A DNA stretch of 54,672 nucleotides from Pacificibacter marinus (GTDB lineage: Bacteria; Pseudomonadota; Alphaproteobacteria; Rhodobacterales; Rhodobacteraceae): assembly GCF_018860505.1 (NCBI RefSeq), contig NZ_JAHKPU010000038.1, positions 1 to 54,672 of the forward strand, given 5' to 3'. Within the stretch, counting starts at the first letter, position 1, and every line of letters begins with the position of its first letter. A program made the position numbers and the translations under genes. Positions 1 to 54,672 of the stretch are shown here, one piece after another. The notes beneath the pieces were generated by a model, which searched no databases, was not told where the DNA came from, and saw only the letters and a program-made list of their open reading frames with translations.

Positions 1-1066
1 CAGCAAACGAGCAAAGCCTGATAAAAAAGGCGCTCGCGCCGAATTTGGAAGTCCCATTTCTGCACTCGCAACCGTTAGTTTTTCAACAGAATCGGCGGAA
101 ACCGGACCTTAGCTGCGCTTTGCGCGGAGGTCTCCTAAGCAGGACTTACTGCCGTTCACTGCGGTGGCGAACAATGTCTGTTTTGATGAGCCGGAGGACT
201 TCGATGAGAATTTTTCATAAGTAATCAAAGTTGCAGGCTGGTGTGGCGTTGGCCAATTTTTTGCGCCTATTATATACGAAGTGGTTCTCGACTTTAGGAG
301 TAAATTCGTGACGGGAGACAGTTTGGTTCCGACTTTCAAATCGTACCGTGATTATTATCATTTCTAACGCAAGATCTTGAAGTCACGTCGTTATATTAGA
401 TCTCCGGAGACGGTAGCTTTTTTGCAAACTGTCGCGGCAACCTGTTCTACACGAGAGAGTATCCTCGATACTGGGCGCTGGATTGAGACGCGCTCAAGTA
501 GCAAATGGCCTGAGACCTATTTATCAGACTATCGACGATGGCGAAGACATCTACATCGATAACGTCGAGTGCGCGGCCAGCAAAGCACGCATGCTGCCTT
601 TGCGCGATCAAGCCTCTGACGGCGCGCGAACTCCCGTGGCATACCCTATCTATATATGGCAACAAACGACGCCACGGCAGTATCGGAAGTCAGGCCCGCG
701 ATCGGCGCTTCTGTGACCATTGCCACTATGAAATGTTTGCGCGAATTGAAACTGATTGATTGCAGCGTTCTCCTCGAAAAGCAGTTCAAAATATTTGAAC
801 CGCGTTTGGAGCAATTGTGCGAACCAAGAGTGGCGACATGGGTCCAAAGGGTATGCCTTTGATGCGATTTTCAATCTCCCACGACCTTCATTTCATGTCC
901 GTTTGATCAGCGCTGCGTTTGGAATGTTTCTCGGTAACCTGCCGTTAGCTAAGCAATGCACCAAGGTCCGGTTTGGGCCGTTCGCGCCGAAGTCTACTAT
1001 GCGGGAATTTGTGGTCATTGGCTCCAAATGAGACTTCATTTTCACTGGAGCCAATTTTAGAGCTTT
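1..1066. other. Stretch without a supported gene
   Basis: No reading frame here shows a recognisable domain, a convincing ribosome binding site or good coding character. The short frames overlap each other on both strands, which suggests decayed or non-coding DNA. A frame at 538-759 ends in a CxxC-containing tail but is not convincing as a protein. An inverted repeat sits at the right end, annotated separately. Confidence 0.5.
1018..1054. terminator. Inverted repeat downstream of ribN-like gene
   Basis: TTGGCTCCA (1018-1026) is the exact reverse complement of TGGAGCCAA (1046-1054), and AATGA/TCATT can extend the stem inside it. It lies 12 bp past the stop of the - strand ribN-like gene. A short T run follows it on the + strand (TTTT), but there is none on the - strand. 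It could be a weak transcript end or a stabilising hairpin; a classic intrinsic terminator for ribN is not shown. Confidence 0.4.
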
Positions 1067-1954
1067 TTAAACAGCCGCTTTCAGATTTTCACGGCGCAAT
1101 AAATAGAATGAGGCCGCGACTATCAGTAGTGAGCCAAGCCACATTGATCCCGGCGGAACAAACCCGAAAACGGCGATACCGAGACCAACGTTAAGTGGGA
1201 GCTTTAGGTGATCGAACGGTTGTAAGTAAGCCGCATCAGATGAGCTGTAAGCCTTTGCCAGCGCATATTGCGCCAGAGCGGTCATCACCCCTGCGGCAAT
1301 CAAGAGGCCCCAAACGCCGCTCAAATCAGGCGTCAGACCATCGTCTAAAGCAAGAGCTGCATTGATCGGTGTCAGAAGCAGCAGCAGATATACCGTCAAG
1401 GATCCCGAGGTATCTGTTTTGGTCAGGTGCTTGGTCATCAGGGATGATATCGCCCACATTGCAGCCGCAGCAATGGCCCATAACGCGTAGGCGGTGAATG
1501 TTTCTGACCACGGTGCGAGAATGATCATACCGCCCACAAAGCCGACAAAGACAGCGCACCAACGTTCAAAGCTTGCAGTTTCGCGCAAAAAGATTCTGGC
1601 ACCAAAAGTCACGAAGAAGGGCGACAGCATAATGAGTGCAATGGCTTGCCAGATCGGGACATGTGCGAGGCTCATAGTCCAAAACTGAACCCCTGCGGCG
1701 GCGACGATGACGCGGGCAATATGCATAAATGGACTTAACGTTCTCAACGCTTTGAGACCGTTCGCCATGAGCCATGGCACCGAGAACACGAGCGCGATAG
1801 CGTATTGCCAAAATGCGACCTGCGGTGGTGACAGCCCTTCGATCATTGTGCCGTATTGAACAAGTGTGTTCACAACGGCGAATAAAACGCCGGCGATTAA
1901 CATAAGTGACGCACCAGTAAGTGCTGGCGAAAATGTAGTGTTGAAACGAGTCAT
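1067..1954 (-). CDS. ribN: RibN-like riboflavin transporter (DMT/EamA family)
   Basis: A 295-residue inner-membrane protein with about ten hydrophobic segments in two EamA halves, the layout of the drug/metabolite transporter superfamily. By family alone the substrate would be open. The complete FMN riboswitch directly upstream (2037-2174) points to flavin import, as described for RibN of rhizobia and other alphaproteobacteria. The ATG at 1954 is preferred over an in-frame TTG-side extension to 2002, because GAAAGGACCACGCC places a Shine-Dalgarno just before it and the extension would run through the riboswitch expression platform. The gene is monocistronic. The substrate is inferred from regulation, not from a residue signature. 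Confidence 0.85.
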   Translation of the reverse strand: MTRFNTTFSPALTGASLMLIAGVLFAVVNTLVQYGTMIEGLSPPQVAFWQYAIALVFSVPWLMANGLKALRTLSPFMHIARVIVAAAGVQFWTMSLAHVPIWQAIALIMLSPFFVTFGARIFLRETASFERWCAVFVGFVGGMIILAPWSETFTAYALWAIAAAAMWAISSLMTKHLTKTDTSGSLTVYLLLLLTPINAALALDDGLTPDLSGVWGLLIAAGVMTALAQYALAKAYSSSDAAYLQPFDHLKLPLNVGLGIAVFGFVPPGSMWLGSLLIVAASFYLLRRENLKAAV

Positions 1955-1958
1955 GGCG

Positions 1959-2001
1959 TGGTCCTTTCGTTTACGCTCATAACTCAAGGCAAACAGGACC
2001 A
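1959..2001 (-). promoter_or_regulatory. Candidate RBS-sequestering stem of the FMN riboswitch
   Basis: On the - strand TGGTCCT (2001-1995) is the exact complement of AGGACCA (1965-1959), and the latter contains the Shine-Dalgarno of the ribN-like gene. The 7-bp stem with a 29-nt loop would hide the ribosome binding site, fitting the translational control common for FMN riboswitches in proteobacteria. The pairing is seen in the sequence; its ligand dependence is inferred. Confidence 0.6.
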
Positions 2002-2036
2002 AGGCACACGGGCAATGCCCTTGCGCCTCATTTCCC

Positions 2037-2174
2037 GCTCTCTTTCATCCGGACTATGACCGTCGGCTTTGGAATTGCACCAAATCAGCTGACCCCCGTC
2101 AAAGACGGGGCGCTCGCGGGCTTGCAGAAAGATTTGCTTACCGCCGGTGGGGAATTTCGCCCCGCCCTGAGAAC
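2037..2174 (-). ncRNA. FMN riboswitch (RFN element)
   Basis: Read on the - strand, this leader carries the RFN hallmarks in order: a closing P1 strand GTTCTC, AGGGCGGGGCGAAATTCCCC, CCACCGGCGGTAAGC, a GCCCGCGAGCGCC arm, GTCAGCTGATTTGGTGCAAT, then GCCGACGGTCATAGTCCGGA and GATGAAAGAGAGC. The last bases pair back with the P1 strand, with one G-U pair. It binds flavin mononucleotide and should shut down expression when FMN is plentiful. The aptamer ends 82 nt before the ATG of the DMT transporter, leaving room for the expression platform. Confidence 0.95.
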
Positions 2175-2372
2175 GTTGCAGCCACTATTGGCCACATTCA
2201 AATTTTTAATGCGCTTATCACTCGGGGACAATGTTTATGTTTGGACTTGGGGACGCATTGGGCACGAAACAGGCCTTTTCTGCCGAGTGAGCTGCTCCCC
2301 ATTTGTCGTACAGGATCTGGCGTAAATTAAGCTACTCTTTGCACCTGCTGATCGGGTTTGGTCGTTTCAATC
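2175..2372. other. Intergenic region holding the ribN promoter
   Basis: There is no coding frame with support. The promoter for the riboswitch-led ribN transcript must lie here, on the - strand. The right border grades into the broken 3' end of the IS3-family remnant, whose recognisable homology stops near 2373. Confidence 0.4.
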
Positions 2373-2418
2373 TTGTGGATCGCATCATTTAGCGCATCAA
2401 CGCAAAAGCCAGCCTCCA

Positions 2419-2458
2419 CTCGACCATTGTCCTCGGATCAATGGCGGCCAAGGTCTCG
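2419..2458 (-). repeat. Family B ~40-bp insertion element, copy 1
   Basis: This interrupts the IS3 orfB between codons for LAWRIS and EAGFCVDAL. Read on the - strand it contains CCTTGGCCGCCATTGATCC and then GAGGACAATGG. CCATTG and CAATGG form a hairpin. The second copy at 34363-34403 sits in an unrelated position of a different IS and shares most bases. The left border is fixed by surrounding transposase codons to within a few bases. Confidence 0.75.
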
Positions 2459-2564
2459 TTTTTCGAGATGCGCCACGCCAGAGGCTTGCGCGTGTGCCTG
2501 TCCATGATGGCCACCAGATAAAGGAAGCCACGCCGCATCGGCAGATATGTAATGTCGGCGCACC

Positions 2565-2602
2565 CACTGCCCGGCAGCACATGTTTACATGTGCGAGAGG
2601 AG
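2565..2602 (+). repeat. Family A twin-hairpin insertion element, copy 2
   Basis: It interrupts the IS3 orfB between the codons for RPNQV and CADITYLP, which would otherwise join through one Trp codon. Read on the + strand: CACTGCCCGGCAG (small hairpin CTGC/GCAG), then GCACATG-TTTA-CATGTGC (7-bp stem), then a CGAGAGGAG tail. It lies in the opposite orientation to the other three family A copies relative to the host gene. The 38-nt length shifts the frame. Confidence 0.8.
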
Positions 2603-2694
2603 GACCTGATTGGGCCGATTTACCCGCAATCCACGCAGTAGATAGGGGTAAATCTTGTGACCCTTCGCGGCCTTGATCGTGCTGGGTTTCTGGT

Positions 2695-2734
2695 CCCCTC
2701 TCGTGCATTGCTACGCAATACCCTGCGGGCAGTG
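2695..2734 (-). repeat. Family A twin-hairpin insertion element, copy 1
   Basis: It interrupts the IS3 orfB between MGLMPI and QKPSTIKAAKG. On the - strand: CACTGCCCGCAGGG (CTGC/GCAG hairpin), TATTGCGTAGCAATG (ATTGC/GCAAT hairpin), then CACGAGAGGGG. The net gain is 39 nt, so the frame would be kept, but the element brings an in-frame TAG. Borders are exact because the flanking transposase codons are conserved. Confidence 0.85.
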
Positions 2735-2984
2735 GATCGGCATGAGGCCCATCAATCGCATAAGGCGCCGGATGCGCTTTTCGTTCACCAAATGCTGGTC
2801 ATTGCGCAGGTACCATGTCATCTGACGCACGCCGTAAAACAGGGTCTCAAGGAACTGCTTATCAATGACACGCATCAGATCGAGGCTCATCTCGCTCTCA
2901 CCTTTGGGCTCATAGTAAAACGACGACAGCGAGATCGACAATAACGCGCATTGCTCGCCAACAGACAGGCCCGAGATATTTGGC

Positions 2985-3290
2985 TCAACCATTTAGTGCC
3001 TCACTTTCCTGTCCACGGCTTGAGCTTTCGTGACAAAAAACATTGGCGACAGCCAACTCTCCGATCTTGGCGTGCAAATCTTTGACCTGTTCCTCGTCAA
3101 TCTCTGGCGCTTTGCGGTTGCCGCGCTCAAACACACCAGACGCACCCTCTAGTAAAGCCCGCTTCCATTGATGGATCAGTTGGGTGAACCCCAAATCGGG
3201 TCGCCAGCCAAGACACCATCCCCTCACCCTTTAGGGCTTCCAGAGCAACTTTGGCTTTAAATTCAGGGGATGTTGTTTCCGTTTCGGCAT
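2985..3290 (-). pseudogene. IS3-family transposase OrfA, frameshifted
   Basis: The start ATG at 3290 has a good RBS, but a one-base loss after MPKRKQH moves the frame. Restoring it gives [15 protein letters not shown], the usual OrfA helix-turn-helix start. A further change separates the HPT segment from [19 protein letters not shown], and another near 3040 separates IGELAVAN from FLSRKLKPWTGK. These are small decay mutations, unlike the ~40-bp insertions in orfB. Confidence 0.75.
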
Positions 3291-3421
3291 ATCTGATCTC
3301 CTTCGTGTTGAAGGTCAGCAGACTACAATTAACAGCTTACGCCAGTGTCCAGTTTTAGGGCGGTAGTTCACATCTTAGCTGAGCCGCAACCCTATCCTAA
3401 AAAGCAGGACCACTTCATCCG

Positions 3422-4183
3422 TTAGAGGTCGGGGAGTAATGCGGCTTTCCCAACTTCTTCTTTCATAATCTTGGCCAACTCACTGAGATATTTTCTTGTG
3501 AATCGATTGGAGGGGCCGGAAATTGAAATGCCGGCTTCGACCACACCAAACGGATCGACGATTGGCACCGCCACGCAATTCATTCCCTCGGCCAGTTCTT
3601 CAAAATCAAACGCCACCCCAGTGCGCTTCACAACGGTTAACTCTGCACGCATTTTATCTTTGTCGGTGCAAGTTTTGGGCGTGTTTTTTTTCAACTCATT
3701 TTCGAAATAGCTGTCGAACACGGTGTCGGGTTGAAACGCCATGATCGCCTTGCCAACGGATGTTGAATGCAGCGCGCCTCGGTTACCAATACTGAAATCG
3801 ACCGCGACAAGCTGCGTGCCTTTAGCTTTTTGAAGCAGCATCGTCTCAGGACCCATAAGTTCGGAATAGTGACAGGTCTCGCCTGTGCGCTGCGCAATCA
3901 CATTGAGCAGACGTTCGATTACAAATCGGTCCGTGCCCGCGTTCAAAACCGGTTTTGCCAAGGCGAGCATCCCGCGGCTAATGCGATATGTTTTGGTCTC
4001 GGCGTCCATTTCGACATAGCCCGCGTGTTCCATCGTGCGTAGCAACCGATAGGTCGTGACCCGTTCAATGTTTGCCATTTTGGAAATGTCTGGCGCGGTG
4101 GCCGGTGACGGCAGGTTTGCGACAGTTTCAAGCACTTGAAAGGCTTTGAGAACCGTTGAGCTTTTGTTTGAGTCGCGCGTCAT
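3422..4183 (-). CDS. IclR-family transcriptional regulator
   Basis: This 253-residue protein has an N-terminal winged helix-turn-helix (about residues 10-65, including APDISKMANIERVTTYRLLRTME) and an IclR effector domain (about 80-250, with GNRGALHSTSVGKAIMAF). Both are typical of IclR regulators, which usually bind small acids or sugars. ATG 4183 follows GGAG at a good distance; a longer start at 4228 lacks this. It is transcribed away from the aldehyde dehydrogenase/ABC transporter operon and probably controls it. Repeated GTACAA/GTACG-type sites fill the shared upstream region. Confidence 0.9.
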   Translation of the reverse strand: MTRDSNKSSTVLKAFQVLETVANLPSPATAPDISKMANIERVTTYRLLRTMEHAGYVEMDAETKTYRISRGMLALAKPVLNAGTDRFVIERLLNVIAQRTGETCHYSELMGPETMLLQKAKGTQLVAVDFSIGNRGALHSTSVGKAIMAFQPDTVFDSYFENELKKNTPKTCTDKDKMRAELTVVKRTGVAFDFEELAEGMNCVAVPIVDPFGVVEAGISISGPSNRFTRKYLSELAKIMKEEVGKAALLPDL

Positions 4184-4426
4184 GAGGCTCCAAACCGTTT
4201 GAACAATATGTGTACAAGACTGATACACAGGTTGTATCTGCTTGTCTACGTTAACGTGAAATGAAGGAAAATAGAATTTGTACGCATATAGTACGAAATT
4301 TAATTGTTAATATACAAGCATTTAAATAGATTCACTATTCATAGTGTTCATTATTTGTTGACTTAGTTTAAATGTCGAACGAACAAGGGTCGTACAATAA
4401 TTGAACGACGCAATGGGGACGACAGG
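4184..4426. promoter_or_regulatory. Divergent promoter region with repeated TTGTACG-like sites
   Basis: The 243-bp AT-rich gap between the IclR gene and the aldehyde dehydrogenase gene contains TGTACAAG (4211-4218), TTTGTACG (4277-4284), GTACGAAA (4291-4298) and CGTACAA (4391-4397). The shared core is TTGTAC(G) in either orientation. These are candidate operator half-sites for the adjacent IclR regulator; that assignment is inference from position and repetition. Confidence 0.5.
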
Positions 4427-5881
4427 GTGAATATGCTAATTTCGGGTGAATGGGTTTCGTCGACTGACGGTGCTGAAATGACAATTCACAATCCATACGA
4501 CGGGTCTGTTTTGGGTCATGTCCCTGCCGCGACTGTTGCGGATGTGGACCGCGCCGTCGGTGCGGCCGTCGATGCCAAATCTGCGATGGCGCGGATGCCA
4601 GCGCATGAGCGTGCGCGCATTCTAGAAGACGTGTCCCGCCGCATCACCGAAAATCGCGAGACGTTGGTCCAGTTGTTGAACGCTGAGAATGGCAAGACAT
4701 TCAAAGAGATCAACGGATGGGAAATCGACGCCGCAGCACGCATCATCAAAGGCTACGCCGAAGAAGCCAAGCGCCTGCACGGCGACACCATTCCGTTGAA
4801 CAGCATGAAGGGCTTGGAAAATTCACTCGCTTATACTGTCTATCAACCGCTGGGCGTTGTGGCCGCAATTGTGCCGTTCAATTATCCTGTCGAGCTGTGG
4901 TCACACAAACTGGCGGGCGGTTTGGCGGCTGGCAATTGCGTGATCACCAAAGCGCCCGAAGAATGCCCTCTGACGATGCTGGAAATCTCGCGATATTATG
5001 AAGAGGCTGGCCTGCCAAAGGGCGCGCATCAAATTCTGACAGGTCACGGCGAAGTCGTCGGCGCGCGTTTGGCTAAAATCGAAGGCGTTGATATGATCTC
5101 ACTGACAGGCAGCACCCGCGTGGGCAAACTTGTGTCTGCTGCGGCCTCGCAAACCTTGAAAAAGGTCCACTTGGAACTGGGCGGCAGCGACGCGACGATT
5201 ATTTGTGGTGATGTCGATCCCTTAATCGCAGCACAGGCGATTGTGACGGGGCGGTTTACGTCTGGAAATGGTCAGATTTGTTGCGCGGTCAAGCGTGTGT
5301 TCATCGACAAAACCATTCACCAAGCCGTCGTAGATCACGTGCTCACGCTGACACGCGGCCTTGTTGTTGGCGATCATACGGATCCTGCCACAGACGTTGG
5401 CCCACTGATTTCAACCCGTGCTGCCGACACCGTTGAACGCCAAATTCAGACCGCTGTATCTGAGGGTGCCACGTTGCTGATGGGGGGTGTGCGGACAAAT
5501 CAACAGATCACCCCAGCCGTATTTGTCGATGTGGCCGAGGACAATATTTTGTTGCGCGAAGAGGTGTTTGGGCCGGTGCTGCCCTTGGTGCCTTTCGAGA
5601 CGATCGACGAGGCGGTGACCTTGGCGAACAAAAGTGAATTTGGACTACAAGCCGCCATATTCACAAATGATTTTCGTGCCATAATGAATGCGACCATGAA
5701 GCTTGAGGTCGGAACGGTTGTGGTCAATCACCAGTCCGCCATGCGGGTGGAATGCTTGCCATTTGGCGGTCGCAAAAACAGCGGCAATGGCGTGCGCGAA
5801 GGGTTTATGGAAACTCTGAAAGACATGAGCGAAGTGAAAACTGTGATCTTTAAAGACGCCTTTGACGTCTTTGATTGCTAG
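4427..5881 (+). CDS. NAD(P)-dependent aldehyde dehydrogenase
   Basis: A 484-residue ALDH-superfamily enzyme that oxidises an aldehyde to its acid. It has the PFNYPVELW oxyanion-hole Asn region, the TGSTRVG cofactor loop, the general base Glu in HLELGGSD (about E250) and the catalytic Cys in GNGQIC (about C285). A second Cys directly follows. The start is GTG 4427 or ATG 4433; AGGG lies just before the ATG. The gene leads an operon with a CUT2 sugar transporter (12-bp gap) and faces an IclR regulator, so the substrate is probably an aldehyde formed from the imported sugar, such as a lactaldehyde or glyceraldehyde type. The exact substrate cannot be read from sequence. Confidence 0.9.
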   Translation: MNMLISGEWVSSTDGAEMTIHNPYDGSVLGHVPAATVADVDRAVGAAVDAKSAMARMPAHERARILEDVSRRITENRETLVQLLNAENGKTFKEINGWEIDAAARIIKGYAEEAKRLHGDTIPLNSMKGLENSLAYTVYQPLGVVAAIVPFNYPVELWSHKLAGGLAAGNCVITKAPEECPLTMLEISRYYEEAGLPKGAHQILTGHGEVVGARLAKIEGVDMISLTGSTRVGKLVSAAASQTLKKVHLELGGSDATIICGDVDPLIAAQAIVTGRFTSGNGQICCAVKRVFIDKTIHQAVVDHVLTLTRGLVVGDHTDPATDVGPLISTRAADTVERQIQTAVSEGATLLMGGVRTNQQITPAVFVDVAEDNILLREEVFGPVLPLVPFETIDEAVTLANKSEFGLQAAIFTNDFRAIMNATMKLEVGTVVVNHQSAMRVECLPFGGRKNSGNGVREGFMETLKDMSEVKTVIFKDAFDVFDC

Positions 5882-5893
5882 CTGGGGCCTGGT

Positions 5894-7414
5894 GTGAAGC
5901 ACATTCGTCTACATAAGATCGCCAAGGCTTTTGGCGCGACTCTGGCTCTCAAAGAGGTAAGCTTTGAGGCGCATCGCGGGCAGGTCGTGGCCATCTGTGG
6001 GGAAAATGGCGCGGGCAAATCGACCTTGATGTCGCTTTTGTCTGGTTCTCAACAGCCGACACTTGGCAAGATCGAGATCGATGATCAAAAGACGTTCATT
6101 TTGTCGCCGCATAAGGCCTTTGATCTGGGCATTCGCACGGTTTATCAAGAGCTCAGTCTGTTGCCAGAACTGTCAGTCGCGGAAAATCTGTATCTTGGCG
6201 AATGGCCGACGAAACGCGTGGCTGGCCTGATTGATTGCATCGATTGGGATAGGCTGTTTGCCGATGCTGAGGCCGATTTAGAGGCCTTGGGGATTAGTGA
6301 TATCAATGTGCGCAATGCCGTTGGGTCCTATCCCGTGGCCTTGCAGCAGATGATTGAAATCGCCAAGGCCAGCCGTGTGTCGCCTGAGGTTTTGATCCTT
6401 GATGAACCCACGGGCGTGTTGACCCAAACCGAAAGCGATGTGTTGTTTCGGCTGATCGAGACGCTCAAAAGCCGCGGCACGATTGTGTTCTATATTTCGC
6501 ATCGTCTTGAAGAAGTTCTGGACATTGCCGACACGTTTGTTGTGCTCAAAGATGGCGTTTCTGTCGATACGTTTTCACGCGAAGACGCAACCAAAGACCG
6601 CCTGATCCGCTCTATGGTTGGGCGTCCGTTGGAAGACATTTTTCCCAAACGCGGCACGGCTGGCACGGAAATCTTGCTCAGCGTTACGGGGCTGAGGGCG
6701 GCGCCGAAAGTGGCCGATGTGTCGTTCGAATTGAAACGCGGCGAGATCTTGGGATTTTGCGGTCTTGTCGGGTCTGGGCGTTCCGAAGTGATGCGCGCGA
6801 TCTTTGGCGCGGACCCTATGGATCATGGCACGATTGTGATCGATGGCGCCGCGTTTGACGCGCCAAGCCCCGCGCGCGCTATGGCCGCAGGCATTGGGTT
6901 CGTGACGGAAGAACGCAAAGTCGATGGTCTGGTTTTGGACGCGGATGTCATTGACAATGCGGGCCTTGCCTCGATGGACCAAATCGGGTGGGGGCCGTTT
7001 CTAAACCGCCCTGCGCAACGTGATATGGTGTTTCAAAAGGTGCAAGAACTCGACCTGCGCCCTCTCAACCTTGCCTATATTTTGCGCCGCATGAGCGGTG
7101 GCAATCAACAAAAAGTGGTTCTGGCCAAATGGTTGCTGATGAAGGGATTGAAAGTTTTGATCCTCGACGAGCCAACACGCGGCGTTGATATCGCGACCAA
7201 GGTCGAAATTTACAAACTCATTGCAGACTTGGCCCAGCAAGGGATCGGGATTCTATTGATCAGTTCAGAAATGCCCGAGGTTCTTGGTCTTGCGCACCGC
7301 ATTAACGTAATGCGCGACGGCAAGATCGTGGCCGAACTTGATCCGGCAACAACCTCCGAGCACGATATTTTCGTGGCCGCGGCAGATGTGGAAAGACCCA
7401 AAAATGACCTCTAA
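5894..7414 (+). CDS. CUT2 sugar ABC transporter ATP-binding protein (RbsA/MglA type)
   Basis: 506 residues with two fused nucleotide-binding domains, the hallmark of ribose/galactose-type importers. NBD1 has Walker A GENGAGKST, QQMIEIAKA in the signature region and LILDEPTGVLTQTE. NBD2 has the degenerate Walker A GLVGSGRSE, SGGNQQKVVLAKW and LILDEPTRGVDI. It starts at GTG 5894, a few bases after the dehydrogenase stop. It energises uptake with the permease at 7404-8375 and the binding protein at 8411-9370. The sugar is unknown. Confidence 0.93.
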   Translation: MKHIRLHKIAKAFGATLALKEVSFEAHRGQVVAICGENGAGKSTLMSLLSGSQQPTLGKIEIDDQKTFILSPHKAFDLGIRTVYQELSLLPELSVAENLYLGEWPTKRVAGLIDCIDWDRLFADAEADLEALGISDINVRNAVGSYPVALQQMIEIAKASRVSPEVLILDEPTGVLTQTESDVLFRLIETLKSRGTIVFYISHRLEEVLDIADTFVVLKDGVSVDTFSREDATKDRLIRSMVGRPLEDIFPKRGTAGTEILLSVTGLRAAPKVADVSFELKRGEILGFCGLVGSGRSEVMRAIFGADPMDHGTIVIDGAAFDAPSPARAMAAGIGFVTEERKVDGLVLDADVIDNAGLASMDQIGWGPFLNRPAQRDMVFQKVQELDLRPLNLAYILRRMSGGNQQKVVLAKWLLMKGLKVLILDEPTRGVDIATKVEIYKLIADLAQQGIGILLISSEMPEVLGLAHRINVMRDGKIVAELDPATTSEHDIFVAAADVERPKNDL

Positions 7415-8375
7415 GAACACCAGCCCAACGACGCAAAACTGGACCTTCAAACACATGTCCAAATCGGCCAAGACCAATCTCATTTTTTGTGTGGTTCTGG
7501 TGCTGCTGATCGTGATGACGGGGCTGACCTCGGATGTGTTTTTGACCGAACGCAATATGGTCAACGTGTCGCGCCAAATGGTGACCACCGGCTTTTTGAG
7601 CATCGGGATGTATGTTGTCATTCGCTCTGGCGGCATCGATTTGTCGGTCGGGCCAACGCTGGCGTTTGCCGGTCTTTTGGCCTCTGGCTTGCAAGGTCAG
7701 GTGCATATCAGCGTCGCCATATTAGCCGCTTTGACAGTTGGCGTAATCATCGGTTTGATCAACGGCATTTTGGTTGCCTATATGCGCCTGCAACCTTTCA
7801 TCGTCACCTTGGCTATGATGGGCGTGGTGCGCGGGGCTTTGTATATTTACAGTGAATCGCCAACCTATGCGTCTGATAAATTCTTTTTGAAAACGCTTGG
7901 AGCGGGCAAAGTGTTTGGTGTTCTGCCTGTGCCGTTTTTGATTTTCTTGGCCTGTATTCCCATTGTGTGGGTGTTCATGAATCACACCCGTGCAGGTCGC
8001 TCGATCATGGCGATTGGCATCAGCCCCGAAACTGTGCGTTTGGCAGGTGTGAACGTCAAAGCCAAAACCACGCTGGCCTATGTGATCTGCGGTTTTTTTG
8101 CGGCCCTTGCAGGTGTTCTGCTGGCGGCGCGTCTTGGAATTTCACAACCCAGCGTCGGGGCAGCATACGAGCTTGATGCGATTGCGGCCGTGGTGATCGG
8201 CGGCGGCATCTTGGGCGGCGGTGGCGGCTCGGTCGGGGGGATGTTTGGCGGGGTTATCGCGCTGGCGGTGATCGACAACATCCTGAATCTTTTCAATGTC
8301 CAGTCTTACTATCAGCAGATCGTAAAGGGCTTGATCATTCTAGTCGCCGTCTTGGTGCGCCGGAAACCATCTTAA
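7404..8375 (+). CDS. CUT2 sugar ABC transporter permease (RbsC type)
   Basis: 323 residues, strongly hydrophobic, with the BPD_transp_2 pattern: VIRSGGIDLSVGPT near residue 75, MGVVRGALYI mid-protein, and the Gly-rich AAVVIGGGILGGGGGSVGG near the end. The ATG at 7404 lies inside the last codons of the ATPase gene (11-bp overlap) and follows GGAAAG; an upstream in-frame ATG at 7338 would overlap much more. It forms the membrane channel of the 5.9-9.4 kb transporter. Confidence 0.93.
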   Translation: MTSKNTSPTTQNWTFKHMSKSAKTNLIFCVVLVLLIVMTGLTSDVFLTERNMVNVSRQMVTTGFLSIGMYVVIRSGGIDLSVGPTLAFAGLLASGLQGQVHISVAILAALTVGVIIGLINGILVAYMRLQPFIVTLAMMGVVRGALYIYSESPTYASDKFFLKTLGAGKVFGVLPVPFLIFLACIPIVWVFMNHTRAGRSIMAIGISPETVRLAGVNVKAKTTLAYVICGFFAALAGVLLAARLGISQPSVGAAYELDAIAAVVIGGGILGGGGGSVGGMFGGVIALAVIDNILNLFNVQSYYQQIVKGLIILVAVLVRRKPS

Positions 8376-8410
8376 CAATCCACGACACACTTTTGGGAGG
8401 AAACAAAGTG

Positions 8411-9370
8411 ATGAACTTCAAGCAAACCACAGGTCTTTTGACGGCGCTGGTCGCCATGTCAGCAGGGGCGGCGTCAGCAGAGGATAAAACCCTGACCATC
8501 GGCATGGCAAACTTGTTATACGGCGCGCCGTATTTCGCAGGAATGGACACAGCCGTACACCGCGAGGCGGACGCCTATAGCAACGTCGATGTGATCTCAA
8601 CAGATGCTGGATTTGACGCAGCCAAAATGGCGTCAGACATCGAGGATCTTATCGCCAAAGGTATCGACGGTCTAATCGTGAGCGCTGGCCCCACCGAGAC
8701 CATTCCATCCGCCCTGATCGCAATCGAAGAAGCGGGCATCCCAGTGGTTTTCGTCGATCGTTTGTGGCAAAACACCGACCTGTCCACGCCGTGGAATTGG
8801 GTTGGCGCGGAAAATGATGTGATGGGCAACGCGATTGGCGAACATGTCGAAGAACACTTGGGCGGTACGGGCCATGTCTTGGTGATCAAGGGCGGGCCTG
8901 CGGACAATTCCATCGGGCTTGCGCGGTCCAACGGCTTTATCGATGCGGTCAGCTCAAGTGCCGATATCGAAGTGACCATTGCACCTGGCTTCGGCAATTG
9001 GGGACTTGATGGTGGTTACACACTCATGTCCGACATGCTGGCGTTGCACGACGATCTGAATGCGGTTTTCTGTGAAAATGACGCGATGTGCCTTGGCGCA
9101 CAAAAGGCGGCCGCCGATGCGGGACGTTCTGCGGATATGGTCTTTGCTGCCTCTGATGCCAGCAAAGAAACTTTGTGGGAAATGCAGCAAGAGGGCACCA
9201 ACTTTATCGCCACGGCTGTAAACGACAGCGACGAGATTGGTCGCGTGGGCTTCAATCACTTGATGGGTCTGTTGGCTGGAGCGAAATTGCCCAATATCAC
9301 ACCGCTTTATTCTGGTTTGGTTCTCAAAGAAGAAGCGGCGAAACGCTACGATCCAAAGAAAGTCTTCTAA
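8411..9370 (+). CDS. Periplasmic sugar-binding protein (RbsB-like)
   Basis: 319 residues with a clear Sec signal peptide (LLTALVAMSAGAASAE) and a Peripla_BP_4 fold: two lobes, NLLYGAPYFAGM at the start of the mature part, GIDGLIVSAGPTE and a conserved VFVDRLW segment. ATG 8411 or GTG 8408 both follow GGAGGAAAC. This is the last gene of the aldehyde dehydrogenase operon and is followed by a terminator hairpin. The lobes resemble ribose/galactose binders; the ligand is not predictable. Confidence 0.92.
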   Translation: MNFKQTTGLLTALVAMSAGAASAEDKTLTIGMANLLYGAPYFAGMDTAVHREADAYSNVDVISTDAGFDAAKMASDIEDLIAKGIDGLIVSAGPTETIPSALIAIEEAGIPVVFVDRLWQNTDLSTPWNWVGAENDVMGNAIGEHVEEHLGGTGHVLVIKGGPADNSIGLARSNGFIDAVSSSADIEVTIAPGFGNWGLDGGYTLMSDMLALHDDLNAVFCENDAMCLGAQKAAADAGRSADMVFAASDASKETLWEMQQEGTNFIATAVNDSDEIGRVGFNHLMGLLAGAKLPNITPLYSGLVLKEEAAKRYDPKKVF

Positions 9371-9394
9371 ATCCGCTTAGGGTTTGAACGTTCG

Positions 9395-9427
9395 AAAAGC
9401 GGCGCAGGTTTTGCGTCGCTTTTTGCA
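9395..9427 (+). terminator. Intrinsic terminator after the CUT2 transporter operon
   Basis: AAAGCGGCGCA and TGCGTCGCTTT pair with one G-T position around a GGTTT loop, and the downstream arm runs into TTTTTG. It lies 25 bp after the stop of the binding-protein gene. Confidence 0.8.
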
Positions 9428-9903
9428 TTTTGTGGCAGCCCTAAAAGAAGGCCTTTCATGGGGCGTCTGAGTCTATTGATCCACGGTAGACGTTTTGCAA
9501 AATGCAACCGTTGGAATACTTGCCCCCCCCCCCACAATCGTATGATATCAGAGGGTGTTGTTTTCGCTGGTCATCGCTGTTTTGACGCAAAGATTTCAGC
9601 CATTTCAAACGATCTACAACACCGGAATTTTCCCCAATATGGGTTTTACGCACATCGATGCCGATCCGATAACCGTCGTACCAATAGGTTTTATGATTTC
9701 GAACAACCCGTGTTGGTGTGCCGCGCAGACTGGAAATAGAAGCGTTCAACAGCGATCTTTGAAGATCGTGGTAAGCTGCGTGTGCCGTTGTCGAATGTCG
9801 AATGTCGAATGTCGAATGTCGATTTATCATCGCGATATCCATATTCGTCAAAAAGCAAATGTGTTGAACACGATTTCACATAACAGCGATTTTGAAGGAA
9901 CAT
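9428..9903. other. Gene-free stretch with low-complexity tracts
   Basis: No supported gene. It holds an 11-base C run (9523-9533), a short TTTTGCAAAA palindrome near 9493 and a 7-bp tandem repeat. A - strand frame at 9456-9851 faintly recalls the C-terminal part of an IS5-type transposase (an ERF-x-F string) but is not clear enough to call. Confidence 0.5.
9790..9822. repeat. 7-bp tandem repeat (GTCGAAT)
   Basis: Four perfect copies of GTCGAAT followed by a partial fifth (GTCGA). It lies outside any supported gene, so copy-number changes would not affect a protein. Confidence 0.9.
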
Positions 9904-10728
9904 CTAACCTGTACCGCGCAGGCGCATCGTTTGGCCCAAAACGGGCACAGCAACATGAGGATGGGATGATCGTGCCAGCTCATTCTCGATCTGCGCATCA
10001 CTGATCGTGTTAAAATCGAACATGCCGAAGTGATGCGGCACCAGAATAGGGACGGTACGGGCCAGCGAGGCCGCCTCTGAAAAGGTGAAGTTTCCAGGAA
10101 TGCCATCATGCAAGCGCTGCGCATCGCGGCCATTCACCGGCAGCAGTGCAATATCTGGCGCAAAAGTTTCGACGCGGCCTTGCAGGCCCTCAAAGGGGAT
10201 ACTGTCGCCCGAATGGTACAGGCTAAACGTGGGGCATTTGATCCCGTATCCCAAATAAAAATGCGCACCTTCAGCATTGCGTTTGAGGTCTTCATGCGCG
10301 GCTGGAAAGGTCACGATAGTGAGCTCAGCCAGCGGCGATAACTCTTGATTTGAATCCACCAAGATCAAATTAGCGCGAGGGTTTATTCGCTCCCGCGCGG
10401 CATCTTCGCAAGCAGCAGGAACCATGAAGGCAAGATCAGGGAACCGATCATACAGTGGCCCAAGTGTGTCAGGATCCATATGATCAGTATGGGCATGCGT
10501 GATCAGAACCAGATCGGGTTTTGGCAGATCCTCAACTGAAATAGGCGCAGGCGCCATCCTGATATGCGGATGCTTTTTGCCCGCATATTTGCGCGCCAGA
10601 CTGTCAGACAAATATGGATCAATCAAAATCGAATATCTGCCTGTTTCAATCCAAAAGCCTGCCTGACCCAACCAGTATAGGCCTGCTTCGCCCTTTGTCG
10701 GAAACCCGTCAACGCAGTCAATGTTCAT
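9904..10728 (-). CDS. MBL-fold metallo-hydrolase (UlaG-like lactonase family)
   Basis: 274 residues with the metallo-beta-lactamase metal motif HAHTDHMD (His78, His80, Asp82, His83), a later SGD and a final HHFG. UlaG of this family hydrolyses L-ascorbate-6-phosphate lactone, so a cyclic ester of a sugar acid is a reasonable substrate class. ATG 10728 overlaps the end of the dehydrogenase gene by 11 bp, indicating translational coupling; a longer frame to 10803 would overlap further and is less likely. It is the last gene of the five-gene - strand operon starting at 13887. Confidence 0.8.
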   Translation of the reverse strand: MNIDCVDGFPTKGEAGLYWLGQAGFWIETGRYSILIDPYLSDSLARKYAGKKHPHIRMAPAPISVEDLPKPDLVLITHAHTDHMDPDTLGPLYDRFPDLAFMVPAACEDAARERINPRANLILVDSNQELSPLAELTIVTFPAAHEDLKRNAEGAHFYLGYGIKCPTFSLYHSGDSIPFEGLQGRVETFAPDIALLPVNGRDAQRLHDGIPGNFTFSEAASLARTVPILVPHHFGMFDFNTISDAQIENELARSSHPHVAVPVLGQTMRLRGTG

Positions 10729-11653
10729 AGAACAACAAGGCCTCAAGTAGATTTTGAACCGCGCGATCTGTTGATCGCTCAACGGATTCTTTGGTGAAAC
10801 CACCGATGTGGCTTGTCAAAATCACACGTGGATGTGCCAATAGTTTTGACGGCGCAGGAGGCTCCTCATCAAAAACATCAGTCGCATAGGTGCCAACCTG
10901 CCCTGTCTCCAGCGCCGCAAGCAGGGCAACCTTATCGACGAGACCCGCGCGGGCCGTGTTTACAACAACGCCACCGGCAGCAAGGCGGGCAAAATGCGCA
11001 GCTTGAATCAAAGGTTGTCCATTTTCAGGCATAGGCGCGTGAAGACTGACGACATCTGCTCCATCGAAAACTACATCCAGATCAACGCGTGTAAAATTGG
11101 GATGGTCCAAGGTGTCGCCCGGTGCAAATGGATCATACCCTTTGACATGCGCCCCAAGCCCAAGACAAAACTCAGCGAAGCCCTTTCCGATGGCCCCGAG
11201 GCCAAGAACCCCAACCTGCGCGCCTTGCATCTCGCGACCGATTTGGCGGGTCCAATCTCCTGATTTCATGCCTAGATGCGTTGGTACAACCTGTCGCAAT
11301 CCGGCCAAGGCCATTGTCAAAGCCAGCTCCGCAACACCGCGCGCATTCGTCGCCTGCGCGCGGCACACTGTGATATTCTTGGCTTCAAGCACTGACATAG
11401 GCAGATTGTCGACACCTGTCCCGTTTCTCGAAATAACCCGAAGATCAGTGGCCGCGTCGATGGCAGCCTGCGACACCGGCTCGACCCCCGCAATCCATCC
11501 GATGCAGCCTGGAAGGAACCGAATCAAATCAGCCTCAGAGGGTGTTTGACCTGGTCTCGGCGCGACAATTTCAAAGCCTGCTTGCGTAAGAGGTGCCAAA
11601 CTCGGATGGCAGCCCTGAGACAAAGAGCGTGGCGTCACCAAAATACGGGTCAT
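10718..11653 (-). CDS. D-2-hydroxyacid dehydrogenase (phosphoglycerate-dehydrogenase-like)
   Basis: 311 residues of the D-isomer-specific 2-hydroxyacid dehydrogenase family: split catalytic domain at both ends and a central Rossmann domain with GVLGLGAIGKG (about residues 143-153). The active-site set is visible: Arg in VVNTARAGLVD, Glu in DVFDEEPP and His in LTSHIGGF. It would reduce a 2-keto acid or oxidise a 2-hydroxy acid with NAD(P). The start codon overlaps the stop of the preceding gene as ATGA. With a KDPG-type aldolase nearby it may act on a keto-acid product; no substrate is proven. Confidence 0.88.
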   Translation of the reverse strand: MTRILVTPRSLSQGCHPSLAPLTQAGFEIVAPRPGQTPSEADLIRFLPGCIGWIAGVEPVSQAAIDAATDLRVISRNGTGVDNLPMSVLEAKNITVCRAQATNARGVAELALTMALAGLRQVVPTHLGMKSGDWTRQIGREMQGAQVGVLGLGAIGKGFAEFCLGLGAHVKGYDPFAPGDTLDHPNFTRVDLDVVFDGADVVSLHAPMPENGQPLIQAAHFARLAAGGVVVNTARAGLVDKVALLAALETGQVGTYATDVFDEEPPAPSKLLAHPRVILTSHIGGFTKESVERSTDRAVQNLLEALLFYEH

Positions 11654-12606
11654 GTCGTGCGTCCTGTGACATCTGCCGCGATGCGTGACAGCGCCTCAAA
11701 CTTGGGTCCCGAGATTGGGATGTCAACGTCGAATACCTCAGCAATCACTTGGGTCCAACCATGAATGAAATACGTCCAGCCATCCTCAATCTGAAGCGAT
11801 TTTGTATCGTGTTGCGCATTGGCTTGATCTAAAAAGACCAAGTCTCCTCGGTAGTTTAATTCCCAAACAACTGCATTTTTTGGAAATTGAGCATCAAAGG
11901 TCAAAGGCGATCCGGGCGCATCTTTTCCCAGACCCGTCGCGTTGATCACAAGAGACCGCGGTTTGAGCAAGCCCAGCACCGCGTCATTGTCCTCAGGGGT
12001 GGGCGCGAGCACATAATCGCAGGGGATATCTGTGTCGAGCTGTTCGTGAATCTGTCGGATATGATCCAAACGGCTTTGCGATCTGTTAGACACGACAATC
12101 CGAGACGGACGATTTTGTCCGCGACTTTGCTGCATCAGATGCCATGTGAGCGCGATGGTCGACCCGCCCGCCCCCATTGAAAAGACCTCAGCCCCTGTGG
12201 TGGCGAAGTGATTGGGCGGTAAAAAACCGTCAATCGACAAACCAGAAGACACTGGATCTTTAGCATGGCAGATCAATTTGCCATCACGTTTTGACAGACA
12301 GCTTGTCTCAGCCATGAGTGCCGCATGGGGATCAATTTCATCAAATAGATCGCGCGCAGCTGCAAACAAATCAAGTTTATGCGTCGTGACCAATGCCCCG
12401 CAAGACAAAGGGTCCGTTTTGATAAAATTGACCACATCGCGATAGTTTTGAGACGTGTCATGGGGCGGCATGTCAATGCCCTGCATATGCACATCCCCAA
12501 GCCCCAAATGGTCAGCCCATTTGGGAAAAACCGTCATGATCGACGACTGCCCTGTGGTGACGCCGATGAAATAAAAGGTTGGTTTAGTTGCCGGTTTAAG
12601 GATCAT
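11650..12606 (-). CDS. Shikimate-dehydrogenase-like NAD(P) oxidoreductase
   Basis: 318 residues with the shikimate/quinate dehydrogenase layout: an N-terminal substrate domain with GALVTTHK (K77 matching the catalytic Lys), and a Rossmann domain with SMGAGGSTIALTW, VVSNRS and INATGLGK. It diverges from true AroE: the usual Ser-rich N-terminal substrate motif is replaced by SSIMTVFPKW, and the NT before the DG turn is lost. It probably oxidises another cyclic or open-chain polyol or acid. ATG 12606 overlaps the aldolase stop (ATGA); the longer frame to 12708 would run inside the aldolase gene. AroE housekeeping function is unlikely in this operon. Confidence 0.75.
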   Translation of the reverse strand: MILKPATKPTFYFIGVTTGQSSIMTVFPKWADHLGLGDVHMQGIDMPPHDTSQNYRDVVNFIKTDPLSCGALVTTHKLDLFAAARDLFDEIDPHAALMAETSCLSKRDGKLICHAKDPVSSGLSIDGFLPPNHFATTGAEVFSMGAGGSTIALTWHLMQQSRGQNRPSRIVVSNRSQSRLDHIRQIHEQLDTDIPCDYVLAPTPEDNDAVLGLLKPRSLVINATGLGKDAPGSPLTFDAQFPKNAVVWELNYRGDLVFLDQANAQHDTKSLQIEDGWTYFIHGWTQVIAEVFDVDIPISGPKFEALSRIAADVTGRTT

Positions 12607-13250
12607 TTCTGACCTCGAATTTCTGCAACGCGGGCAACGGCCTGCGCGGCGTTGTCGCGAATCCGATCCCAATTTCCGGCAGCAATATCGGCACGTGTTG
12701 CTATCCAAGTACCGCCAACGGCGCGCACGTCAGGCAACGCGAGCCAATCCGCCAAGTTATCCAACGTGACACCGCCCGTTGGATTGTACCCCATCCCCGT
12801 GTGCGAATAAGGTGCGGCAATGTTTTTCAACATATTTGGCCCCCCCGCAGGCATGGCAGGGAAAAATTTGACCATTTTGCAGCCTGCGCGCAGCGCTATC
12901 TGCAGATCACTTGGGGTCATAATGCCCGGAGCAAAGGGCAGCCCGCGCGAAGTGGCATATTGCACAACCTGCCCGTCCACGCCCGGCGCAAGACCAAACC
13001 GAGCGCCTGCCTCCAGTGCTGCGTCGACGTGTTCTTCGATGAGCACTGTTCCTGCGCCAACTTGTACATCAGGGCGGTGACGCGCCATGGCCATGATCGC
13101 GGCAGCGGCGGCGGGTGTCCGAAAAGTGATCTCGGCCACAGGCAAGCCACCTGCGACAAGCGCATCGGCAAGTGGCAGCGCGTCTTTTGCGTCATCAATC
13201 GCAATCACTGGGACAACGCCGTAAGTAGAAAGTGTATCAAAAATGGACAT
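12603..13250 (-). CDS. eda: KDPG/KHG aldolase family protein
   Basis: A 215-residue class I aldolase of the Entner-Doudoroff type. It has the catalytic Glu in VAEITFRTP (E40), the GAGTVL phosphate loop, and the Schiff-base Lys in GCKMVKFFPA (K128). It cleaves 2-keto-3-deoxy (phospho)sugar acids to pyruvate and an aldehyde. The start at ATG 13250 gives the usual family N-terminus (MSIFDTLSTYGVVPVIAI). It is 16 bp after the cupin isomerase and overlaps the next gene. Operon placement suggests a dedicated sugar-acid substrate rather than the housekeeping pathway, though KDPG itself cannot be excluded. Confidence 0.92.
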   Translation of the reverse strand: MSIFDTLSTYGVVPVIAIDDAKDALPLADALVAGGLPVAEITFRTPAAAAAIMAMARHRPDVQVGAGTVLIEEHVDAALEAGARFGLAPGVDGQVVQYATSRGLPFAPGIMTPSDLQIALRAGCKMVKFFPAMPAGGPNMLKNIAAPYSHTGMGYNPTGGVTLDNLADWLALPDVRAVGGTWIATRADIAAGNWDRIRDNAAQAVARVAEIRGQK

Positions 13251-13266
13251 TTGGAAGTCTCCGTGT

Positions 13267-13887
13267 TCAGTCACAGGTTGCGTAAACGGCTGCGATTTCG
13301 TCTTTGGATCGCGCGCGATAAGAAGCGTTTGGAATCGTTTTCCAGCCGGTACCATCCGCCACCACGCGGCAAGCCATGCCGTCAGAGCGGGCGATGATAT
13401 CGTAGTTTTGGCCTGAATCGCTTGGATAGCAAAAACTCATAACCAACGGCGTCGCGCCAGTGTTCACCGATCTATGAATCCAAAGCGGTGGCACATAGAC
13501 CATCAAGCGCGGCTGGATTTCGAGAGTGCGTATCTCGCCTTCGGGACTTTCCAACAGCATCACGCCTGTTCCAGATTCGCCGTAATATGTTTCAGGTCTA
13601 TTGCCGCGCGCATGGATATGGCCGCGCGTCATAAAGAATTCGTCGCCGATGCGGCCCGGTTGCATCCAAGTGGTGCCAAAGATCAAATCTCCGGCGGCTT
13701 GCGAAGGGCGTTTTTCATCAACTTGATAAACGACATCCTGCCCATGGGACTTTTCGCGAGCCTCAAAAAGAGCGCTATCCGCATATAATCCCACCAGATC
13801 ACTAAGCTTCTTTTCATAGCGCCCCGATGCACCAGACATCGCGCCAGACAGCGGGTCTATTGCATGCGCGGTTGGTTCTTCTAGCAT
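13267..13887 (-). CDS. Cupin-type glucose-6-phosphate isomerase family protein
   Basis: 206 residues of the metal-dependent cupin phosphoglucose isomerase family, unrelated in fold to the usual SIS-domain Pgi. Metal ligands are visible as GHIHARGNRPETYYG (His90, His92, Glu99) and WIHRS (His138). The family interconverts glucose-6-phosphate and fructose-6-phosphate; here the true substrate may be another phosphosugar. ATG 13887 follows CGGAGGCTCGG. It is the first gene of the - strand operon and faces an ABC transporter across a 287-bp control region. Such enzymes are best known from archaea and are patchy in bacteria, so horizontal origin is possible. Confidence 0.88.
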   Translation of the reverse strand: MLEEPTAHAIDPLSGAMSGASGRYEKKLSDLVGLYADSALFEAREKSHGQDVVYQVDEKRPSQAAGDLIFGTTWMQPGRIGDEFFMTRGHIHARGNRPETYYGESGTGVMLLESPEGEIRTLEIQPRLMVYVPPLWIHRSVNTGATPLVMSFCYPSDSGQNYDIIARSDGMACRVVADGTGWKTIPNASYRARSKDEIAAVYATCD

Positions 13888-13904
13888 CCGAGCCTCCGTT
13901 ATTT

Positions 13905-13919
13905 TGTAGTATTAATACA
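13905..13919. promoter_or_regulatory. Candidate RpiR/HexR-type operator, site 1
   Basis: TGTAGTATTAATACA is a 15-bp pseudo-palindrome, TGTA-N7-TACA, 18 bp upstream of the cupin isomerase ATG, with a perfect GTATTAATAC core. It resembles the TGTARTWWWAYTACA-type site I recall for HexR of the RpiR family. An RpiR-family gene closes the divergent operon at 21132. The link is inference. Confidence 0.5.
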
Positions 13920-14090
13920 TTTACTGATACTCATTATTGCACAAACTACGCAACACCTTTTTTTACACACGGCGGCACCATTGGTTCAGTAAAATGGATA
14001 TAAATTATAAAAAACAGATGATTAATAAGTTATTATTTGAGTATATCTTGAATATTTATGATCTGGAGTAATAAAACCAACCCTCAATTA
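13920..14090. other. AT-rich divergent control region
   Basis: The intergenic DNA between the cupin isomerase operon (-) and the CUT1 transporter operon (+) has no gene. Two similar 15-bp pseudo-palindromes border it at 13905 and 14091, so both promoters likely lie inside or beside it. Confidence 0.5.
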
Positions 14091-14105
14091 AGTAGTTTAA
14101 CTACA
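14091..14105. promoter_or_regulatory. Candidate RpiR/HexR-type operator, site 2
   Basis: AGTAGTTTAACTACA contains the inverted repeat GTAGTT-T-AACTAC and keeps the same GTA-N7-TACA spacing as site 1 at 13905. It sits 70 bp before the first permease ATG at 14175. Two copies of the same motif flanking a divergent promoter suggest coordinated control of both operons. Confidence 0.55.
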
Positions 14106-14174
14106 TTTTTACTGTTGACTAAAACATCATTTAACCGCACCCTGCGAGTCATATGAGATTTGGGGAGGTCATCA

Positions 14175-15050
14175 ATGACAAGAGATACGCTAAGCAAGCA
14201 CGCCTTTATGTGGCCGGCATTTCTTATTGTCCTGATCGTGACGCTGTTTCCGTTAATCTACGCGCTGACCGTATCATTCCAAACAGTACGAATCGTGCCA
14301 CCGATGCCGCCGGAATACGTCGGCCTGCGCAACTATGCTGAAATTCTGGAATCTGGTCGATTTTGGAACGCAATCGGCGTCACAGCGACGATCGTGTTTA
14401 TCTCTGTGATGTTCCAGTATGTCATTGGCTATGCTCTTGCGTTGACATTGCATCACAACGTGCCGGGCGCGTCTTTATATAGGGTCGCGTTTTTGCTGCC
14501 GATGTTCATGGCACCGGTCTGCGTGGCTTTGATTGCTCGGATGTTATTTCATCCTGTGCTGGGGCCCGTGAACGAGTTTTTCACCCTATTTGGGCTGGCC
14601 AACATTCCGTTTTTGACTAACCCGACCCTCGCCATTTCCGTTCTTATTGTAATCGAGATCTGGCAATGGACGCCCTTTGTGGTGCTGTTGATGCTGGCAG
14701 GCCTTCAGGGGTTGCCGAACGAGGTATTCGAAGCGGCGCGTGTTGATAACATTTCAACATGGCGGCGATTTCGCGACATCACCTTTCCGATGCTGCTGCC
14801 CCTCTCAATCGCGGTGATTTTTATCCGCCTAATCGAAGGCTTTAAAGTCATCGATACGATTTTTGTCCTCACGGGCGGGGGACCGGGAACATCGACGGAA
14901 ACCTTGACGCTTTTTGCCTACAACGAGGGGTTTAAAAAGTTCAACATCGGTATGGCTTCTGCTTTGAGCTTTCTCTTTCTGATCGTGGTGATCCTTTTTG
15001 GCACAGTTTATCTGGCTGCGGCCCAACGTCTGACGCGGAGATACCAATAA
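14175..15050 (+). CDS. CUT1 sugar ABC transporter permease (MalF/UgpA type)
   Basis: 291 residues with six predicted membrane helices and the EAA loop EAARVDNISTWRRFRDITFPML near residue 190, which contacts the ATPase. The start at ATG 14175 follows TGGGGAGG. The stop overlaps the next permease start by one base (TAATG). It is the first gene of an operon running to the RpiR regulator at 21995. The sugar is unknown. Confidence 0.93.
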   Translation: MTRDTLSKHAFMWPAFLIVLIVTLFPLIYALTVSFQTVRIVPPMPPEYVGLRNYAEILESGRFWNAIGVTATIVFISVMFQYVIGYALALTLHHNVPGASLYRVAFLLPMFMAPVCVALIARMLFHPVLGPVNEFFTLFGLANIPFLTNPTLAISVLIVIEIWQWTPFVVLLMLAGLQGLPNEVFEAARVDNISTWRRFRDITFPMLLPLSIAVIFIRLIEGFKVIDTIFVLTGGGPGTSTETLTLFAYNEGFKKFNIGMASALSFLFLIVVILFGTVYLAAAQRLTRRYQ

Positions 15051-16066
15051 TGGAAAACCAACTTCATAAACGCATCGGCCTTGGGGTCGCATTAACATGG
15101 CTATTTATCTGCTTGTTTCCACTGTGGTGGGTGCTGGTCACAGCGTTCAAGCCGCCCCTCGCCGTCAGCCAAGGCGCGACTTATATTCCTTTCCTGGATT
15201 TTAAGCCGACATTGCAGGCCTTTCGCGACGCCTTTAGCGGCATACGTGGGGACTTTATGTCGCCAATCTTTAGCTCGCTCGCTGTTTCAACCGTATCCAC
15301 AGCCTTGTCGGTTTTGCTGGGATCTATGGCGGCCTATGCGCTTGTACGCTTTGAGTTTCGGATCAAACTATTGGCCGGTATCGTCTTCGCAATCATCGCA
15401 ATCGGCGGCTTTATTTTCACCAAAGAAGCCCTTGGTTGGTCAGTGCCCGCAGCACTTGGGTCGATGATGATCATCGCATTGGTAACTTCCGTGTGGCTCA
15501 ACGGAAAAAAACTGCCCGGCCCGATCATGAAAAACGACGATGTCACCTTTTGGTTCGTGTCCCAGCGGATGTTCCCGCCTATTGTCTCTGCCTTTGCCCT
15601 GTTTTTGCTTTACGCGGAAATGAACAAATCGGGCGTGCGCATGTTGGACAGCTTTGCCGGTTTGGTGCTGGCCTATACTGCCTTTGGGCTGCCCTTTGCA
15701 GTGTGGTTGATGCGCGATTTTTTCAGCACGATTCCTGTGGAAGTCGAAGAAGCCGCCATGGTCGATAACATCGGACGGATGCGGATCTTTTTTCAAATCG
15801 TGTTGCCAATGTCCAAACCTGGCCTTGTCGCCACATCGATGATTGTTCTGTCTTTTATTTGGAACGAATTTTTGTTCGCACTGCTGCTCACCTCATCAAA
15901 ATGGCAGACCCTACCCATTCTTTTGGCAGGCCAAAATTCAAGCCGCGGAGATGAATGGTGGGCGATCTCTGTCGCGGCGCTCATTTCGGTCATTCCAATG
16001 ATCATCGTCGCTATTTTCCTGGGCCGCATGATGCGCTCGGGGTTGCTTGCCGGATCTATCAAATAG
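15050..16066 (+). CDS. CUT1 sugar ABC transporter permease (MalG type, extended)
   Basis: 338 residues, partner of the preceding permease, with the EAA loop EVEEAAMVDNIGRMRIFFQIVLPM. It is about 50-60 residues longer than most MalG-type permeases because of an extra segment after about residue 105 that carries another hydrophobic stretch (LGSMMIIALVTSVWL) and a charged loop. The reading frame is intact across this segment, so it is a real lineage feature and not a fused frame. It is translationally coupled to the upstream gene. Confidence 0.92.
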   Translation: MENQLHKRIGLGVALTWLFICLFPLWWVLVTAFKPPLAVSQGATYIPFLDFKPTLQAFRDAFSGIRGDFMSPIFSSLAVSTVSTALSVLLGSMAAYALVRFEFRIKLLAGIVFAIIAIGGFIFTKEALGWSVPAALGSMMIIALVTSVWLNGKKLPGPIMKNDDVTFWFVSQRMFPPIVSAFALFLLYAEMNKSGVRMLDSFAGLVLAYTAFGLPFAVWLMRDFFSTIPVEVEEAAMVDNIGRMRIFFQIVLPMSKPGLVATSMIVLSFIWNEFLFALLLTSSKWQTLPILLAGQNSSRGDEWWAISVAALISVIPMIIVAIFLGRMMRSGLLAGSIK

Positions 16067-16094
16067 AGCGGCGTTTTTCCAGGGAGGAAACAAC

Positions 16095-17534
16095 ATGAAG
16101 AAACTATTCTTAACCGCAGCGTTGCTGTCGAGTGCATCCATGGCCCATGCGACCTGTGCGCCGGATTACTCGGGCGTGACGTTGACGATATCAACGCAAA
16201 ACGGCCCGTTTATTGCGTCCCCTTTGCAGACAGCTGCGGAGAGCTGGGAGGCAAAGACCTGTGGCAAAGTTGATTTGGTTGAGTTTCCGTTTTCCGAACT
16301 GTACCCCAAATTCCTCACCGCGATGAGCCAAAAAACCGGCGATTTTGACGTGATTGGTTTCATTCCCGCATGGTTGCCTGATTTCTCAACATTCTTGTCA
16401 TCGATGCCCACTGAAATGCAATCAGGGCCAGCATGGGAAGACATTCACCCTGTTTACCGTGAACGTCTGATGTCATGGGGGGGCGAGGTCAAGTCCGCGA
16501 CGATGGACGGCGATATGCACATGCTGAACTACCGCGCCGATCTGTTTGAAGATGCAGATAATATGGCCGCGTTCAAAGAAAAATACGGTTACGACTTAGC
16601 AGCCCCCGTAACGTGGGACCAGTATTATGACATTGCCGAGTTTTTCACGGCCAGTGATGCGGTCGACTATGGCACGGCTGAGGCCTATCGCCGTGGCGGT
16701 CAACAGTTCTGGTACTTCTTCAGCCATGCGGCCAGCTACACCAATCATCCAGATCAACCGGGCTCTATGTTCTTTGATCCTGAGACAATGGATGCGCAAA
16801 TCAACAACGCAGGGTGGCTTAAAGCGCTGGAAGATTACAAACGCGGGTTGGACTTCAATCCCCCAGGTGCGTTGAACAACGGGTCAGGCGATGTGCGTCC
16901 ACTTTATGCCGGTGGATCACTTGCGATGAACATCGACTGGGCGGATTCTGGCGTCATGGGGGCCACAGAAGGTACGATCAAAGGCAATGTGCGCACAGCC
17001 GTTTTGCCGGGGTCAAACAAAATTTGGAACAGCAAAACCAACCAATGGGATATGTTTGATGATGTTGTTGCCTCGCCGTTCCTTGCCTTTGGTGGCTGGC
17101 AGTTGGCCGTACCAGCAGACAGCAAAAACTCAGAAGCCGCATGGTCTTTCGTGCAAGAAGTCACAAGCCCCGAAGTCTCTGGTCAAGCGATTGTCACAGG
17201 CAACACCGGCGTGAACCCCTACCGGTTTAGCCACTACGAGAACCTCGAAAACTGGTCCTCTATTTTCACACCTGAAGAAGCTGCAAGCTACCTCGGCGCA
17301 CAGCGTGCCTCGCTTGATGCACCGAACGTTGCTCTGGATTTGCGTCTGCCTGGGTTCTTCTCTTACACTGAAATCTTAGAGATTGAGCTCAGCAAAGCGC
17401 TTTCAGGACAAGTTGAGCCCCAAGTTGCCTTGGATGCTATTGCCGCAGAATGGGATAAGTTGACTGATGATTTCGGTCGCGAAAACCAACTCGCGGCCTA
17501 CCGCGCCTCCATGGGCCTCCCCGCCTTGAACTAG
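16095..17534 (+). CDS. Extracellular sugar-binding protein, CUT1 type
   Basis: 479 residues of SBP_bac_1 type with a signal peptide (LFLTAALLSSASMAHA) and two Cys early in the mature chain (CAPDYSG and KTCGKVD) that may form a disulfide. ATG 16095 follows AGGGAGGAAACAAC; an upstream in-frame start at 16047 lies inside the previous gene. It delivers the sugar to the permease pair at 14175-16066. A strong hairpin follows it before the ATPase gene, a pattern seen after three other binding-protein genes here. Confidence 0.92.
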   Translation: MKKLFLTAALLSSASMAHATCAPDYSGVTLTISTQNGPFIASPLQTAAESWEAKTCGKVDLVEFPFSELYPKFLTAMSQKTGDFDVIGFIPAWLPDFSTFLSSMPTEMQSGPAWEDIHPVYRERLMSWGGEVKSATMDGDMHMLNYRADLFEDADNMAAFKEKYGYDLAAPVTWDQYYDIAEFFTASDAVDYGTAEAYRRGGQQFWYFFSHAASYTNHPDQPGSMFFDPETMDAQINNAGWLKALEDYKRGLDFNPPGALNNGSGDVRPLYAGGSLAMNIDWADSGVMGATEGTIKGNVRTAVLPGSNKIWNSKTNQWDMFDDVVASPFLAFGGWQLAVPADSKNSEAAWSFVQEVTSPEVSGQAIVTGNTGVNPYRFSHYENLENWSSIFTPEEAASYLGAQRASLDAPNVALDLRLPGFFSYTEILEIELSKALSGQVEPQVALDAIAAEWDKLTDDFGRENQLAAYRASMGLPALN

Positions 17535-17541
17535 GGCTTAG

Positions 17542-17569
17542 CGGTGGCCAAGAATAACCTTGGCCACCG
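17542..17569 (+). promoter_or_regulatory. Intercistronic hairpin after the binding-protein gene
   Basis: CGGTGGCCAAG and CTTGGCCACCG form a perfect 11-bp stem with a 6-nt loop between the binding-protein stop and the ATPase start. No long T run follows, so it is more likely an mRNA-stabilising or partly terminating structure that raises binding-protein expression over downstream genes. Confidence 0.75.
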
Positions 17570-17610
17570 TATCATCTATTTGCACCGATATTATCACTTA
17601 GGACACTCCC

Positions 17611-18678
17611 ATGGCCGATCCACATGTCACGCTTCGCTCCATCACCAAATCATTCGGGGCAGTGCAAGTCATTCCGCCACTTGATTTGGAAATTCGCCAC
17701 GGTGAGTTTATCGTTCTCGTTGGCCCCTCGGGCTGTGGCAAAACGACGACGTTACGCATGCTGGCTGGGCTTGAAACGGTCACAAGCGGCGCGATCACCA
17801 TTGGCGATGTCGATGTCACAGCCACACCACCCGGCGAACGCGATTGCGCAATGGTGTTTCAAAACTATGCTTTATATCCGCATATGAGCGTGCGCAACAA
17901 CATCGGTTATGCGATGAAAGTACACGGCGCCACGCCGGATGAAATCAACGAACGTGTATCTGAGGCAGCGGATCTGTTAGGGTTAGAACCCTATTTGGAT
18001 CGCAAGCCGAAAAATCTGTCTGGTGGTCAACGCCAGCGCGTCGCAATCGGGCGCGCGCTTGTGCGCCATCCGCAGGTCTTTTTGTTTGATGAACCACTAT
18101 CCAACCTTGATGCAAAGCTGCGGGTAGAGATGCGCACTGAAATTAAGTTGCTGCAAAAACGGCTTGGCACGACAGCGGTCTACGTGACCCATGATCAGAT
18201 CGAAGCCATGACAATGGCCGACCGCGTGGTCGTGATGCGTGCAGGCATCATTGAACAAGCGGCCGCCCCCATAGAATTATATGAACGCCCAGCAAATAAA
18301 TTTGTCGCGAATTTCATCGGCTCACCTGCGATGAATTTCTTTGATGCCGAAATCAAGGATGGCGCTGTTTTGATTGCAGGGCAGTCCCTAACCCTGCCCA
18401 AAGAACGGTTCGAGACGCTTGGAAATCGATCCAAAGTGATCTTTGGGATACGCCCTGAGCACATGCGGTCCTCGGATCACGCTGTTGATTTAACCTTGGT
18501 GCCAGAGGCCTTGGAACCCCTCGGTGCGCACACGTTGGTCTTGGGCCGCTTGGGATCAGACAAAATAACCGCGCAGGTCGACCCAAGGTTTCCCGTCGAG
18601 ATTGGCCGTCCCTGTACTGTGAAAGTAGACATGAATATGGTGCATTTCTTTGACCCTGAAACGGAAGTTCGTCTGTGA
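17611..18678 (+). CDS. CUT1 ABC transporter ATP-binding protein (UgpC/MalK type)
   Basis: 355 residues: NBD with Walker A GPSGCGKTTT, Q-loop QNYALYPHMSV, signature LSGGQRQRVAIGRAL, Walker B VFLFDEPLSNLDAKLR and switch His in YVTHDQIEAM, then a C-terminal MalK-type OB-fold regulatory domain (from about residue 235). It powers the transporter encoded at 14175-17534. Its TGA overlaps the ATG of the kinase gene. Confidence 0.94.
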   Translation: MADPHVTLRSITKSFGAVQVIPPLDLEIRHGEFIVLVGPSGCGKTTTLRMLAGLETVTSGAITIGDVDVTATPPGERDCAMVFQNYALYPHMSVRNNIGYAMKVHGATPDEINERVSEAADLLGLEPYLDRKPKNLSGGQRQRVAIGRALVRHPQVFLFDEPLSNLDAKLRVEMRTEIKLLQKRLGTTAVYVTHDQIEAMTMADRVVVMRAGIIEQAAAPIELYERPANKFVANFIGSPAMNFFDAEIKDGAVLIAGQSLTLPKERFETLGNRSKVIFGIRPEHMRSSDHAVDLTLVPEALEPLGAHTLVLGRLGSDKITAQVDPRFPVEIGRPCTVKVDMNMVHFFDPETEVRL

Positions 18679-20168
18679 TGCTTGATCTTTATCTTGCGGT
18701 GGATGTTGGAACAGGTGGACTGCGATCAGCTCTGTTGGACGCGCACGGTAAAATTCTGGCCTATAGTCACAAAGAACACGACCAAATCGTGCCCCAATTC
18801 GGCTGGTCCGAACAGCGCCCGATGGATTGGTGGCAGGGTACATTAGACACTATTCACGACGTTTTGGCCAAAGTTGACGATGCCTCGCACCGGATTGCAG
18901 CAATCTGTTGCTGTGGTCAAATGCATGGCACCGTATTGATCGACGACGACGGACAGTTGACGCGCGACACCGTGCCCTTGTGGAATGACAAACGCAGCAT
19001 GCCGCAGGTCGAAGCGATGCGACAAGCGTTAAGCCAAAACGACGCGTTGGAACGCACCGCGAATATCCCCTCGCCCGCTTGGCCTGCCAGCAAGCTTGCA
19101 TGGATCGCCGCCAATGATCCCGAAGCATTTGCGCGGTCGACCACCGTTTTGATGCCCAAAGACTGGATCAATTTCAAACTCACAGGACGCCGCGCACAAG
19201 ATACCAGCGAAGCCTCGTTGAGTTTTTTGATGGACCGCCACACGCGCATGTGGTCGCCCGAGATGTGCAAAATCGCTGGTGTGCCTTTTGGCATGATGCC
19301 CGACTTGCTTAAACCCGTAGATATTCTTGGCACGTTGCAAGCCGAAGTGGCCGCGCATCTTGGGCTGGACCCGTCCATTCCTGTTCTCGTGGGGGCGGGT
19401 GATTACCCTATGGCTTTGACAGGGTCGGGCATTTGTGAGGCGGGCCTTGGATCAGATGTCACGGGCACCTCCACCATCATCACCTTGATGCACGAAACCC
19501 CTGTTTTGAACGCCGAAGTGTCGAACCTGTTGTCCGCTAGCGGTATTTGGGGGTCTTTCACGCTTTTGGATGCGGGCGGAGATGCCGTGCGTTGGGCCCG
19601 CCGTGTGTTCCATGAAAACGGGCGCAGCTATGAGGATGTCGCGCAAAAAGCCACGGAAGCTTCTGTGGGATCGCAAAATCTGTTTTTCCTGCCCTATCTG
19701 TCAGGCGAACGCTTTGGCGCACACAGCAATTCACGCGCGCAATTCTTTGGGCTGACCGCCTCGCATGAACTTGGCGATTTGCACCGCTCTGTTTTAGAAG
19801 GCGTGGCCTTTTCAGTGCGGCAGAAACTTGGCTCGCTACAAGGCAGCCATGGCCGGCCAGACCGTATCGTGGCCGCAAGTGGTGGCGCAAAAAGTGAGCT
19901 TTGGTTGCAAATCAAGGCTAGCATGTATGACGTGCCCTATTTGGTGCCAACCGAGCTGGAATGCGGACTTGTCGGCGCTGCGATGTTGATGGCCGAGGCC
20001 ACGGGGGACGTCGCAGGGCCTAAAGAGGCCGCCGCAAAAATGGTCAGCTACTCAAAAGAAATTTTGCCTGACCCACGTTGGGTAGAACACTACAACCGGA
20101 TGATGCCAATCTATACGCGCCTCTATGAAACATCCAAGGCCTTCTACGACGACCTAGACGCGCTTTGA
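18678..20168 (+). CDS. FGGY-family carbohydrate kinase (xylulokinase-like)
   Basis: 496 residues of the FGGY sugar-kinase family: an N-terminal ATPase lobe with DVGTGGLRSALLD, a Gln-Met-His substrate loop (CCGQMHGT) as in xylulokinases, the PSPAWPASKLAWI signature, the catalytic-base region GAGDYPMALTGSG and a C-terminal ASGGAKSELW nucleotide loop. ATG 18678 overlaps the ATPase stop (TGATG). It probably phosphorylates the sugar imported by the preceding transporter. Xylulose is the nearest textbook substrate, but no xylose isomerase or other pentose gene is nearby, so another ketose or polyol is quite possible. Confidence 0.88.
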   Translation: MLDLYLAVDVGTGGLRSALLDAHGKILAYSHKEHDQIVPQFGWSEQRPMDWWQGTLDTIHDVLAKVDDASHRIAAICCCGQMHGTVLIDDDGQLTRDTVPLWNDKRSMPQVEAMRQALSQNDALERTANIPSPAWPASKLAWIAANDPEAFARSTTVLMPKDWINFKLTGRRAQDTSEASLSFLMDRHTRMWSPEMCKIAGVPFGMMPDLLKPVDILGTLQAEVAAHLGLDPSIPVLVGAGDYPMALTGSGICEAGLGSDVTGTSTIITLMHETPVLNAEVSNLLSASGIWGSFTLLDAGGDAVRWARRVFHENGRSYEDVAQKATEASVGSQNLFFLPYLSGERFGAHSNSRAQFFGLTASHELGDLHRSVLEGVAFSVRQKLGSLQGSHGRPDRIVAASGGAKSELWLQIKASMYDVPYLVPTELECGLVGAAMLMAEATGDVAGPKEAAAKMVSYSKEILPDPRWVEHYNRMMPIYTRLYETSKAFYDDLDAL

Positions 20169-20218
20169 CATATCCCTCTCAATCACACTTTACATCTTAT
20201 CCGCCTCGGGAGCACACA

Positions 20219-21043
20219 ATGAAAAACGCAATCAAACTCAATGATGGACACAGCCTTCCACGTCTCGGACTTGGTGTCTGGCAAATTCCAAACGACGACA
20301 CTGCGGGAGTCGTATCAACGGCCATCAACGCTGGCTATCGCCTGATCGATGGCGCGTTCATTTATGGCAATGAAGAGGGCATGGGCAAAGGCATCGTGCA
20401 ATCCGATGTTGCGCGCGACGCGTTGTTCGTGACCTCAAAAGTGTGGAACAGCGAACAGGGTTACGACAAAGCCCGCCGCGCCATTGAGGACAGTCTCAAA
20501 CGCATTGGTCTTGAGTATCTCAACATGTGTCTGATCCATTGGCCCTGCCCCGTCAAAGACCAATATGTCGACACATGGAAAGCCCTGATTGCGGCACAAA
20601 AAGACGGGCAAATCCGTTCGATTGGGGTGTCAAATTTCAACCCTGATCATCTGGATCGCATTATTGGTGAAACAGGTGTTTCCCCCGTTGTGAACCAAAT
20701 CGAAGTGAACCCGCGCTTGATCCAAGAAAAGATGCGCGCGGAAAATAAATCGCGCAATATCGTTACGCAATCATGGACACCCATGGGACAACTTGCTTCG
20801 TTTGGCGCGCCCGCCATTGTGGATATTTGCAACCGCCTAGAGCGCACACCCGCTCAAGTGATCTTGCGTTGGCATTTGCAACTGGGCGCATCGGTCATTC
20901 CACGGTCTACCGAGGTTGCGCATCTGACAGAAAACCTAGCCGCAGCTGACTTTGAGCTGTCGGATAAAGACATGGCAGCCATTTCTGCGCTTGATGAAGG
21001 CCAGCGGTGCGGCCCTGATCCTGTGGCGTTCGAAGACGAATAA
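20219..21043 (+). CDS. Aldo/keto reductase (2,5-diketo-D-gluconate reductase-like)
   Basis: 274 residues of the AKR5-type group with the full catalytic tetrad Asp44, Tyr49, Lys74, His107 (RLIDGAFIYG, FVTSKVWN, LIHWPCP) and the cofactor loop VIPRSTEVAHL. It uses NADPH to reduce an aldehyde or ketone group of a sugar or sugar acid. ATG 20219 follows CTCGGGAGC; a frame opening at 20165 is judged too long. It belongs to the kinase operon. Together with the divergent aldolase and dehydrogenase genes it suggests redox processing of a keto-sugar acid. Confidence 0.9.
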   Translation: MKNAIKLNDGHSLPRLGLGVWQIPNDDTAGVVSTAINAGYRLIDGAFIYGNEEGMGKGIVQSDVARDALFVTSKVWNSEQGYDKARRAIEDSLKRIGLEYLNMCLIHWPCPVKDQYVDTWKALIAAQKDGQIRSIGVSNFNPDHLDRIIGETGVSPVVNQIEVNPRLIQEKMRAENKSRNIVTQSWTPMGQLASFGAPAIVDICNRLERTPAQVILRWHLQLGASVIPRSTEVAHLTENLAAADFELSDKDMAAISALDEGQRCGPDPVAFEDE

Positions 21044-21131
21044 GAGCGCACTTGCATCGGGGTGACTTGCACGCACCAAAGTCTTAAAGCTCAGGTATAG
21101 AAACGGAACTGGTAACGATGTTGGATCAAAT

Positions 21132-21995
21132 ATGCTGAATGACGCCCCGAATGTCTTGGAAGTGATTTCCAAAACGATAGACACTTTGCGTAAATCCGAC
21201 AGAAAAGTCGCAGAGGTCATTTTGGCAAATCCCAGTGCCGCGACCCAGTTCAAGCTGGCCGAGCTTGCGCGTCTGGCAGAAGTGAGCGAGCCAACCGTTG
21301 TGCGGTTTTGCAATGCGGTTGGCTGTAGCGGCTATCAAGATTTCAAAATTCGTCTGGCTGGCTCATTGGCCTTTGGCCTGCCCAGCGCCCATGCCGAAAT
21401 TGGCGAAGACGATACACTGCCCTCTGTGATTTCCAAGCTGTTTGATTTTAACCTGTCCAGCCTTGATTGGGTCAGAAGCAAACTGCAACATGATGCATTG
21501 GCAGAGGCTGCGGAGGCTATTCTCACCGCAAAAAGCCTGCATTTTGTGGGGTTTGGGGCCTCGTCTATTGTTGCCATGGATGCACAGCAAAAGTTCCCGT
21601 TGTTTGGTGTGCAGTGTCAGGCCACAGTTGACTTTCACCAAATGCTGATCGAAGCCGCGATGATGGGTGAAGGCGATATCCTTGTGGCGATTTCCAACTC
21701 TGGAACCACCCGCGAAGTCGCGCAATGCGTGAAACTTGCCCGCGAACAAGGAGCCCTGACCATCGGCTTAACGGGGCAAGAAAGCCCGATTTCGCGCTAC
21801 TGCGACATCAACATCCTGATTGAAACGCTTGAGAATACAGACCTCTACACCCCAACCATTTCACGGGTCGCAGCCCTTGTGGTGATTGATATTCTATCGA
21901 CCTATGTTGCGCTGCGACGCTCCCCAGAACACCGAGCGAAAATCGCCGAAATGAAACGGGTGCTCAGCGAGTTTAGATCCTCTGGCATATTGTAA
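21132..21995 (+). CDS. RpiR/HexR-family transcriptional regulator (HTH + SIS)
   Basis: 287 residues: an N-terminal HTH_6 domain (about 10-80, with SEPTVVRFCNAVGCSGYQDFKIRLA) and a SIS phosphosugar-binding domain (about 115-260, with FVGFGASSIVAMDAQQKF and ISNSGTTREV). HexR-type members bind KDPG and control Entner-Doudoroff genes. A KDPG-type aldolase is encoded in the divergent operon and two HexR-like pseudo-palindromes lie between the operons, so this protein is the likely local regulator. The effector is inferred. Confidence 0.9.
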   Translation: MLNDAPNVLEVISKTIDTLRKSDRKVAEVILANPSAATQFKLAELARLAEVSEPTVVRFCNAVGCSGYQDFKIRLAGSLAFGLPSAHAEIGEDDTLPSVISKLFDFNLSSLDWVRSKLQHDALAEAAEAILTAKSLHFVGFGASSIVAMDAQQKFPLFGVQCQATVDFHQMLIEAAMMGEGDILVAISNSGTTREVAQCVKLAREQGALTIGLTGQESPISRYCDINILIETLENTDLYTPTISRVAALVVIDILSTYVALRRSPEHRAKIAEMKRVLSEFRSSGIL

Positions 21996-22057
21996 CGGGA
22001 TGATCCGGCGGTTTTGTCCAAAAGGGAATGTGCAAATTTTGCGTTAGGAGCATCACT

Positions 22058-22771
22058 GTGAAACGCCTGCTGATTATAGATGACGACGCCGAAATCGTGT
22101 CTTTACTGCAAGCGTTTTTTGAACGCCAAGGCATCGATGTGTCCACAGGCGCATCAGGCGAAGACATGTGGAGCGTCCTTGAGACGACCGAGATTGATCT
22201 GATCATTCTAGATGTTCTCTTGCCTGGGGCTGATGGCATTTCGCTGTGTCGCGAGCTGCGCACGCAATCCGACATTCCGATCATTATGTTGACGGCGCTC
22301 GACGGGGAAACCGACCGTGTCGTTGGTTTAGAGGTGGGTGCCGATGACTATCTGGCCAAGCCCTTTAGCCCCCGCGAATTGCTGGCGCGTGTCCGTGCCA
22401 TCATGCGGCGGATCGATGGCGGTCTGCGAGCCACCCAAAGCAACACCCCAGCGGCTTTCACCTTCAACGGGTTTCGTCTTGATATTCGCCGTCGAGAGCT
22501 GCGCACCCCTGACAATGCTGTCGTCCATCTAAGCCGCACAGAGTTTGGGCTGTTGAATATCTTCATGCACCGCCCCTCTGAGGCCATTGATCGCAACACC
22601 CTGTCCGAAGAATTGCGGGGCCATGAGTTAGAAGCCTTTGACCGTTCCATCGATCTGCATGTCAGCCGATTGAGAAGCAAAATCGGGCCGCTTTTAGGCG
22701 ACGAATGCTTTATCAAAACCGTGCGCGGGACGGGGTATATGTTCACCCTTGATGTCGAAAAGGCACTGTGA
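22058..22771 (+). CDS. OmpR-family response regulator (GltR-like context)
   Basis: 237 residues: a receiver domain with acidic pocket DDD (8-10), phospho-acceptor Asp52 in LIILDVLLPG, Thr79 and Lys101, then a winged-helix Trans_reg_C domain (about 135-230, ending TVRGTGYMF). GTG 22058 follows TTAGGAGC and removes ten non-conserved residues of a longer frame. It overlaps the kinase gene (TGATG). Convergent with a glucose-type ABC transporter, as in the pseudomonad GltR/GtrS with gtsABCD arrangement, so it may control that transporter. Confidence 0.92.
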   Translation: MKRLLIIDDDAEIVSLLQAFFERQGIDVSTGASGEDMWSVLETTEIDLIILDVLLPGADGISLCRELRTQSDIPIIMLTALDGETDRVVGLEVGADDYLAKPFSPRELLARVRAIMRRIDGGLRATQSNTPAAFTFNGFRLDIRRRELRTPDNAVVHLSRTEFGLLNIFMHRPSEAIDRNTLSEELRGHELEAFDRSIDLHVSRLRSKIGPLLGDECFIKTVRGTGYMFTLDVEKAL

Positions 22772-24243
22772 TGCGTCGTAGGGTTTTGACACTTCAATCC
22801 TATGTCATGATGGCGTTGGTGTTGTTTTCTTGCGGTGTGGCCTATCTCGCCATTCAATTGACCATTGAACGCCAAGACGCAAAATTCGCGCAGGTGATCG
22901 CAGCAGGGTTTGGGCCGGAAATGGCCCAGATTGTTGTTTCCCTCAAAGCGGGAAAAACACCCCCAGCAGATCACGCAGGATTTTCATGGCACATCGTCAA
23001 CGGGCACAAGCTTGGCGAGGTGACCCCGCGCAACGGATCAGAGACCCTGTTTCGATTGGCCCCATCAGACATCGCACAAGACTCCCCCCTTTTAGTGCGA
23101 GTCTTTTTGCAAGCCTCTGCTCTTGATGCCGAAAAAAAACCGCCAGATGCGACCTTGGCAGGTCAACTGTCCTATCTGTCAGCGCGGATCGCGACGCTGA
23201 ACACTCAAGGTGTGATGCGGGTGCAAATTTCCACATCTGACTGGGTTGAATTTGCCAGCTCAGATACATGGGCAAATCGCCCCACACCCATCATGACGCT
23301 AATGACGGGCGGGGCTTGGGGGATCGGTCTTTTCATCTGCATGTATCTGGTGAGCCATGCCATTTCTGCGCCCTTTACCCGCATATCAGGTTATGCCAAA
23401 TCATTGTTAAAACTGCCACAAACGCCCCAATTGCGCGCACGGTACGGACCAGCGGAGGCCTGTGACATCTCCGATGCGCTCACCCTTGTGAATCGTGATC
23501 TGGTCAATAGTATCGAAGAGCGCACACAGTTTTTGACCGCTATTTCACATGATCTTCGCACACCTGCGACGCGTATGCAGTTGCGCGTTGAGCTGATCGA
23601 CGACCCTGACATTCGCAGCAAAGTGCTGTCCGATCTCAATGAAATCACCGCCATGATCAACGAAGCTGTAGGTTTTTTGCGAGATGCGGTTGAACAAGAA
23701 CCCGTTGAAGACATTATGATTCTCACATTTATAGAAAGCATCTGCGACGACTATGCCGATATAGGCAAACACGTCACGTTTGAAAAACCCGCCCCCTTGA
23801 CGGTGAAATCACGCGGCACGATATTTGCCCCGCAGCCGGCGGAATATGACATCGTTTGCACACGCCAAACCACGCTCAGCTGCCAACCCAACAGGCTGAG
23901 ACGGGCCATCAACAATTTGATTGATAATGCGCTCAAGTACGGTGATTTGGCTCGTGTTCGGGTCATAGCTGACGCCAGTACAATTACGGTGCGGATCAAT
24001 GATGTGGGGCCAGGATTGACGCGCGAACAAATGGCCCGCGTGTTCGAGCCCTTCTACCGTGCCGAAGGATCGCGCAACCGGTCCAGCGGCGGCATGGGCC
24101 TTGGGCTATCCCTTGCGAAATCAGTCGTCACAGCCCACGGGGGTCGTATTTCACTGTTCAATCATGATCGCTGCGGGCTTGAGGTGCGCATCACCTTGCC
24201 GCGTCACATTGGGGCGACGGAGATACCCACCGACCCAATATAA
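22771..24243 (+). CDS. Sensor histidine kinase
   Basis: 490 residues: an N-terminal membrane helix (about 10-32), a periplasmic sensor stretch, a second helix (about 170-195), a HAMP linker, a dimerisation/H-box with ISHDLRTPATR (His260) and an HATPase domain with NLIDNALKYG, DVGPGLT and GMGLGLSLA. A segment IFAPQPAEYDIVCT is an unusual insertion before the N box. It phosphorylates the response regulator encoded directly upstream. The signal is unknown; in pseudomonad GtrS the ligand is a ketogluconate-type sugar acid. Confidence 0.92.
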   Translation: MRRRVLTLQSYVMMALVLFSCGVAYLAIQLTIERQDAKFAQVIAAGFGPEMAQIVVSLKAGKTPPADHAGFSWHIVNGHKLGEVTPRNGSETLFRLAPSDIAQDSPLLVRVFLQASALDAEKKPPDATLAGQLSYLSARIATLNTQGVMRVQISTSDWVEFASSDTWANRPTPIMTLMTGGAWGIGLFICMYLVSHAISAPFTRISGYAKSLLKLPQTPQLRARYGPAEACDISDALTLVNRDLVNSIEERTQFLTAISHDLRTPATRMQLRVELIDDPDIRSKVLSDLNEITAMINEAVGFLRDAVEQEPVEDIMILTFIESICDDYADIGKHVTFEKPAPLTVKSRGTIFAPQPAEYDIVCTRQTTLSCQPNRLRRAINNLIDNALKYGDLARVRVIADASTITVRINDVGPGLTREQMARVFEPFYRAEGSRNRSSGGMGLGLSLAKSVVTAHGGRISLFNHDRCGLEVRITLPRHIGATEIPTDPI

Positions 24244-24266
24244 TCACGGATTTCTCAATCTGCGTC

Positions 24267-25388
24267 CTAGATGCGATCTTGTGTTTTGGCATCGAATAGG
24301 CTGGCCTCAATCATGTTGAAATGCACAACAATTTCGTCGCCTGCGGTGCCTGCATGTTTGGGAGGAAAGCGCGCTGTCACCGCCTTTCCCCCTAGGGAAA
24401 TCGTAATCAACGTGTCCGCCCCTGTGGGTTCAACCACATCAACTTGGCAAGTGAATATGTCATCTGGCGCAGCAGCCCCGTTTTGAATGTATCGTGAAAT
24501 ATCCTCTGGGCGCAGACCCAAAATCACCTCATGGCCCAAGTATCGGCTCAGATCCGATGTCTCATAGTCTTTCAGGCTCAGGCAAATATCCCCACCGCGC
24601 GCGTCTGATTGCTGAATGATCAGACCGTATCCGCCAGCGTCATCCACCGTGACAGTCGCAGGAATAAAGTTCATCGCCGGTGCCCCGATAAAACCCGCCA
24701 CAAACATATTCGCGGGCTTGGCATAAATCTCTTGTGGGGGGCCATATTGTTGAATCTCGCCCGCCTTCATCACCGCAACTTGCGTAGCAAGCGTCATGGC
24801 CTCGACTTGGTCATGGGTCACATAAACAATTGTCGCCCCCAAACGCTGATGCAAGCGCTTGATTTCAGTGCGCATTTCCCCACGCAGTTTGGCGTCCAAA
24901 TTTGACAGAGGTTCATCGAACAAAAACACATGTGGATCACGCACCAAGGCGCGCCCCATAGCCACTCGCTGACGTTGTCCGCCAGACAGCTGCGCGGGGC
25001 GACGGTCCAACAGGTTTTCAATCTGCAACAGGCCCGCGACGTGGCTCAGGGCCTTTTCTTGTTCAGCTTTGGGGATCTTGCGGCGTTGCATGCCAAAGGT
25101 GATATTTTTGCCGACAGTCATGTTCGGATAAAGCGCATAGGATTGAAAAACCATCGCGATGTCACGATCTTTAGGATGCACACGATTGACCACACGATCT
25201 GCGATCGACACTTCGCCGCTATCGATGCTTTCAAGCCCTGCGATCATGTTGAGCAATGTTGATTTGCCGCAACCCGATGGCCCAAGAAGCACCAAAAAGT
25301 CGCCATGTTCCAGATCGATATTGATACCGTTCAAAATGACGTTCGCACCATAGCTTTTACGGATGTCTGAGATGTTAAGCGTAGCCAC
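24267..25388 (-). CDS. CUT1 ABC transporter ATP-binding protein (GtsD/UgpC type)
   Basis: 373 residues: Walker A GPSGCGKSTL, Q-loop QSYALYPNMTV, LSGGQRQRVAMGRAL, VFLFDEPLSNLDAKLR, YVTHDQVEAM, and a MalK-like C-terminal domain. It is the last gene of the four-gene - strand transporter operon from 28561 and converges with the two-component genes (23-bp gap). Glucose or mannose uptake is inferred from the binding protein and gene context. Confidence 0.93.
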   Translation of the reverse strand: MATLNISDIRKSYGANVILNGINIDLEHGDFLVLLGPSGCGKSTLLNMIAGLESIDSGEVSIADRVVNRVHPKDRDIAMVFQSYALYPNMTVGKNITFGMQRRKIPKAEQEKALSHVAGLLQIENLLDRRPAQLSGGQRQRVAMGRALVRDPHVFLFDEPLSNLDAKLRGEMRTEIKRLHQRLGATIVYVTHDQVEAMTLATQVAVMKAGEIQQYGPPQEIYAKPANMFVAGFIGAPAMNFIPATVTVDDAGGYGLIIQQSDARGGDICLSLKDYETSDLSRYLGHEVILGLRPEDISRYIQNGAAAPDDIFTCQVDVVEPTGADTLITISLGGKAVTARFPPKHAGTAGDEIVVHFNMIEASLFDAKTQDRI

Positions 25389-25392
25389 GGGA

Positions 25393-26280
25393 TTATCCTT
25401 TTACTGATCCAGCGGTCAAACCGCGGATGAAATATTTGCCGGCAACGACATACACCAAGATCGTCGGCAAGGCCGCGATGATGGAAGCCGCGAAATCGAC
25501 GTTGTATTCTTTGACGCCTGTTGTCGTATTCACCATATTGTTGAGCGCCACGATCACAGGCTGCCCATCCCCGTTTGAAAAGGACGCGCCGAACAGAAAA
25601 TCGTTCCACATATTGGTGAACTGCCAAATGATGTTGACCACGATAATCGGCGGCGACAACGGCACGATGATGTACCAAAGGGTCGAAAAGAAACCCGCGC
25701 CATCAATCGTTGCGGCTTTGACCAAATCATCGGGAATGGAAACATAGTAATTGCGGAAAAACAGCGTGCTGAACGGAATGCCATAAAGCGTCAACACAAG
25801 CGCCAATCCGAATGGCGTGTTGGAAATGCCGAACACGCCCAATGTCTGCGCCATCGGCAACAAAATCGCTTGGAACGGCACAAAGCAACCCAACAGCATC
25901 AAGCCAAAGACAAGATTTGCACCGCGAAATTTCCATTTGGTCAGTGCATATCCGTTTAAAACGCCAAGAATTGTTGTCACCAAAACGCTGGGGATCACGA
26001 CCTTGAGTGAGATCCAAAAGTGACTGCTCAGGCCGCTGCATTTGGTCCCGATACAGGCCTCACCCCATGCCTTTGTCCACGCATCGAATGTAATTTCACG
26101 TGGAAAAGCAATGATTGTCCCGCTTTTGATTTCTGCAAGCGGGCGTACCGAAGTGCTTAACATGATCAAGAACGGCATCATATAAATCACAGCGCAAAAG
26201 ATCAGGCAGCCATAGATAAAGCCGCGTCCTAAAACATGGCTGAACGACAATCGACCGGCTGAATAATTCACATCAATCAT
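25393..26280 (-). CDS. CUT1 sugar ABC transporter permease (GtsC/MalG type)
   Basis: 295 residues with six hydrophobic helices and an EAA loop resembling DDLVKAATIDGAGFFSTLWYIIVPL. It overlaps the preceding permease gene by 8 bp, indicating coupling. It is the membrane partner of the protein encoded at 26273-27205. Confidence 0.92.
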   Translation of the reverse strand: MIDVNYSAGRLSFSHVLGRGFIYGCLIFCAVIYMMPFLIMLSTSVRPLAEIKSGTIIAFPREITFDAWTKAWGEACIGTKCSGLSSHFWISLKVVIPSVLVTTILGVLNGYALTKWKFRGANLVFGLMLLGCFVPFQAILLPMAQTLGVFGISNTPFGLALVLTLYGIPFSTLFFRNYYVSIPDDLVKAATIDGAGFFSTLWYIIVPLSPPIIVVNIIWQFTNMWNDFLFGASFSNGDGQPVIVALNNMVNTTTGVKEYNVDFAASIIAALPTILVYVVAGKYFIRGLTAGSVKG

Positions 26281-27205
26281 GGGTTTGCTCCCGCAGCTGT
26301 GAGTAGAAATAAGGAACCATGATCGCCATAATCGTCACCAACATCATTATGGCACTGGCGGCACCAACTCCCAATTGATTGCGTTGGAATGACATCGCGA
26401 ACATAAACGTCGCAGGTAAATCAGAGGCCACACCAGGCCCGCCTGCAGTCATCGCGACGACAAGATCGTAGCTCTTGATCGCAAGATGCGCGAGAATGAC
26501 AATCGCACTCAAAAACACCGGTTTAATCGATGGAATGATGATGGTGGTGTAGATGCGCGGCAGGCTTGCCCCATCCAAATAGGCCGCCTTGATGATCTCT
26601 TGATCGACACCACGTAGCGCGGCCAAAAACAACGCCATCACAAACCCTGAGGCCTGCCAAACTGCAGCAATCACCAACGTATAGATCACCATGTCGCGAT
26701 CAATGATCCAGTCAAAGGTAAAGCTGTCAAACCCGAGATCGCGCACAAACTTTTGCAATCCAAGTCCGGGGTTGAGAATCCATTTCCACGCTGTGCCAGT
26801 CACAATAAAAGACAGCGCCATCGGATACAAAAAAATGGTGCGCAACGCGCCTTCCATACGGATACGTTGATCGAGCAAAATGGCCAAAAAGATACCGATA
26901 ACCAAGCTGCACACAATATACAGGCTGCCAAAAACAAACATGTTCTTCAGCGCAATATGCCAGCGGGTCATCGACCACAGCCGCTCATATTGCGACAATC
27001 CCGCAAATTCGTAATTGGGCAACATTCTTGATTCAGAGACAGAAATGTAGCCTGTCCAAAGGATAAAACCGTAGACCACGATCAGGATAGCGAAAAAAGA
27101 TGGGGCGATCACGATCTGCGAGAGCCGCCCCTGTAACCAGAACATCATATCGCTGCGACGATGCGTGTCGCGCGATCTGTCCTGCGACTGTGTTGCGTGT
27201 GACAT
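26273..27205 (-). CDS. CUT1 sugar ABC transporter permease (GtsB/MalF type)
   Basis: 310 residues with an amphipathic N-terminus followed by six helices and the EAA loop DQEIIKAAYLDGASLPRIYTTIIIP. ATG 27205 follows AAAGGTGGATCT; a longer frame to 27286 would use a TTG located within the hairpin behind the binding-protein gene and is rejected. Confidence 0.92.
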   Translation of the reverse strand: MSHATQSQDRSRDTHRRSDMMFWLQGRLSQIVIAPSFFAILIVVYGFILWTGYISVSESRMLPNYEFAGLSQYERLWSMTRWHIALKNMFVFGSLYIVCSLVIGIFLAILLDQRIRMEGALRTIFLYPMALSFIVTGTAWKWILNPGLGLQKFVRDLGFDSFTFDWIIDRDMVIYTLVIAAVWQASGFVMALFLAALRGVDQEIIKAAYLDGASLPRIYTTIIIPSIKPVFLSAIVILAHLAIKSYDLVVAMTAGGPGVASDLPATFMFAMSFQRNQLGVGAASAIMMLVTIMAIMVPYFYSQLREQTHD

Positions 27206-27255
27206 AGATCCACCTTTTGTGGGCCCGCGACCCTCAGGACGCGGCATTAGAAAAA

Positions 27256-27285
27256 TGTGCCGCCCCGAAATCACAGGGCGGCACA
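27256..27285 (-). promoter_or_regulatory. Intercistronic hairpin after the glucose-type binding-protein gene
   Basis: TGTGCCGCCC (27256-27265) and GGGCGGCACA (27276-27285) form a perfect 10-bp stem with a 10-nt loop, just behind the stop of the binding-protein gene and before the permease gene. On the - strand a TTTTTC tract follows the stem, so partial termination is plausible. Confidence 0.75.
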
Positions 27286-27301
27286 ATGGGAGGCGTGAAA
27301 T

Positions 27302-28561
27302 TTAGTTTGCCAATTCGATGGCTTCGACGAGACGCTCAACCGCCTCTTCAGAGCTCATATCCGAATTGAAATGCTCGGTGACCACTTCGATAATCGCCCC
27401 CCTATTTGCGCTAGACGTCGCGATTTCATGTGCCATTGAGGGCACAAGTTTGCCATTTTCCAAGGTCGCATCGAGATCGGTCATGGATTGCACAGCACAG
27501 GCATCAAACTGATCGCGCGCCACACCTAAACGCGCAGGAATAGCGCCCTTGTGCAGGTTGTAGGCAATCTGCACCTCTTCAGTCAGCAACAGATGTGCCA
27601 TCAATTCACGACCAGCGATTTCGTCTTCAGTAGCATTGGAATCATCAAAGAACGCAAAGCTGTCAGGGTTCATAATATAGCCGCCTTGATTTGGCGCGGC
27701 GGCACATAGAAAATCTTCTCCTGGCACAAGATCAGCGGCCATAAATTCTCCTTTGGCCCAATCACCCATGATCTGAATGGCAGCGTCGCCGTTCATCACC
27801 ATCGTCGTTGCAAGGTTCCAATCGCGACCTGAGAAGTTGTCATCGACATAGCCACGCATCCGGCGCATTTGGTCAAACACGGCAATCATCGTATCGCTGC
27901 GCAGAGTGTCTGGATCAACATCCACAAAGGCTTTGCGGAAGAAATCAGACCCGCCAAGTCCGAGAGCCACCACTTCGAAAATCGTCGCGTCTTGCCAAGG
28001 TTGACCACCATGGGCCAACGGCGTGATGCCAGCAGCCATAAGTTTATCGGCTAGTGCGTTAAATTCATCCCAAGTAGTTGGCACTGTGCCGTCGACTTTG
28101 GCCAAAAGATCAGGGTTGATCCACATCCAATCAATCCGGTGAATGTCAGTCGGAACGGCGGAAAACACCCCGTCCACCTTAACGATTTCGGCCAAAAGCG
28201 GTGGTAGAATTTCGTTCCAGTTGTCGCGTTCCGCAACGCCTTCGAGGTTGGCCAGCGCGCCCGCATTGGCCCATTCGGTCACAACAGGACCCTTCAAAAT
28301 AGTCATCCCAGGAGGATCACCCGCCAAAACACGCGAGCGCAAAACAGTGTTCATCGCATCGCCGCCACCGCCTGATACGGGTTGATCAACCCAAGTGCCG
28401 CCAGCCGCTTTAAATGCATCTGCAAAGGTGTTGATCGCAAGCGACTCGCCGCCCGACGTCCAATAGTGCAGAACCTCAATTGACGGGTCCGCCGTGGCCG
28501 CACCCGTTGCCATAGCCGAAATCAACGCCGTACTCGCTAGGATATTTCTATAGATCTTCAT
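27302..28561 (-). CDS. Glucose/mannose-type sugar-binding protein (GtsA-like)
   Basis: 419 residues with signal peptide (NILASTALISAMATGAATA) and the SBP_bac_1 pattern typical of glucose/mannose binders: VLHYWTSGGESLAINTF at the mature start, GGGGDAMNTVLRSRVLAGDPP and YNLHKGAIPAR near the end. ATG 28561 follows AGGGAGGGACACC. It is the first gene of the transporter operon. The closest characterised class I recognise is the GtsA/glucose group; the ligand is inferred. Confidence 0.9.
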   Translation of the reverse strand: MKIYRNILASTALISAMATGAATADPSIEVLHYWTSGGESLAINTFADAFKAAGGTWVDQPVSGGGGDAMNTVLRSRVLAGDPPGMTILKGPVVTEWANAGALANLEGVAERDNWNEILPPLLAEIVKVDGVFSAVPTDIHRIDWMWINPDLLAKVDGTVPTTWDEFNALADKLMAAGITPLAHGGQPWQDATIFEVVALGLGGSDFFRKAFVDVDPDTLRSDTMIAVFDQMRRMRGYVDDNFSGRDWNLATTMVMNGDAAIQIMGDWAKGEFMAADLVPGEDFLCAAAPNQGGYIMNPDSFAFFDDSNATEDEIAGRELMAHLLLTEEVQIAYNLHKGAIPARLGVARDQFDACAVQSMTDLDATLENGKLVPSMAHEIATSSANRGAIIEVVTEHFNSDMSSEEAVERLVEAIELAN

Positions 28562-28747
28562 GGTGTCCCTCCCTAAAATTGTAAAGCGTCTCAACCCGCC
28601 TCCTCGCAGGCCTAAACGCTGACCATTAACTTGGCGCAAACCAGTCCGCGCGACAGTTGTAGATTGGTTTCAGGGTTGTAATTTTCTGATACAAACCACC
28701 CAACATATCCTCGAAAACGGCATCAAACCGCGTGCTATTGATCGGTT

Positions 28748-29731
28748 TTATTTGATGATCGGCGTTTTGCTGCGATCAAAGGTGACGGCCACGCCAAACA
28801 CGATCATCGCGCCCAAAAGCGCCTGTTGGAAATATTGGTCCACACCGACGACGTTCAATCCGTTGTCAAGCAGGCTGAGAAACAAAGCCCCGAACAATAC
28901 GTTCACAATCCCGCCTGATCCGCCGGTCAAAGCCGTACCGCCGACCACAACTGCTGCGATCGAGTTCAGCACATAGGGCGTGCCGACAACCGGATCGCCA
29001 CCGTAGCGGATCGATGATATGATAATGCCAACAATGGCCGCGCAGCCACCTGAGATCATGAACGCAATGCAGCGGTTGCGGACGATATCCGTGCCCGACA
29101 TCCAAGACATGCGGATATTGCTGCCGATATAGTAAATGTTGCGCCCAGTTATGGAAAATCGCAAGAAGGCCCCCAACGTCAAAAAGGTCGCGACGCCAAT
29201 GTAAAAGCTGTTCGACATACCTAAAATCTTGCCGTCGATCAGTTCAAAATAGCCATAATCGCTTGGCGACGCGCTGATGGATCGAGGCGAGACCAAATAG
29301 GCCAGACTGGTGATAATCCCCCCCGTGCCGAGAGTGGCGATGAACGACGGGATTTTTACAATGGTCAAAATCAACCCGTTGATTAGCCCAAACATCACCC
29401 CTGCAAACAGGCAAATCGGAAAGGCGAAATACCCGACTTCGCCAACCAACAGCACAAATAAGACAGAGACAAACGAGATGACGCCCCCAACCGAAAGATC
29501 AATGCCGCCAATCAAAATCACAAACATCTGACCCAATGCCACGATCATCAAAATCGCGCCAAAGCTCAGGATGGTATTGATGTTATAGGCCGACAAAAAT
29601 GTACTGTTGGCCAGCGCCAGCACTGTGCCCAAAACAATAATCATGAATATGGTCAAATGCACGGGCTGAAGGCGTACTGGCAGCATGGCGAAGACACGGC
29701 GACCAAGGCCCATATGAGTGGTGTTTTTCAA
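28748..29731 (-). CDS. CUT2 sugar ABC transporter permease (RbsC type), last gene of operon
   Basis: About 327 residues, BPD_transp_2 family, with LIGGIDLSVGGVISF, TLGTGGIITSLAYL and AAVVVGGTALTGGSGG. A TTG at 29731 is the preferred start because AGGGAGAAGTAAC precedes it; ATG 29713 is the alternative. It is the second of two different permeases in this operon, so the channel is probably a heterodimer, as in galactofuranose-type (YtfT/YjfF) importers. Confidence 0.9.
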   Translation of the reverse strand: MKNTTHMGLGRRVFAMLPVRLQPVHLTIFMIIVLGTVLALANSTFLSAYNINTILSFGAILMIVALGQMFVILIGGIDLSVGGVISFVSVLFVLLVGEVGYFAFPICLFAGVMFGLINGLILTIVKIPSFIATLGTGGIITSLAYLVSPRSISASPSDYGYFELIDGKILGMSNSFYIGVATFLTLGAFLRFSITGRNIYYIGSNIRMSWMSGTDIVRNRCIAFMISGGCAAIVGIIISSIRYGGDPVVGTPYVLNSIAAVVVGGTALTGGSGGIVNVLFGALFLSLLDNGLNVVGVDQYFQQALLGAMIVFGVAVTFDRSKTPIIK

Positions 29732-29764
29732 GTTACTTCTCCCTATGATATCACTCAATCGTCG

Positions 29765-31303
29765 TTAAACGATCAACTTGATAAGGTCTGTTGGTGTGGG
29801 TTTATGCTCCGGTGCTGCGTCCAAAACGTCGACGACTTTGCGCTCGCTCATGACCACCATTTTATTGGCCAGCCCTGTGTCTTCTTCCAAGGTGTCGCAC
29901 ATTATGATCATGGCGATCCCCGCTTTGGAAAACTTGCGAATAAGACGGTACACTTCGTCTTTCGCGCCGATATCGATGCCGCGAGTGGGGTGGTCCAAGA
30001 TCAAAACTTTGACGTTTGAACTGAGCCATTTTGACAGAATGATCTTTTGTTGATTGCCGCCCGATAGACCGGAACAGGCTGCATGAATTGTCGGCGTTTT
30101 CACCAGACATTCGGCCACCCATTCATGCGCATGTTCGATTTCTTTGCGCCGATGGATCGCCCCTGCGGTCTTCAGCCGGTCAAGCACGAGATGGTTCATA
30201 TTGTCCATCACACTCATATTCAAAGCCAGCCCTTCTTCGCGACGCTCAACTGGCACATGTCCGATTCCAGCGCGCACTGCGGCCTGTGGCGACCCTTTGG
30301 CGGGCGTGACGCCATCGACCCAAACCGTACCTGTGTCGTGGCTTTTTGTACCGGCGATACAGGCACAAAGCTCTTCTTTGCCGGACCCGATCAAACCCAC
30401 AAGGCTGACAATTTCGCCCGCACGCAATTCAAAGCTAAGCGGCTCAAAAGCACCTCTTAGGCCCAGATCTTCGACTTTGAACACCACATCGCCGTCAGGC
30501 GTATGTTGATCTGTTTCCCTGAACCGATCACCTGAAAATTCGCTGCCCACCAAAAGCCGTTCGATATCGGCCACTTGCATCCCTGCGGCAGGAATTTGAG
30601 TGACATTATCGCCGTCTTTCAGCACATGCAGACGATCACAATTTTCCAAAACTTCTTGCAAGCGATGGGAAATAAAGATGATTGACATCCGTTGTTTCAA
30701 CTCTTGCAGAATTTCAAATAACGTGTCCCGTTCTCCGTCATTCAACACCGTTGTTGGCTCATCCAAAATAACAATCGGGTTTTGTGCTCCATATTGTTCT
30801 GCCAGCCAAAGCACCCGCGCAATCTCGATCATTTGTTTGGCCGCAGGCGCAAATTGAGACACAGGTTCCGTGACATCGATATCCAGTTTCATCGTCGCCA
30901 TCAGCCGCCGCGCCTCTTGAACCATCGCGCGCCGCGAAATCACACCGCGTTGCATGAAATCGCGCTCGTGGCACAGAAACAGATTTTCCATCACCGACAG
31001 GTTCGGAAGCAAAGACCCCTCTTGAAACACCCCGCCGATGCCTTTTTTGATGGCATCAACCGGGCCAAGCAATTTGGTCGCTTGGCCATTCAACTGAATT
31101 TCACCGTCATCAGGCTGGTGTATCCCGATCATGATTTTGGTCATCACCGATTTGCCCGCGCCGTTTTCACCCAAAAGTCCCAAAATTTCGTTTGGACGTA
31201 CTTCAAAGTCGATATTTCTCAAGGCGGAAACACCCGGAAAGCGTTTTCCAATACCGATCATTTTCAAAACAGGCTGTGCGCCAAACGTTGTTTGAACAGT
31301 CAT
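29765..31303 (-). CDS. CUT2 sugar ABC transporter ATP-binding protein with altered second Walker B
   Basis: 512 residues with two fused NBDs. NBD1: GENGAGKSV, QMIEIARVLW, VILDEPTTVLND. NBD2: GLIGSGKEEL, LSGGNQQKIILSKWL and VLILDHPTRGID, where His stands in place of the catalytic Glu of the usual LDEP. One ATP site may therefore be inactive or regulatory. ATG 31303 follows AGGGGACAAGC. It works with the permeases on either side and the binding protein at 32480-33526. Confidence 0.92.
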   Translation of the reverse strand: MTVQTTFGAQPVLKMIGIGKRFPGVSALRNIDFEVRPNEILGLLGENGAGKSVMTKIMIGIHQPDDGEIQLNGQATKLLGPVDAIKKGIGGVFQEGSLLPNLSVMENLFLCHERDFMQRGVISRRAMVQEARRLMATMKLDIDVTEPVSQFAPAAKQMIEIARVLWLAEQYGAQNPIVILDEPTTVLNDGERDTLFEILQELKQRMSIIFISHRLQEVLENCDRLHVLKDGDNVTQIPAAGMQVADIERLLVGSEFSGDRFRETDQHTPDGDVVFKVEDLGLRGAFEPLSFELRAGEIVSLVGLIGSGKEELCACIAGTKSHDTGTVWVDGVTPAKGSPQAAVRAGIGHVPVERREEGLALNMSVMDNMNHLVLDRLKTAGAIHRRKEIEHAHEWVAECLVKTPTIHAACSGLSGGNQQKIILSKWLSSNVKVLILDHPTRGIDIGAKDEVYRLIRKFSKAGIAMIIMCDTLEEDTGLANKMVVMSERKVVDVLDAAPEHKPTPTDLIKLIV

Positions 31304-31313
31304 GCTTGTCCCC

Positions 31314-32291
31314 TCATTTTATAAATCCGAGCTTTTTACGATCGATCGTCAGAGCCACAGCCACGATCAACACCACCCCATTCACCGCAGTTTGCGCGTA
31401 AGGGTTCACCGCCATCAAAACCATTCCGTTGTTCAAAACCGCCAGAATAAGCGCGCCAAGAAAGGCATTTTTCGCGCCGCCAACACCGCCCGTCAGGGCG
31501 ACCCCACCGACAACAACTGCGGTGATGGTTGGAAACAACAGATTGAGCCCTGCCCGTGACGTGGCCGACCCCATCCGCGTCACCAACAGCAACGCACCAA
31601 TGCCATACAGACAGCCCGCAAGGGTGAACGCGAGGGTCTTCACCCGATCAACATTTACGCCCAACTGTTTGGCCAAGGCCTCGTCTCCGCCAATGGCATA
31701 AAGATGTCGCCCAAAGGGAGTGCGATCTTGTAAAAACTGCACAAAGGTCGTCACGAAAACCGCAATCAACACGACATTTGCAATGCCAAAAGGGGCGGCG
31801 TGGATAAAATTTTGAATCCGGTCATCTTGTAGGCTGACGATCTGGGATTTGTTGATGTAGACCGCGACCCCATACAAAACAAAACTCATCCCTAGAGTGG
31901 TGATGAACGACGGTATGCGCAGTTTCGTGTGCGTCAGCCCCGTCAATAAACCCGCAAGACCGCCTACCGCAATCGTGATCGGAATGATCCACAGACCAAC
32001 ATCATAAGTTGTATATTTGTTTGCCATCAGCGTACCGGTGAAAACCGCACATAGGGCCACCACGCCTTGCAACGACAGATCAATGCCGCCAATGACGATC
32101 GTCATATGCACCCCAATCGCCAGGATCGCGGGGATCGCGGTGAGGCTGAGAATGACTTGGATATTGGACATCGTCAGGCTTTTTCCAGCCGTGCCGATGA
32201 AAAAGATCGTCGTAATCAAGGCGAGCGAAATGAGTTGGGTGGCAACGCCTGAGCGGCGTATCCAACGAAGACTTGAGTGTAGGGCCTGCAT
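31314..32291 (-). CDS. CUT2 sugar ABC transporter permease (RbsC type), first of two
   Basis: 325 residues with VIGGIDLSLQGVVALC, TLGMSFVLYGVAVYI and AVVVGGVALTGGVGGAKNAFLGALI. ATG 32291 follows GAGGAAGAAGCC; an upstream frame to 32432 extends through the intercistronic hairpin region and is rejected. It is clearly different in sequence from the permease at 28748-29731, so this is not a recent duplication. Confidence 0.92.
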   Translation of the reverse strand: MQALHSSLRWIRRSGVATQLISLALITTIFFIGTAGKSLTMSNIQVILSLTAIPAILAIGVHMTIVIGGIDLSLQGVVALCAVFTGTLMANKYTTYDVGLWIIPITIAVGGLAGLLTGLTHTKLRIPSFITTLGMSFVLYGVAVYINKSQIVSLQDDRIQNFIHAAPFGIANVVLIAVFVTTFVQFLQDRTPFGRHLYAIGGDEALAKQLGVNVDRVKTLAFTLAGCLYGIGALLLVTRMGSATSRAGLNLLFPTITAVVVGGVALTGGVGGAKNAFLGALILAVLNNGMVLMAVNPYAQTAVNGVVLIVAVALTIDRKKLGFIK

Positions 32292-32431
32292 GGCTTCTTC
32301 CTCTTTGAAATAAATGCGCGTGTTGGTTTTGCGCTGCGATTTATGCTCGCAGCCATCGATGAGGCTTGCCCTGCCGCGTTGTGACGGGTTTGTGTCGCGA
32401 AAAATACGGATGGCTTTTGAAAGACTATACA

Positions 32432-32457
32432 AGCGGGCGCCGTCACCGACGCCCGCT
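32432..32457 (-). promoter_or_regulatory. Intercistronic hairpin after the CUT2 binding-protein gene
   Basis: AGCGGGCG (32432-32439) and CGCCCGCT (32450-32457) form an 8-bp GC-rich stem with a 10-nt loop, 22 bp past the binding-protein stop. No T run follows on the - strand. This fits differential expression of the binding protein over the downstream permease and ATPase. Confidence 0.7.
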
Positions 32458-32479
32458 CAAAGGTGACTGTCTCTCTGCG

Positions 32480-33526
32480 CTATTCAGCAGCAGAAACCCA
32501 TTGTGCATAATAGTCTGTGAGATCGTATTCTGGCATCGTGTTGAACACTTCTTCGACAAAGGTTTCCACATTATCGGCGTTCACCTGAGTGCCCGAAATC
32601 ATGAAAGCACGGTGCTCAGCTGGCGTAGTAGACGGATCCAGATCGCCATTTTTTGCAGCCAGTGCCATGGTCAGGCCAAGCTGAGATTGATACCGAGAGT
32701 CCATGAATTCCGTCGAGGACAGCGTGCCATCAATGATCGCATCAAACGCATCTGGAATACCGTCGGTGCCAGATACTTTCACAGCACCTGCATCGCTAGT
32801 TTCTTTGAGCGCAGCAATAGCACCAATCGCCATATTGTCGTTGGCAGTCCAAATACCATCCACATCAGGATGAGCCGCAAGCAACTGTTTGGTCACCTCA
32901 TAGGCGCGGTTTGTGTCCCAATCCGCAGCTTCCCATTGCAGCAATTCCACACCGGGGTTCTCAGCCAAAGCTTTTTGCAGACCTTTAAAACGACCAATGG
33001 CGGCATTGTTCGATAGCATACCTTGCACGGCAATGACGGAGCCCTCATTAGGCGTCTCGAATGTTTTGAACAGCTCGATGGCATTGTAATAACCTTGCTG
33101 TTCCGCATCAAAGGTAATGTGTGCAACCCAGTGCGGATAGCTAGAGGGGCTGACTTCGTCTGGCTTGTTCCACCAGTTCACCCAATAAACGCCGGCATCC
33201 TCAAGGATCTTGGCAATCGGCACCACATCAGGGCCCTCATTGGGATCAATGTTCACAACCATATTGCCGCCAGTCCGTGCAATTTGCGCGCGCAGATCGG
33301 CGAATTGTTTCTGGCTGTTACCTTCGCTGCTCAGCACACTCACCGGCAAGCCAAGACGTTCGCCAAGCGCATGTGCGCCTGCCGCGTAATTGGCGTGATA
33401 CGGGTTATCAAGACCGCGGATCATAACGACAAGCGTCGTCTCATCATCGGCAAATGCGGGTGTCAACAAAGACACGCAGAGCCCAAGCCCCATCGCGAGA
33501 CCGACTATAGTTTTCTTGAATTTCAT
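32480..33526 (-). CDS. Periplasmic sugar-binding protein (Peripla_BP_4)
   Basis: 348 residues with signal peptide (TIVGLAMGLGLCVSLLTPAFA) and two lobes: VVMIRGLDNPYHANYAAGAHAL, VVNIDPNEGPDVVPIAKILEDAGVYWVNWWN, VDGIWTANDNMAIGAIAALKE. The aromatic YWVNWWN strand is likely to line the sugar site. ATG 33526 follows AAGGAGGAGATCC. It is the first gene of a four-gene importer operon lacking a catabolic enzyme, so the sugar remains open. Confidence 0.9.
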   Translation of the reverse strand: MKFKKTIVGLAMGLGLCVSLLTPAFADDETTLVVMIRGLDNPYHANYAAGAHALGERLGLPVSVLSSEGNSQKQFADLRAQIARTGGNMVVNIDPNEGPDVVPIAKILEDAGVYWVNWWNKPDEVSPSSYPHWVAHITFDAEQQGYYNAIELFKTFETPNEGSVIAVQGMLSNNAAIGRFKGLQKALAENPGVELLQWEAADWDTNRAYEVTKQLLAAHPDVDGIWTANDNMAIGAIAALKETSDAGAVKVSGTDGIPDAFDAIIDGTLSSTEFMDSRYQSQLGLTMALAAKNGDLDPSTTPAEHRAFMISGTQVNADNVETFVEEVFNTMPEYDLTDYYAQWVSAAE

Positions 33527-33926
33527 CTTGGATCTCCTCCTTAGAATGACGTCGTGCTAACCGCGTTCTCCTCCCGCAGCAGCTGACACCATATGGTCGC
33601 CTAGATCGTCCCAGATCCGCACTAAGTTATTGGTTTCAAATTCGTAAATTAGAGATACATGTCCGAGTTAACGACACGCGACCACCAAACAGGATAGAAA
33701 ATTTTGTGTTTATAATTAATAGATTACGATCACATCACTGATTTTCTACGCGACAGATAAATGGACATTAATCAACAAAGATTCTGTTAAGCAATTATAT
33801 TTAAACACAAAACCTTGCACCATAGCGCCATGCAACAACAGCGACGTGCGAATGTATTAAATTGATACAATTGCGTCGCAGGAAAGGTCTGCTTTGAGAA
33901 CAGCATCAAAACGCAACATAAAAGAA
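33527..33926. promoter_or_regulatory. AT-rich upstream region with an 11-bp inverted pair
   Basis: 400 bp without a gene between the binding-protein gene and the IS element. TTTTGTGTTTA (33702-33712) and its exact reverse complement TAAACACAAAA (33802-33812) lie 89 bp apart. They could be two operator sites for an unlinked regulator of the importer. The rest is AT-rich and shows nothing else I can name. Confidence 0.45.
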
Positions 33927-33987
33927 TGACCTGAGCCCCAAGTCTCCTCCAGCTTTGCGCGGAGGCCTTGTGGTTAAATCTTTGGCG

Positions 33988-34277
33988 TTAGGCAGCCATC
34001 TTGTCCATCGCTTTTCTCTGCAAAAATTCCATCGGTGTCAGGTTGCCCAATGCTGAATGTGGTCTGCGCCAGTTGTAATCCTCCTGCCATTCTTCAAGCG
34101 TTTTGCGGGCATCGCGCAATGTGCCAAACAGCGCTTCGTTGAGACATTCGTCTCGAAGCTTGCCGTTGAAGCGCATCATAAAGCCGTTCTGCTGGGGCTT
34201 TCCAGGCGCGATGTAATGCCAATCGATACCCGTTTCCTGAACCCATTTGAGGATCGCCATACTGGTGAACTCAGTGC
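33988..34277 (-). pseudogene. IS3-family transposase OrfB, C-terminal remnant
   Basis: The surviving part reads [12 protein letters not shown], then [12 protein letters not shown] and the terminal [18 protein letters not shown] of an rve integrase domain. The first part of the gene is reduced to the ATGGTGACGCC start codons overlapping the end of orfA. The deletion junction is occupied by a family A element (34278-34318). Confidence 0.8.
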
Positions 34278-34318
34278 CCCTCTCGGCAGATTGCTGTGCA
34301 ATAGCCTGCCGGGCAATG
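34278..34318 (-). repeat. Family A twin-hairpin insertion element, copy 4 (at a deletion junction)
   Basis: On the - strand: CATTGCCCGGCAGG, CTATTGCACAGCAATCTG (ATTGC/GCAAT hairpin with ACA loop), then CCGAGAGGG. The left flank is the very start of orfB and the right flank is GTEFTS from far inside orfB, so the element lies exactly where several hundred bases of the IS are missing. Confidence 0.78.
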
Positions 34319-34362
34319 AACGGGCGTCACCATTTTTTTGAATTGATGTCTCTCAGCATGGC

Positions 34363-34403
34363 GCGCGCCCATTGTCCTCGGACCAATGGCGGACAAGGCC
34401 ACG
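34363..34403 (-). repeat. Family B ~40-bp insertion element, copy 2
   Basis: On the - strand it contains GGCCTTGTCCGCCATTGG and then TCCGAGGACAATGGGCG. CCATT and AATGG pair, and GTCC/GGAC can extend the stem inside. The flanking codons QMLE and AMLRDINSKKW of orfA fix the borders. It matches the copy at 2419-2458 over nearly its full length although the host position differs. Confidence 0.8.
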
Positions 34404-34538
34404 CTCCAACATCTGCTCCGCCAACAACTTCTTCAGTTTGCCGTTCTCATCTTCCAAAGCCCGCAACCGCTTCGCATCCGACGGTTCCATGCCGCCATAC
34501 TTCGATTTATATTTATAGAACGTCGTCGAACTGATCCC

Positions 34539-34577
34539 TTCTCGGGACATTGCTGCACAATACCCTGCCAGCAGTGC
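34539..34577 (-). repeat. Family A twin-hairpin insertion element, copy 3 (in frame)
   Basis: On the - strand: GCACTGCTGGCAGGG (CTGC/GCAG), TATTGTGCAGCAATG (ATTGT/GCAAT with one G-U), then TCCCGAGAA. It is exactly 39 nt, so orfA stays open and gains ALLAGYCAAMSRE between CRRH and GISSTTFYK. Confidence 0.82.
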
Positions 34578-34750
34578 ATGCCGCCGACACACATCAACAG
34601 TCTTCTCGCCAGCTTCCTGTTCCTTGATCATCGCAATGATCTGTTCGGCCAACAATCGTGCCTTCATGTGTCCGTCCTTTTGTTGGGCGGACTCTACACA
34701 AATTTGGAGGAGTTTTTGGGGCGCAGGTCAACGGACATCACCACCAATCC

Positions 34751-34787
34751 CGCGAAAAACCCTAGGTCATAAACCAAATTTTTCGCG
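34751..34787 (-). terminator. Possible terminator hairpin after purU
   Basis: CGCGAAAAA (34751-34759) and TTTTTCGCG (34779-34787) are complementary with a 19-nt loop, lying between the purU stop and the IS end. The T and A runs are inside the stem, so an end for purU transcripts is plausible but not certain. Confidence 0.45.
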
Positions 34788-34799
34788 AGACTTGCAATG

Positions 34800-35684
34800 T
34801 TATCCCATCCGTTCGCTGGAAAACGATCCTGGGCTTGCAGGGAAAACAACCGTTTTGTTACCGTTCATAAAGGCGCGTCTATGAGCATGCGCATGGATCG
34901 CGCGCGCCAAGACTTGGCTTTCCACATCCCGCCCCAAGGACACGTAATCTGATGCAGATTGGGCATGAGTGACGCGAACAGTATCTTGTTCAATAATAGG
35001 TCCTTCATCGAGGTCCGCTGTCACGTAATGCGACGTTGCACCGATCAACTTCACCCCTCGTTCAAACGCTTGTTTATAAGGGTTTGCGCCCTTGAAGGAT
35101 GGCAAGAACGAGTGGTGGATATTGATAATCCGACCAGACATTTTTTGACACATGTCATCTGACAAAATCTGCATATAGCGCGCCAAAACGATCAAGTCAG
35201 CATTCGCGCCTTCCACGACCTTCATGATCGCGGCTTCGGCTTCTGGCTTGTTCTCTTTCGTAACAGGAATGCAGTGGAATGGAATATCGTGATTGACCAC
35301 AGTTTTTTGATAATCCATGTGGTTTGAAATGACCGCGACAATTTCAACCGGTAGCGCCCCGATGTGAACACGATACAAAAGATCATTCAAACAATGGCCA
35401 AACCGCGAGACCATAATTACGACTTTCATTTTCGTGTCTTCATCATGGAATTCAAAGGTCATCCCAAACTTTTCCGCGATTGCAGAAAAGCTTTCTTGCA
35501 ACTCTTCTAGAGTCGCACCTGTTTCAGCTTCAAAGCTGACCCGCATGAAGAATTGGCCTGTTTCGCCATCGTCATATTGCGAGCTGTCCGTAATGTTACA
35601 GCCTTTATCAGCCAAGTAGGCGGAGATCGCAGCGACAACACCGCGCCTTGATTTGCATGTAACAGTAAGGTTGAGTTTGTGCAT
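34800..35684 (-). CDS. purU: Formyltetrahydrofolate deformylase
   Basis: 294 residues: an N-terminal ACT-type domain (about 1-80, KLNLTVTCKSRRGVVAAISAYLADKG) and a formyltransferase-fold catalytic domain with INIHHSFLPSFKGANPY and HYVTADLDEGPIIEQD, holding the Asn/His/Asp active-site set. It hydrolyses 10-formyl-THF to formate and THF. Next to folD and the sarcosine oxidase genes it disposes of one-carbon units from methyl-group oxidation. ATG 35684 follows GAGGATAAC. Confidence 0.95.
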   Translation of the reverse strand: MHKLNLTVTCKSRRGVVAAISAYLADKGCNITDSSQYDDGETGQFFMRVSFEAETGATLEELQESFSAIAEKFGMTFEFHDEDTKMKVVIMVSRFGHCLNDLLYRVHIGALPVEIVAVISNHMDYQKTVVNHDIPFHCIPVTKENKPEAEAAIMKVVEGANADLIVLARYMQILSDDMCQKMSGRIINIHHSFLPSFKGANPYKQAFERGVKLIGATSHYVTADLDEGPIIEQDTVRVTHAQSASDYVSLGRDVESQVLARAIHAHAHRRAFMNGNKTVVFPASPGSFSSERMG

Positions 35685-35733
35685 GTTATCCTCAGATTAA
35701 ATGCGCAGATTTATGATCTGCTGGATAGGAAAT

Positions 35734-36633
35734 TTAGACCGTTAGGCCTTCTGGTTCAGATAGACCATTGGCGCGCGCGCAGGCGGTGATCGTATTGGCC
35801 AAAAGGCAGGCGATTGTCATTGGGCCAACACCACCAGGAACGGGCGTGATCGCGCCAGCAATTTCGCTAACGCTTTTGAAATCAACATCGCCAACCAAGC
35901 GGCCTTTAGTGGCACCCTCTTCTGGCGCGATGCGGTTGATCCCCACATCAATTACGACAGCGCCCGGCTTGATCCAATCGGCAGTTACCATTTCGGCCCG
36001 CCCAACGGCCGCAACAATGATATCCGCTTGGCAACAGACATCTTGAATGTTTTTCGTGCGTGAATGCGTCATGGTAACAGTGCAACTTTCGCCAAGCAAA
36101 AGCTGTGCCATTGGTTTACCAACAATATTTGACCGACCAACGACGACAGCATTCAAGCCAGAAAGATCGCCAAAATGATCACGCAGCATCATCAAGCAGC
36201 CAAGCGGCGTGCAAGGCACCATAGATTTTTGCCCTGTGCCCAAAAGGCCGACATTGGAAATATGAAAGCCATCCACATCTTTCGCGGGGTCAATAGCGTT
36301 GATGACCTTGTCGCTGTCGATGTGATCCGGCAAAGGAAGCTGAACCAGAATGCCGTGAATTTCTGGATCCACATTCAACGTTTCGATCAAGGCAAGAAGA
36401 TCCGCCTCAGATGCGTCTTCAGCAAGCATATGCTCGACACTTTTCATGCCCACTTCCACCGTCTGCTTGCCTTTATTGCGCACATAAACCGCAGAGGCAG
36501 GATCTTCGCCCACCAAGACGACAGCAAGCCCCGGCACGATGCCATGCTTCTCTTTCAAACGCACAACATGTTCTGCAACTTTTGCACGAATGTCTGCGGC
36601 AAACGCTTTCCCGTCAATCAAAGACGCAGTCAT
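35734..36633 (-). CDS. folD: Methylenetetrahydrofolate dehydrogenase/cyclohydrolase
   Basis: 299 residues. The N-terminal part carries [15 protein letters not shown] (catalytic Lys and Tyr region) and [10 protein letters not shown]; the Rossmann part has [17 protein letters not shown] and [10 protein letters not shown]. It converts 5,10-methylene-THF to 10-formyl-THF with NADP. The ATG overlaps the stop of soxG (ATGA), so it is translated with the sarcosine oxidase operon and takes the methylene-THF that sarcosine oxidase makes. Confidence 0.96.
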
Positions 36634-37190
36634 TTTGTGTCCCCTAGACGTTGGAGAATTGTTTCAAGTGCATGCCACAAGGTGACGGCCAAAGTACGCA
36701 TTACGATGACGGTCACATGACGTTCAGACCGCCGCACAAGAAAGATGCTCATGTGATCAAACCCTGTTCGCACAGCTTTGCCAGGCGTAAGATCAATCAG
36801 CGGTAAGTTTGCAACGCGGCTTAATACAGCACCGATTTGACCGTCTGTTTCAGCTGTAATGTCAAACGCGACCCAACCATCGGTTTGCTCTGTCAGGCGC
36901 GCATCGGGCACTTCGTTTTGCACAGTGGCTGCGAAATCAGTTTCGCCAAGGTTTTCTGCTGTAATCATCCATTGATCAGGCGATGTCCAAAAGGCCGTGT
37001 AATCTGCATGTGTTGTGCAGCAGCCAGCGGAAGGCAGGGTCAAGCCAAAAGGCGTTGGCGGTGTAGCACAGCGTGCAATAGCCAAAGACACCAAGGCAAG
37101 TGCGCTGTTTTCGCGCAAAGTGTATGCGCCAAAATCTTGGCTACGGGGCGCACTGGCCCCAAGGGCGGTAATGGGCGTTAAATCAGTCAC
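36630..37190 (-). CDS. soxG: Sarcosine oxidase gamma subunit
   Basis: About 186 residues of the SoxG family, with [12 protein letters not shown] and a central [19 protein letters not shown] 37190 is chosen because AAAGGAGAGC sits 8-10 bases upstream, and it overlaps soxA by 8 bp; the ATG-side extension to 37241 lies wholly inside soxA. Part of the heterotetrameric sarcosine oxidase, cytoplasmic. Confidence 0.9.
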
Positions 37191-40128
37191 GTAAACGCTC
37201 TCCTTTAGGATCAACGAAGTGGGCAGAAACAACACGTACACGCACGCTTTGCCCTTCTAATGGATTGGCGGCGACGATTTCTTCGCCCATACGTTGGTCT
37301 CCATTTTGCAGATATCCAAGCCCGATAGAGCTGCCCACATGGGGTGAATATGCAGCAGATGTAATCCAACCTTGATCATGCTCAAGATCAACCGGATCGC
37401 CGAGGTTGATCAAATGTGAACCAGTCACAACGGGCTGGTTTGAATCGATGGGTTCAAAGCCAACCAAGCGCAAAGTTTCATTGGCCAATCCTTCGCGGCG
37501 GGACATGATAGAGCCGATGGAATCTTTCTTGGCAGATACCATTTTCCCCAAGCCAATCATCGCTGCAGTGGTTTGCCCCGTCAGCTCATTGCCCGTCGAG
37601 TGACCCTTTTCAATCCGCAAAACACCCAGCGCCTCGGTACCATAAGGTGTCGCGTTCAGATCTTTGCCGAGATTTAATAAACGTTCCATCAAAGCATTGC
37701 CGTATCGTGCAGGCACTGCCAATTCAAAAGCCAATTCGCCCGAGAAGGAAATCCGAAACAACCTAGCCCGCAGACCGCCACAAACTGTCGTCGCGCGGCA
37801 CGCCATGAAAGGAAACGCTTCGTTTGAGATGTCCATGTCATCCATGACACGCTCTAAAAGCTTGCGTGAATTGGGCCCAGCGATTGCGAACTGCGCCCAT
37901 GCATCGGTGGTCGAAATCAAAGTGACATCAAGATCGGGCCACAAACATTGACGCGCGAATTCCATGCGCTGAAATACGATGCCAGCGTTGGCTGTGGTCG
38001 TGGTCACGACATAGTGGTTTTCGCCTAAACGCGCGCATGTACCGTCATCATAGAGCTTGCCATCTTCGCGCAACATCAGACCATAACGGACCATGCCTTC
38101 TTTCAAAGTGCCCATCATGTTGGCATAAACGCGGTGTAGAAATTCGCCCGCGTCTTTGCCTTGAACATCGATCTTACCCAATGTTGTCACATCACAAATG
38201 CCGACGCTCGAACGCACTGCAAGAGCTTCACGATCAACCGATTGGCGCCAATGCGTTTCGCCCTCTTGTGGGAAATATTGCGCACGCATCCATTGACCAA
38301 CTTCGGTGAACACAGCCCCTTGGGATTTGGCAAATGTATCGGTTGGCGTCAAACGGTGGGGTCTGAAATTTGCCCCTGTGTCGCCGCCACCTAAAACGCC
38401 CATGCTGACGGGCGTGTAAGGCGGACGGAAAATAGTAGTACCTGTTTCAGGAATGGTTTGGCTCGAGAGTTCTGCCATCACAGCCAAGGCCGTCACATTC
38501 GAAGTTTTGCCTTGATCCGTCGCCATGCCCAACGTGGTCCAGCGTTTCAAATGTTCCACTGGGCGCATGTTTTCTTGATGCGCCAGCTTGATATCTTTAA
38601 CGGTCACATCGTTTTGGAAATCAACCCACGCGCGTTTCTTGGCAGGCACATGCCAGAATGCTTCAATCGCACTTGCCTCTTCACCCGCAACAGGAACCGC
38701 AGCGGATACTGGTGTTATACCAAGGGCCATTAGAGCTTGTTTAGCGATTAGCACACCGTCAGCCAAAGCCTCGCGTGTGCTGCCGTTTCCGCGTGCTGCA
38801 CCTGCGATCAACATGCCTTTCGGTGCATTATTATCGGGCACAAACGTGAGCTTATCTTCATTCCAAACAGGGCGACCGCGATGGTGGGACGCGAGATGGA
38901 CGTTCGGGTTCCAACCACCCGATACGCCCAGCGCGCCACACTCCAACCATTGCGCAGATCCCTTGCGCGTGACTTCGATTGAACTGAGGCCTTTGCGTCC
39001 ATGTGAGCCTGTAACCGTCGCATTGGCAAACGTTTCATATTCTCCAAAACTGCTCGCATTGGCACGCGCATCCACCACACCCAACACAGGCACACCTTTT
39101 TCGACCAGTGTCATCGCTGTTCTGTGGCCATCATCGTTGTTGGTAAAAATCGCAACAGGGGCTTTATTATCGCGCTGCGGCGTCACAGCCCAACGGTTGG
39201 CATAGCTGCGCATCGCGCCCGCCATCATAATCCCCGGACGATCATTGTCAGCAAACGGGATGTGACGTTCGGTGGCACCAGAAGCCAAGATCGTTTGTTT
39301 CGCCGTGATCCGCCAGTAGGTCTGACGCACTTTGCCGCCCCCGTCTGCCAAGTGTTCTGAAACACGTTCTACAGCGCCGAAAATCCCATGATCATAGGCC
39401 CCAAATACAGTCGTACGCGCCATCAGCTTCACGTTCGTCATGCTGGAAAGCTCGTCGAGAACACAGGCAACCCAATCCAAGGCTGGGGCATCATCAATCA
39501 TGCCGCCTTCGGACAATAAACGCCCGCCCAATCGGCTATCCTCGTCTGCGATGACGACCTCAGCGCCCGCGCGAGCCGCCGTGAGCGCCGCCATCAGACC
39601 TGCTGCACCGCCGCCGATAACCAAGAGATCAGGATGCAAAAAACCACGATCATAGCTGTCTGGATCTGGCAACATTGACAGGCTGCCAAGACCAGCGGCC
39701 TTGCGAATAATCGGCTCGTAGACTTTTTCCCAAAACACGCGGGGCCACATGAACGTCTTGTAATAAAACCCCGCCGCGAGGAACGGCGACATCAGATCAT
39801 TAACCGCAAGCAGATCGCGCTCAAGCGACCCCATATGGTTTTGGCTTTTCGCGCTCAGGCCTTCAAAAAGCTCAACAACAGTGGCGCGTGTATTTGGCTC
39901 CAATCGTGCGCCTGTGCCCAATTCGACCAATGCGTTTGGCTCTTCAGAACCGGCAGTATAGATGCCACGCGGACGGTGATATTTAAAACTACGCCCGACC
40001 AATTGCACGCCATTTGCCAGCAAAGCAGAGGCAAGCGTATCACCTTCAAAGCCTTGATAAGACGTGCCATTAAAAGTAAAGTTCAGTTTTTTATCGCGGT
40101 TGATTAAACCGCCTTGGATACGGGTCAT
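37183..40128 (-). CDS. soxA: Sarcosine oxidase alpha subunit
   Basis: 981 residues, the usual size. Order: an N-terminal ferredoxin-like Fer2_4 domain (about 1-95, FEGDTLASALLANGVQLVGRSFKYHRPRG), a dinucleotide-binding domain (LLVIGGGAAGLMAALTAARAG near residue 170), and a C-terminal GcvT-like tetrahydrofolate domain (about 600-970, SVGICDVTTLGKIDVQG). It passes the methyl group of sarcosine to THF, making methylene-THF and glycine. Its start overlaps soxD (ATGA). Confidence 0.96.
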   Translation of the reverse strand: MTRIQGGLINRDKKLNFTFNGTSYQGFEGDTLASALLANGVQLVGRSFKYHRPRGIYTAGSEEPNALVELGTGARLEPNTRATVVELFEGLSAKSQNHMGSLERDLLAVNDLMSPFLAAGFYYKTFMWPRVFWEKVYEPIIRKAAGLGSLSMLPDPDSYDRGFLHPDLLVIGGGAAGLMAALTAARAGAEVVIADEDSRLGGRLLSEGGMIDDAPALDWVACVLDELSSMTNVKLMARTTVFGAYDHGIFGAVERVSEHLADGGGKVRQTYWRITAKQTILASGATERHIPFADNDRPGIMMAGAMRSYANRWAVTPQRDNKAPVAIFTNNDDGHRTAMTLVEKGVPVLGVVDARANASSFGEYETFANATVTGSHGRKGLSSIEVTRKGSAQWLECGALGVSGGWNPNVHLASHHRGRPVWNEDKLTFVPDNNAPKGMLIAGAARGNGSTREALADGVLIAKQALMALGITPVSAAVPVAGEEASAIEAFWHVPAKKRAWVDFQNDVTVKDIKLAHQENMRPVEHLKRWTTLGMATDQGKTSNVTALAVMAELSSQTIPETGTTIFRPPYTPVSMGVLGGGDTGANFRPHRLTPTDTFAKSQGAVFTEVGQWMRAQYFPQEGETHWRQSVDREALAVRSSVGICDVTTLGKIDVQGKDAGEFLHRVYANMMGTLKEGMVRYGLMLREDGKLYDDGTCARLGENHYVVTTTTANAGIVFQRMEFARQCLWPDLDVTLISTTDAWAQFAIAGPNSRKLLERVMDDMDISNEAFPFMACRATTVCGGLRARLFRISFSGELAFELAVPARYGNALMERLLNLGKDLNATPYGTEALGVLRIEKGHSTGNELTGQTTAAMIGLGKMVSAKKDSIGSIMSRREGLANETLRLVGFEPIDSNQPVVTGSHLINLGDPVDLEHDQGWITSAAYSPHVGSSIGLGYLQNGDQRMGEEIVAANPLEGQSVRVRVVSAHFVDPKGERLRD

Positions 40129-40403
40129 TTGCCCCTCCGCGCCACGTCTGTGGCCAGTTCAACATCAGAAATTTCATGGGTTAGCGTATCGCGAGTGACG
40201 ACAAGCCAAGACCGGTCACCTTGCTCATGGAACCACAATTCACGGTGTTTTCCTGCAGGGTTGTCGCGCAGAAATACATAGTCACAAAATGCAGCTTCGG
40301 CATCAGGCGCAGTAGGATCAGGGCGGTTCAAAAGGTTCGCATCACCAAGGTAAGTGAATTCTTGCGCATCGCGCAGGCCGAGAAGCGGGTGTGGGATCAG
40401 CAT
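40125..40403 (-). CDS. soxD: Sarcosine oxidase delta subunit lacking zinc-ligand cysteines
   Basis: 92 residues, identified by position between soxB and soxA and by FLRDNPAGKHRELWFHEQGDRSWL, the family core. Classical SoxD starts with a CPxCG zinc motif and has a later HxxxC. Here the start is MLIPHPLLGLRD, and the later Cys is Asp (HEQGD); only the His remains. The single Cys in the protein lies elsewhere. The subunit is probably still structural but unlikely to bind zinc the classical way. Confidence 0.85.
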   Translation of the reverse strand: MLIPHPLLGLRDAQEFTYLGDANLLNRPDPTAPDAEAAFCDYVFLRDNPAGKHRELWFHEQGDRSWLVVTRDTLTHEISDVELATDVARRGK

Positions 40404-40412
40404 GTCAAATCC

Positions 40413-41663
40413 TCAGTGCAAGTTTGGTTGGGCGCCAACGCCCTTTTCATCAACGACATAGCCGCGCGCAAATCGATCAAATCGGAAGGCTGTGGCAACA
40501 TCATGCGGTGTGTCCGTGGCAAGAAGGTGGGCAAAAACATAGCCGGACGCAGGCGTCGCTTTGAAACCGCCGTAACACCAACCGCCATTGAAATAGAGCC
40601 CGTCTGTCTGGGTCTTATCGATGATCGGCGAGCCATCCATCGACATGTCCATAACGCCGCCCCAGCCCCGCAACAGACGTGCGCGGCCAAGCATTGGCAT
40701 CAAGGCCATGCCGCCTTCGATGACATCCTCGACGACAGGCAGATTGCCCCGCTGCGCATAGGTGTTGTAGCCGTCGATGTCGCCGCCAAATACAAGACCG
40801 CCTTTGTCAGATTGGCTGACATAAAAGTGCCCTGCCCCGAACGTAATCACACCTGGCAATGTTGGCTTCAAGCCTTCCGAGACAAACGCCTGCAAGACAT
40901 GGCTTTCAATTGGCAAACGCATGCCCGCTTTGGACATCACGCGCGAAGAAGACCCCGCGACCGCGACGCCGACTTTCTTGGCTCCGATGTAGCCACGAGA
41001 CGTCTCAACCCCAAGAACCTTACCGTTTTCCATTTTAAAGCCGGTGACTTCGCAGTTTTGAATGATATCGACACCCAATTTATCTGCGGCACGCGCATAG
41101 CCCCATGCCACACCATCGTGGCGGGCGGTCCCAGCGCGTTCTTGGCGAAGGCCACCTTTGATTGGGAAGCGAGCGTTGTCGAAGTTCAGATATGGCGCGA
41201 TGTCGCGCAACTGATCTTGGGACAACAAAGTGCCGCCTGCCCCTGTGAGATGCATGCTGTTACCACGCCGCCGCGCTGCATCGCGTTGCCCATCCGTGTG
41301 GAAAAGATTGATGATACTGCGCTGTGACATCATCGCGTTAAAGTTCAGGTCTTGCTCCATGTTTTCCCATAGCTTCATGGAAAATTCATAAAACGGCTGA
41401 TTGCCCGATAACATATAGTTGGATCGTACAATCGTTGTGTTACGTCCGATGTTGCCAGACCCAAGCCAGCCTTTTTCAAGCACCGCGATTCGGCTCTTTT
41501 TATAAATTTTTGCAAGGTAATAGGCCGTCGCAAGACCATGTCCGCCGCCCCCAACGATGATAAAATCGTAAGACGACTTTGGCTCAGGGTTGCGCCATAG
41601 CTGCCCCCAACCTTTATGGCCGGTCAGGGCCTCTTTTATGACCCGAAATCCCGAGAAACGCAT
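40413..41663 (-). CDS. soxB: Sarcosine oxidase beta subunit
   Basis: 416 residues, DAO/FAD-dependent oxidoreductase fold with FIIVGGGGHGLATAYYLAK near residue 33 and NIGRNTTIVRSNY. It carries the sarcosine-oxidising flavin site. First gene of the operon soxB-soxD-soxA-soxG-folD, with purU following. It is divergent from a GlxA-family regulator, 98 bp away. Confidence 0.96.
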   Translation of the reverse strand: MRFSGFRVIKEALTGHKGWGQLWRNPEPKSSYDFIIVGGGGHGLATAYYLAKIYKKSRIAVLEKGWLGSGNIGRNTTIVRSNYMLSGNQPFYEFSMKLWENMEQDLNFNAMMSQRSIINLFHTDGQRDAARRRGNSMHLTGAGGTLLSQDQLRDIAPYLNFDNARFPIKGGLRQERAGTARHDGVAWGYARAADKLGVDIIQNCEVTGFKMENGKVLGVETSRGYIGAKKVGVAVAGSSSRVMSKAGMRLPIESHVLQAFVSEGLKPTLPGVITFGAGHFYVSQSDKGGLVFGGDIDGYNTYAQRGNLPVVEDVIEGGMALMPMLGRARLLRGWGGVMDMSMDGSPIIDKTQTDGLYFNGGWCYGGFKATPASGYVFAHLLATDTPHDVATAFRFDRFARGYVVDEKGVGAQPNLH

Positions 41664-41761
41664 TGCATGACTCCATGTTTAATTACCTCCTTGATAAGGA
41701 AAACCCTCGGCCATATCTTGTCAAAAAAGGTCAATAATTTTCGAAAAAAGGACACATCAAA

Positions 41762-42709
41762 ATGCAACGTATCGGCTTTTTTCTCATAGAGGGCTACGCC
41801 ATGATGAGCACTGCCGCTGCGATGGAACCTTTGAGGGCAGCCAATCTTTTCAGTCCAGAACCACTGTATGAAATTACGCTGATTTCTACGAAAGGTGGTA
41901 CCGTTACATCAACTTTGCCAGGCTTGATGACAACCCAATCATTGGCACAAACTGGGCTGGAATTTGACATCGTGTTTGTGGTTGCAGGTGGCGATCCAAT
42001 GCAGGTGCGTGATGCCGCTCTTTTAACTTGGCTGCGCAGGCTTGATCATGCTGGTGTTGCCTTGGGCGGCATATCGGGCGGCTCTGCAATTTTGGCAAAA
42101 GCTGGGTTGATGGAAAATCGCAGGTTCACCATTCACTGGCATCATCTTGAAGCCCTGAAAGCCCTGTCAGATCATTATCGTTTGGAACGCCGACTTTATG
42201 TAATCGACAGAGATCGCTATACCTGCGCAGGTGGGGCTGCGCCATTGGACATGATGCATGCGATGATTTCTGCGGCACATGGTGTTAAATTCGCCCGCAG
42301 GATCAGTGACTGGTTTATCCAAACTGAAATTCGTGTCGCAGACGCCCCTCAACAGGCCAGCATCGCTGCACGGTATGGCCCAATCCCACGCGCCGTTGCA
42401 GAAGCATTAGATCTGATGGAAAGCCACATAGCAGACCCTTTGAATCTGGCACAACTCGCTGATCTTTCGGAACTTTCCCCCCGACAATTGCAACGCCAAT
42501 TCACAGAAGCCCTTGGGCTGTCTGTGATGCATGCCTACCGCAATATACGTCTAGATATGGCGCATGATCTTTTAAAGACGACACGCATACCCATTTCAGA
42601 CATTACGGAAATGACAGGTTTTTCCACGCAATCTACGTTTTCAGTGGCTTACAAAATGCGTTTCCAGACCCCCCCTGGATCAACCAGGTCCGAGGTCACG
42701 CTACAATAG
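41762..42709 (+). CDS. GlxA/GbdR-family AraC-type regulator with abnormal C-terminus
   Basis: 315 residues: an N-terminal DJ-1/PfpI-like domain (about 1-165, GGISGGSAILAKAGLM) and a C-terminal double HTH AraC domain (about 205-300, LAQLADLSELSPRQLQRQF, ISDITEMTGFSTQSTFSVAYKMRF). Family members such as GbdR activate betaine catabolism genes. After RFQTPPG the expected GxxPSxYR tail is replaced by STRSEVTLQ, just after a run of seven Cs; an indel may have changed the end. Divergent from soxB, so probably its regulator. Confidence 0.85.
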   Translation: MQRIGFFLIEGYAMMSTAAAMEPLRAANLFSPEPLYEITLISTKGGTVTSTLPGLMTTQSLAQTGLEFDIVFVVAGGDPMQVRDAALLTWLRRLDHAGVALGGISGGSAILAKAGLMENRRFTIHWHHLEALKALSDHYRLERRLYVIDRDRYTCAGGAAPLDMMHAMISAAHGVKFARRISDWFIQTEIRVADAPQQASIAARYGPIPRAVAEALDLMESHIADPLNLAQLADLSELSPRQLQRQFTEALGLSVMHAYRNIRLDMAHDLLKTTRIPISDITEMTGFSTQSTFSVAYKMRFQTPPGSTRSEVTLQ

Positions 42710-42785
42710 GTGCGAGGTGAGAGTTGGTCGCGAACTTTCGGACCAGTCGTTAAGGTGTGTCGCAAGACGCAAGAAGTGATCCAAA

Positions 42786-42925
42786 ATGAAGCAACGAAAG
42801 AACTATTCGCCTGAATTCAAAGCCAAAGTGGCGCTTGAAGCAAGCCATGGTGAGATGACGCTTGCTGAGTTATTTAAAAAATACGACGTGCATCCACCCC
42901 AAATCGACACATGGAAGCGCGTAGC
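42786..42925 (+). pseudogene. IS3-family OrfA N-terminal fragment
   Basis: [20 protein letters not shown] and the following helix-turn-helix residues up to IDTWKR are a typical IS3 OrfA start. Homology ends near 42925, and the frame then runs into the 3' end of the neighbouring regulator gene on the other strand. No other part of this IS is present. It lies between two GlxA-family regulator genes. Confidence 0.75.
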
Positions 42926-42962
42926 GATAGAGATCTGGCCCGCTTTCGGGCCGCATCAACGT

Positions 42963-43949
42963 TTACCTCCGAATTTGGGACGGAGGGACCCCAAAATATT
43001 CCGAGAAACAATAAGAGAAATAGGCTCCAGACCTAAATCCCGTCGCCAAGGCGATATCGAGAATGGAAAGGCCGCTGTGCTGCAATAGGTCTTTGGAGCG
43101 TTCCAGTCGCTGGACTTTGCTGAACTTAGATGGTGTCATCCCCGTGTATTTGAGGAACATCCGCTCAAGCGTGCGACGACTGGCCCCCACAGTTTCGGCG
43201 AGATCGGTTGGTGACAGCGGGTACTCCATATTTTCGTCAAGCAAAATTACAGCGTGTCGTAGACGTTTAGGTGCGGTATCCGGCAGCTTCATCGAACCGC
43301 TCGATTGCAAAGTCACTTCGGAGCGCACCCGATCCAATTGCAACTGGTTTATGATTGACGTGACAAGGGATGCGTCATGATCACGCGCAATAATGCACAT
43401 GATCATATCAAAAGAAGACATGCCACCCGCACAGGTCATGATGCCATTGTCAACTTCATAGATGGCATGCGACACGTGTATATCTGGAAACTCTTCTTTG
43501 AAAGCAGGTAAACCTTCCCAATGGATCGTGCACCGAGAATTTCGCAACAATCCGGCGCGCGCCAAAAAGATCGACCCCATGGAAATCGCCCCCAGATACA
43601 CGCCAGCCGCAGCTCGTCGGTTTAAAAAAGCCGACAGCCTTGTCGGCTGGATCGCTTCAAGGCTCAGCCCTGCGCAAACAAAGGTATAATCGGGAACAAG
43701 ACCTTCGCCTATGCGTCCGGAACTGGCGAATTTCAGCCCGTTTGAGGCGTGAACTTCCGCGCCATCCTCACTGACGATATCCCAGCAATAACATTCATAA
43801 CCAGCCATTCGGTTGGCCACACGCAAGGGTTCTATTGCAGATATCACGGAGAGCATGGACACATTGTTCAACAGCGCGAATTCAAACCGGATCGGGGTGT
43901 CACGACCCGTCCGATCAGTACCCGTTGCGCGTGGTGTGATGTCAGTCAT
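42963..43949 (-). CDS. GlxA/GbdR-family AraC-type regulator
   Basis: 328 residues: a DJ-1/PfpI-like domain (about 20-190, LGAISMGSIFLARAGLL) and an AraC HTH domain (about 225-325, LAETVGASRRTLERMFLKYTGMTPSKF and ending GVPPSQIRR, an intact family tail). It is likely the GbdR-type activator of the glycine betaine genes, since it lies beside gbcAB in the same orientation. The distance to the reductase gene (105 bp) is long enough for its own promoter. Confidence 0.9.
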   Translation of the reverse strand: MTDITPRATGTDRTGRDTPIRFEFALLNNVSMLSVISAIEPLRVANRMAGYECYCWDIVSEDGAEVHASNGLKFASSGRIGEGLVPDYTFVCAGLSLEAIQPTRLSAFLNRRAAAGVYLGAISMGSIFLARAGLLRNSRCTIHWEGLPAFKEEFPDIHVSHAIYEVDNGIMTCAGGMSSFDMIMCIIARDHDASLVTSIINQLQLDRVRSEVTLQSSGSMKLPDTAPKRLRHAVILLDENMEYPLSPTDLAETVGASRRTLERMFLKYTGMTPSKFSKVQRLERSKDLLQHSGLSILDIALATGFRSGAYFSYCFSEYFGVPPSQIRR

Positions 43950-44053
43950 GCGTTTCCAAATTCCGCGCTCCAGTTGCGATGGATTTATGGTCTGCGGACC
44001 TTATTTCTATGGGGTATCGGTGTGTATATAACTGTGCCCGACGATGTACCAGT

Positions 44054-45130
44054 TCACATCCCGATCTTAATCGCGGTTTTTGGTCGAGTGCAACAGGCAA
44101 GAATATAACCTTGGTCCTGCTCTTGTTGCGACAACCCACCTTGGTGGTTCATCTCGACCTCTCCTTCCAAAAGTCGGACGCGACAAGTGCCACATTGCCC
44201 TTCGCCACAACCGGTTGGAATGCGCTTTCCCACAGCGGCCAAAGAGGCCGACAAAGGGACATCCGGCGCAACATCGTATGTTTGTGCGCCGATAGAAACC
44301 GTGATGCCATCACCTTTGATCGGCGGAATGACATCTTGAGACAGGGCCATCTTGTGACCAAAGCTTTCGGTGAGAAACCGCGCGCGGTCTAACCCTTCGG
44401 CGCGCAAAACCTTGCCCATGTGATCCATAAACCCAACTGGACCACAACACAGAGTTAGACGCCGGTGCGCATCCGGCACCATGGCACGAATCATAGCGCG
44501 ATCAGGGCGGCCACGATAACCGGACCAAGCCTCGCCTTTTTTGGGGGCACTCAGGACGTTGAACAGTTTCAGCGTCGGCATCTGAGTGGCAATCTGGTCC
44601 AGTTCCTCTTGAAACAACAGGTCCTGCTTGCTGCGCGCGGCCTGAATGAGCACGACATCCGCTGCTTCGCTGCGCTCAGATAGCCACCGCAGTGTAGACA
44701 TCATCGGAGTGAACCCACTTCCGCCACCAATCAACAACAGCGGCGTGTTTGGATGAGAAATGATCGAGAACGTGCCAAAAGCCCCGCGACCGGTGATCTC
44801 GTCACCCACAGCCAAAGCGTCTTGCATCCACCGCGTCGCATAGCCGTCCGGCGCAGCTTTGATTGTGAGCTCAAACCAATTGGTAAGGTTCGGCGCTGAG
44901 GCAACCGTAAAGGTGCGCGTCACCGTGCCCTGCGGCATAGGCAAATCAAGCGAGACCGCCTGCCCCGGATACTGACGCAGCGAACCGTCCACGACATCGA
45001 ATGCAAAACTCATCGTATCCGGCGTTTCACGGCGCTTTGCTTTGAGCTTAACCGTTAGTCGCTCGACCGGATGACGCGGGATGCCTGCTTTGGGAAACGC
45101 CGGGACAATCATATCCGTCGCCACAGCCAT
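44054..45130 (-). CDS. gbcB: Glycine betaine monooxygenase reductase component
   Basis: 358 residues: an FAD domain (about 20-120, RTFTVASAPN), an NAD domain (LIGGGSGFTPMMSTLRWL) and a C-terminal plant-type 2Fe-2S domain with CGEGQCGTCRVRLLEGEV and CCTRP (four Cys). It transfers electrons from NAD(P)H to the Rieske oxygenase encoded just upstream. ATG 45130 is 2 bp past the gbcA stop. Name by homology and synteny to GbcB. Confidence 0.9.
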   Translation of the reverse strand: MAVATDMIVPAFPKAGIPRHPVERLTVKLKAKRRETPDTMSFAFDVVDGSLRQYPGQAVSLDLPMPQGTVTRTFTVASAPNLTNWFELTIKAAPDGYATRWMQDALAVGDEITGRGAFGTFSIISHPNTPLLLIGGGSGFTPMMSTLRWLSERSEAADVVLIQAARSKQDLLFQEELDQIATQMPTLKLFNVLSAPKKGEAWSGYRGRPDRAMIRAMVPDAHRRLTLCCGPVGFMDHMGKVLRAEGLDRARFLTESFGHKMALSQDVIPPIKGDGITVSIGAQTYDVAPDVPLSASLAAVGKRIPTGCGEGQCGTCRVRLLEGEVEMNHQGGLSQQEQDQGYILACCTRPKTAIKIGM

Positions 45131-45132
45131 CT

Positions 45133-46401
45133 TTATTCCGCCGCCTGCAATTGTCGGCCCGGATCCACCAGCCAATTCTCCATAGCGCCACGATACCAAT
45201 CGAGGAAATTGAGGATCATGAATTCAGATACTTCCGAATATGGCCCAGGCTCATAGCCCAGAGATTTCGTACCGCGCTGGTTTTCTTCTGCGAGGCGTTT
45301 GTCTTGATCGTTGGTTTCGATCCAGACACGAGACAGATGTTCGATATCATAGTCCCAGCCCTCGACCGCATCCTCGTGAACACACCATGTGGTACGCACT
45401 TCGGTTTTGTTCGGACCGAGTGGCAAGACGCGGAAATGAATGGTCATTTCAGAAAGGAAATGGTGCCAATTGTTCGGAATACGAAAGGCGCGCACGGAGC
45501 CAAGATCGGGTTCGGTGAGATCGCCCAAAAGCATTTTAGACGCGGGCTTTCCATCCATGGTCATAGAATAGGCCCCGTCACGGAACGGCAGACGGATACA
45601 ACGGAACTCTGTGCCGCCATCGACAGGTGCATGGGGCAATCCGAGGCTGTCCCAGAGCTTGCCTTTCTCTTCCATGATACGAAATTCGTCGCCAAATCGC
45701 GCGTCATTGGGCAAGGCCATTTCGACCAAAGACACCAACAATTCCGGGTGATTGCCCGCACAATGATAACATTCACGGTTGTTCTCAACCACCAGTTTCC
45801 AGTTGGCCTCTTCAACGATCACCGATTCATGGACAATCTTAGTGCGCTGTGGCGCATGCGGCTTGATATAGGGTGTCACTGCCGCACGGAATGTGTCGAT
45901 GTCCGGCGCGGTCTCGGCGAGGCAAATATACACAAGCCCCTCAACCGATGTGACATGCACAGATTTGAGCGGGTATTTATCTTGATCGAAAGCGTCGCCC
46001 ATATAGCGCGTAGAAACCAATGCCCCAGTGAGCTCATATGTCCATTGGTGGTAAGGGCAAACCAAACGCCCCGTATGGCCGCGCGCTTTATCGCACAAAC
46101 GCGATCCACGGTGACGACATGAGTTGTGAAAGGCCCGAATGACGCCATCATGATCACGCAGCACGATGATCGGCGTGTCATAGATCGTCAGCGTAACGTA
46201 ATCGCCCGCATTCGGGAGTTCACATTCCGGCCCAACAAAAAGCCATTCTTTTTGAAAGATGGCCTGCAAATCGGCCATGAATAGAGCGTCGTCATTGTAA
46301 AACGCTTGTGGCAAAGAATGGCCGTCCTGACAGTCGTTCAACGCGCCGCGCAGGGCGTTCTTGGTGGCTTCCATGGTGATCCGTGCTCCCGTATCGATCA
46401 T
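45133..46401 (-). CDS. gbcA: Glycine betaine monooxygenase, Rieske oxygenase component
   Basis: 422 residues. Rieske centre C-x-H...C-x-x-H in SCRHRGSRLCDKARG and LVCPYHQWTYEL, and the mononuclear iron site in ENNRECYHCAGNHPELL. The C-terminal NDQDKRLAEENQRG and PGPYS match the GbcA group. It demethylates glycine betaine to dimethylglycine plus formaldehyde. The start is ATG 46401 (AAAGAGAT upstream); ATG 46374 is possible. Confidence 0.92.
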   Translation of the reverse strand: MIDTGARITMEATKNALRGALNDCQDGHSLPQAFYNDDALFMADLQAIFQKEWLFVGPECELPNAGDYVTLTIYDTPIIVLRDHDGVIRAFHNSCRHRGSRLCDKARGHTGRLVCPYHQWTYELTGALVSTRYMGDAFDQDKYPLKSVHVTSVEGLVYICLAETAPDIDTFRAAVTPYIKPHAPQRTKIVHESVIVEEANWKLVVENNRECYHCAGNHPELLVSLVEMALPNDARFGDEFRIMEEKGKLWDSLGLPHAPVDGGTEFRCIRLPFRDGAYSMTMDGKPASKMLLGDLTEPDLGSVRAFRIPNNWHHFLSEMTIHFRVLPLGPNKTEVRTTWCVHEDAVEGWDYDIEHLSRVWIETNDQDKRLAEENQRGTKSLGYEPGPYSEVSEFMILNFLDWYRGAMENWLVDPGRQLQAAE

Positions 46402-46673
46402 GATATCTCTTTCGATCAGTTTAAGGGGCGGCCTCGGCACTTGCTTTCGAATTTGCGTCAATAGTCTAAGTAAAATGGCCAATCAGAATCAAATAAATTC
46501 ACAAATAGCCAATATATTAAGCAATTTAAGTGCATTTCTTTTAAAACACGTAAATCTCAACATGTGGCGCTATTTCAAAAGAAATTGTCGTGTACGTGGG
46601 GCTGATGCCCTGCAATTACGCGCAATTCTTAGGAAAGACAGCGACGGGAGTCGCCTTGTAAACGGAGAACCAA
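46402..46673. promoter_or_regulatory. Divergent control region of gbcA and the amine oxidase gene
   Basis: AT-rich 272-bp gap between two divergent betaine-degradation genes. It should contain both promoters and a GbdR-type site. I cannot define a clear operator by eye. Confidence 0.4.
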
Positions 46674-48020
46674 ATGTCTTTCCCAAAAAACACACCATAC
46701 CTCATCATCGGCGCAGGTATTCATGGCCTGTCTACGGCTCTACATCTGGCCAAGAAACTCAAAGCCTCCGGCAAGGGCGCGGGCGAAGACATACTCGTGA
46801 TCGATAAGAGCGGCATCGCAGCAGGGGCCTCCGGCATCGCCTGTGGCGTTGTGCGCAACAACTATTTCCAACCCGCCATGCGCGAGTTGATGGCGCATTC
46901 CGTTGGCCATTGGGAAGCCCACGCAAAGGAGTTCCAATACAATCCGGTGGGCTACATGCAAATTTCTTCCGAAAGCATGCATGAAGACGTGGCGCAGATT
47001 CACAAAGAACAGCAAGCCATCGGCTATGAGTCTGATTTCATTGAAGGAGAAGCCGCGTGCGACACCTATATGAAAGGCATGTTTGACGACTGGCAGGCTA
47101 AAAACATCACCTCCGTTCTGCATGAGAAAAAAGGCGGCTACGCCCACAATACTGCGGCAATCTATGCTCTGGCGAAAATGGCCGAAGAAGAAGGTGTGCG
47201 CATCATGAGTGGCGTGACGGTCACCGGCCTCAAGAGTGCCAATGGCGCGAGCGCCGCAATCATCGGTGTGGAAACGGACAAAGGCCACATCGCCTGTGAT
47301 TATCTCGTGATCGCGGCTGGGCCTTGGGTGCGCGATTTCTGGTCCATGGCGGATCTGCCGGATGCGGTCTCAATCAAAGGCGCAGATGGCGAGATGCATG
47401 ACGGCGTGCCGATGTGGAAATTTTGGCAGCTCGAAGAAGGCGTTTTGCGCGTCGATCCCGAAAGCTTTAAAACCAATGACGGAAAAATGCCGCCGGTGAT
47501 CCATGTCGACACCGATGCGCCACTCTTGTCTGATGTGGATGGTTCTGTGATCACCGAAGATATGTGGGGGATTTACTACAAACCCGACTTCAATTTCGGC
47601 GGCATTCAAGGGGGAGCAATGCCCTATCTGGTCGACAAACCCGCCAATGATGTCACCCTTGACCCTTACGGCCCGTCGTCGCCGGAATTCATCGCCTCGC
47701 CGGAATTCGCCCATATGTGGGTCTCCGCGCTGGCGCATTGTAACGCACGTTTCTCGGGCACTATGCCAAAATACCTCAACGAACCCTCGGGTGGCGTCGG
47801 CTGTTTCACCCCGGACAGCTTCCCGGTTTTCGATGTGTTTCGCGAAAACTGCTACGTCATCGCGGACAGCAACCACGGCTATAAAATGATTGGTGTAGGT
47901 GAACTTGTGGCGCAGGAAATCACCGCAGAAGCCTCAGCTCTTTTGTCCCCCTTCCGGTTTTCCCGCTACGCCGAAGGCAAGTTGCACCCTGTGTCAAACA
48001 GCCCCTATCCTTGGAGCTAA
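46674..48020 (+). CDS. DAO-family FAD oxidoreductase, likely dimethylglycine demethylation
   Basis: 448 residues. FAD-binding YLIIGAGIHGLSTALHLAKK at the N-terminus, GIACGVVRNNYF, and a C-terminal IADSNHGYKMIGVGELV, as in SoxB-like and dimethylglycine oxidase-like flavoproteins. It lacks a GcvT tetrahydrofolate domain. Divergent from gbcAB, so dimethylglycine to sarcosine is the step it could fill, since gbcAB makes dimethylglycine and soxBDAG consumes sarcosine. A different N-methyl substrate is possible. RBS GGAGAACCAA. Confidence 0.82.
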   Translation: MSFPKNTPYLIIGAGIHGLSTALHLAKKLKASGKGAGEDILVIDKSGIAAGASGIACGVVRNNYFQPAMRELMAHSVGHWEAHAKEFQYNPVGYMQISSESMHEDVAQIHKEQQAIGYESDFIEGEAACDTYMKGMFDDWQAKNITSVLHEKKGGYAHNTAAIYALAKMAEEEGVRIMSGVTVTGLKSANGASAAIIGVETDKGHIACDYLVIAAGPWVRDFWSMADLPDAVSIKGADGEMHDGVPMWKFWQLEEGVLRVDPESFKTNDGKMPPVIHVDTDAPLLSDVDGSVITEDMWGIYYKPDFNFGGIQGGAMPYLVDKPANDVTLDPYGPSSPEFIASPEFAHMWVSALAHCNARFSGTMPKYLNEPSGGVGCFTPDSFPVFDVFRENCYVIADSNHGYKMIGVGELVAQEITAEASALLSPFRFSRYAEGKLHPVSNSPYPWS

Positions 48021-48043
48021 AGTCGAGACGCAGACAGAAATTA

Positions 48044-48068
48044 GGGAGGCCTTCGGGCCTCTCTTTTG
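48044..48068. terminator. Terminator between convergent genes
   Basis: GAGGCC-TTCG-GGCCTC with flanking pairs and a T run (TTTT) on the + strand, 24 bp after the amine oxidase stop and 30 bp before the stop of the convergent MmgE/PrpD gene. The AA-rich left flank offers a modest T run on the - strand as well. Confidence 0.75.
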
Positions 48069-48097
48069 CGTTTGCAGTGCGTTCAAAGCACGTTCAT

Positions 48098-49432
48098 TTA
48101 GGGTTTTGCGAAAATCTGGTCTTGCAGCCGAATGAGCGAAGCACCAGTCTCATCCAACCCCATAACAGCCGCGTGGATCGCCTCAAGCTGCGGGCGGGTT
48201 GTTGCCTCCCCTGCCAGATCGTAGAATTTTGCGGTGATCTCGGCCTCTGTGTAGGGCGTCTCGGGATCGCCTTTCGCCTGTGTCGCAGGTGTGGTCAAAA
48301 CCTCGCCCGAAGACAAACGCACGGACAATTTCGCCCAACGCTCCGCCGGAAACAGCGCGTTGAACGCGTCGTTTTCCTTAAACGAAAGACCTTCACACAA
48401 AGCGCACAAATCGGGTTCACAAAAGGCGGATTTGGAAATCTCCGCTACCCCCACGCGCCCCCTCAAAAGAGCCGCGGCCACGGGAAACCCAATGGCATAT
48501 TGCGCCTCTTCGGTGGTTGAAGGCACACCTTTGAACAGACGTGTGCCCTCGTGAAAGGTTTCGATCTCCACGGAGACAATGTCCTCCGCACGCAAAGGGC
48601 GAACGCGGGTGAGATCAAGCGCAGCCTGAACAGACGGTTGTGCCCAACGGCAGACCGGGAACCCTTTTATATATTGATTCAGAACCTCCCATTCCGCGCC
48701 CAGTGTGCCCCAGATATCGCTCACTTCAGGGGCCAAAACCGTAATGGCCGGGGCACCTGTGAATCCGGCGTCTGCTAGGGCCGCGGCAGAAATGCCAGTC
48801 ATAGCACCCCAACCCGATCCATCTTTGAGCATGGTTGGGTGGTCGATGACCCGCATCATCTGGCTGCGTGGTCCGTGATATTCTGCAATGCCCAACGCGT
48901 GTGCATAGACGTCGGGAGACAAGCCCATAAGTCGCCCAGAAATCGCTGCGACACAGACGGCAATCCAGGCCCCACTTGTGTGATAATCCGAAGCGGTGCG
49001 ATGTAAGGCGATGCCGGCCCGCGTGCCGATCTCATATCCGGCCGCCAGATACATTAGAAAATCTTCGCCACTCAAAGTAACTTGGCGATCATCTAAAATG
49101 GTCAAGAGTGCTGGCAAAACTCCGCAGCCGACATGGCCTTTGGTCAACCTGTGACCATCATGTGCGTCCACAGAGTCGATGGTCATCGCACCAACAAGCG
49201 CCGCCCCTTCTGGCGACAGCGTGACGCCCGAAAACAAGACTCGCACATGATCACCAGCAAGGTTGCGAGTAGCATACCGCAAAACAGCCGCATGCAACTC
49301 TGTCCCTGTTCCGGCCAATGCCGTCCCCAGCAGATCCAAAAGCAAAAAGCGGACGCGGTTCTGAACTCTTTCCGGCACATCCTCCCAGCGAAGCTCATTC
49401 AAAAAATCACTTATATCTGAGGACGGTGACAT
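48098..49432 (-). CDS. MmgE/PrpD-family protein
   Basis: 444 residues, full length for the family, with LGTALAGTGTELHAA, DSVDAHDGHRLTKGHVGCGVLPALL and GITSALALA-like helical repeats ending LEAIHAAVMGL. The family includes 2-methylcitrate dehydratase, cis-aconitate decarboxylase and iminodisuccinate epimerase, so lyase or isomerase chemistry on an acid is expected. It is the last gene of the OpuC-type importer operon, 3 bp after the amidase gene. The substrate is unknown. Confidence 0.88.
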   Translation of the reverse strand: MSPSSDISDFLNELRWEDVPERVQNRVRFLLLDLLGTALAGTGTELHAAVLRYATRNLAGDHVRVLFSGVTLSPEGAALVGAMTIDSVDAHDGHRLTKGHVGCGVLPALLTILDDRQVTLSGEDFLMYLAAGYEIGTRAGIALHRTASDYHTSGAWIAVCVAAISGRLMGLSPDVYAHALGIAEYHGPRSQMMRVIDHPTMLKDGSGWGAMTGISAAALADAGFTGAPAITVLAPEVSDIWGTLGAEWEVLNQYIKGFPVCRWAQPSVQAALDLTRVRPLRAEDIVSVEIETFHEGTRLFKGVPSTTEEAQYAIGFPVAAALLRGRVGVAEISKSAFCEPDLCALCEGLSFKENDAFNALFPAERWAKLSVRLSSGEVLTTPATQAKGDPETPYTEAEITAKFYDLAGEATTRPQLEAIHAAVMGLDETGASLIRLQDQIFAKP

Positions 49433-49435
49433 TTA

Positions 49436-50287
49436 TCACTCCAATAAACTGGGCAATTCGCGCAGCAAAAGCTGAGGCATAAGGGTGCGCACGGTCGGCA
49501 TTGTTTGCCGCGCGTGGATCACATCCGCATAGGAAATCTCTGCGATCAAAAAGGCTTCGCCTTGTCCGGTATGGGCATAGCGCGTACCATCAGGGCCAAA
49601 AATCGTTGAACCACCCCAAAAATGCATATCAAGGTGCGGTCCGGTCCAGTTGCACATGAGAATGGGCAAGCCATAAACCATCGCTGTATGGCGCCCGACC
49701 AGATCCCAACCCGCCTCGTTTGAGAACCCTCCGCCGACGCCTTCTTTTGTCGAGGCAATCGGCAGGGCCAAAACCGTACTCTTTCGCATGGCCGACAGGT
49801 AAAGCTGGCCTGGATCCCAACTGTCGGCACAGATCATGCCGCCACAAATCCAGTGACGGTCGATCTCAAGCGTCATGGTGCGTTTTCCGGCAGTGAAATA
49901 TTTGCCCTCGTCGAGGCGGCCATAAGTCGGCAGGTTGATCTTACGGTAGATCTTGAGCACCTCACCTTTGTGCAACCAAGCGATGGAATTGTAAAATTGG
50001 CCCCCGCGGCCATGTTCGACGAACCCCACCACAGCATAGCCGTGACGACATTTTTGCGCCAAGGCAAGAAGGCGCGGATCGTCAGCCCATATTGCCGATT
50101 TGCGCACGGCATCTCCATCCGCAGGATAGCCTGTCAGAGAAGTTTCGGGAAACACCGTCAGATCGATCTGGCCATCATGGGCTTCTTCTAGAAAGGCCAC
50201 ATGTTTGTGGAACAATGTGTCAGGACTGTCTGGGGTATGTTCGATCTGCGCACAGGCGCAGCGTAGGACTTCGCGGTGGCGCATCAT
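49436..50287 (-). CDS. Nitrilase-superfamily carbon-nitrogen hydrolase
   Basis: About 283 residues with the Glu-Lys-Cys triad: FPETSLTGYP, YRKINLPTYGRLDEGKYF and GGMICADSWDPG. Such enzymes hydrolyse amides, carbamoyl groups or nitriles. ATG 50287 (or the adjacent ATG 50284) is preferred because the frame further upstream runs into the hairpin at 50303-50328. It lies between the binding protein of an OpuC-type importer and an MmgE/PrpD gene, suggesting degradation of an imported nitrogen compound. Confidence 0.88.
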   Translation of the reverse strand: MMRHREVLRCACAQIEHTPDSPDTLFHKHVAFLEEAHDGQIDLTVFPETSLTGYPADGDAVRKSAIWADDPRLLALAQKCRHGYAVVGFVEHGRGGQFYNSIAWLHKGEVLKIYRKINLPTYGRLDEGKYFTAGKRTMTLEIDRHWICGGMICADSWDPGQLYLSAMRKSTVLALPIASTKEGVGGGFSNEAGWDLVGRHTAMVYGLPILMCNWTGPHLDMHFWGGSTIFGPDGTRYAHTGQGEAFLIAEISYADVIHARQTMPTVRTLMPQLLLRELPSLLE

Positions 50288-50302
50288 CGTATCCCGTAAA
50301 CG

Positions 50303-50328
50303 TGCCGCTTCCCGTTCGGGAAGCGGCA
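50303..50328 (-). promoter_or_regulatory. Intercistronic hairpin after the OpuC binding-protein gene
   Basis: TGCCGCTTCCCG and CGGGAAGCGGCA form a 12-bp perfect stem sharing a TT loop. It lies 7 bp past the binding-protein stop and before the amidase gene. There is no T run on the - strand downstream, so read-through to the enzymes is expected at a reduced level. Confidence 0.75.
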
Positions 50329-50335
50329 ATTTATA

Positions 50336-51223
50336 TTAAATCAGACCTTGGTTCTGTAAAAAGGTTTGCGAAACATCTTCGATGGTCTTCTTATCGACAT
50401 CGACCATCGCATTCAGCCCGCGCATGACATCGTCGGTCATGATAGCCGCGACGGAATTCAAAAGCTCACCGATTTTGGGTTCGGCCTCAAGAAGTTCGGT
50501 GCGGATGTTAGCGGTGAGCGCGTAGCTCGGGAAAAACCCTTTGTCATCCTCAAGCACTTTGAAATCAAACGCTTCGATACGTCCATCAAGCGCAAAAACC
50601 AAACCGATGTCCAGGTTCTCGGTTTTCAACGCGTCATAGATCAAGCCAGTTTGCATCGATGCAAGGTTGGGCCGGCTCATGTCAAACCCATAGGTTTCCT
50701 CCAAACCTGGCAATCCATCGGGACGTTTTGGAAATTCCGCATTCACACCCATTTTGAGCTTTTCACCTGCATTATAAGCCTCAGCCATGTCGGTGAACGA
50801 GGATAAGCCTTTATCGTCTGATTTGCGCACAGCCAGAGCATAGGTGCTGTTGGCGCGGGACGCATCAAGCCATGTAATGCCGAGTTTGGCGTCAAGGTCT
50901 TTGACAGTCGCGTATGTCGTGTCGGCATCCATCTTTTCTTCAATTTTGTTGAAGGTGATGAGCGAAGTGCCGGTGTATTCCCAATAGATATCCACTTGGC
51001 CATTCTCAAGGGCAGCACGCACCACAGAGGTGCCCATACCTTCGAGCTTGTCGACATCATAACCGTTGGCCTCAAGTAGGTCCGTCGTAATTTGGGTGAT
51101 CAAAAGCTGTTCAGTAAAGTTTTTACCGCCAACCTTGATGGCCTCCGCCTGTGCTGTATTGGCAAATAAGGTTGTGGCAGCAAGCAGCGCGCTGGCTGCG
51201 GTAATTGAAAGTTTCTTCATCAT
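50336..51223 (-). CDS. Quaternary-amine binding protein (OpuCC/ProX type)
   Basis: 295 residues with a signal peptide (SITAASALLAATTLFANTAQA) and the OpuAC-type fold: VGGKNFTEQLLITQITTDLL, ENGQVDIYWEYTGTSLITF, YALAVRKSDD, DLDIGLVFALDG. Glycine betaine, choline or carnitine is the expected ligand class. No lipobox Cys, so it is soluble in the periplasm. ATG pair at 51223 after CGGAGATACTCCC. Confidence 0.9.
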   Translation of the reverse strand: MMKKLSITAASALLAATTLFANTAQAEAIKVGGKNFTEQLLITQITTDLLEANGYDVDKLEGMGTSVVRAALENGQVDIYWEYTGTSLITFNKIEEKMDADTTYATVKDLDAKLGITWLDASRANSTYALAVRKSDDKGLSSFTDMAEAYNAGEKLKMGVNAEFPKRPDGLPGLEETYGFDMSRPNLASMQTGLIYDALKTENLDIGLVFALDGRIEAFDFKVLEDDKGFFPSYALTANIRTELLEAEPKIGELLNSVAAIMTDDVMRGLNAMVDVDKKTIEDVSQTFLQNQGLI

Positions 51224-51259
51224 GGGAGTATCTCCGTTGGATAAGTTTTTAGTAGTTCT

Positions 51260-52015
51260 TTATGGTCTAAGCGGATTGACTCCGCGAGGGATGAGCCAGA
51301 ATTGCCCTTTTGCAAGCGTGTAGTCTGCTAACATCGAAAGCAGCCCGACTGGGATGACCCCGGCAAGCAGCATCTGCATGTCATTCAGGTCGATGCCGGT
51401 AAAAATCAGTTCACCAAGCCCGCCCCCGCCGATCAAAAAGGCCAGAGGTGCTGTGCCGACATTTACAGCAACAGCTGTCCGAATTCCGGCAAACATAACG
51501 TAAAGCGCATTTGGGAGTTCCACACTGCGCAGGATGTGTAGAGGCGTCATACCCATGCCCTGTGCTGCTTCTTTGAGATGGGCAGGCACCTCGCGCAGCC
51601 CCTGAAACACATTGCGAACTATGGGCAACAAGGTCGCCACCCAAAGCCCGAAAATAGCGGGTTTGAATCCGATACCTAAAAGTGTGATCGACAAAGCAAG
51701 GATCGCCAATGTCGGGATCGTCGTTCCGATATTAAAGACCTGCAAAAGGGTTTCGGAATAGCGCCGCATAAAGTCACGGCTGAGTAAAATGCCCGCAGGC
51801 AAACCGACCAGAATAGCCAGACCCGAAGAGACCAAAACAAGCACGATATGCTGTTTCGTGAGATAAATGATATCCTCTGAATAAATCCGCCAAATATCAC
51901 CCAAATACCCCTGTGTCGCCACCGTAAGGGCAGCACCAAGTGCAATACCAATGACAAATACGGCGCGTGTTTTCATAGAGTCAGATGCGTCAGCGCCTAG
52001 AATGCCCCTGCTCAC
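51260..52015 (-). CDS. Quaternary-amine ABC transporter permease (OpuCB type)
   Basis: 251 residues with an N-terminal extra helix and a BPD_transp_1 core, including EAAQGMGMTPLHILRSVELPNAL (EAA loop). GTG 52015 overlaps the stop of the ATPase gene. One of two non-identical permeases of the importer, the other being encoded at 53167-53832. Confidence 0.9.
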   Translation of the reverse strand: MSRGILGADASDSMKTRAVFVIGIALGAALTVATQGYLGDIWRIYSEDIIYLTKQHIVLVLVSSGLAILVGLPAGILLSRDFMRRYSETLLQVFNIGTTIPTLAILALSITLLGIGFKPAIFGLWVATLLPIVRNVFQGLREVPAHLKEAAQGMGMTPLHILRSVELPNALYVMFAGIRTAVAVNVGTAPLAFLIGGGGLGELIFTGIDLNDMQMLLAGVIPVGLLSMLADYTLAKGQFWLIPRGVNPLRP

Positions 52016-53151
52016 GTCAAATCCTCCGCCAGCGTGTCGCGATAGGTTGCGCCCAATTGGTGAGAGATGGCGCGTTGGGTGATAAAACCCTTAAAAAAGC
52101 CATCATCATCGACACAAGCCATCCATGTCGTGTCATGACGGAACATCTGCGACACCGCCGTGCGCAAGTCTGCATCAACATTCACCGTGGTCGGCAAAGC
52201 CTGATAATGTTCTTCGACCGTGCCGGTGGCCTCCACAACATCGTTGAGATGCAAATAACCGCGCGCACGTCCACGCGGCCCCACCATGACAATGTTTTTA
52301 TGGCCAGCCTCCTTCATCATATCGCGCGCCTTACCGACGTCTTCTTCGGCGCTCACACGGACACGGCCACTGAGCATGACATCAGACACTTTCAACAGGC
52401 TAAGACGTTTGAGCGTGCGGTCAGAGCCTAAAAAGCTTGCGATAAAGTCACTGGCCGGCCGCGCCAAAAGATCGTCAGGGCTGCTGAATTGTTCGAGCTT
52501 TCCGTCTTTAAAAATCGCAATCTTGTCGGCCATTTTGATCGCCTCGTCGATATCGTGGCTCACAAAGGCGATGGTTTTGCGCAGTTCCTTTTGCATTTTC
52601 AGAAACTCGTCTTGGATGACTGCTCGGTTGATCGGATCAATCGCACCAAAAGGTTCATCCATAAGCAACACGGGCGGGTCTGCTGCCAATGCACGGATCA
52701 CGCCAACACGTTGTTGTTGGCCACCGGATAGTTCTTTTGGGAAACGTTTGAGAAAAATACTGGGATCAAGGTTCACCAGATCAAGAAGCTCGGCGGCGCG
52801 TTTGCGCGCTTTGCTCCGCTCCCAGCCCAGCAGATCGGGAACAATGCAAATATTGTCCTCGATTGTCATGTTCGGAAAAAGACCGATTTGTTGGATCACA
52901 TAGCCAATCGAACGACGCAATTCGACCGGATCAATCGTGTCCGTATCCCGCCCCGCAACGTGTATTTTACCGCTGGTTTTCGGAATCAACCCGTTGATCA
53001 TCTTAAGGGTCGTGGTCTTACCGCACCCAGATGGGCCAAGCAAAACACAAATTTCGCCTTCAGGCACTTCAAGCGACACTTTGTCAGCCGCCATGACAGT
53101 CCCACCATTGGGGGTTTCAAAAATTTTGGAGAGTTTTTCCAGCTTGATCAT
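52012..53151 (-). CDS. Quaternary-amine ABC transporter ATPase with CBS domains (OpuCA type)
   Basis: 379 residues: NBD with GPSGCGKTTTL, GYVIQQIGLFPNMTI, LSGGQQQRVGVIRAL, VLLMDEPFGAIDP and FVSHDIDEAIKMAD, then a tandem CBS region from about residue 255 (VMLSGRVRVSAEEDVGKARDMM; MFRHDTTWMACVDDD). CBS pairs in OpuA/OpuC ATPases sense ionic strength or nucleotides. Confidence 0.93.
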   Translation of the reverse strand: MIKLEKLSKIFETPNGGTVMAADKVSLEVPEGEICVLLGPSGCGKTTTLKMINGLIPKTSGKIHVAGRDTDTIDPVELRRSIGYVIQQIGLFPNMTIEDNICIVPDLLGWERSKARKRAAELLDLVNLDPSIFLKRFPKELSGGQQQRVGVIRALAADPPVLLMDEPFGAIDPINRAVIQDEFLKMQKELRKTIAFVSHDIDEAIKMADKIAIFKDGKLEQFSSPDDLLARPASDFIASFLGSDRTLKRLSLLKVSDVMLSGRVRVSAEEDVGKARDMMKEAGHKNIVMVGPRGRARGYLHLNDVVEATGTVEEHYQALPTTVNVDADLRTAVSQMFRHDTTWMACVDDDGFFKGFITQRAISHQLGATYRDTLAEDLT

Positions 53152-53166
53152 AACGTTTCCAGATAT

Positions 53167-53832
53167 TTAATGGCCACCCGCAGTAGCGGAGGAAGAGGCG
53201 GGTGTGAGGCGTTTTTGCAGCCAAAGGAGGAAGTAATCGCTGGCGATCGCCAAAAGCGACACCATCAAAGCACCGGTGATGAGCTGCCGAGGGTCAGATT
53301 GAGAAATGCCGCGCGAAATAAAGGCGCCCAGTCCACCTGCCCCGATGTAAGTCGCAATTGCCGTGATACCGATATTCATGACAACCGCGATCCGCACACC
53401 GGCCATGACTACAGGGATCGCCAATGGGATTTCAACACGGCGCAGGCGCTGTATGGGGGTCATGCCCAACCCCCGCGCGGCTTCGCGCAACGCCGGATCC
53501 ACATTTGTGATCGCCGTGTAAGTGTTGCGGATGATCGGCAGCTGCGAGTAGAGCAACACGGCAATCACGGCGGGCAAATAACCCACGCCCTGACCAATCA
53601 GCGAGAGTACCGGAATCATCAGGCCAAAAAGCGCGATCGACGGGATCGTGATAATGATCGCAGCAATATAGAGCACGATATCCGCTGCTTTTTGGTTGAG
53701 CGTGATCAGAATTCCGATAGGAACGCCGGTCACAATGGCCAACCCGATTGCTACAAATACAATCGACATGTGCTGAACGGTTCTCTCGAAAATAAGATCG
53801 AGATTTTGGCTGATGAAAACCAACGTCTCCAT
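53167..53832 (-). CDS. Quaternary-amine ABC transporter permease (OpuCD type)
   Basis: About 221 residues with the BPD_transp_1 core and EAARGLGMTPIQRLRRVEIPLAIP. ATG 53832 follows CAGGGGAAT; the frame further upstream to 53931 is not membrane-like. First gene of the operon opuCD-opuCA-opuCB-opuCC-amidase-MmgE/PrpD. Confidence 0.9.
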   Translation of the reverse strand: METLVFISQNLDLIFERTVQHMSIVFVAIGLAIVTGVPIGILITLNQKAADIVLYIAAIIITIPSIALFGLMIPVLSLIGQGVGYLPAVIAVLLYSQLPIIRNTYTAITNVDPALREAARGLGMTPIQRLRRVEIPLAIPVVMAGVRIAVVMNIGITAIATYIGAGGLGAFISRGISQSDPRQLITGALMVSLLAIASDYFLLWLQKRLTPASSSATAGGH

Positions 53833-53950
53833 ATAAAAATTCCCCTGATGGCGTGGCGCGGTGTAGGTGCGCTCTGTTGTGCCACAATTGATTGTTGCAC
53901 ACAGGTTCGAGAGCTTTAGTAAAAGCGACACAAACTATCAAATAAGCGAC

Positions 53951-53966
53951 ATGTAAAATTTTACAT
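53951..53966. promoter_or_regulatory. Perfect 16-bp palindrome upstream of the importer operon
   Basis: ATGTAAAATTTTACAT is identical to its reverse complement. It lies about 120 bp upstream of the first permease start in an AT-rich stretch, a good position for an operator of the importer operon. The regulator is not identified. Confidence 0.55.
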
Positions 53967-54082
53967 TCAAAAGCAAACACTTAACCAGTTTTCTTTACGG
54001 TCAATAAATAGGCATTTCAGAGAACTTAGAGAAAGTGAGTGCTTTTCGTGCAATTTGCACCACTGACATCTGAAGTTACTGG

Positions 54083-54352
54083 TGACCTGAGCCCCAAGTT
54101 CCCTCCAGCTTTGCGCGGAACCCTTGGGGTTAAATCTTTGACGTTAGGCGACCATCTTGTCCATGGTCTTTCTCTGCAAGAATTCCATCGGGGTTAGATT
54201 GCCCAGTACGGAATGTGGTCTGCGCCAGTTGTAGTCCTCCTGCCATTCTTCAAGTGTTTTGCGGGCATAGCCTAACGTGCCAAATAACGTTTCATTCAGG
54301 TATTCATCTCGCAGCTTACCGTTGAAACTTACGATGAACCCGTTCTGTTGAG
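54083..54352 (-). mobile_element. 3' fragment of the 33.9-kb IS3-family element, second copy
   Basis: It starts with the same end TGACCTGAGCCCCAAG and CTCCAGCTTTGCGCGG region as the copy at 33927, in the same orientation, and encodes the same OrfB tail ([49 protein letters not shown]... in short pieces at 54144-54350). Homology stops at about 54352, where another IS begins. No ~40-bp insertion is present in this part. Confidence 0.85.
54144..54350 (-). pseudogene. IS3-family transposase OrfB, C-terminal fragment
   Basis: It reads [35 protein letters not shown] and [11 protein letters not shown], matching the tail encoded at 33988-34190. The N-terminal part has been displaced by the next insertion sequence. 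The apparent start codon of the open frame belongs to the inserted DNA. Confidence 0.8.
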
Positions 54353-54672
54353 GTGGTCTTGCCACGGTTTAGTTCCGGTCTCTTTCGAGCAATGTTTGCT
54401 ATGAAGGAGATTAAGAATGGCAACGAGATACACACTCGAGTTTCGGCGTGATGCAGTGCGCATTGCGGTTACAAGCGGCCTAACACGACCCCAAGTTGCC
54501 TCAGATTTAGGCGTGGGTCTTTCGACTTTGAACAAGTGGGTTCAGAAGCATCAGCATGACGATCTGATGTCGGGTCCTCACGAGGACGTCGAAAAGGAGA
54601 ATGAACGCCTTCGCAAGGAAGTCCGGCTGCTGCGCGAGGAGAGGGAAGTGTTAAAAAGGCGGCAATCTTCTT
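54353..54672 (+). mobile_element. Second IS3-family element, running off the window
   Basis: It begins near TGGTCTTGCCACGG at the point where the older IS stops and carries an intact orfA start. The right end is outside the window. The nesting shows it arrived after the copy at 54083. Confidence 0.7.
54417..54672 (+). CDS. IS3-family transposase OrfA, partial at window end
   Basis: ATG 54417 follows AAGGAGATTAAG. The 85 readable residues start MATRYTLEFRRDAVRIAV, include a helix-turn-helix (RPQVASDLGVGLSTLNKWV) and a leucine-zipper-like end (EKENERLRKEVRLLREEREV), typical of OrfA of IS3 elements. The stop and OrfB lie beyond the window, so whether it is intact is unknown. Confidence 0.85.
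   Translation, partial: MATRYTLEFRRDAVRIAVTSGLTRPQVASDLGVGLSTLNKWVQKHQHDDLMSGPHEDVEKENERLRKEVRLLREEREVLKRRQSS

Follow-up and report, generated by a model that had tools for sequence, protein, structure and literature searches.

A family of hairpin insertions of about 41 nucleotides, located mostly in transposase genes of marine Rhodobacterales

Short hairpin-forming insertions, here named family A, are dispersed through the genomes of Rhodobacterales and lie mostly within transposase genes. We recognized them in a window of 54,672 nucleotides (nt) of the genome of Pacificibacter marinus (contig NZ_JAHKPU010000038.1, positions 1–54,672) and found that they have exact ends, share a structure that covaries, favour transposase genes and are oriented at random relative to them. 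In one multi-copy host insertion sequence (IS), the interrupted genes show no recent protein constraint. With moderate confidence, we interpret family A as a non-autonomous mobile hairpin that is moved in trans and inserts exactly, without target duplication, mostly into transposase genes; the folded single strand is probably the moving form. Such tiny mobile hairpins would combine exact ends, a target motif, an internal loop and a transposase bias with the lack of a RAYT in four of five high-copy genomes. They also explain IS remains in Roseobacter plasmids that are chimaeric or lack annotation, and they occur in the model organism Dinoroseobacter shibae. Which enzyme moves a hairpin of 41 nt, why transposase genes are involved and whether a host gains from broken ISs are questions that can now be tested.

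The window holds four copies, as a preliminary description of the same sequence had reported, and the ends that we read deviate by at most one base from the coordinates given there. Copy 1 (2565–2601, + strand, 37 nt) and copy 2 (2696–2734, − strand, 39 nt) lie in a decayed IS3-family element on the − strand (approximate ends 2310 and 3340), which was recognized by alignment to the annotated IS3 transposase region of Sulfitobacter sp. D7. Copy 1 is antisense to the interrupted orfB, whereas copy 2 is in the sense orientation and contains an in-frame TAG; compared with the element-free IS3 of Sulfitobacter sp. D7, in which both sites are empty, they are clean additions of 37 and 39 nt. Copy 3 (34278–34318, − strand, 41 nt) and copy 4 (34538–34576, − strand, 39 nt) lie in a second decayed IS3-family element with an internal deletion (− strand, approximate ends 33985 and 34720), which aligns to IS3 relatives and contains the Pfam domains HTH_Tnp_1 and rve_3. 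Copy 4 is sense, in frame and open within an open reading frame (ORF) at 34353–34667, and is a clean addition of 39 nt relative to two plasmid relatives and to a partial IS of this type at another place in the genome. Copy 3, unlike the other three, is not a simple insertion. It marks a junction at which orfB is shorter by about 0.5 kb (an estimate from alignment to IS3 relatives), as expected from recombination between two elements.

Four places proved to be a large undercount. When the genome was searched with the second IS by blastn, many isolated matches of about 40 bp appeared at both element positions, and a covariance model built from the four copies found 30 places up to E = 10. A second model (R2), built from 26 own-genome copies, raised this to 33 at the same cut-off; 31 have E values below 0.002. 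The window copies score 36.5, 49.3, 61.3 and 63.2 bits (copies 1–4) in this whole-genome search, values that are not independent because R2 was built from copies that include these four; independent support comes from R2 matches in other genomes. Among 61 genomes searched (own genome included), R2 matched 26 of 37 from the same family and none of 24 from other families. A sample of 142 genomes spread over the class gave matches (E ≤ 1e-4) in two, the genome of origin and one from another family. In a plasmid collection, copy 3 matched 85 records, and the genera among the matches listed are marine Rhodobacterales. A pattern search gave 120 stretches; among the 80 that were listed, the named contigs are mostly Rhodobacterales, R2 also matches an unclassified alphaproteobacterial MAG, a Rhodospirillales MAG, Labrenzia and Cohaesibacter, and nine contigs from named non-alphaproteobacterial groups gave no R2 match. 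From fetched regions, which cover a subset of all matches and include some weak ones, we located at least 196 copies at a minimum of 140 distinct sites in 26 genomes. The figure of 140 is a low count of positions, because the merging of same-site copies tolerates offsets of a few nucleotides; this merging also fused copy 4 with an insertion a few nucleotides away in another genome, G032.

Family A folds as a single hairpin of about 41 nt (nominal range 36–45). A 5′ head of 5 nt, CAYTG, precedes an outer stem of three pairs (CCC/GGG), a 4 × 4 internal loop (GGCA/GAGA), an 8-bp inner stem, in which most copies have a bulged T, and a terminal loop of about 3 nt; the 3′ end is flush with the stem. 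In an unfitted MAFFT alignment of 26 own-genome copies (25 distinct rows), 92.2% of cells are paired and 34 changes affect both sides of a pair, compared with 8.0 in shuffles, and the structure collapses when slid by one column. The twin-hairpin anatomy that had been proposed was wrong in detail: pairing in its first hairpin (CTGCC/GGCAG) holds for 80% of cells and one pair has a both-side change, whereas the outer stem, which surrounds the second hairpin, pairs in 95.7% and each of its three pairs has both-side changes; on these grounds the twin model was dropped in favour of an outer stem and internal loop. An alignment of 87 distinct copies gave 175 both-side changes against 39.8 in shuffles, but was fitted to the covariance model and is hence biased towards it. 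An excess of G·T over A·C (91 to 27 in fitted alignments and 14 to 3 in the unfitted one) was discarded as a hint of the active strand, being too weak and dependent on a single pair, without which it is 4 to 3. For counts over the whole family, 259 non-redundant elements were reduced to 241 distinct ones of 33–46 nt; these lengths are nominal and assume a 3-bp outer stem (copy 4 was entered as 40 nt and is in fact 39 nt).

Thirteen insertions were measured against element-free relatives and none has a target duplication. The 11 that were measured singly add 37, 39, 39, 38, 40, 38, 38, 40, 41, 41 and 42 nt; besides copies 1, 2 and 4, they are four elements in one IS3 of G032 (+38, +40, +38 and +38), one in a second G032 IS (+40, aligned by hand), two in G010 (+41 each) and one in Sulfitobacter D7 (+42, which exceeds the element by one base). 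The remaining two form a pair in an IS5 of D. shibae and are known solely from their sum (+82). Open frames are retained only at copy 4 and in Sulfitobacter D7. Over the 140 sites, the five bases on the 5′ side of the head are Y (80%), Y (77%), R (93%), T (61%) and C (66%) or G (19%), a weak YYRTC target motif directly before the head; on the 3′ side of the outer stem the first base is G in 63%, with no preference further on.

Movement independent of the IS, which the preliminary description had argued from four copies, is borne out by the spread over at least 140 sites, many IS families and both strands, and by two near-identical IS copies in G010, one of which bears two extra clean insertions (both partly masked). 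Two or more copies occupy 23 of the 140 sites. Four sites are common to six IS copies in G032 and were plainly inherited with the IS. In other cases, diverged ISs have elements with unrelated stems at an identical nucleotide position (for example, G000 C5:515701 and G015 C51:2915), and the site of copy 1 is likewise occupied in G000, G007 and G021 by elements with unrelated stems. We read this as suggesting that elements entered preferred places independently; one element may also have replaced another, or descent may have been accompanied by fast compensatory change, and where several genera have a site in common, the insertion could be old and have come down with the IS. Relatives that carry elements at the same positions had been named as evidence against mobility, and such ISs do occur in part, in other genomes and genera. 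However, intact element-free relatives are present for the sites checked, and these, with the unrelated stems at shared sites, mean that shared positions do not refute mobility but point to preferred places, shared descent or both. IS copies laden with elements have themselves multiplied, to six in G032 and to three in D. shibae (IS5 copies that are 99.9–100% identical and bear two elements each).

Transposase homology lies within 60 nt of 89 of the 140 sites when 15 site-independent queries are used (44 sense, 45 antisense) and of 103 sites with a library of 26 queries (49 sense, 54 antisense; 46 flanked on both sides). The rise is partly circular, because 11 queries were cut from element flanks and recognized by eye. 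Two annotated transposase queries are partly out of frame. In both counts, orientation relative to the transposase is random. In a second set of 103 elements, with redundancy kept and viral contigs included, 57 lie within 60 nt of homology to the 26-query library, compared with 163 of 8,419 control positions drawn at random from these loci, each over 1.5 kb away from every element, a difference of about 29-fold. Pfam searches of single fragments found transposase domains at eight more sites, some under the curated cut-off; neighbours at a few sites match RelE, XdhC, IclR or, weakly, a peptidoglycan-binding domain, and three fragments had no Pfam match. By eye, several of the other 46 elements of the second set seem to lie at transposases that are absent from the library.

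The bias would be only apparent if family A consisted of ordinary REP- or RPE-type repeats that insert anywhere and are seen in ISs because these are dispensable and multiplied. Selection would purge insertions from working host genes while ISs multiplied with their inserts, and the few sites that adjoin non-transposase genes agree with this, as do the in-frame insertions at copy 4 and in Sulfitobacter D7, which recall the Rickettsia elements. However, copying along with the IS does not explain 140 sites that all differ in position; the excess of transposase sequence is measured against random positions of the same loci; and random insertion would be expected to leave many intergenic copies as well. 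We therefore consider indiscriminate insertion rather unlikely and favour insertion mostly into transposase genes.

The position of family A among known elements is distinct. Rickettsia palindromic elements insert in frame and leave the host ORF open; a few family A copies do likewise, but most break the frame, and their hosts are mostly transposases, entered in random orientation. MITEs are tiny non-autonomous mobile DNAs, from which family A differs in lacking target duplication at the measured empty sites and in having no recognized terminal inverted repeats of a parent IS. Integron attC sites have R and L boxes, a cassette and an integron integrase, whereas the outer stem of family A has only 3–4 bp. 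The likeness to REPs and RPEs drawn in the preliminary description is fair for a small palindromic repeat inside genes, but CGTC REPs have another tag, stem, loop and tail and pair up differently. In a published account of these repeats (PMC3733652), CGTC and GTAG REPs are small, palindromic, high in copy number and also found inside genes; CGTC-tagged REPs are commonest in alphaproteobacteria, lack a dedicated transposase, carry a terminal CGTC, a stem of 8–9 bp, a loop of 4–5 nt and a CCA tail, form head-to-head dimers and are equated with RPE-4 and RPE-6. They are the nearest published kind in the open-licence literature, likewise without a dedicated transposase (PMC3733652). Family A differs in its CAYTG head, its outer stem and 4 × 4 loop, its terminal loop of about 3 nt, its mostly single occurrence and its location mostly in transposase genes; the bases before the head are CGTC at 9 of 140 sites, where they belong to the target sequence. 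Head-to-head dimers, unlike in CGTC and GTAG REPs, do not predominate: in the examined loci, eight non-identical neighbour pairs within 40 nt comprise four in the same orientation, two convergent and two divergent. Unlike RAYT-type REPs, family A has no GTAG tag at the foot of its hairpin; CAYTG precedes the outer stem and YYRTC precedes the head. Rickettsia palindromic elements are selfish insertions, palindromic and located inside protein-coding genes (PMC2635572). Rfam gave no match up to E = 1 for loci L102 and L053, and in the window the FMN riboswitch alone reaches its gathering score; no description of family A was found in the open-licence PMC literature. We file family A as a new form among small palindromic mobile repeats, neither REP nor RPE.

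Insertions that are clean and free of target duplications, a short motif on the 5′ side and the conservation of a folded strand all suggest recombination of single strands in trans, by an enzyme of the HUH or tyrosine recombinase type. IS200/IS605 elements and RAYT-mobilized REPs likewise show no target duplication, a short 5′ target motif and a conserved hairpin, and are candidates for a system that works alike. However, the Y1/RAYT transposase (PF01797) matched in 2 of 20 genomes, being present in high-copy G026 and partly in G004 but absent from G000, G010, G021 and G032, although draft genomes may miss the gene; mobilization by a RAYT is unsupported, given this absence from four of the five high-copy genomes tested. 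A reverse transcriptase was also rejected as the mover: RVT_1 occurs in 9 of 20 genomes, including G026 and G032, but is absent from high-copy G000, G010 and G021, in which neither domain was found. In our preferred reading, the element would be cut out and inserted by a recombinase or a HUH-type enzyme supplied in trans, and would leave its donor as a dumbbell circle with joined ends; recombination between copies would then yield chimaeric and deleted ISs, for example at copy 3.

The circular form is suggested by covariation within the head, at positions −5 and −1, which are C–G in 223 and T–A in 19 of the 259 non-redundant copies (242 paired, compared with 206 in shuffles; 0 of 2,000 shuffles reach that value). 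In the linear strand these bases would form only a lone pair over three bases, whereas with the ends joined they extend the outer stem (GGG|C-AYT-G-CCC), which makes a dumbbell circle a natural intermediate. A full end joint of four pairs, three of which are the outer stem already described, is possible in 186 of 241 elements (shuffled mean 6). The covariation may instead stem from one T–A subfamily that spread, and no circle or head-to-tail joint was seen in the examined loci. That the mobile unit is a self-complementary 41-nt dumbbell circle, whose ends abut in one helix and are joined on excision, inserted by a single-strand enzyme and steered to transposase genes as an IS silencer of marine Rhodobacterales, seems to us doubtful; if true, it would be among the smallest mobile elements known. 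As a separate observation, YATCCAYTG|C resembles the nick site of MOBP relaxases, YATCCTG|Y, and is a candidate lead.

A host-side brake, in which elements target and break transposase genes, would fit the strong transposase bias, the reuse of the same nucleotide by elements with unrelated stems and the scarcity of lengths that are multiples of three (34 of 241 nominal lengths and 3 of the 11 singly measured insertions), a count that is not independent because related elements share their length. We regard it as very improbable: no guide or effector was identified, some insertions keep the frame, and broken ISs still multiply.

Least probable of all is that elements are removed or skipped after transcription, as mini-introns or by ribosomal bypass, so that the transposases still work and the elements are near-neutral, given the random orientation and the lack of protein constraint among recent G032 copies. 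The six copies, with four elements each, are separated by 12 non-synonymous and 4 synonymous substitutions (6, 5 and 5 by codon position), and the 3′ parts of G000 C1 and C16 differ by 6 non-synonymous and 2 synonymous codon changes. With inserts omitted, OrfB of the G032 IS and of G000 C1 is free of stops, in favour of skipping, and orfA of G000 C16 has one stop. Of 203 codons compared between G032 and G010b, which have an element at one shared site, 71 differ synonymously and 18 non-synonymously; this purifying selection speaks for function despite the element if the element predates their split, and an insertion common to several genera could likewise be old and lie in an IS that still works. 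The multiplication of element-bearing ISs in G032 and D. shibae also speaks for skipping, but IS copies can move in trans. We conclude that interrupted ISs are mostly dead and were moved in trans; where the frame is kept, as at copy 4 and in Sulfitobacter D7, some insertions may be tolerated. Openness in all six frames would favour such tolerance in ORFs, yet the elements are related and this is possibly one ancestral property: stops over six frames average 0.89 per element, compared with 1.57 in dinucleotide shuffles, and all six frames are open in 101 of 241 elements (shuffled mean 47, maximum 61 in 200 rounds).

Family A elements, the mobile hairpin elements of around 41 nt, were found in hosts outside the window. 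Three IS5-family copies on the Dinoroseobacter shibae DFL12 plasmid pDSHI04 (fetched loci L210 and L215), which share 99.9–100% identity, each carry two elements; neither element is present in an IS5 paralogue that this plasmid also contains. Family A elements also occur at a RelE-type toxin–antitoxin gene, apparently at one common position in L072 (1501–1547; genome G022), L230 (1469) and L269 (1343); the RelE identity is based on a Pfam match for G022 and on judgement by eye for the other two loci. An IS3 transposase on the Sulfitobacter sp. D7 plasmid p4SUD7 (L362:1150–1640), annotated as full length, contains an element that adds 42 nt and maintains the reading frame.

Both IS3-family hosts in the window are split by a second hairpin insert (core CCATTGRTCCGAGGACAATGG), at approximately 2419–2460 and 34363–34404; the former adds about 38 nt in the alignment to the Sulfitobacter sp. 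D7 IS3. An FMN riboswitch (2033–2178, minus strand; 117.6 bits) adjoins the first of these ISs.

In genome G000, the family A elements at C1:8001 (L052, C1:6400–8200) and C16:42610 (L055, C16:41200–42800) have one flank in common, and their other flanks are unrelated. The ISs at these positions are chimaeras that perhaps originated by recombination between element copies. Alongside family A, the related IS copies at both loci contain several more hairpin-like inserts from distinct sequence families; a partial family A element of 14 nt is also present.
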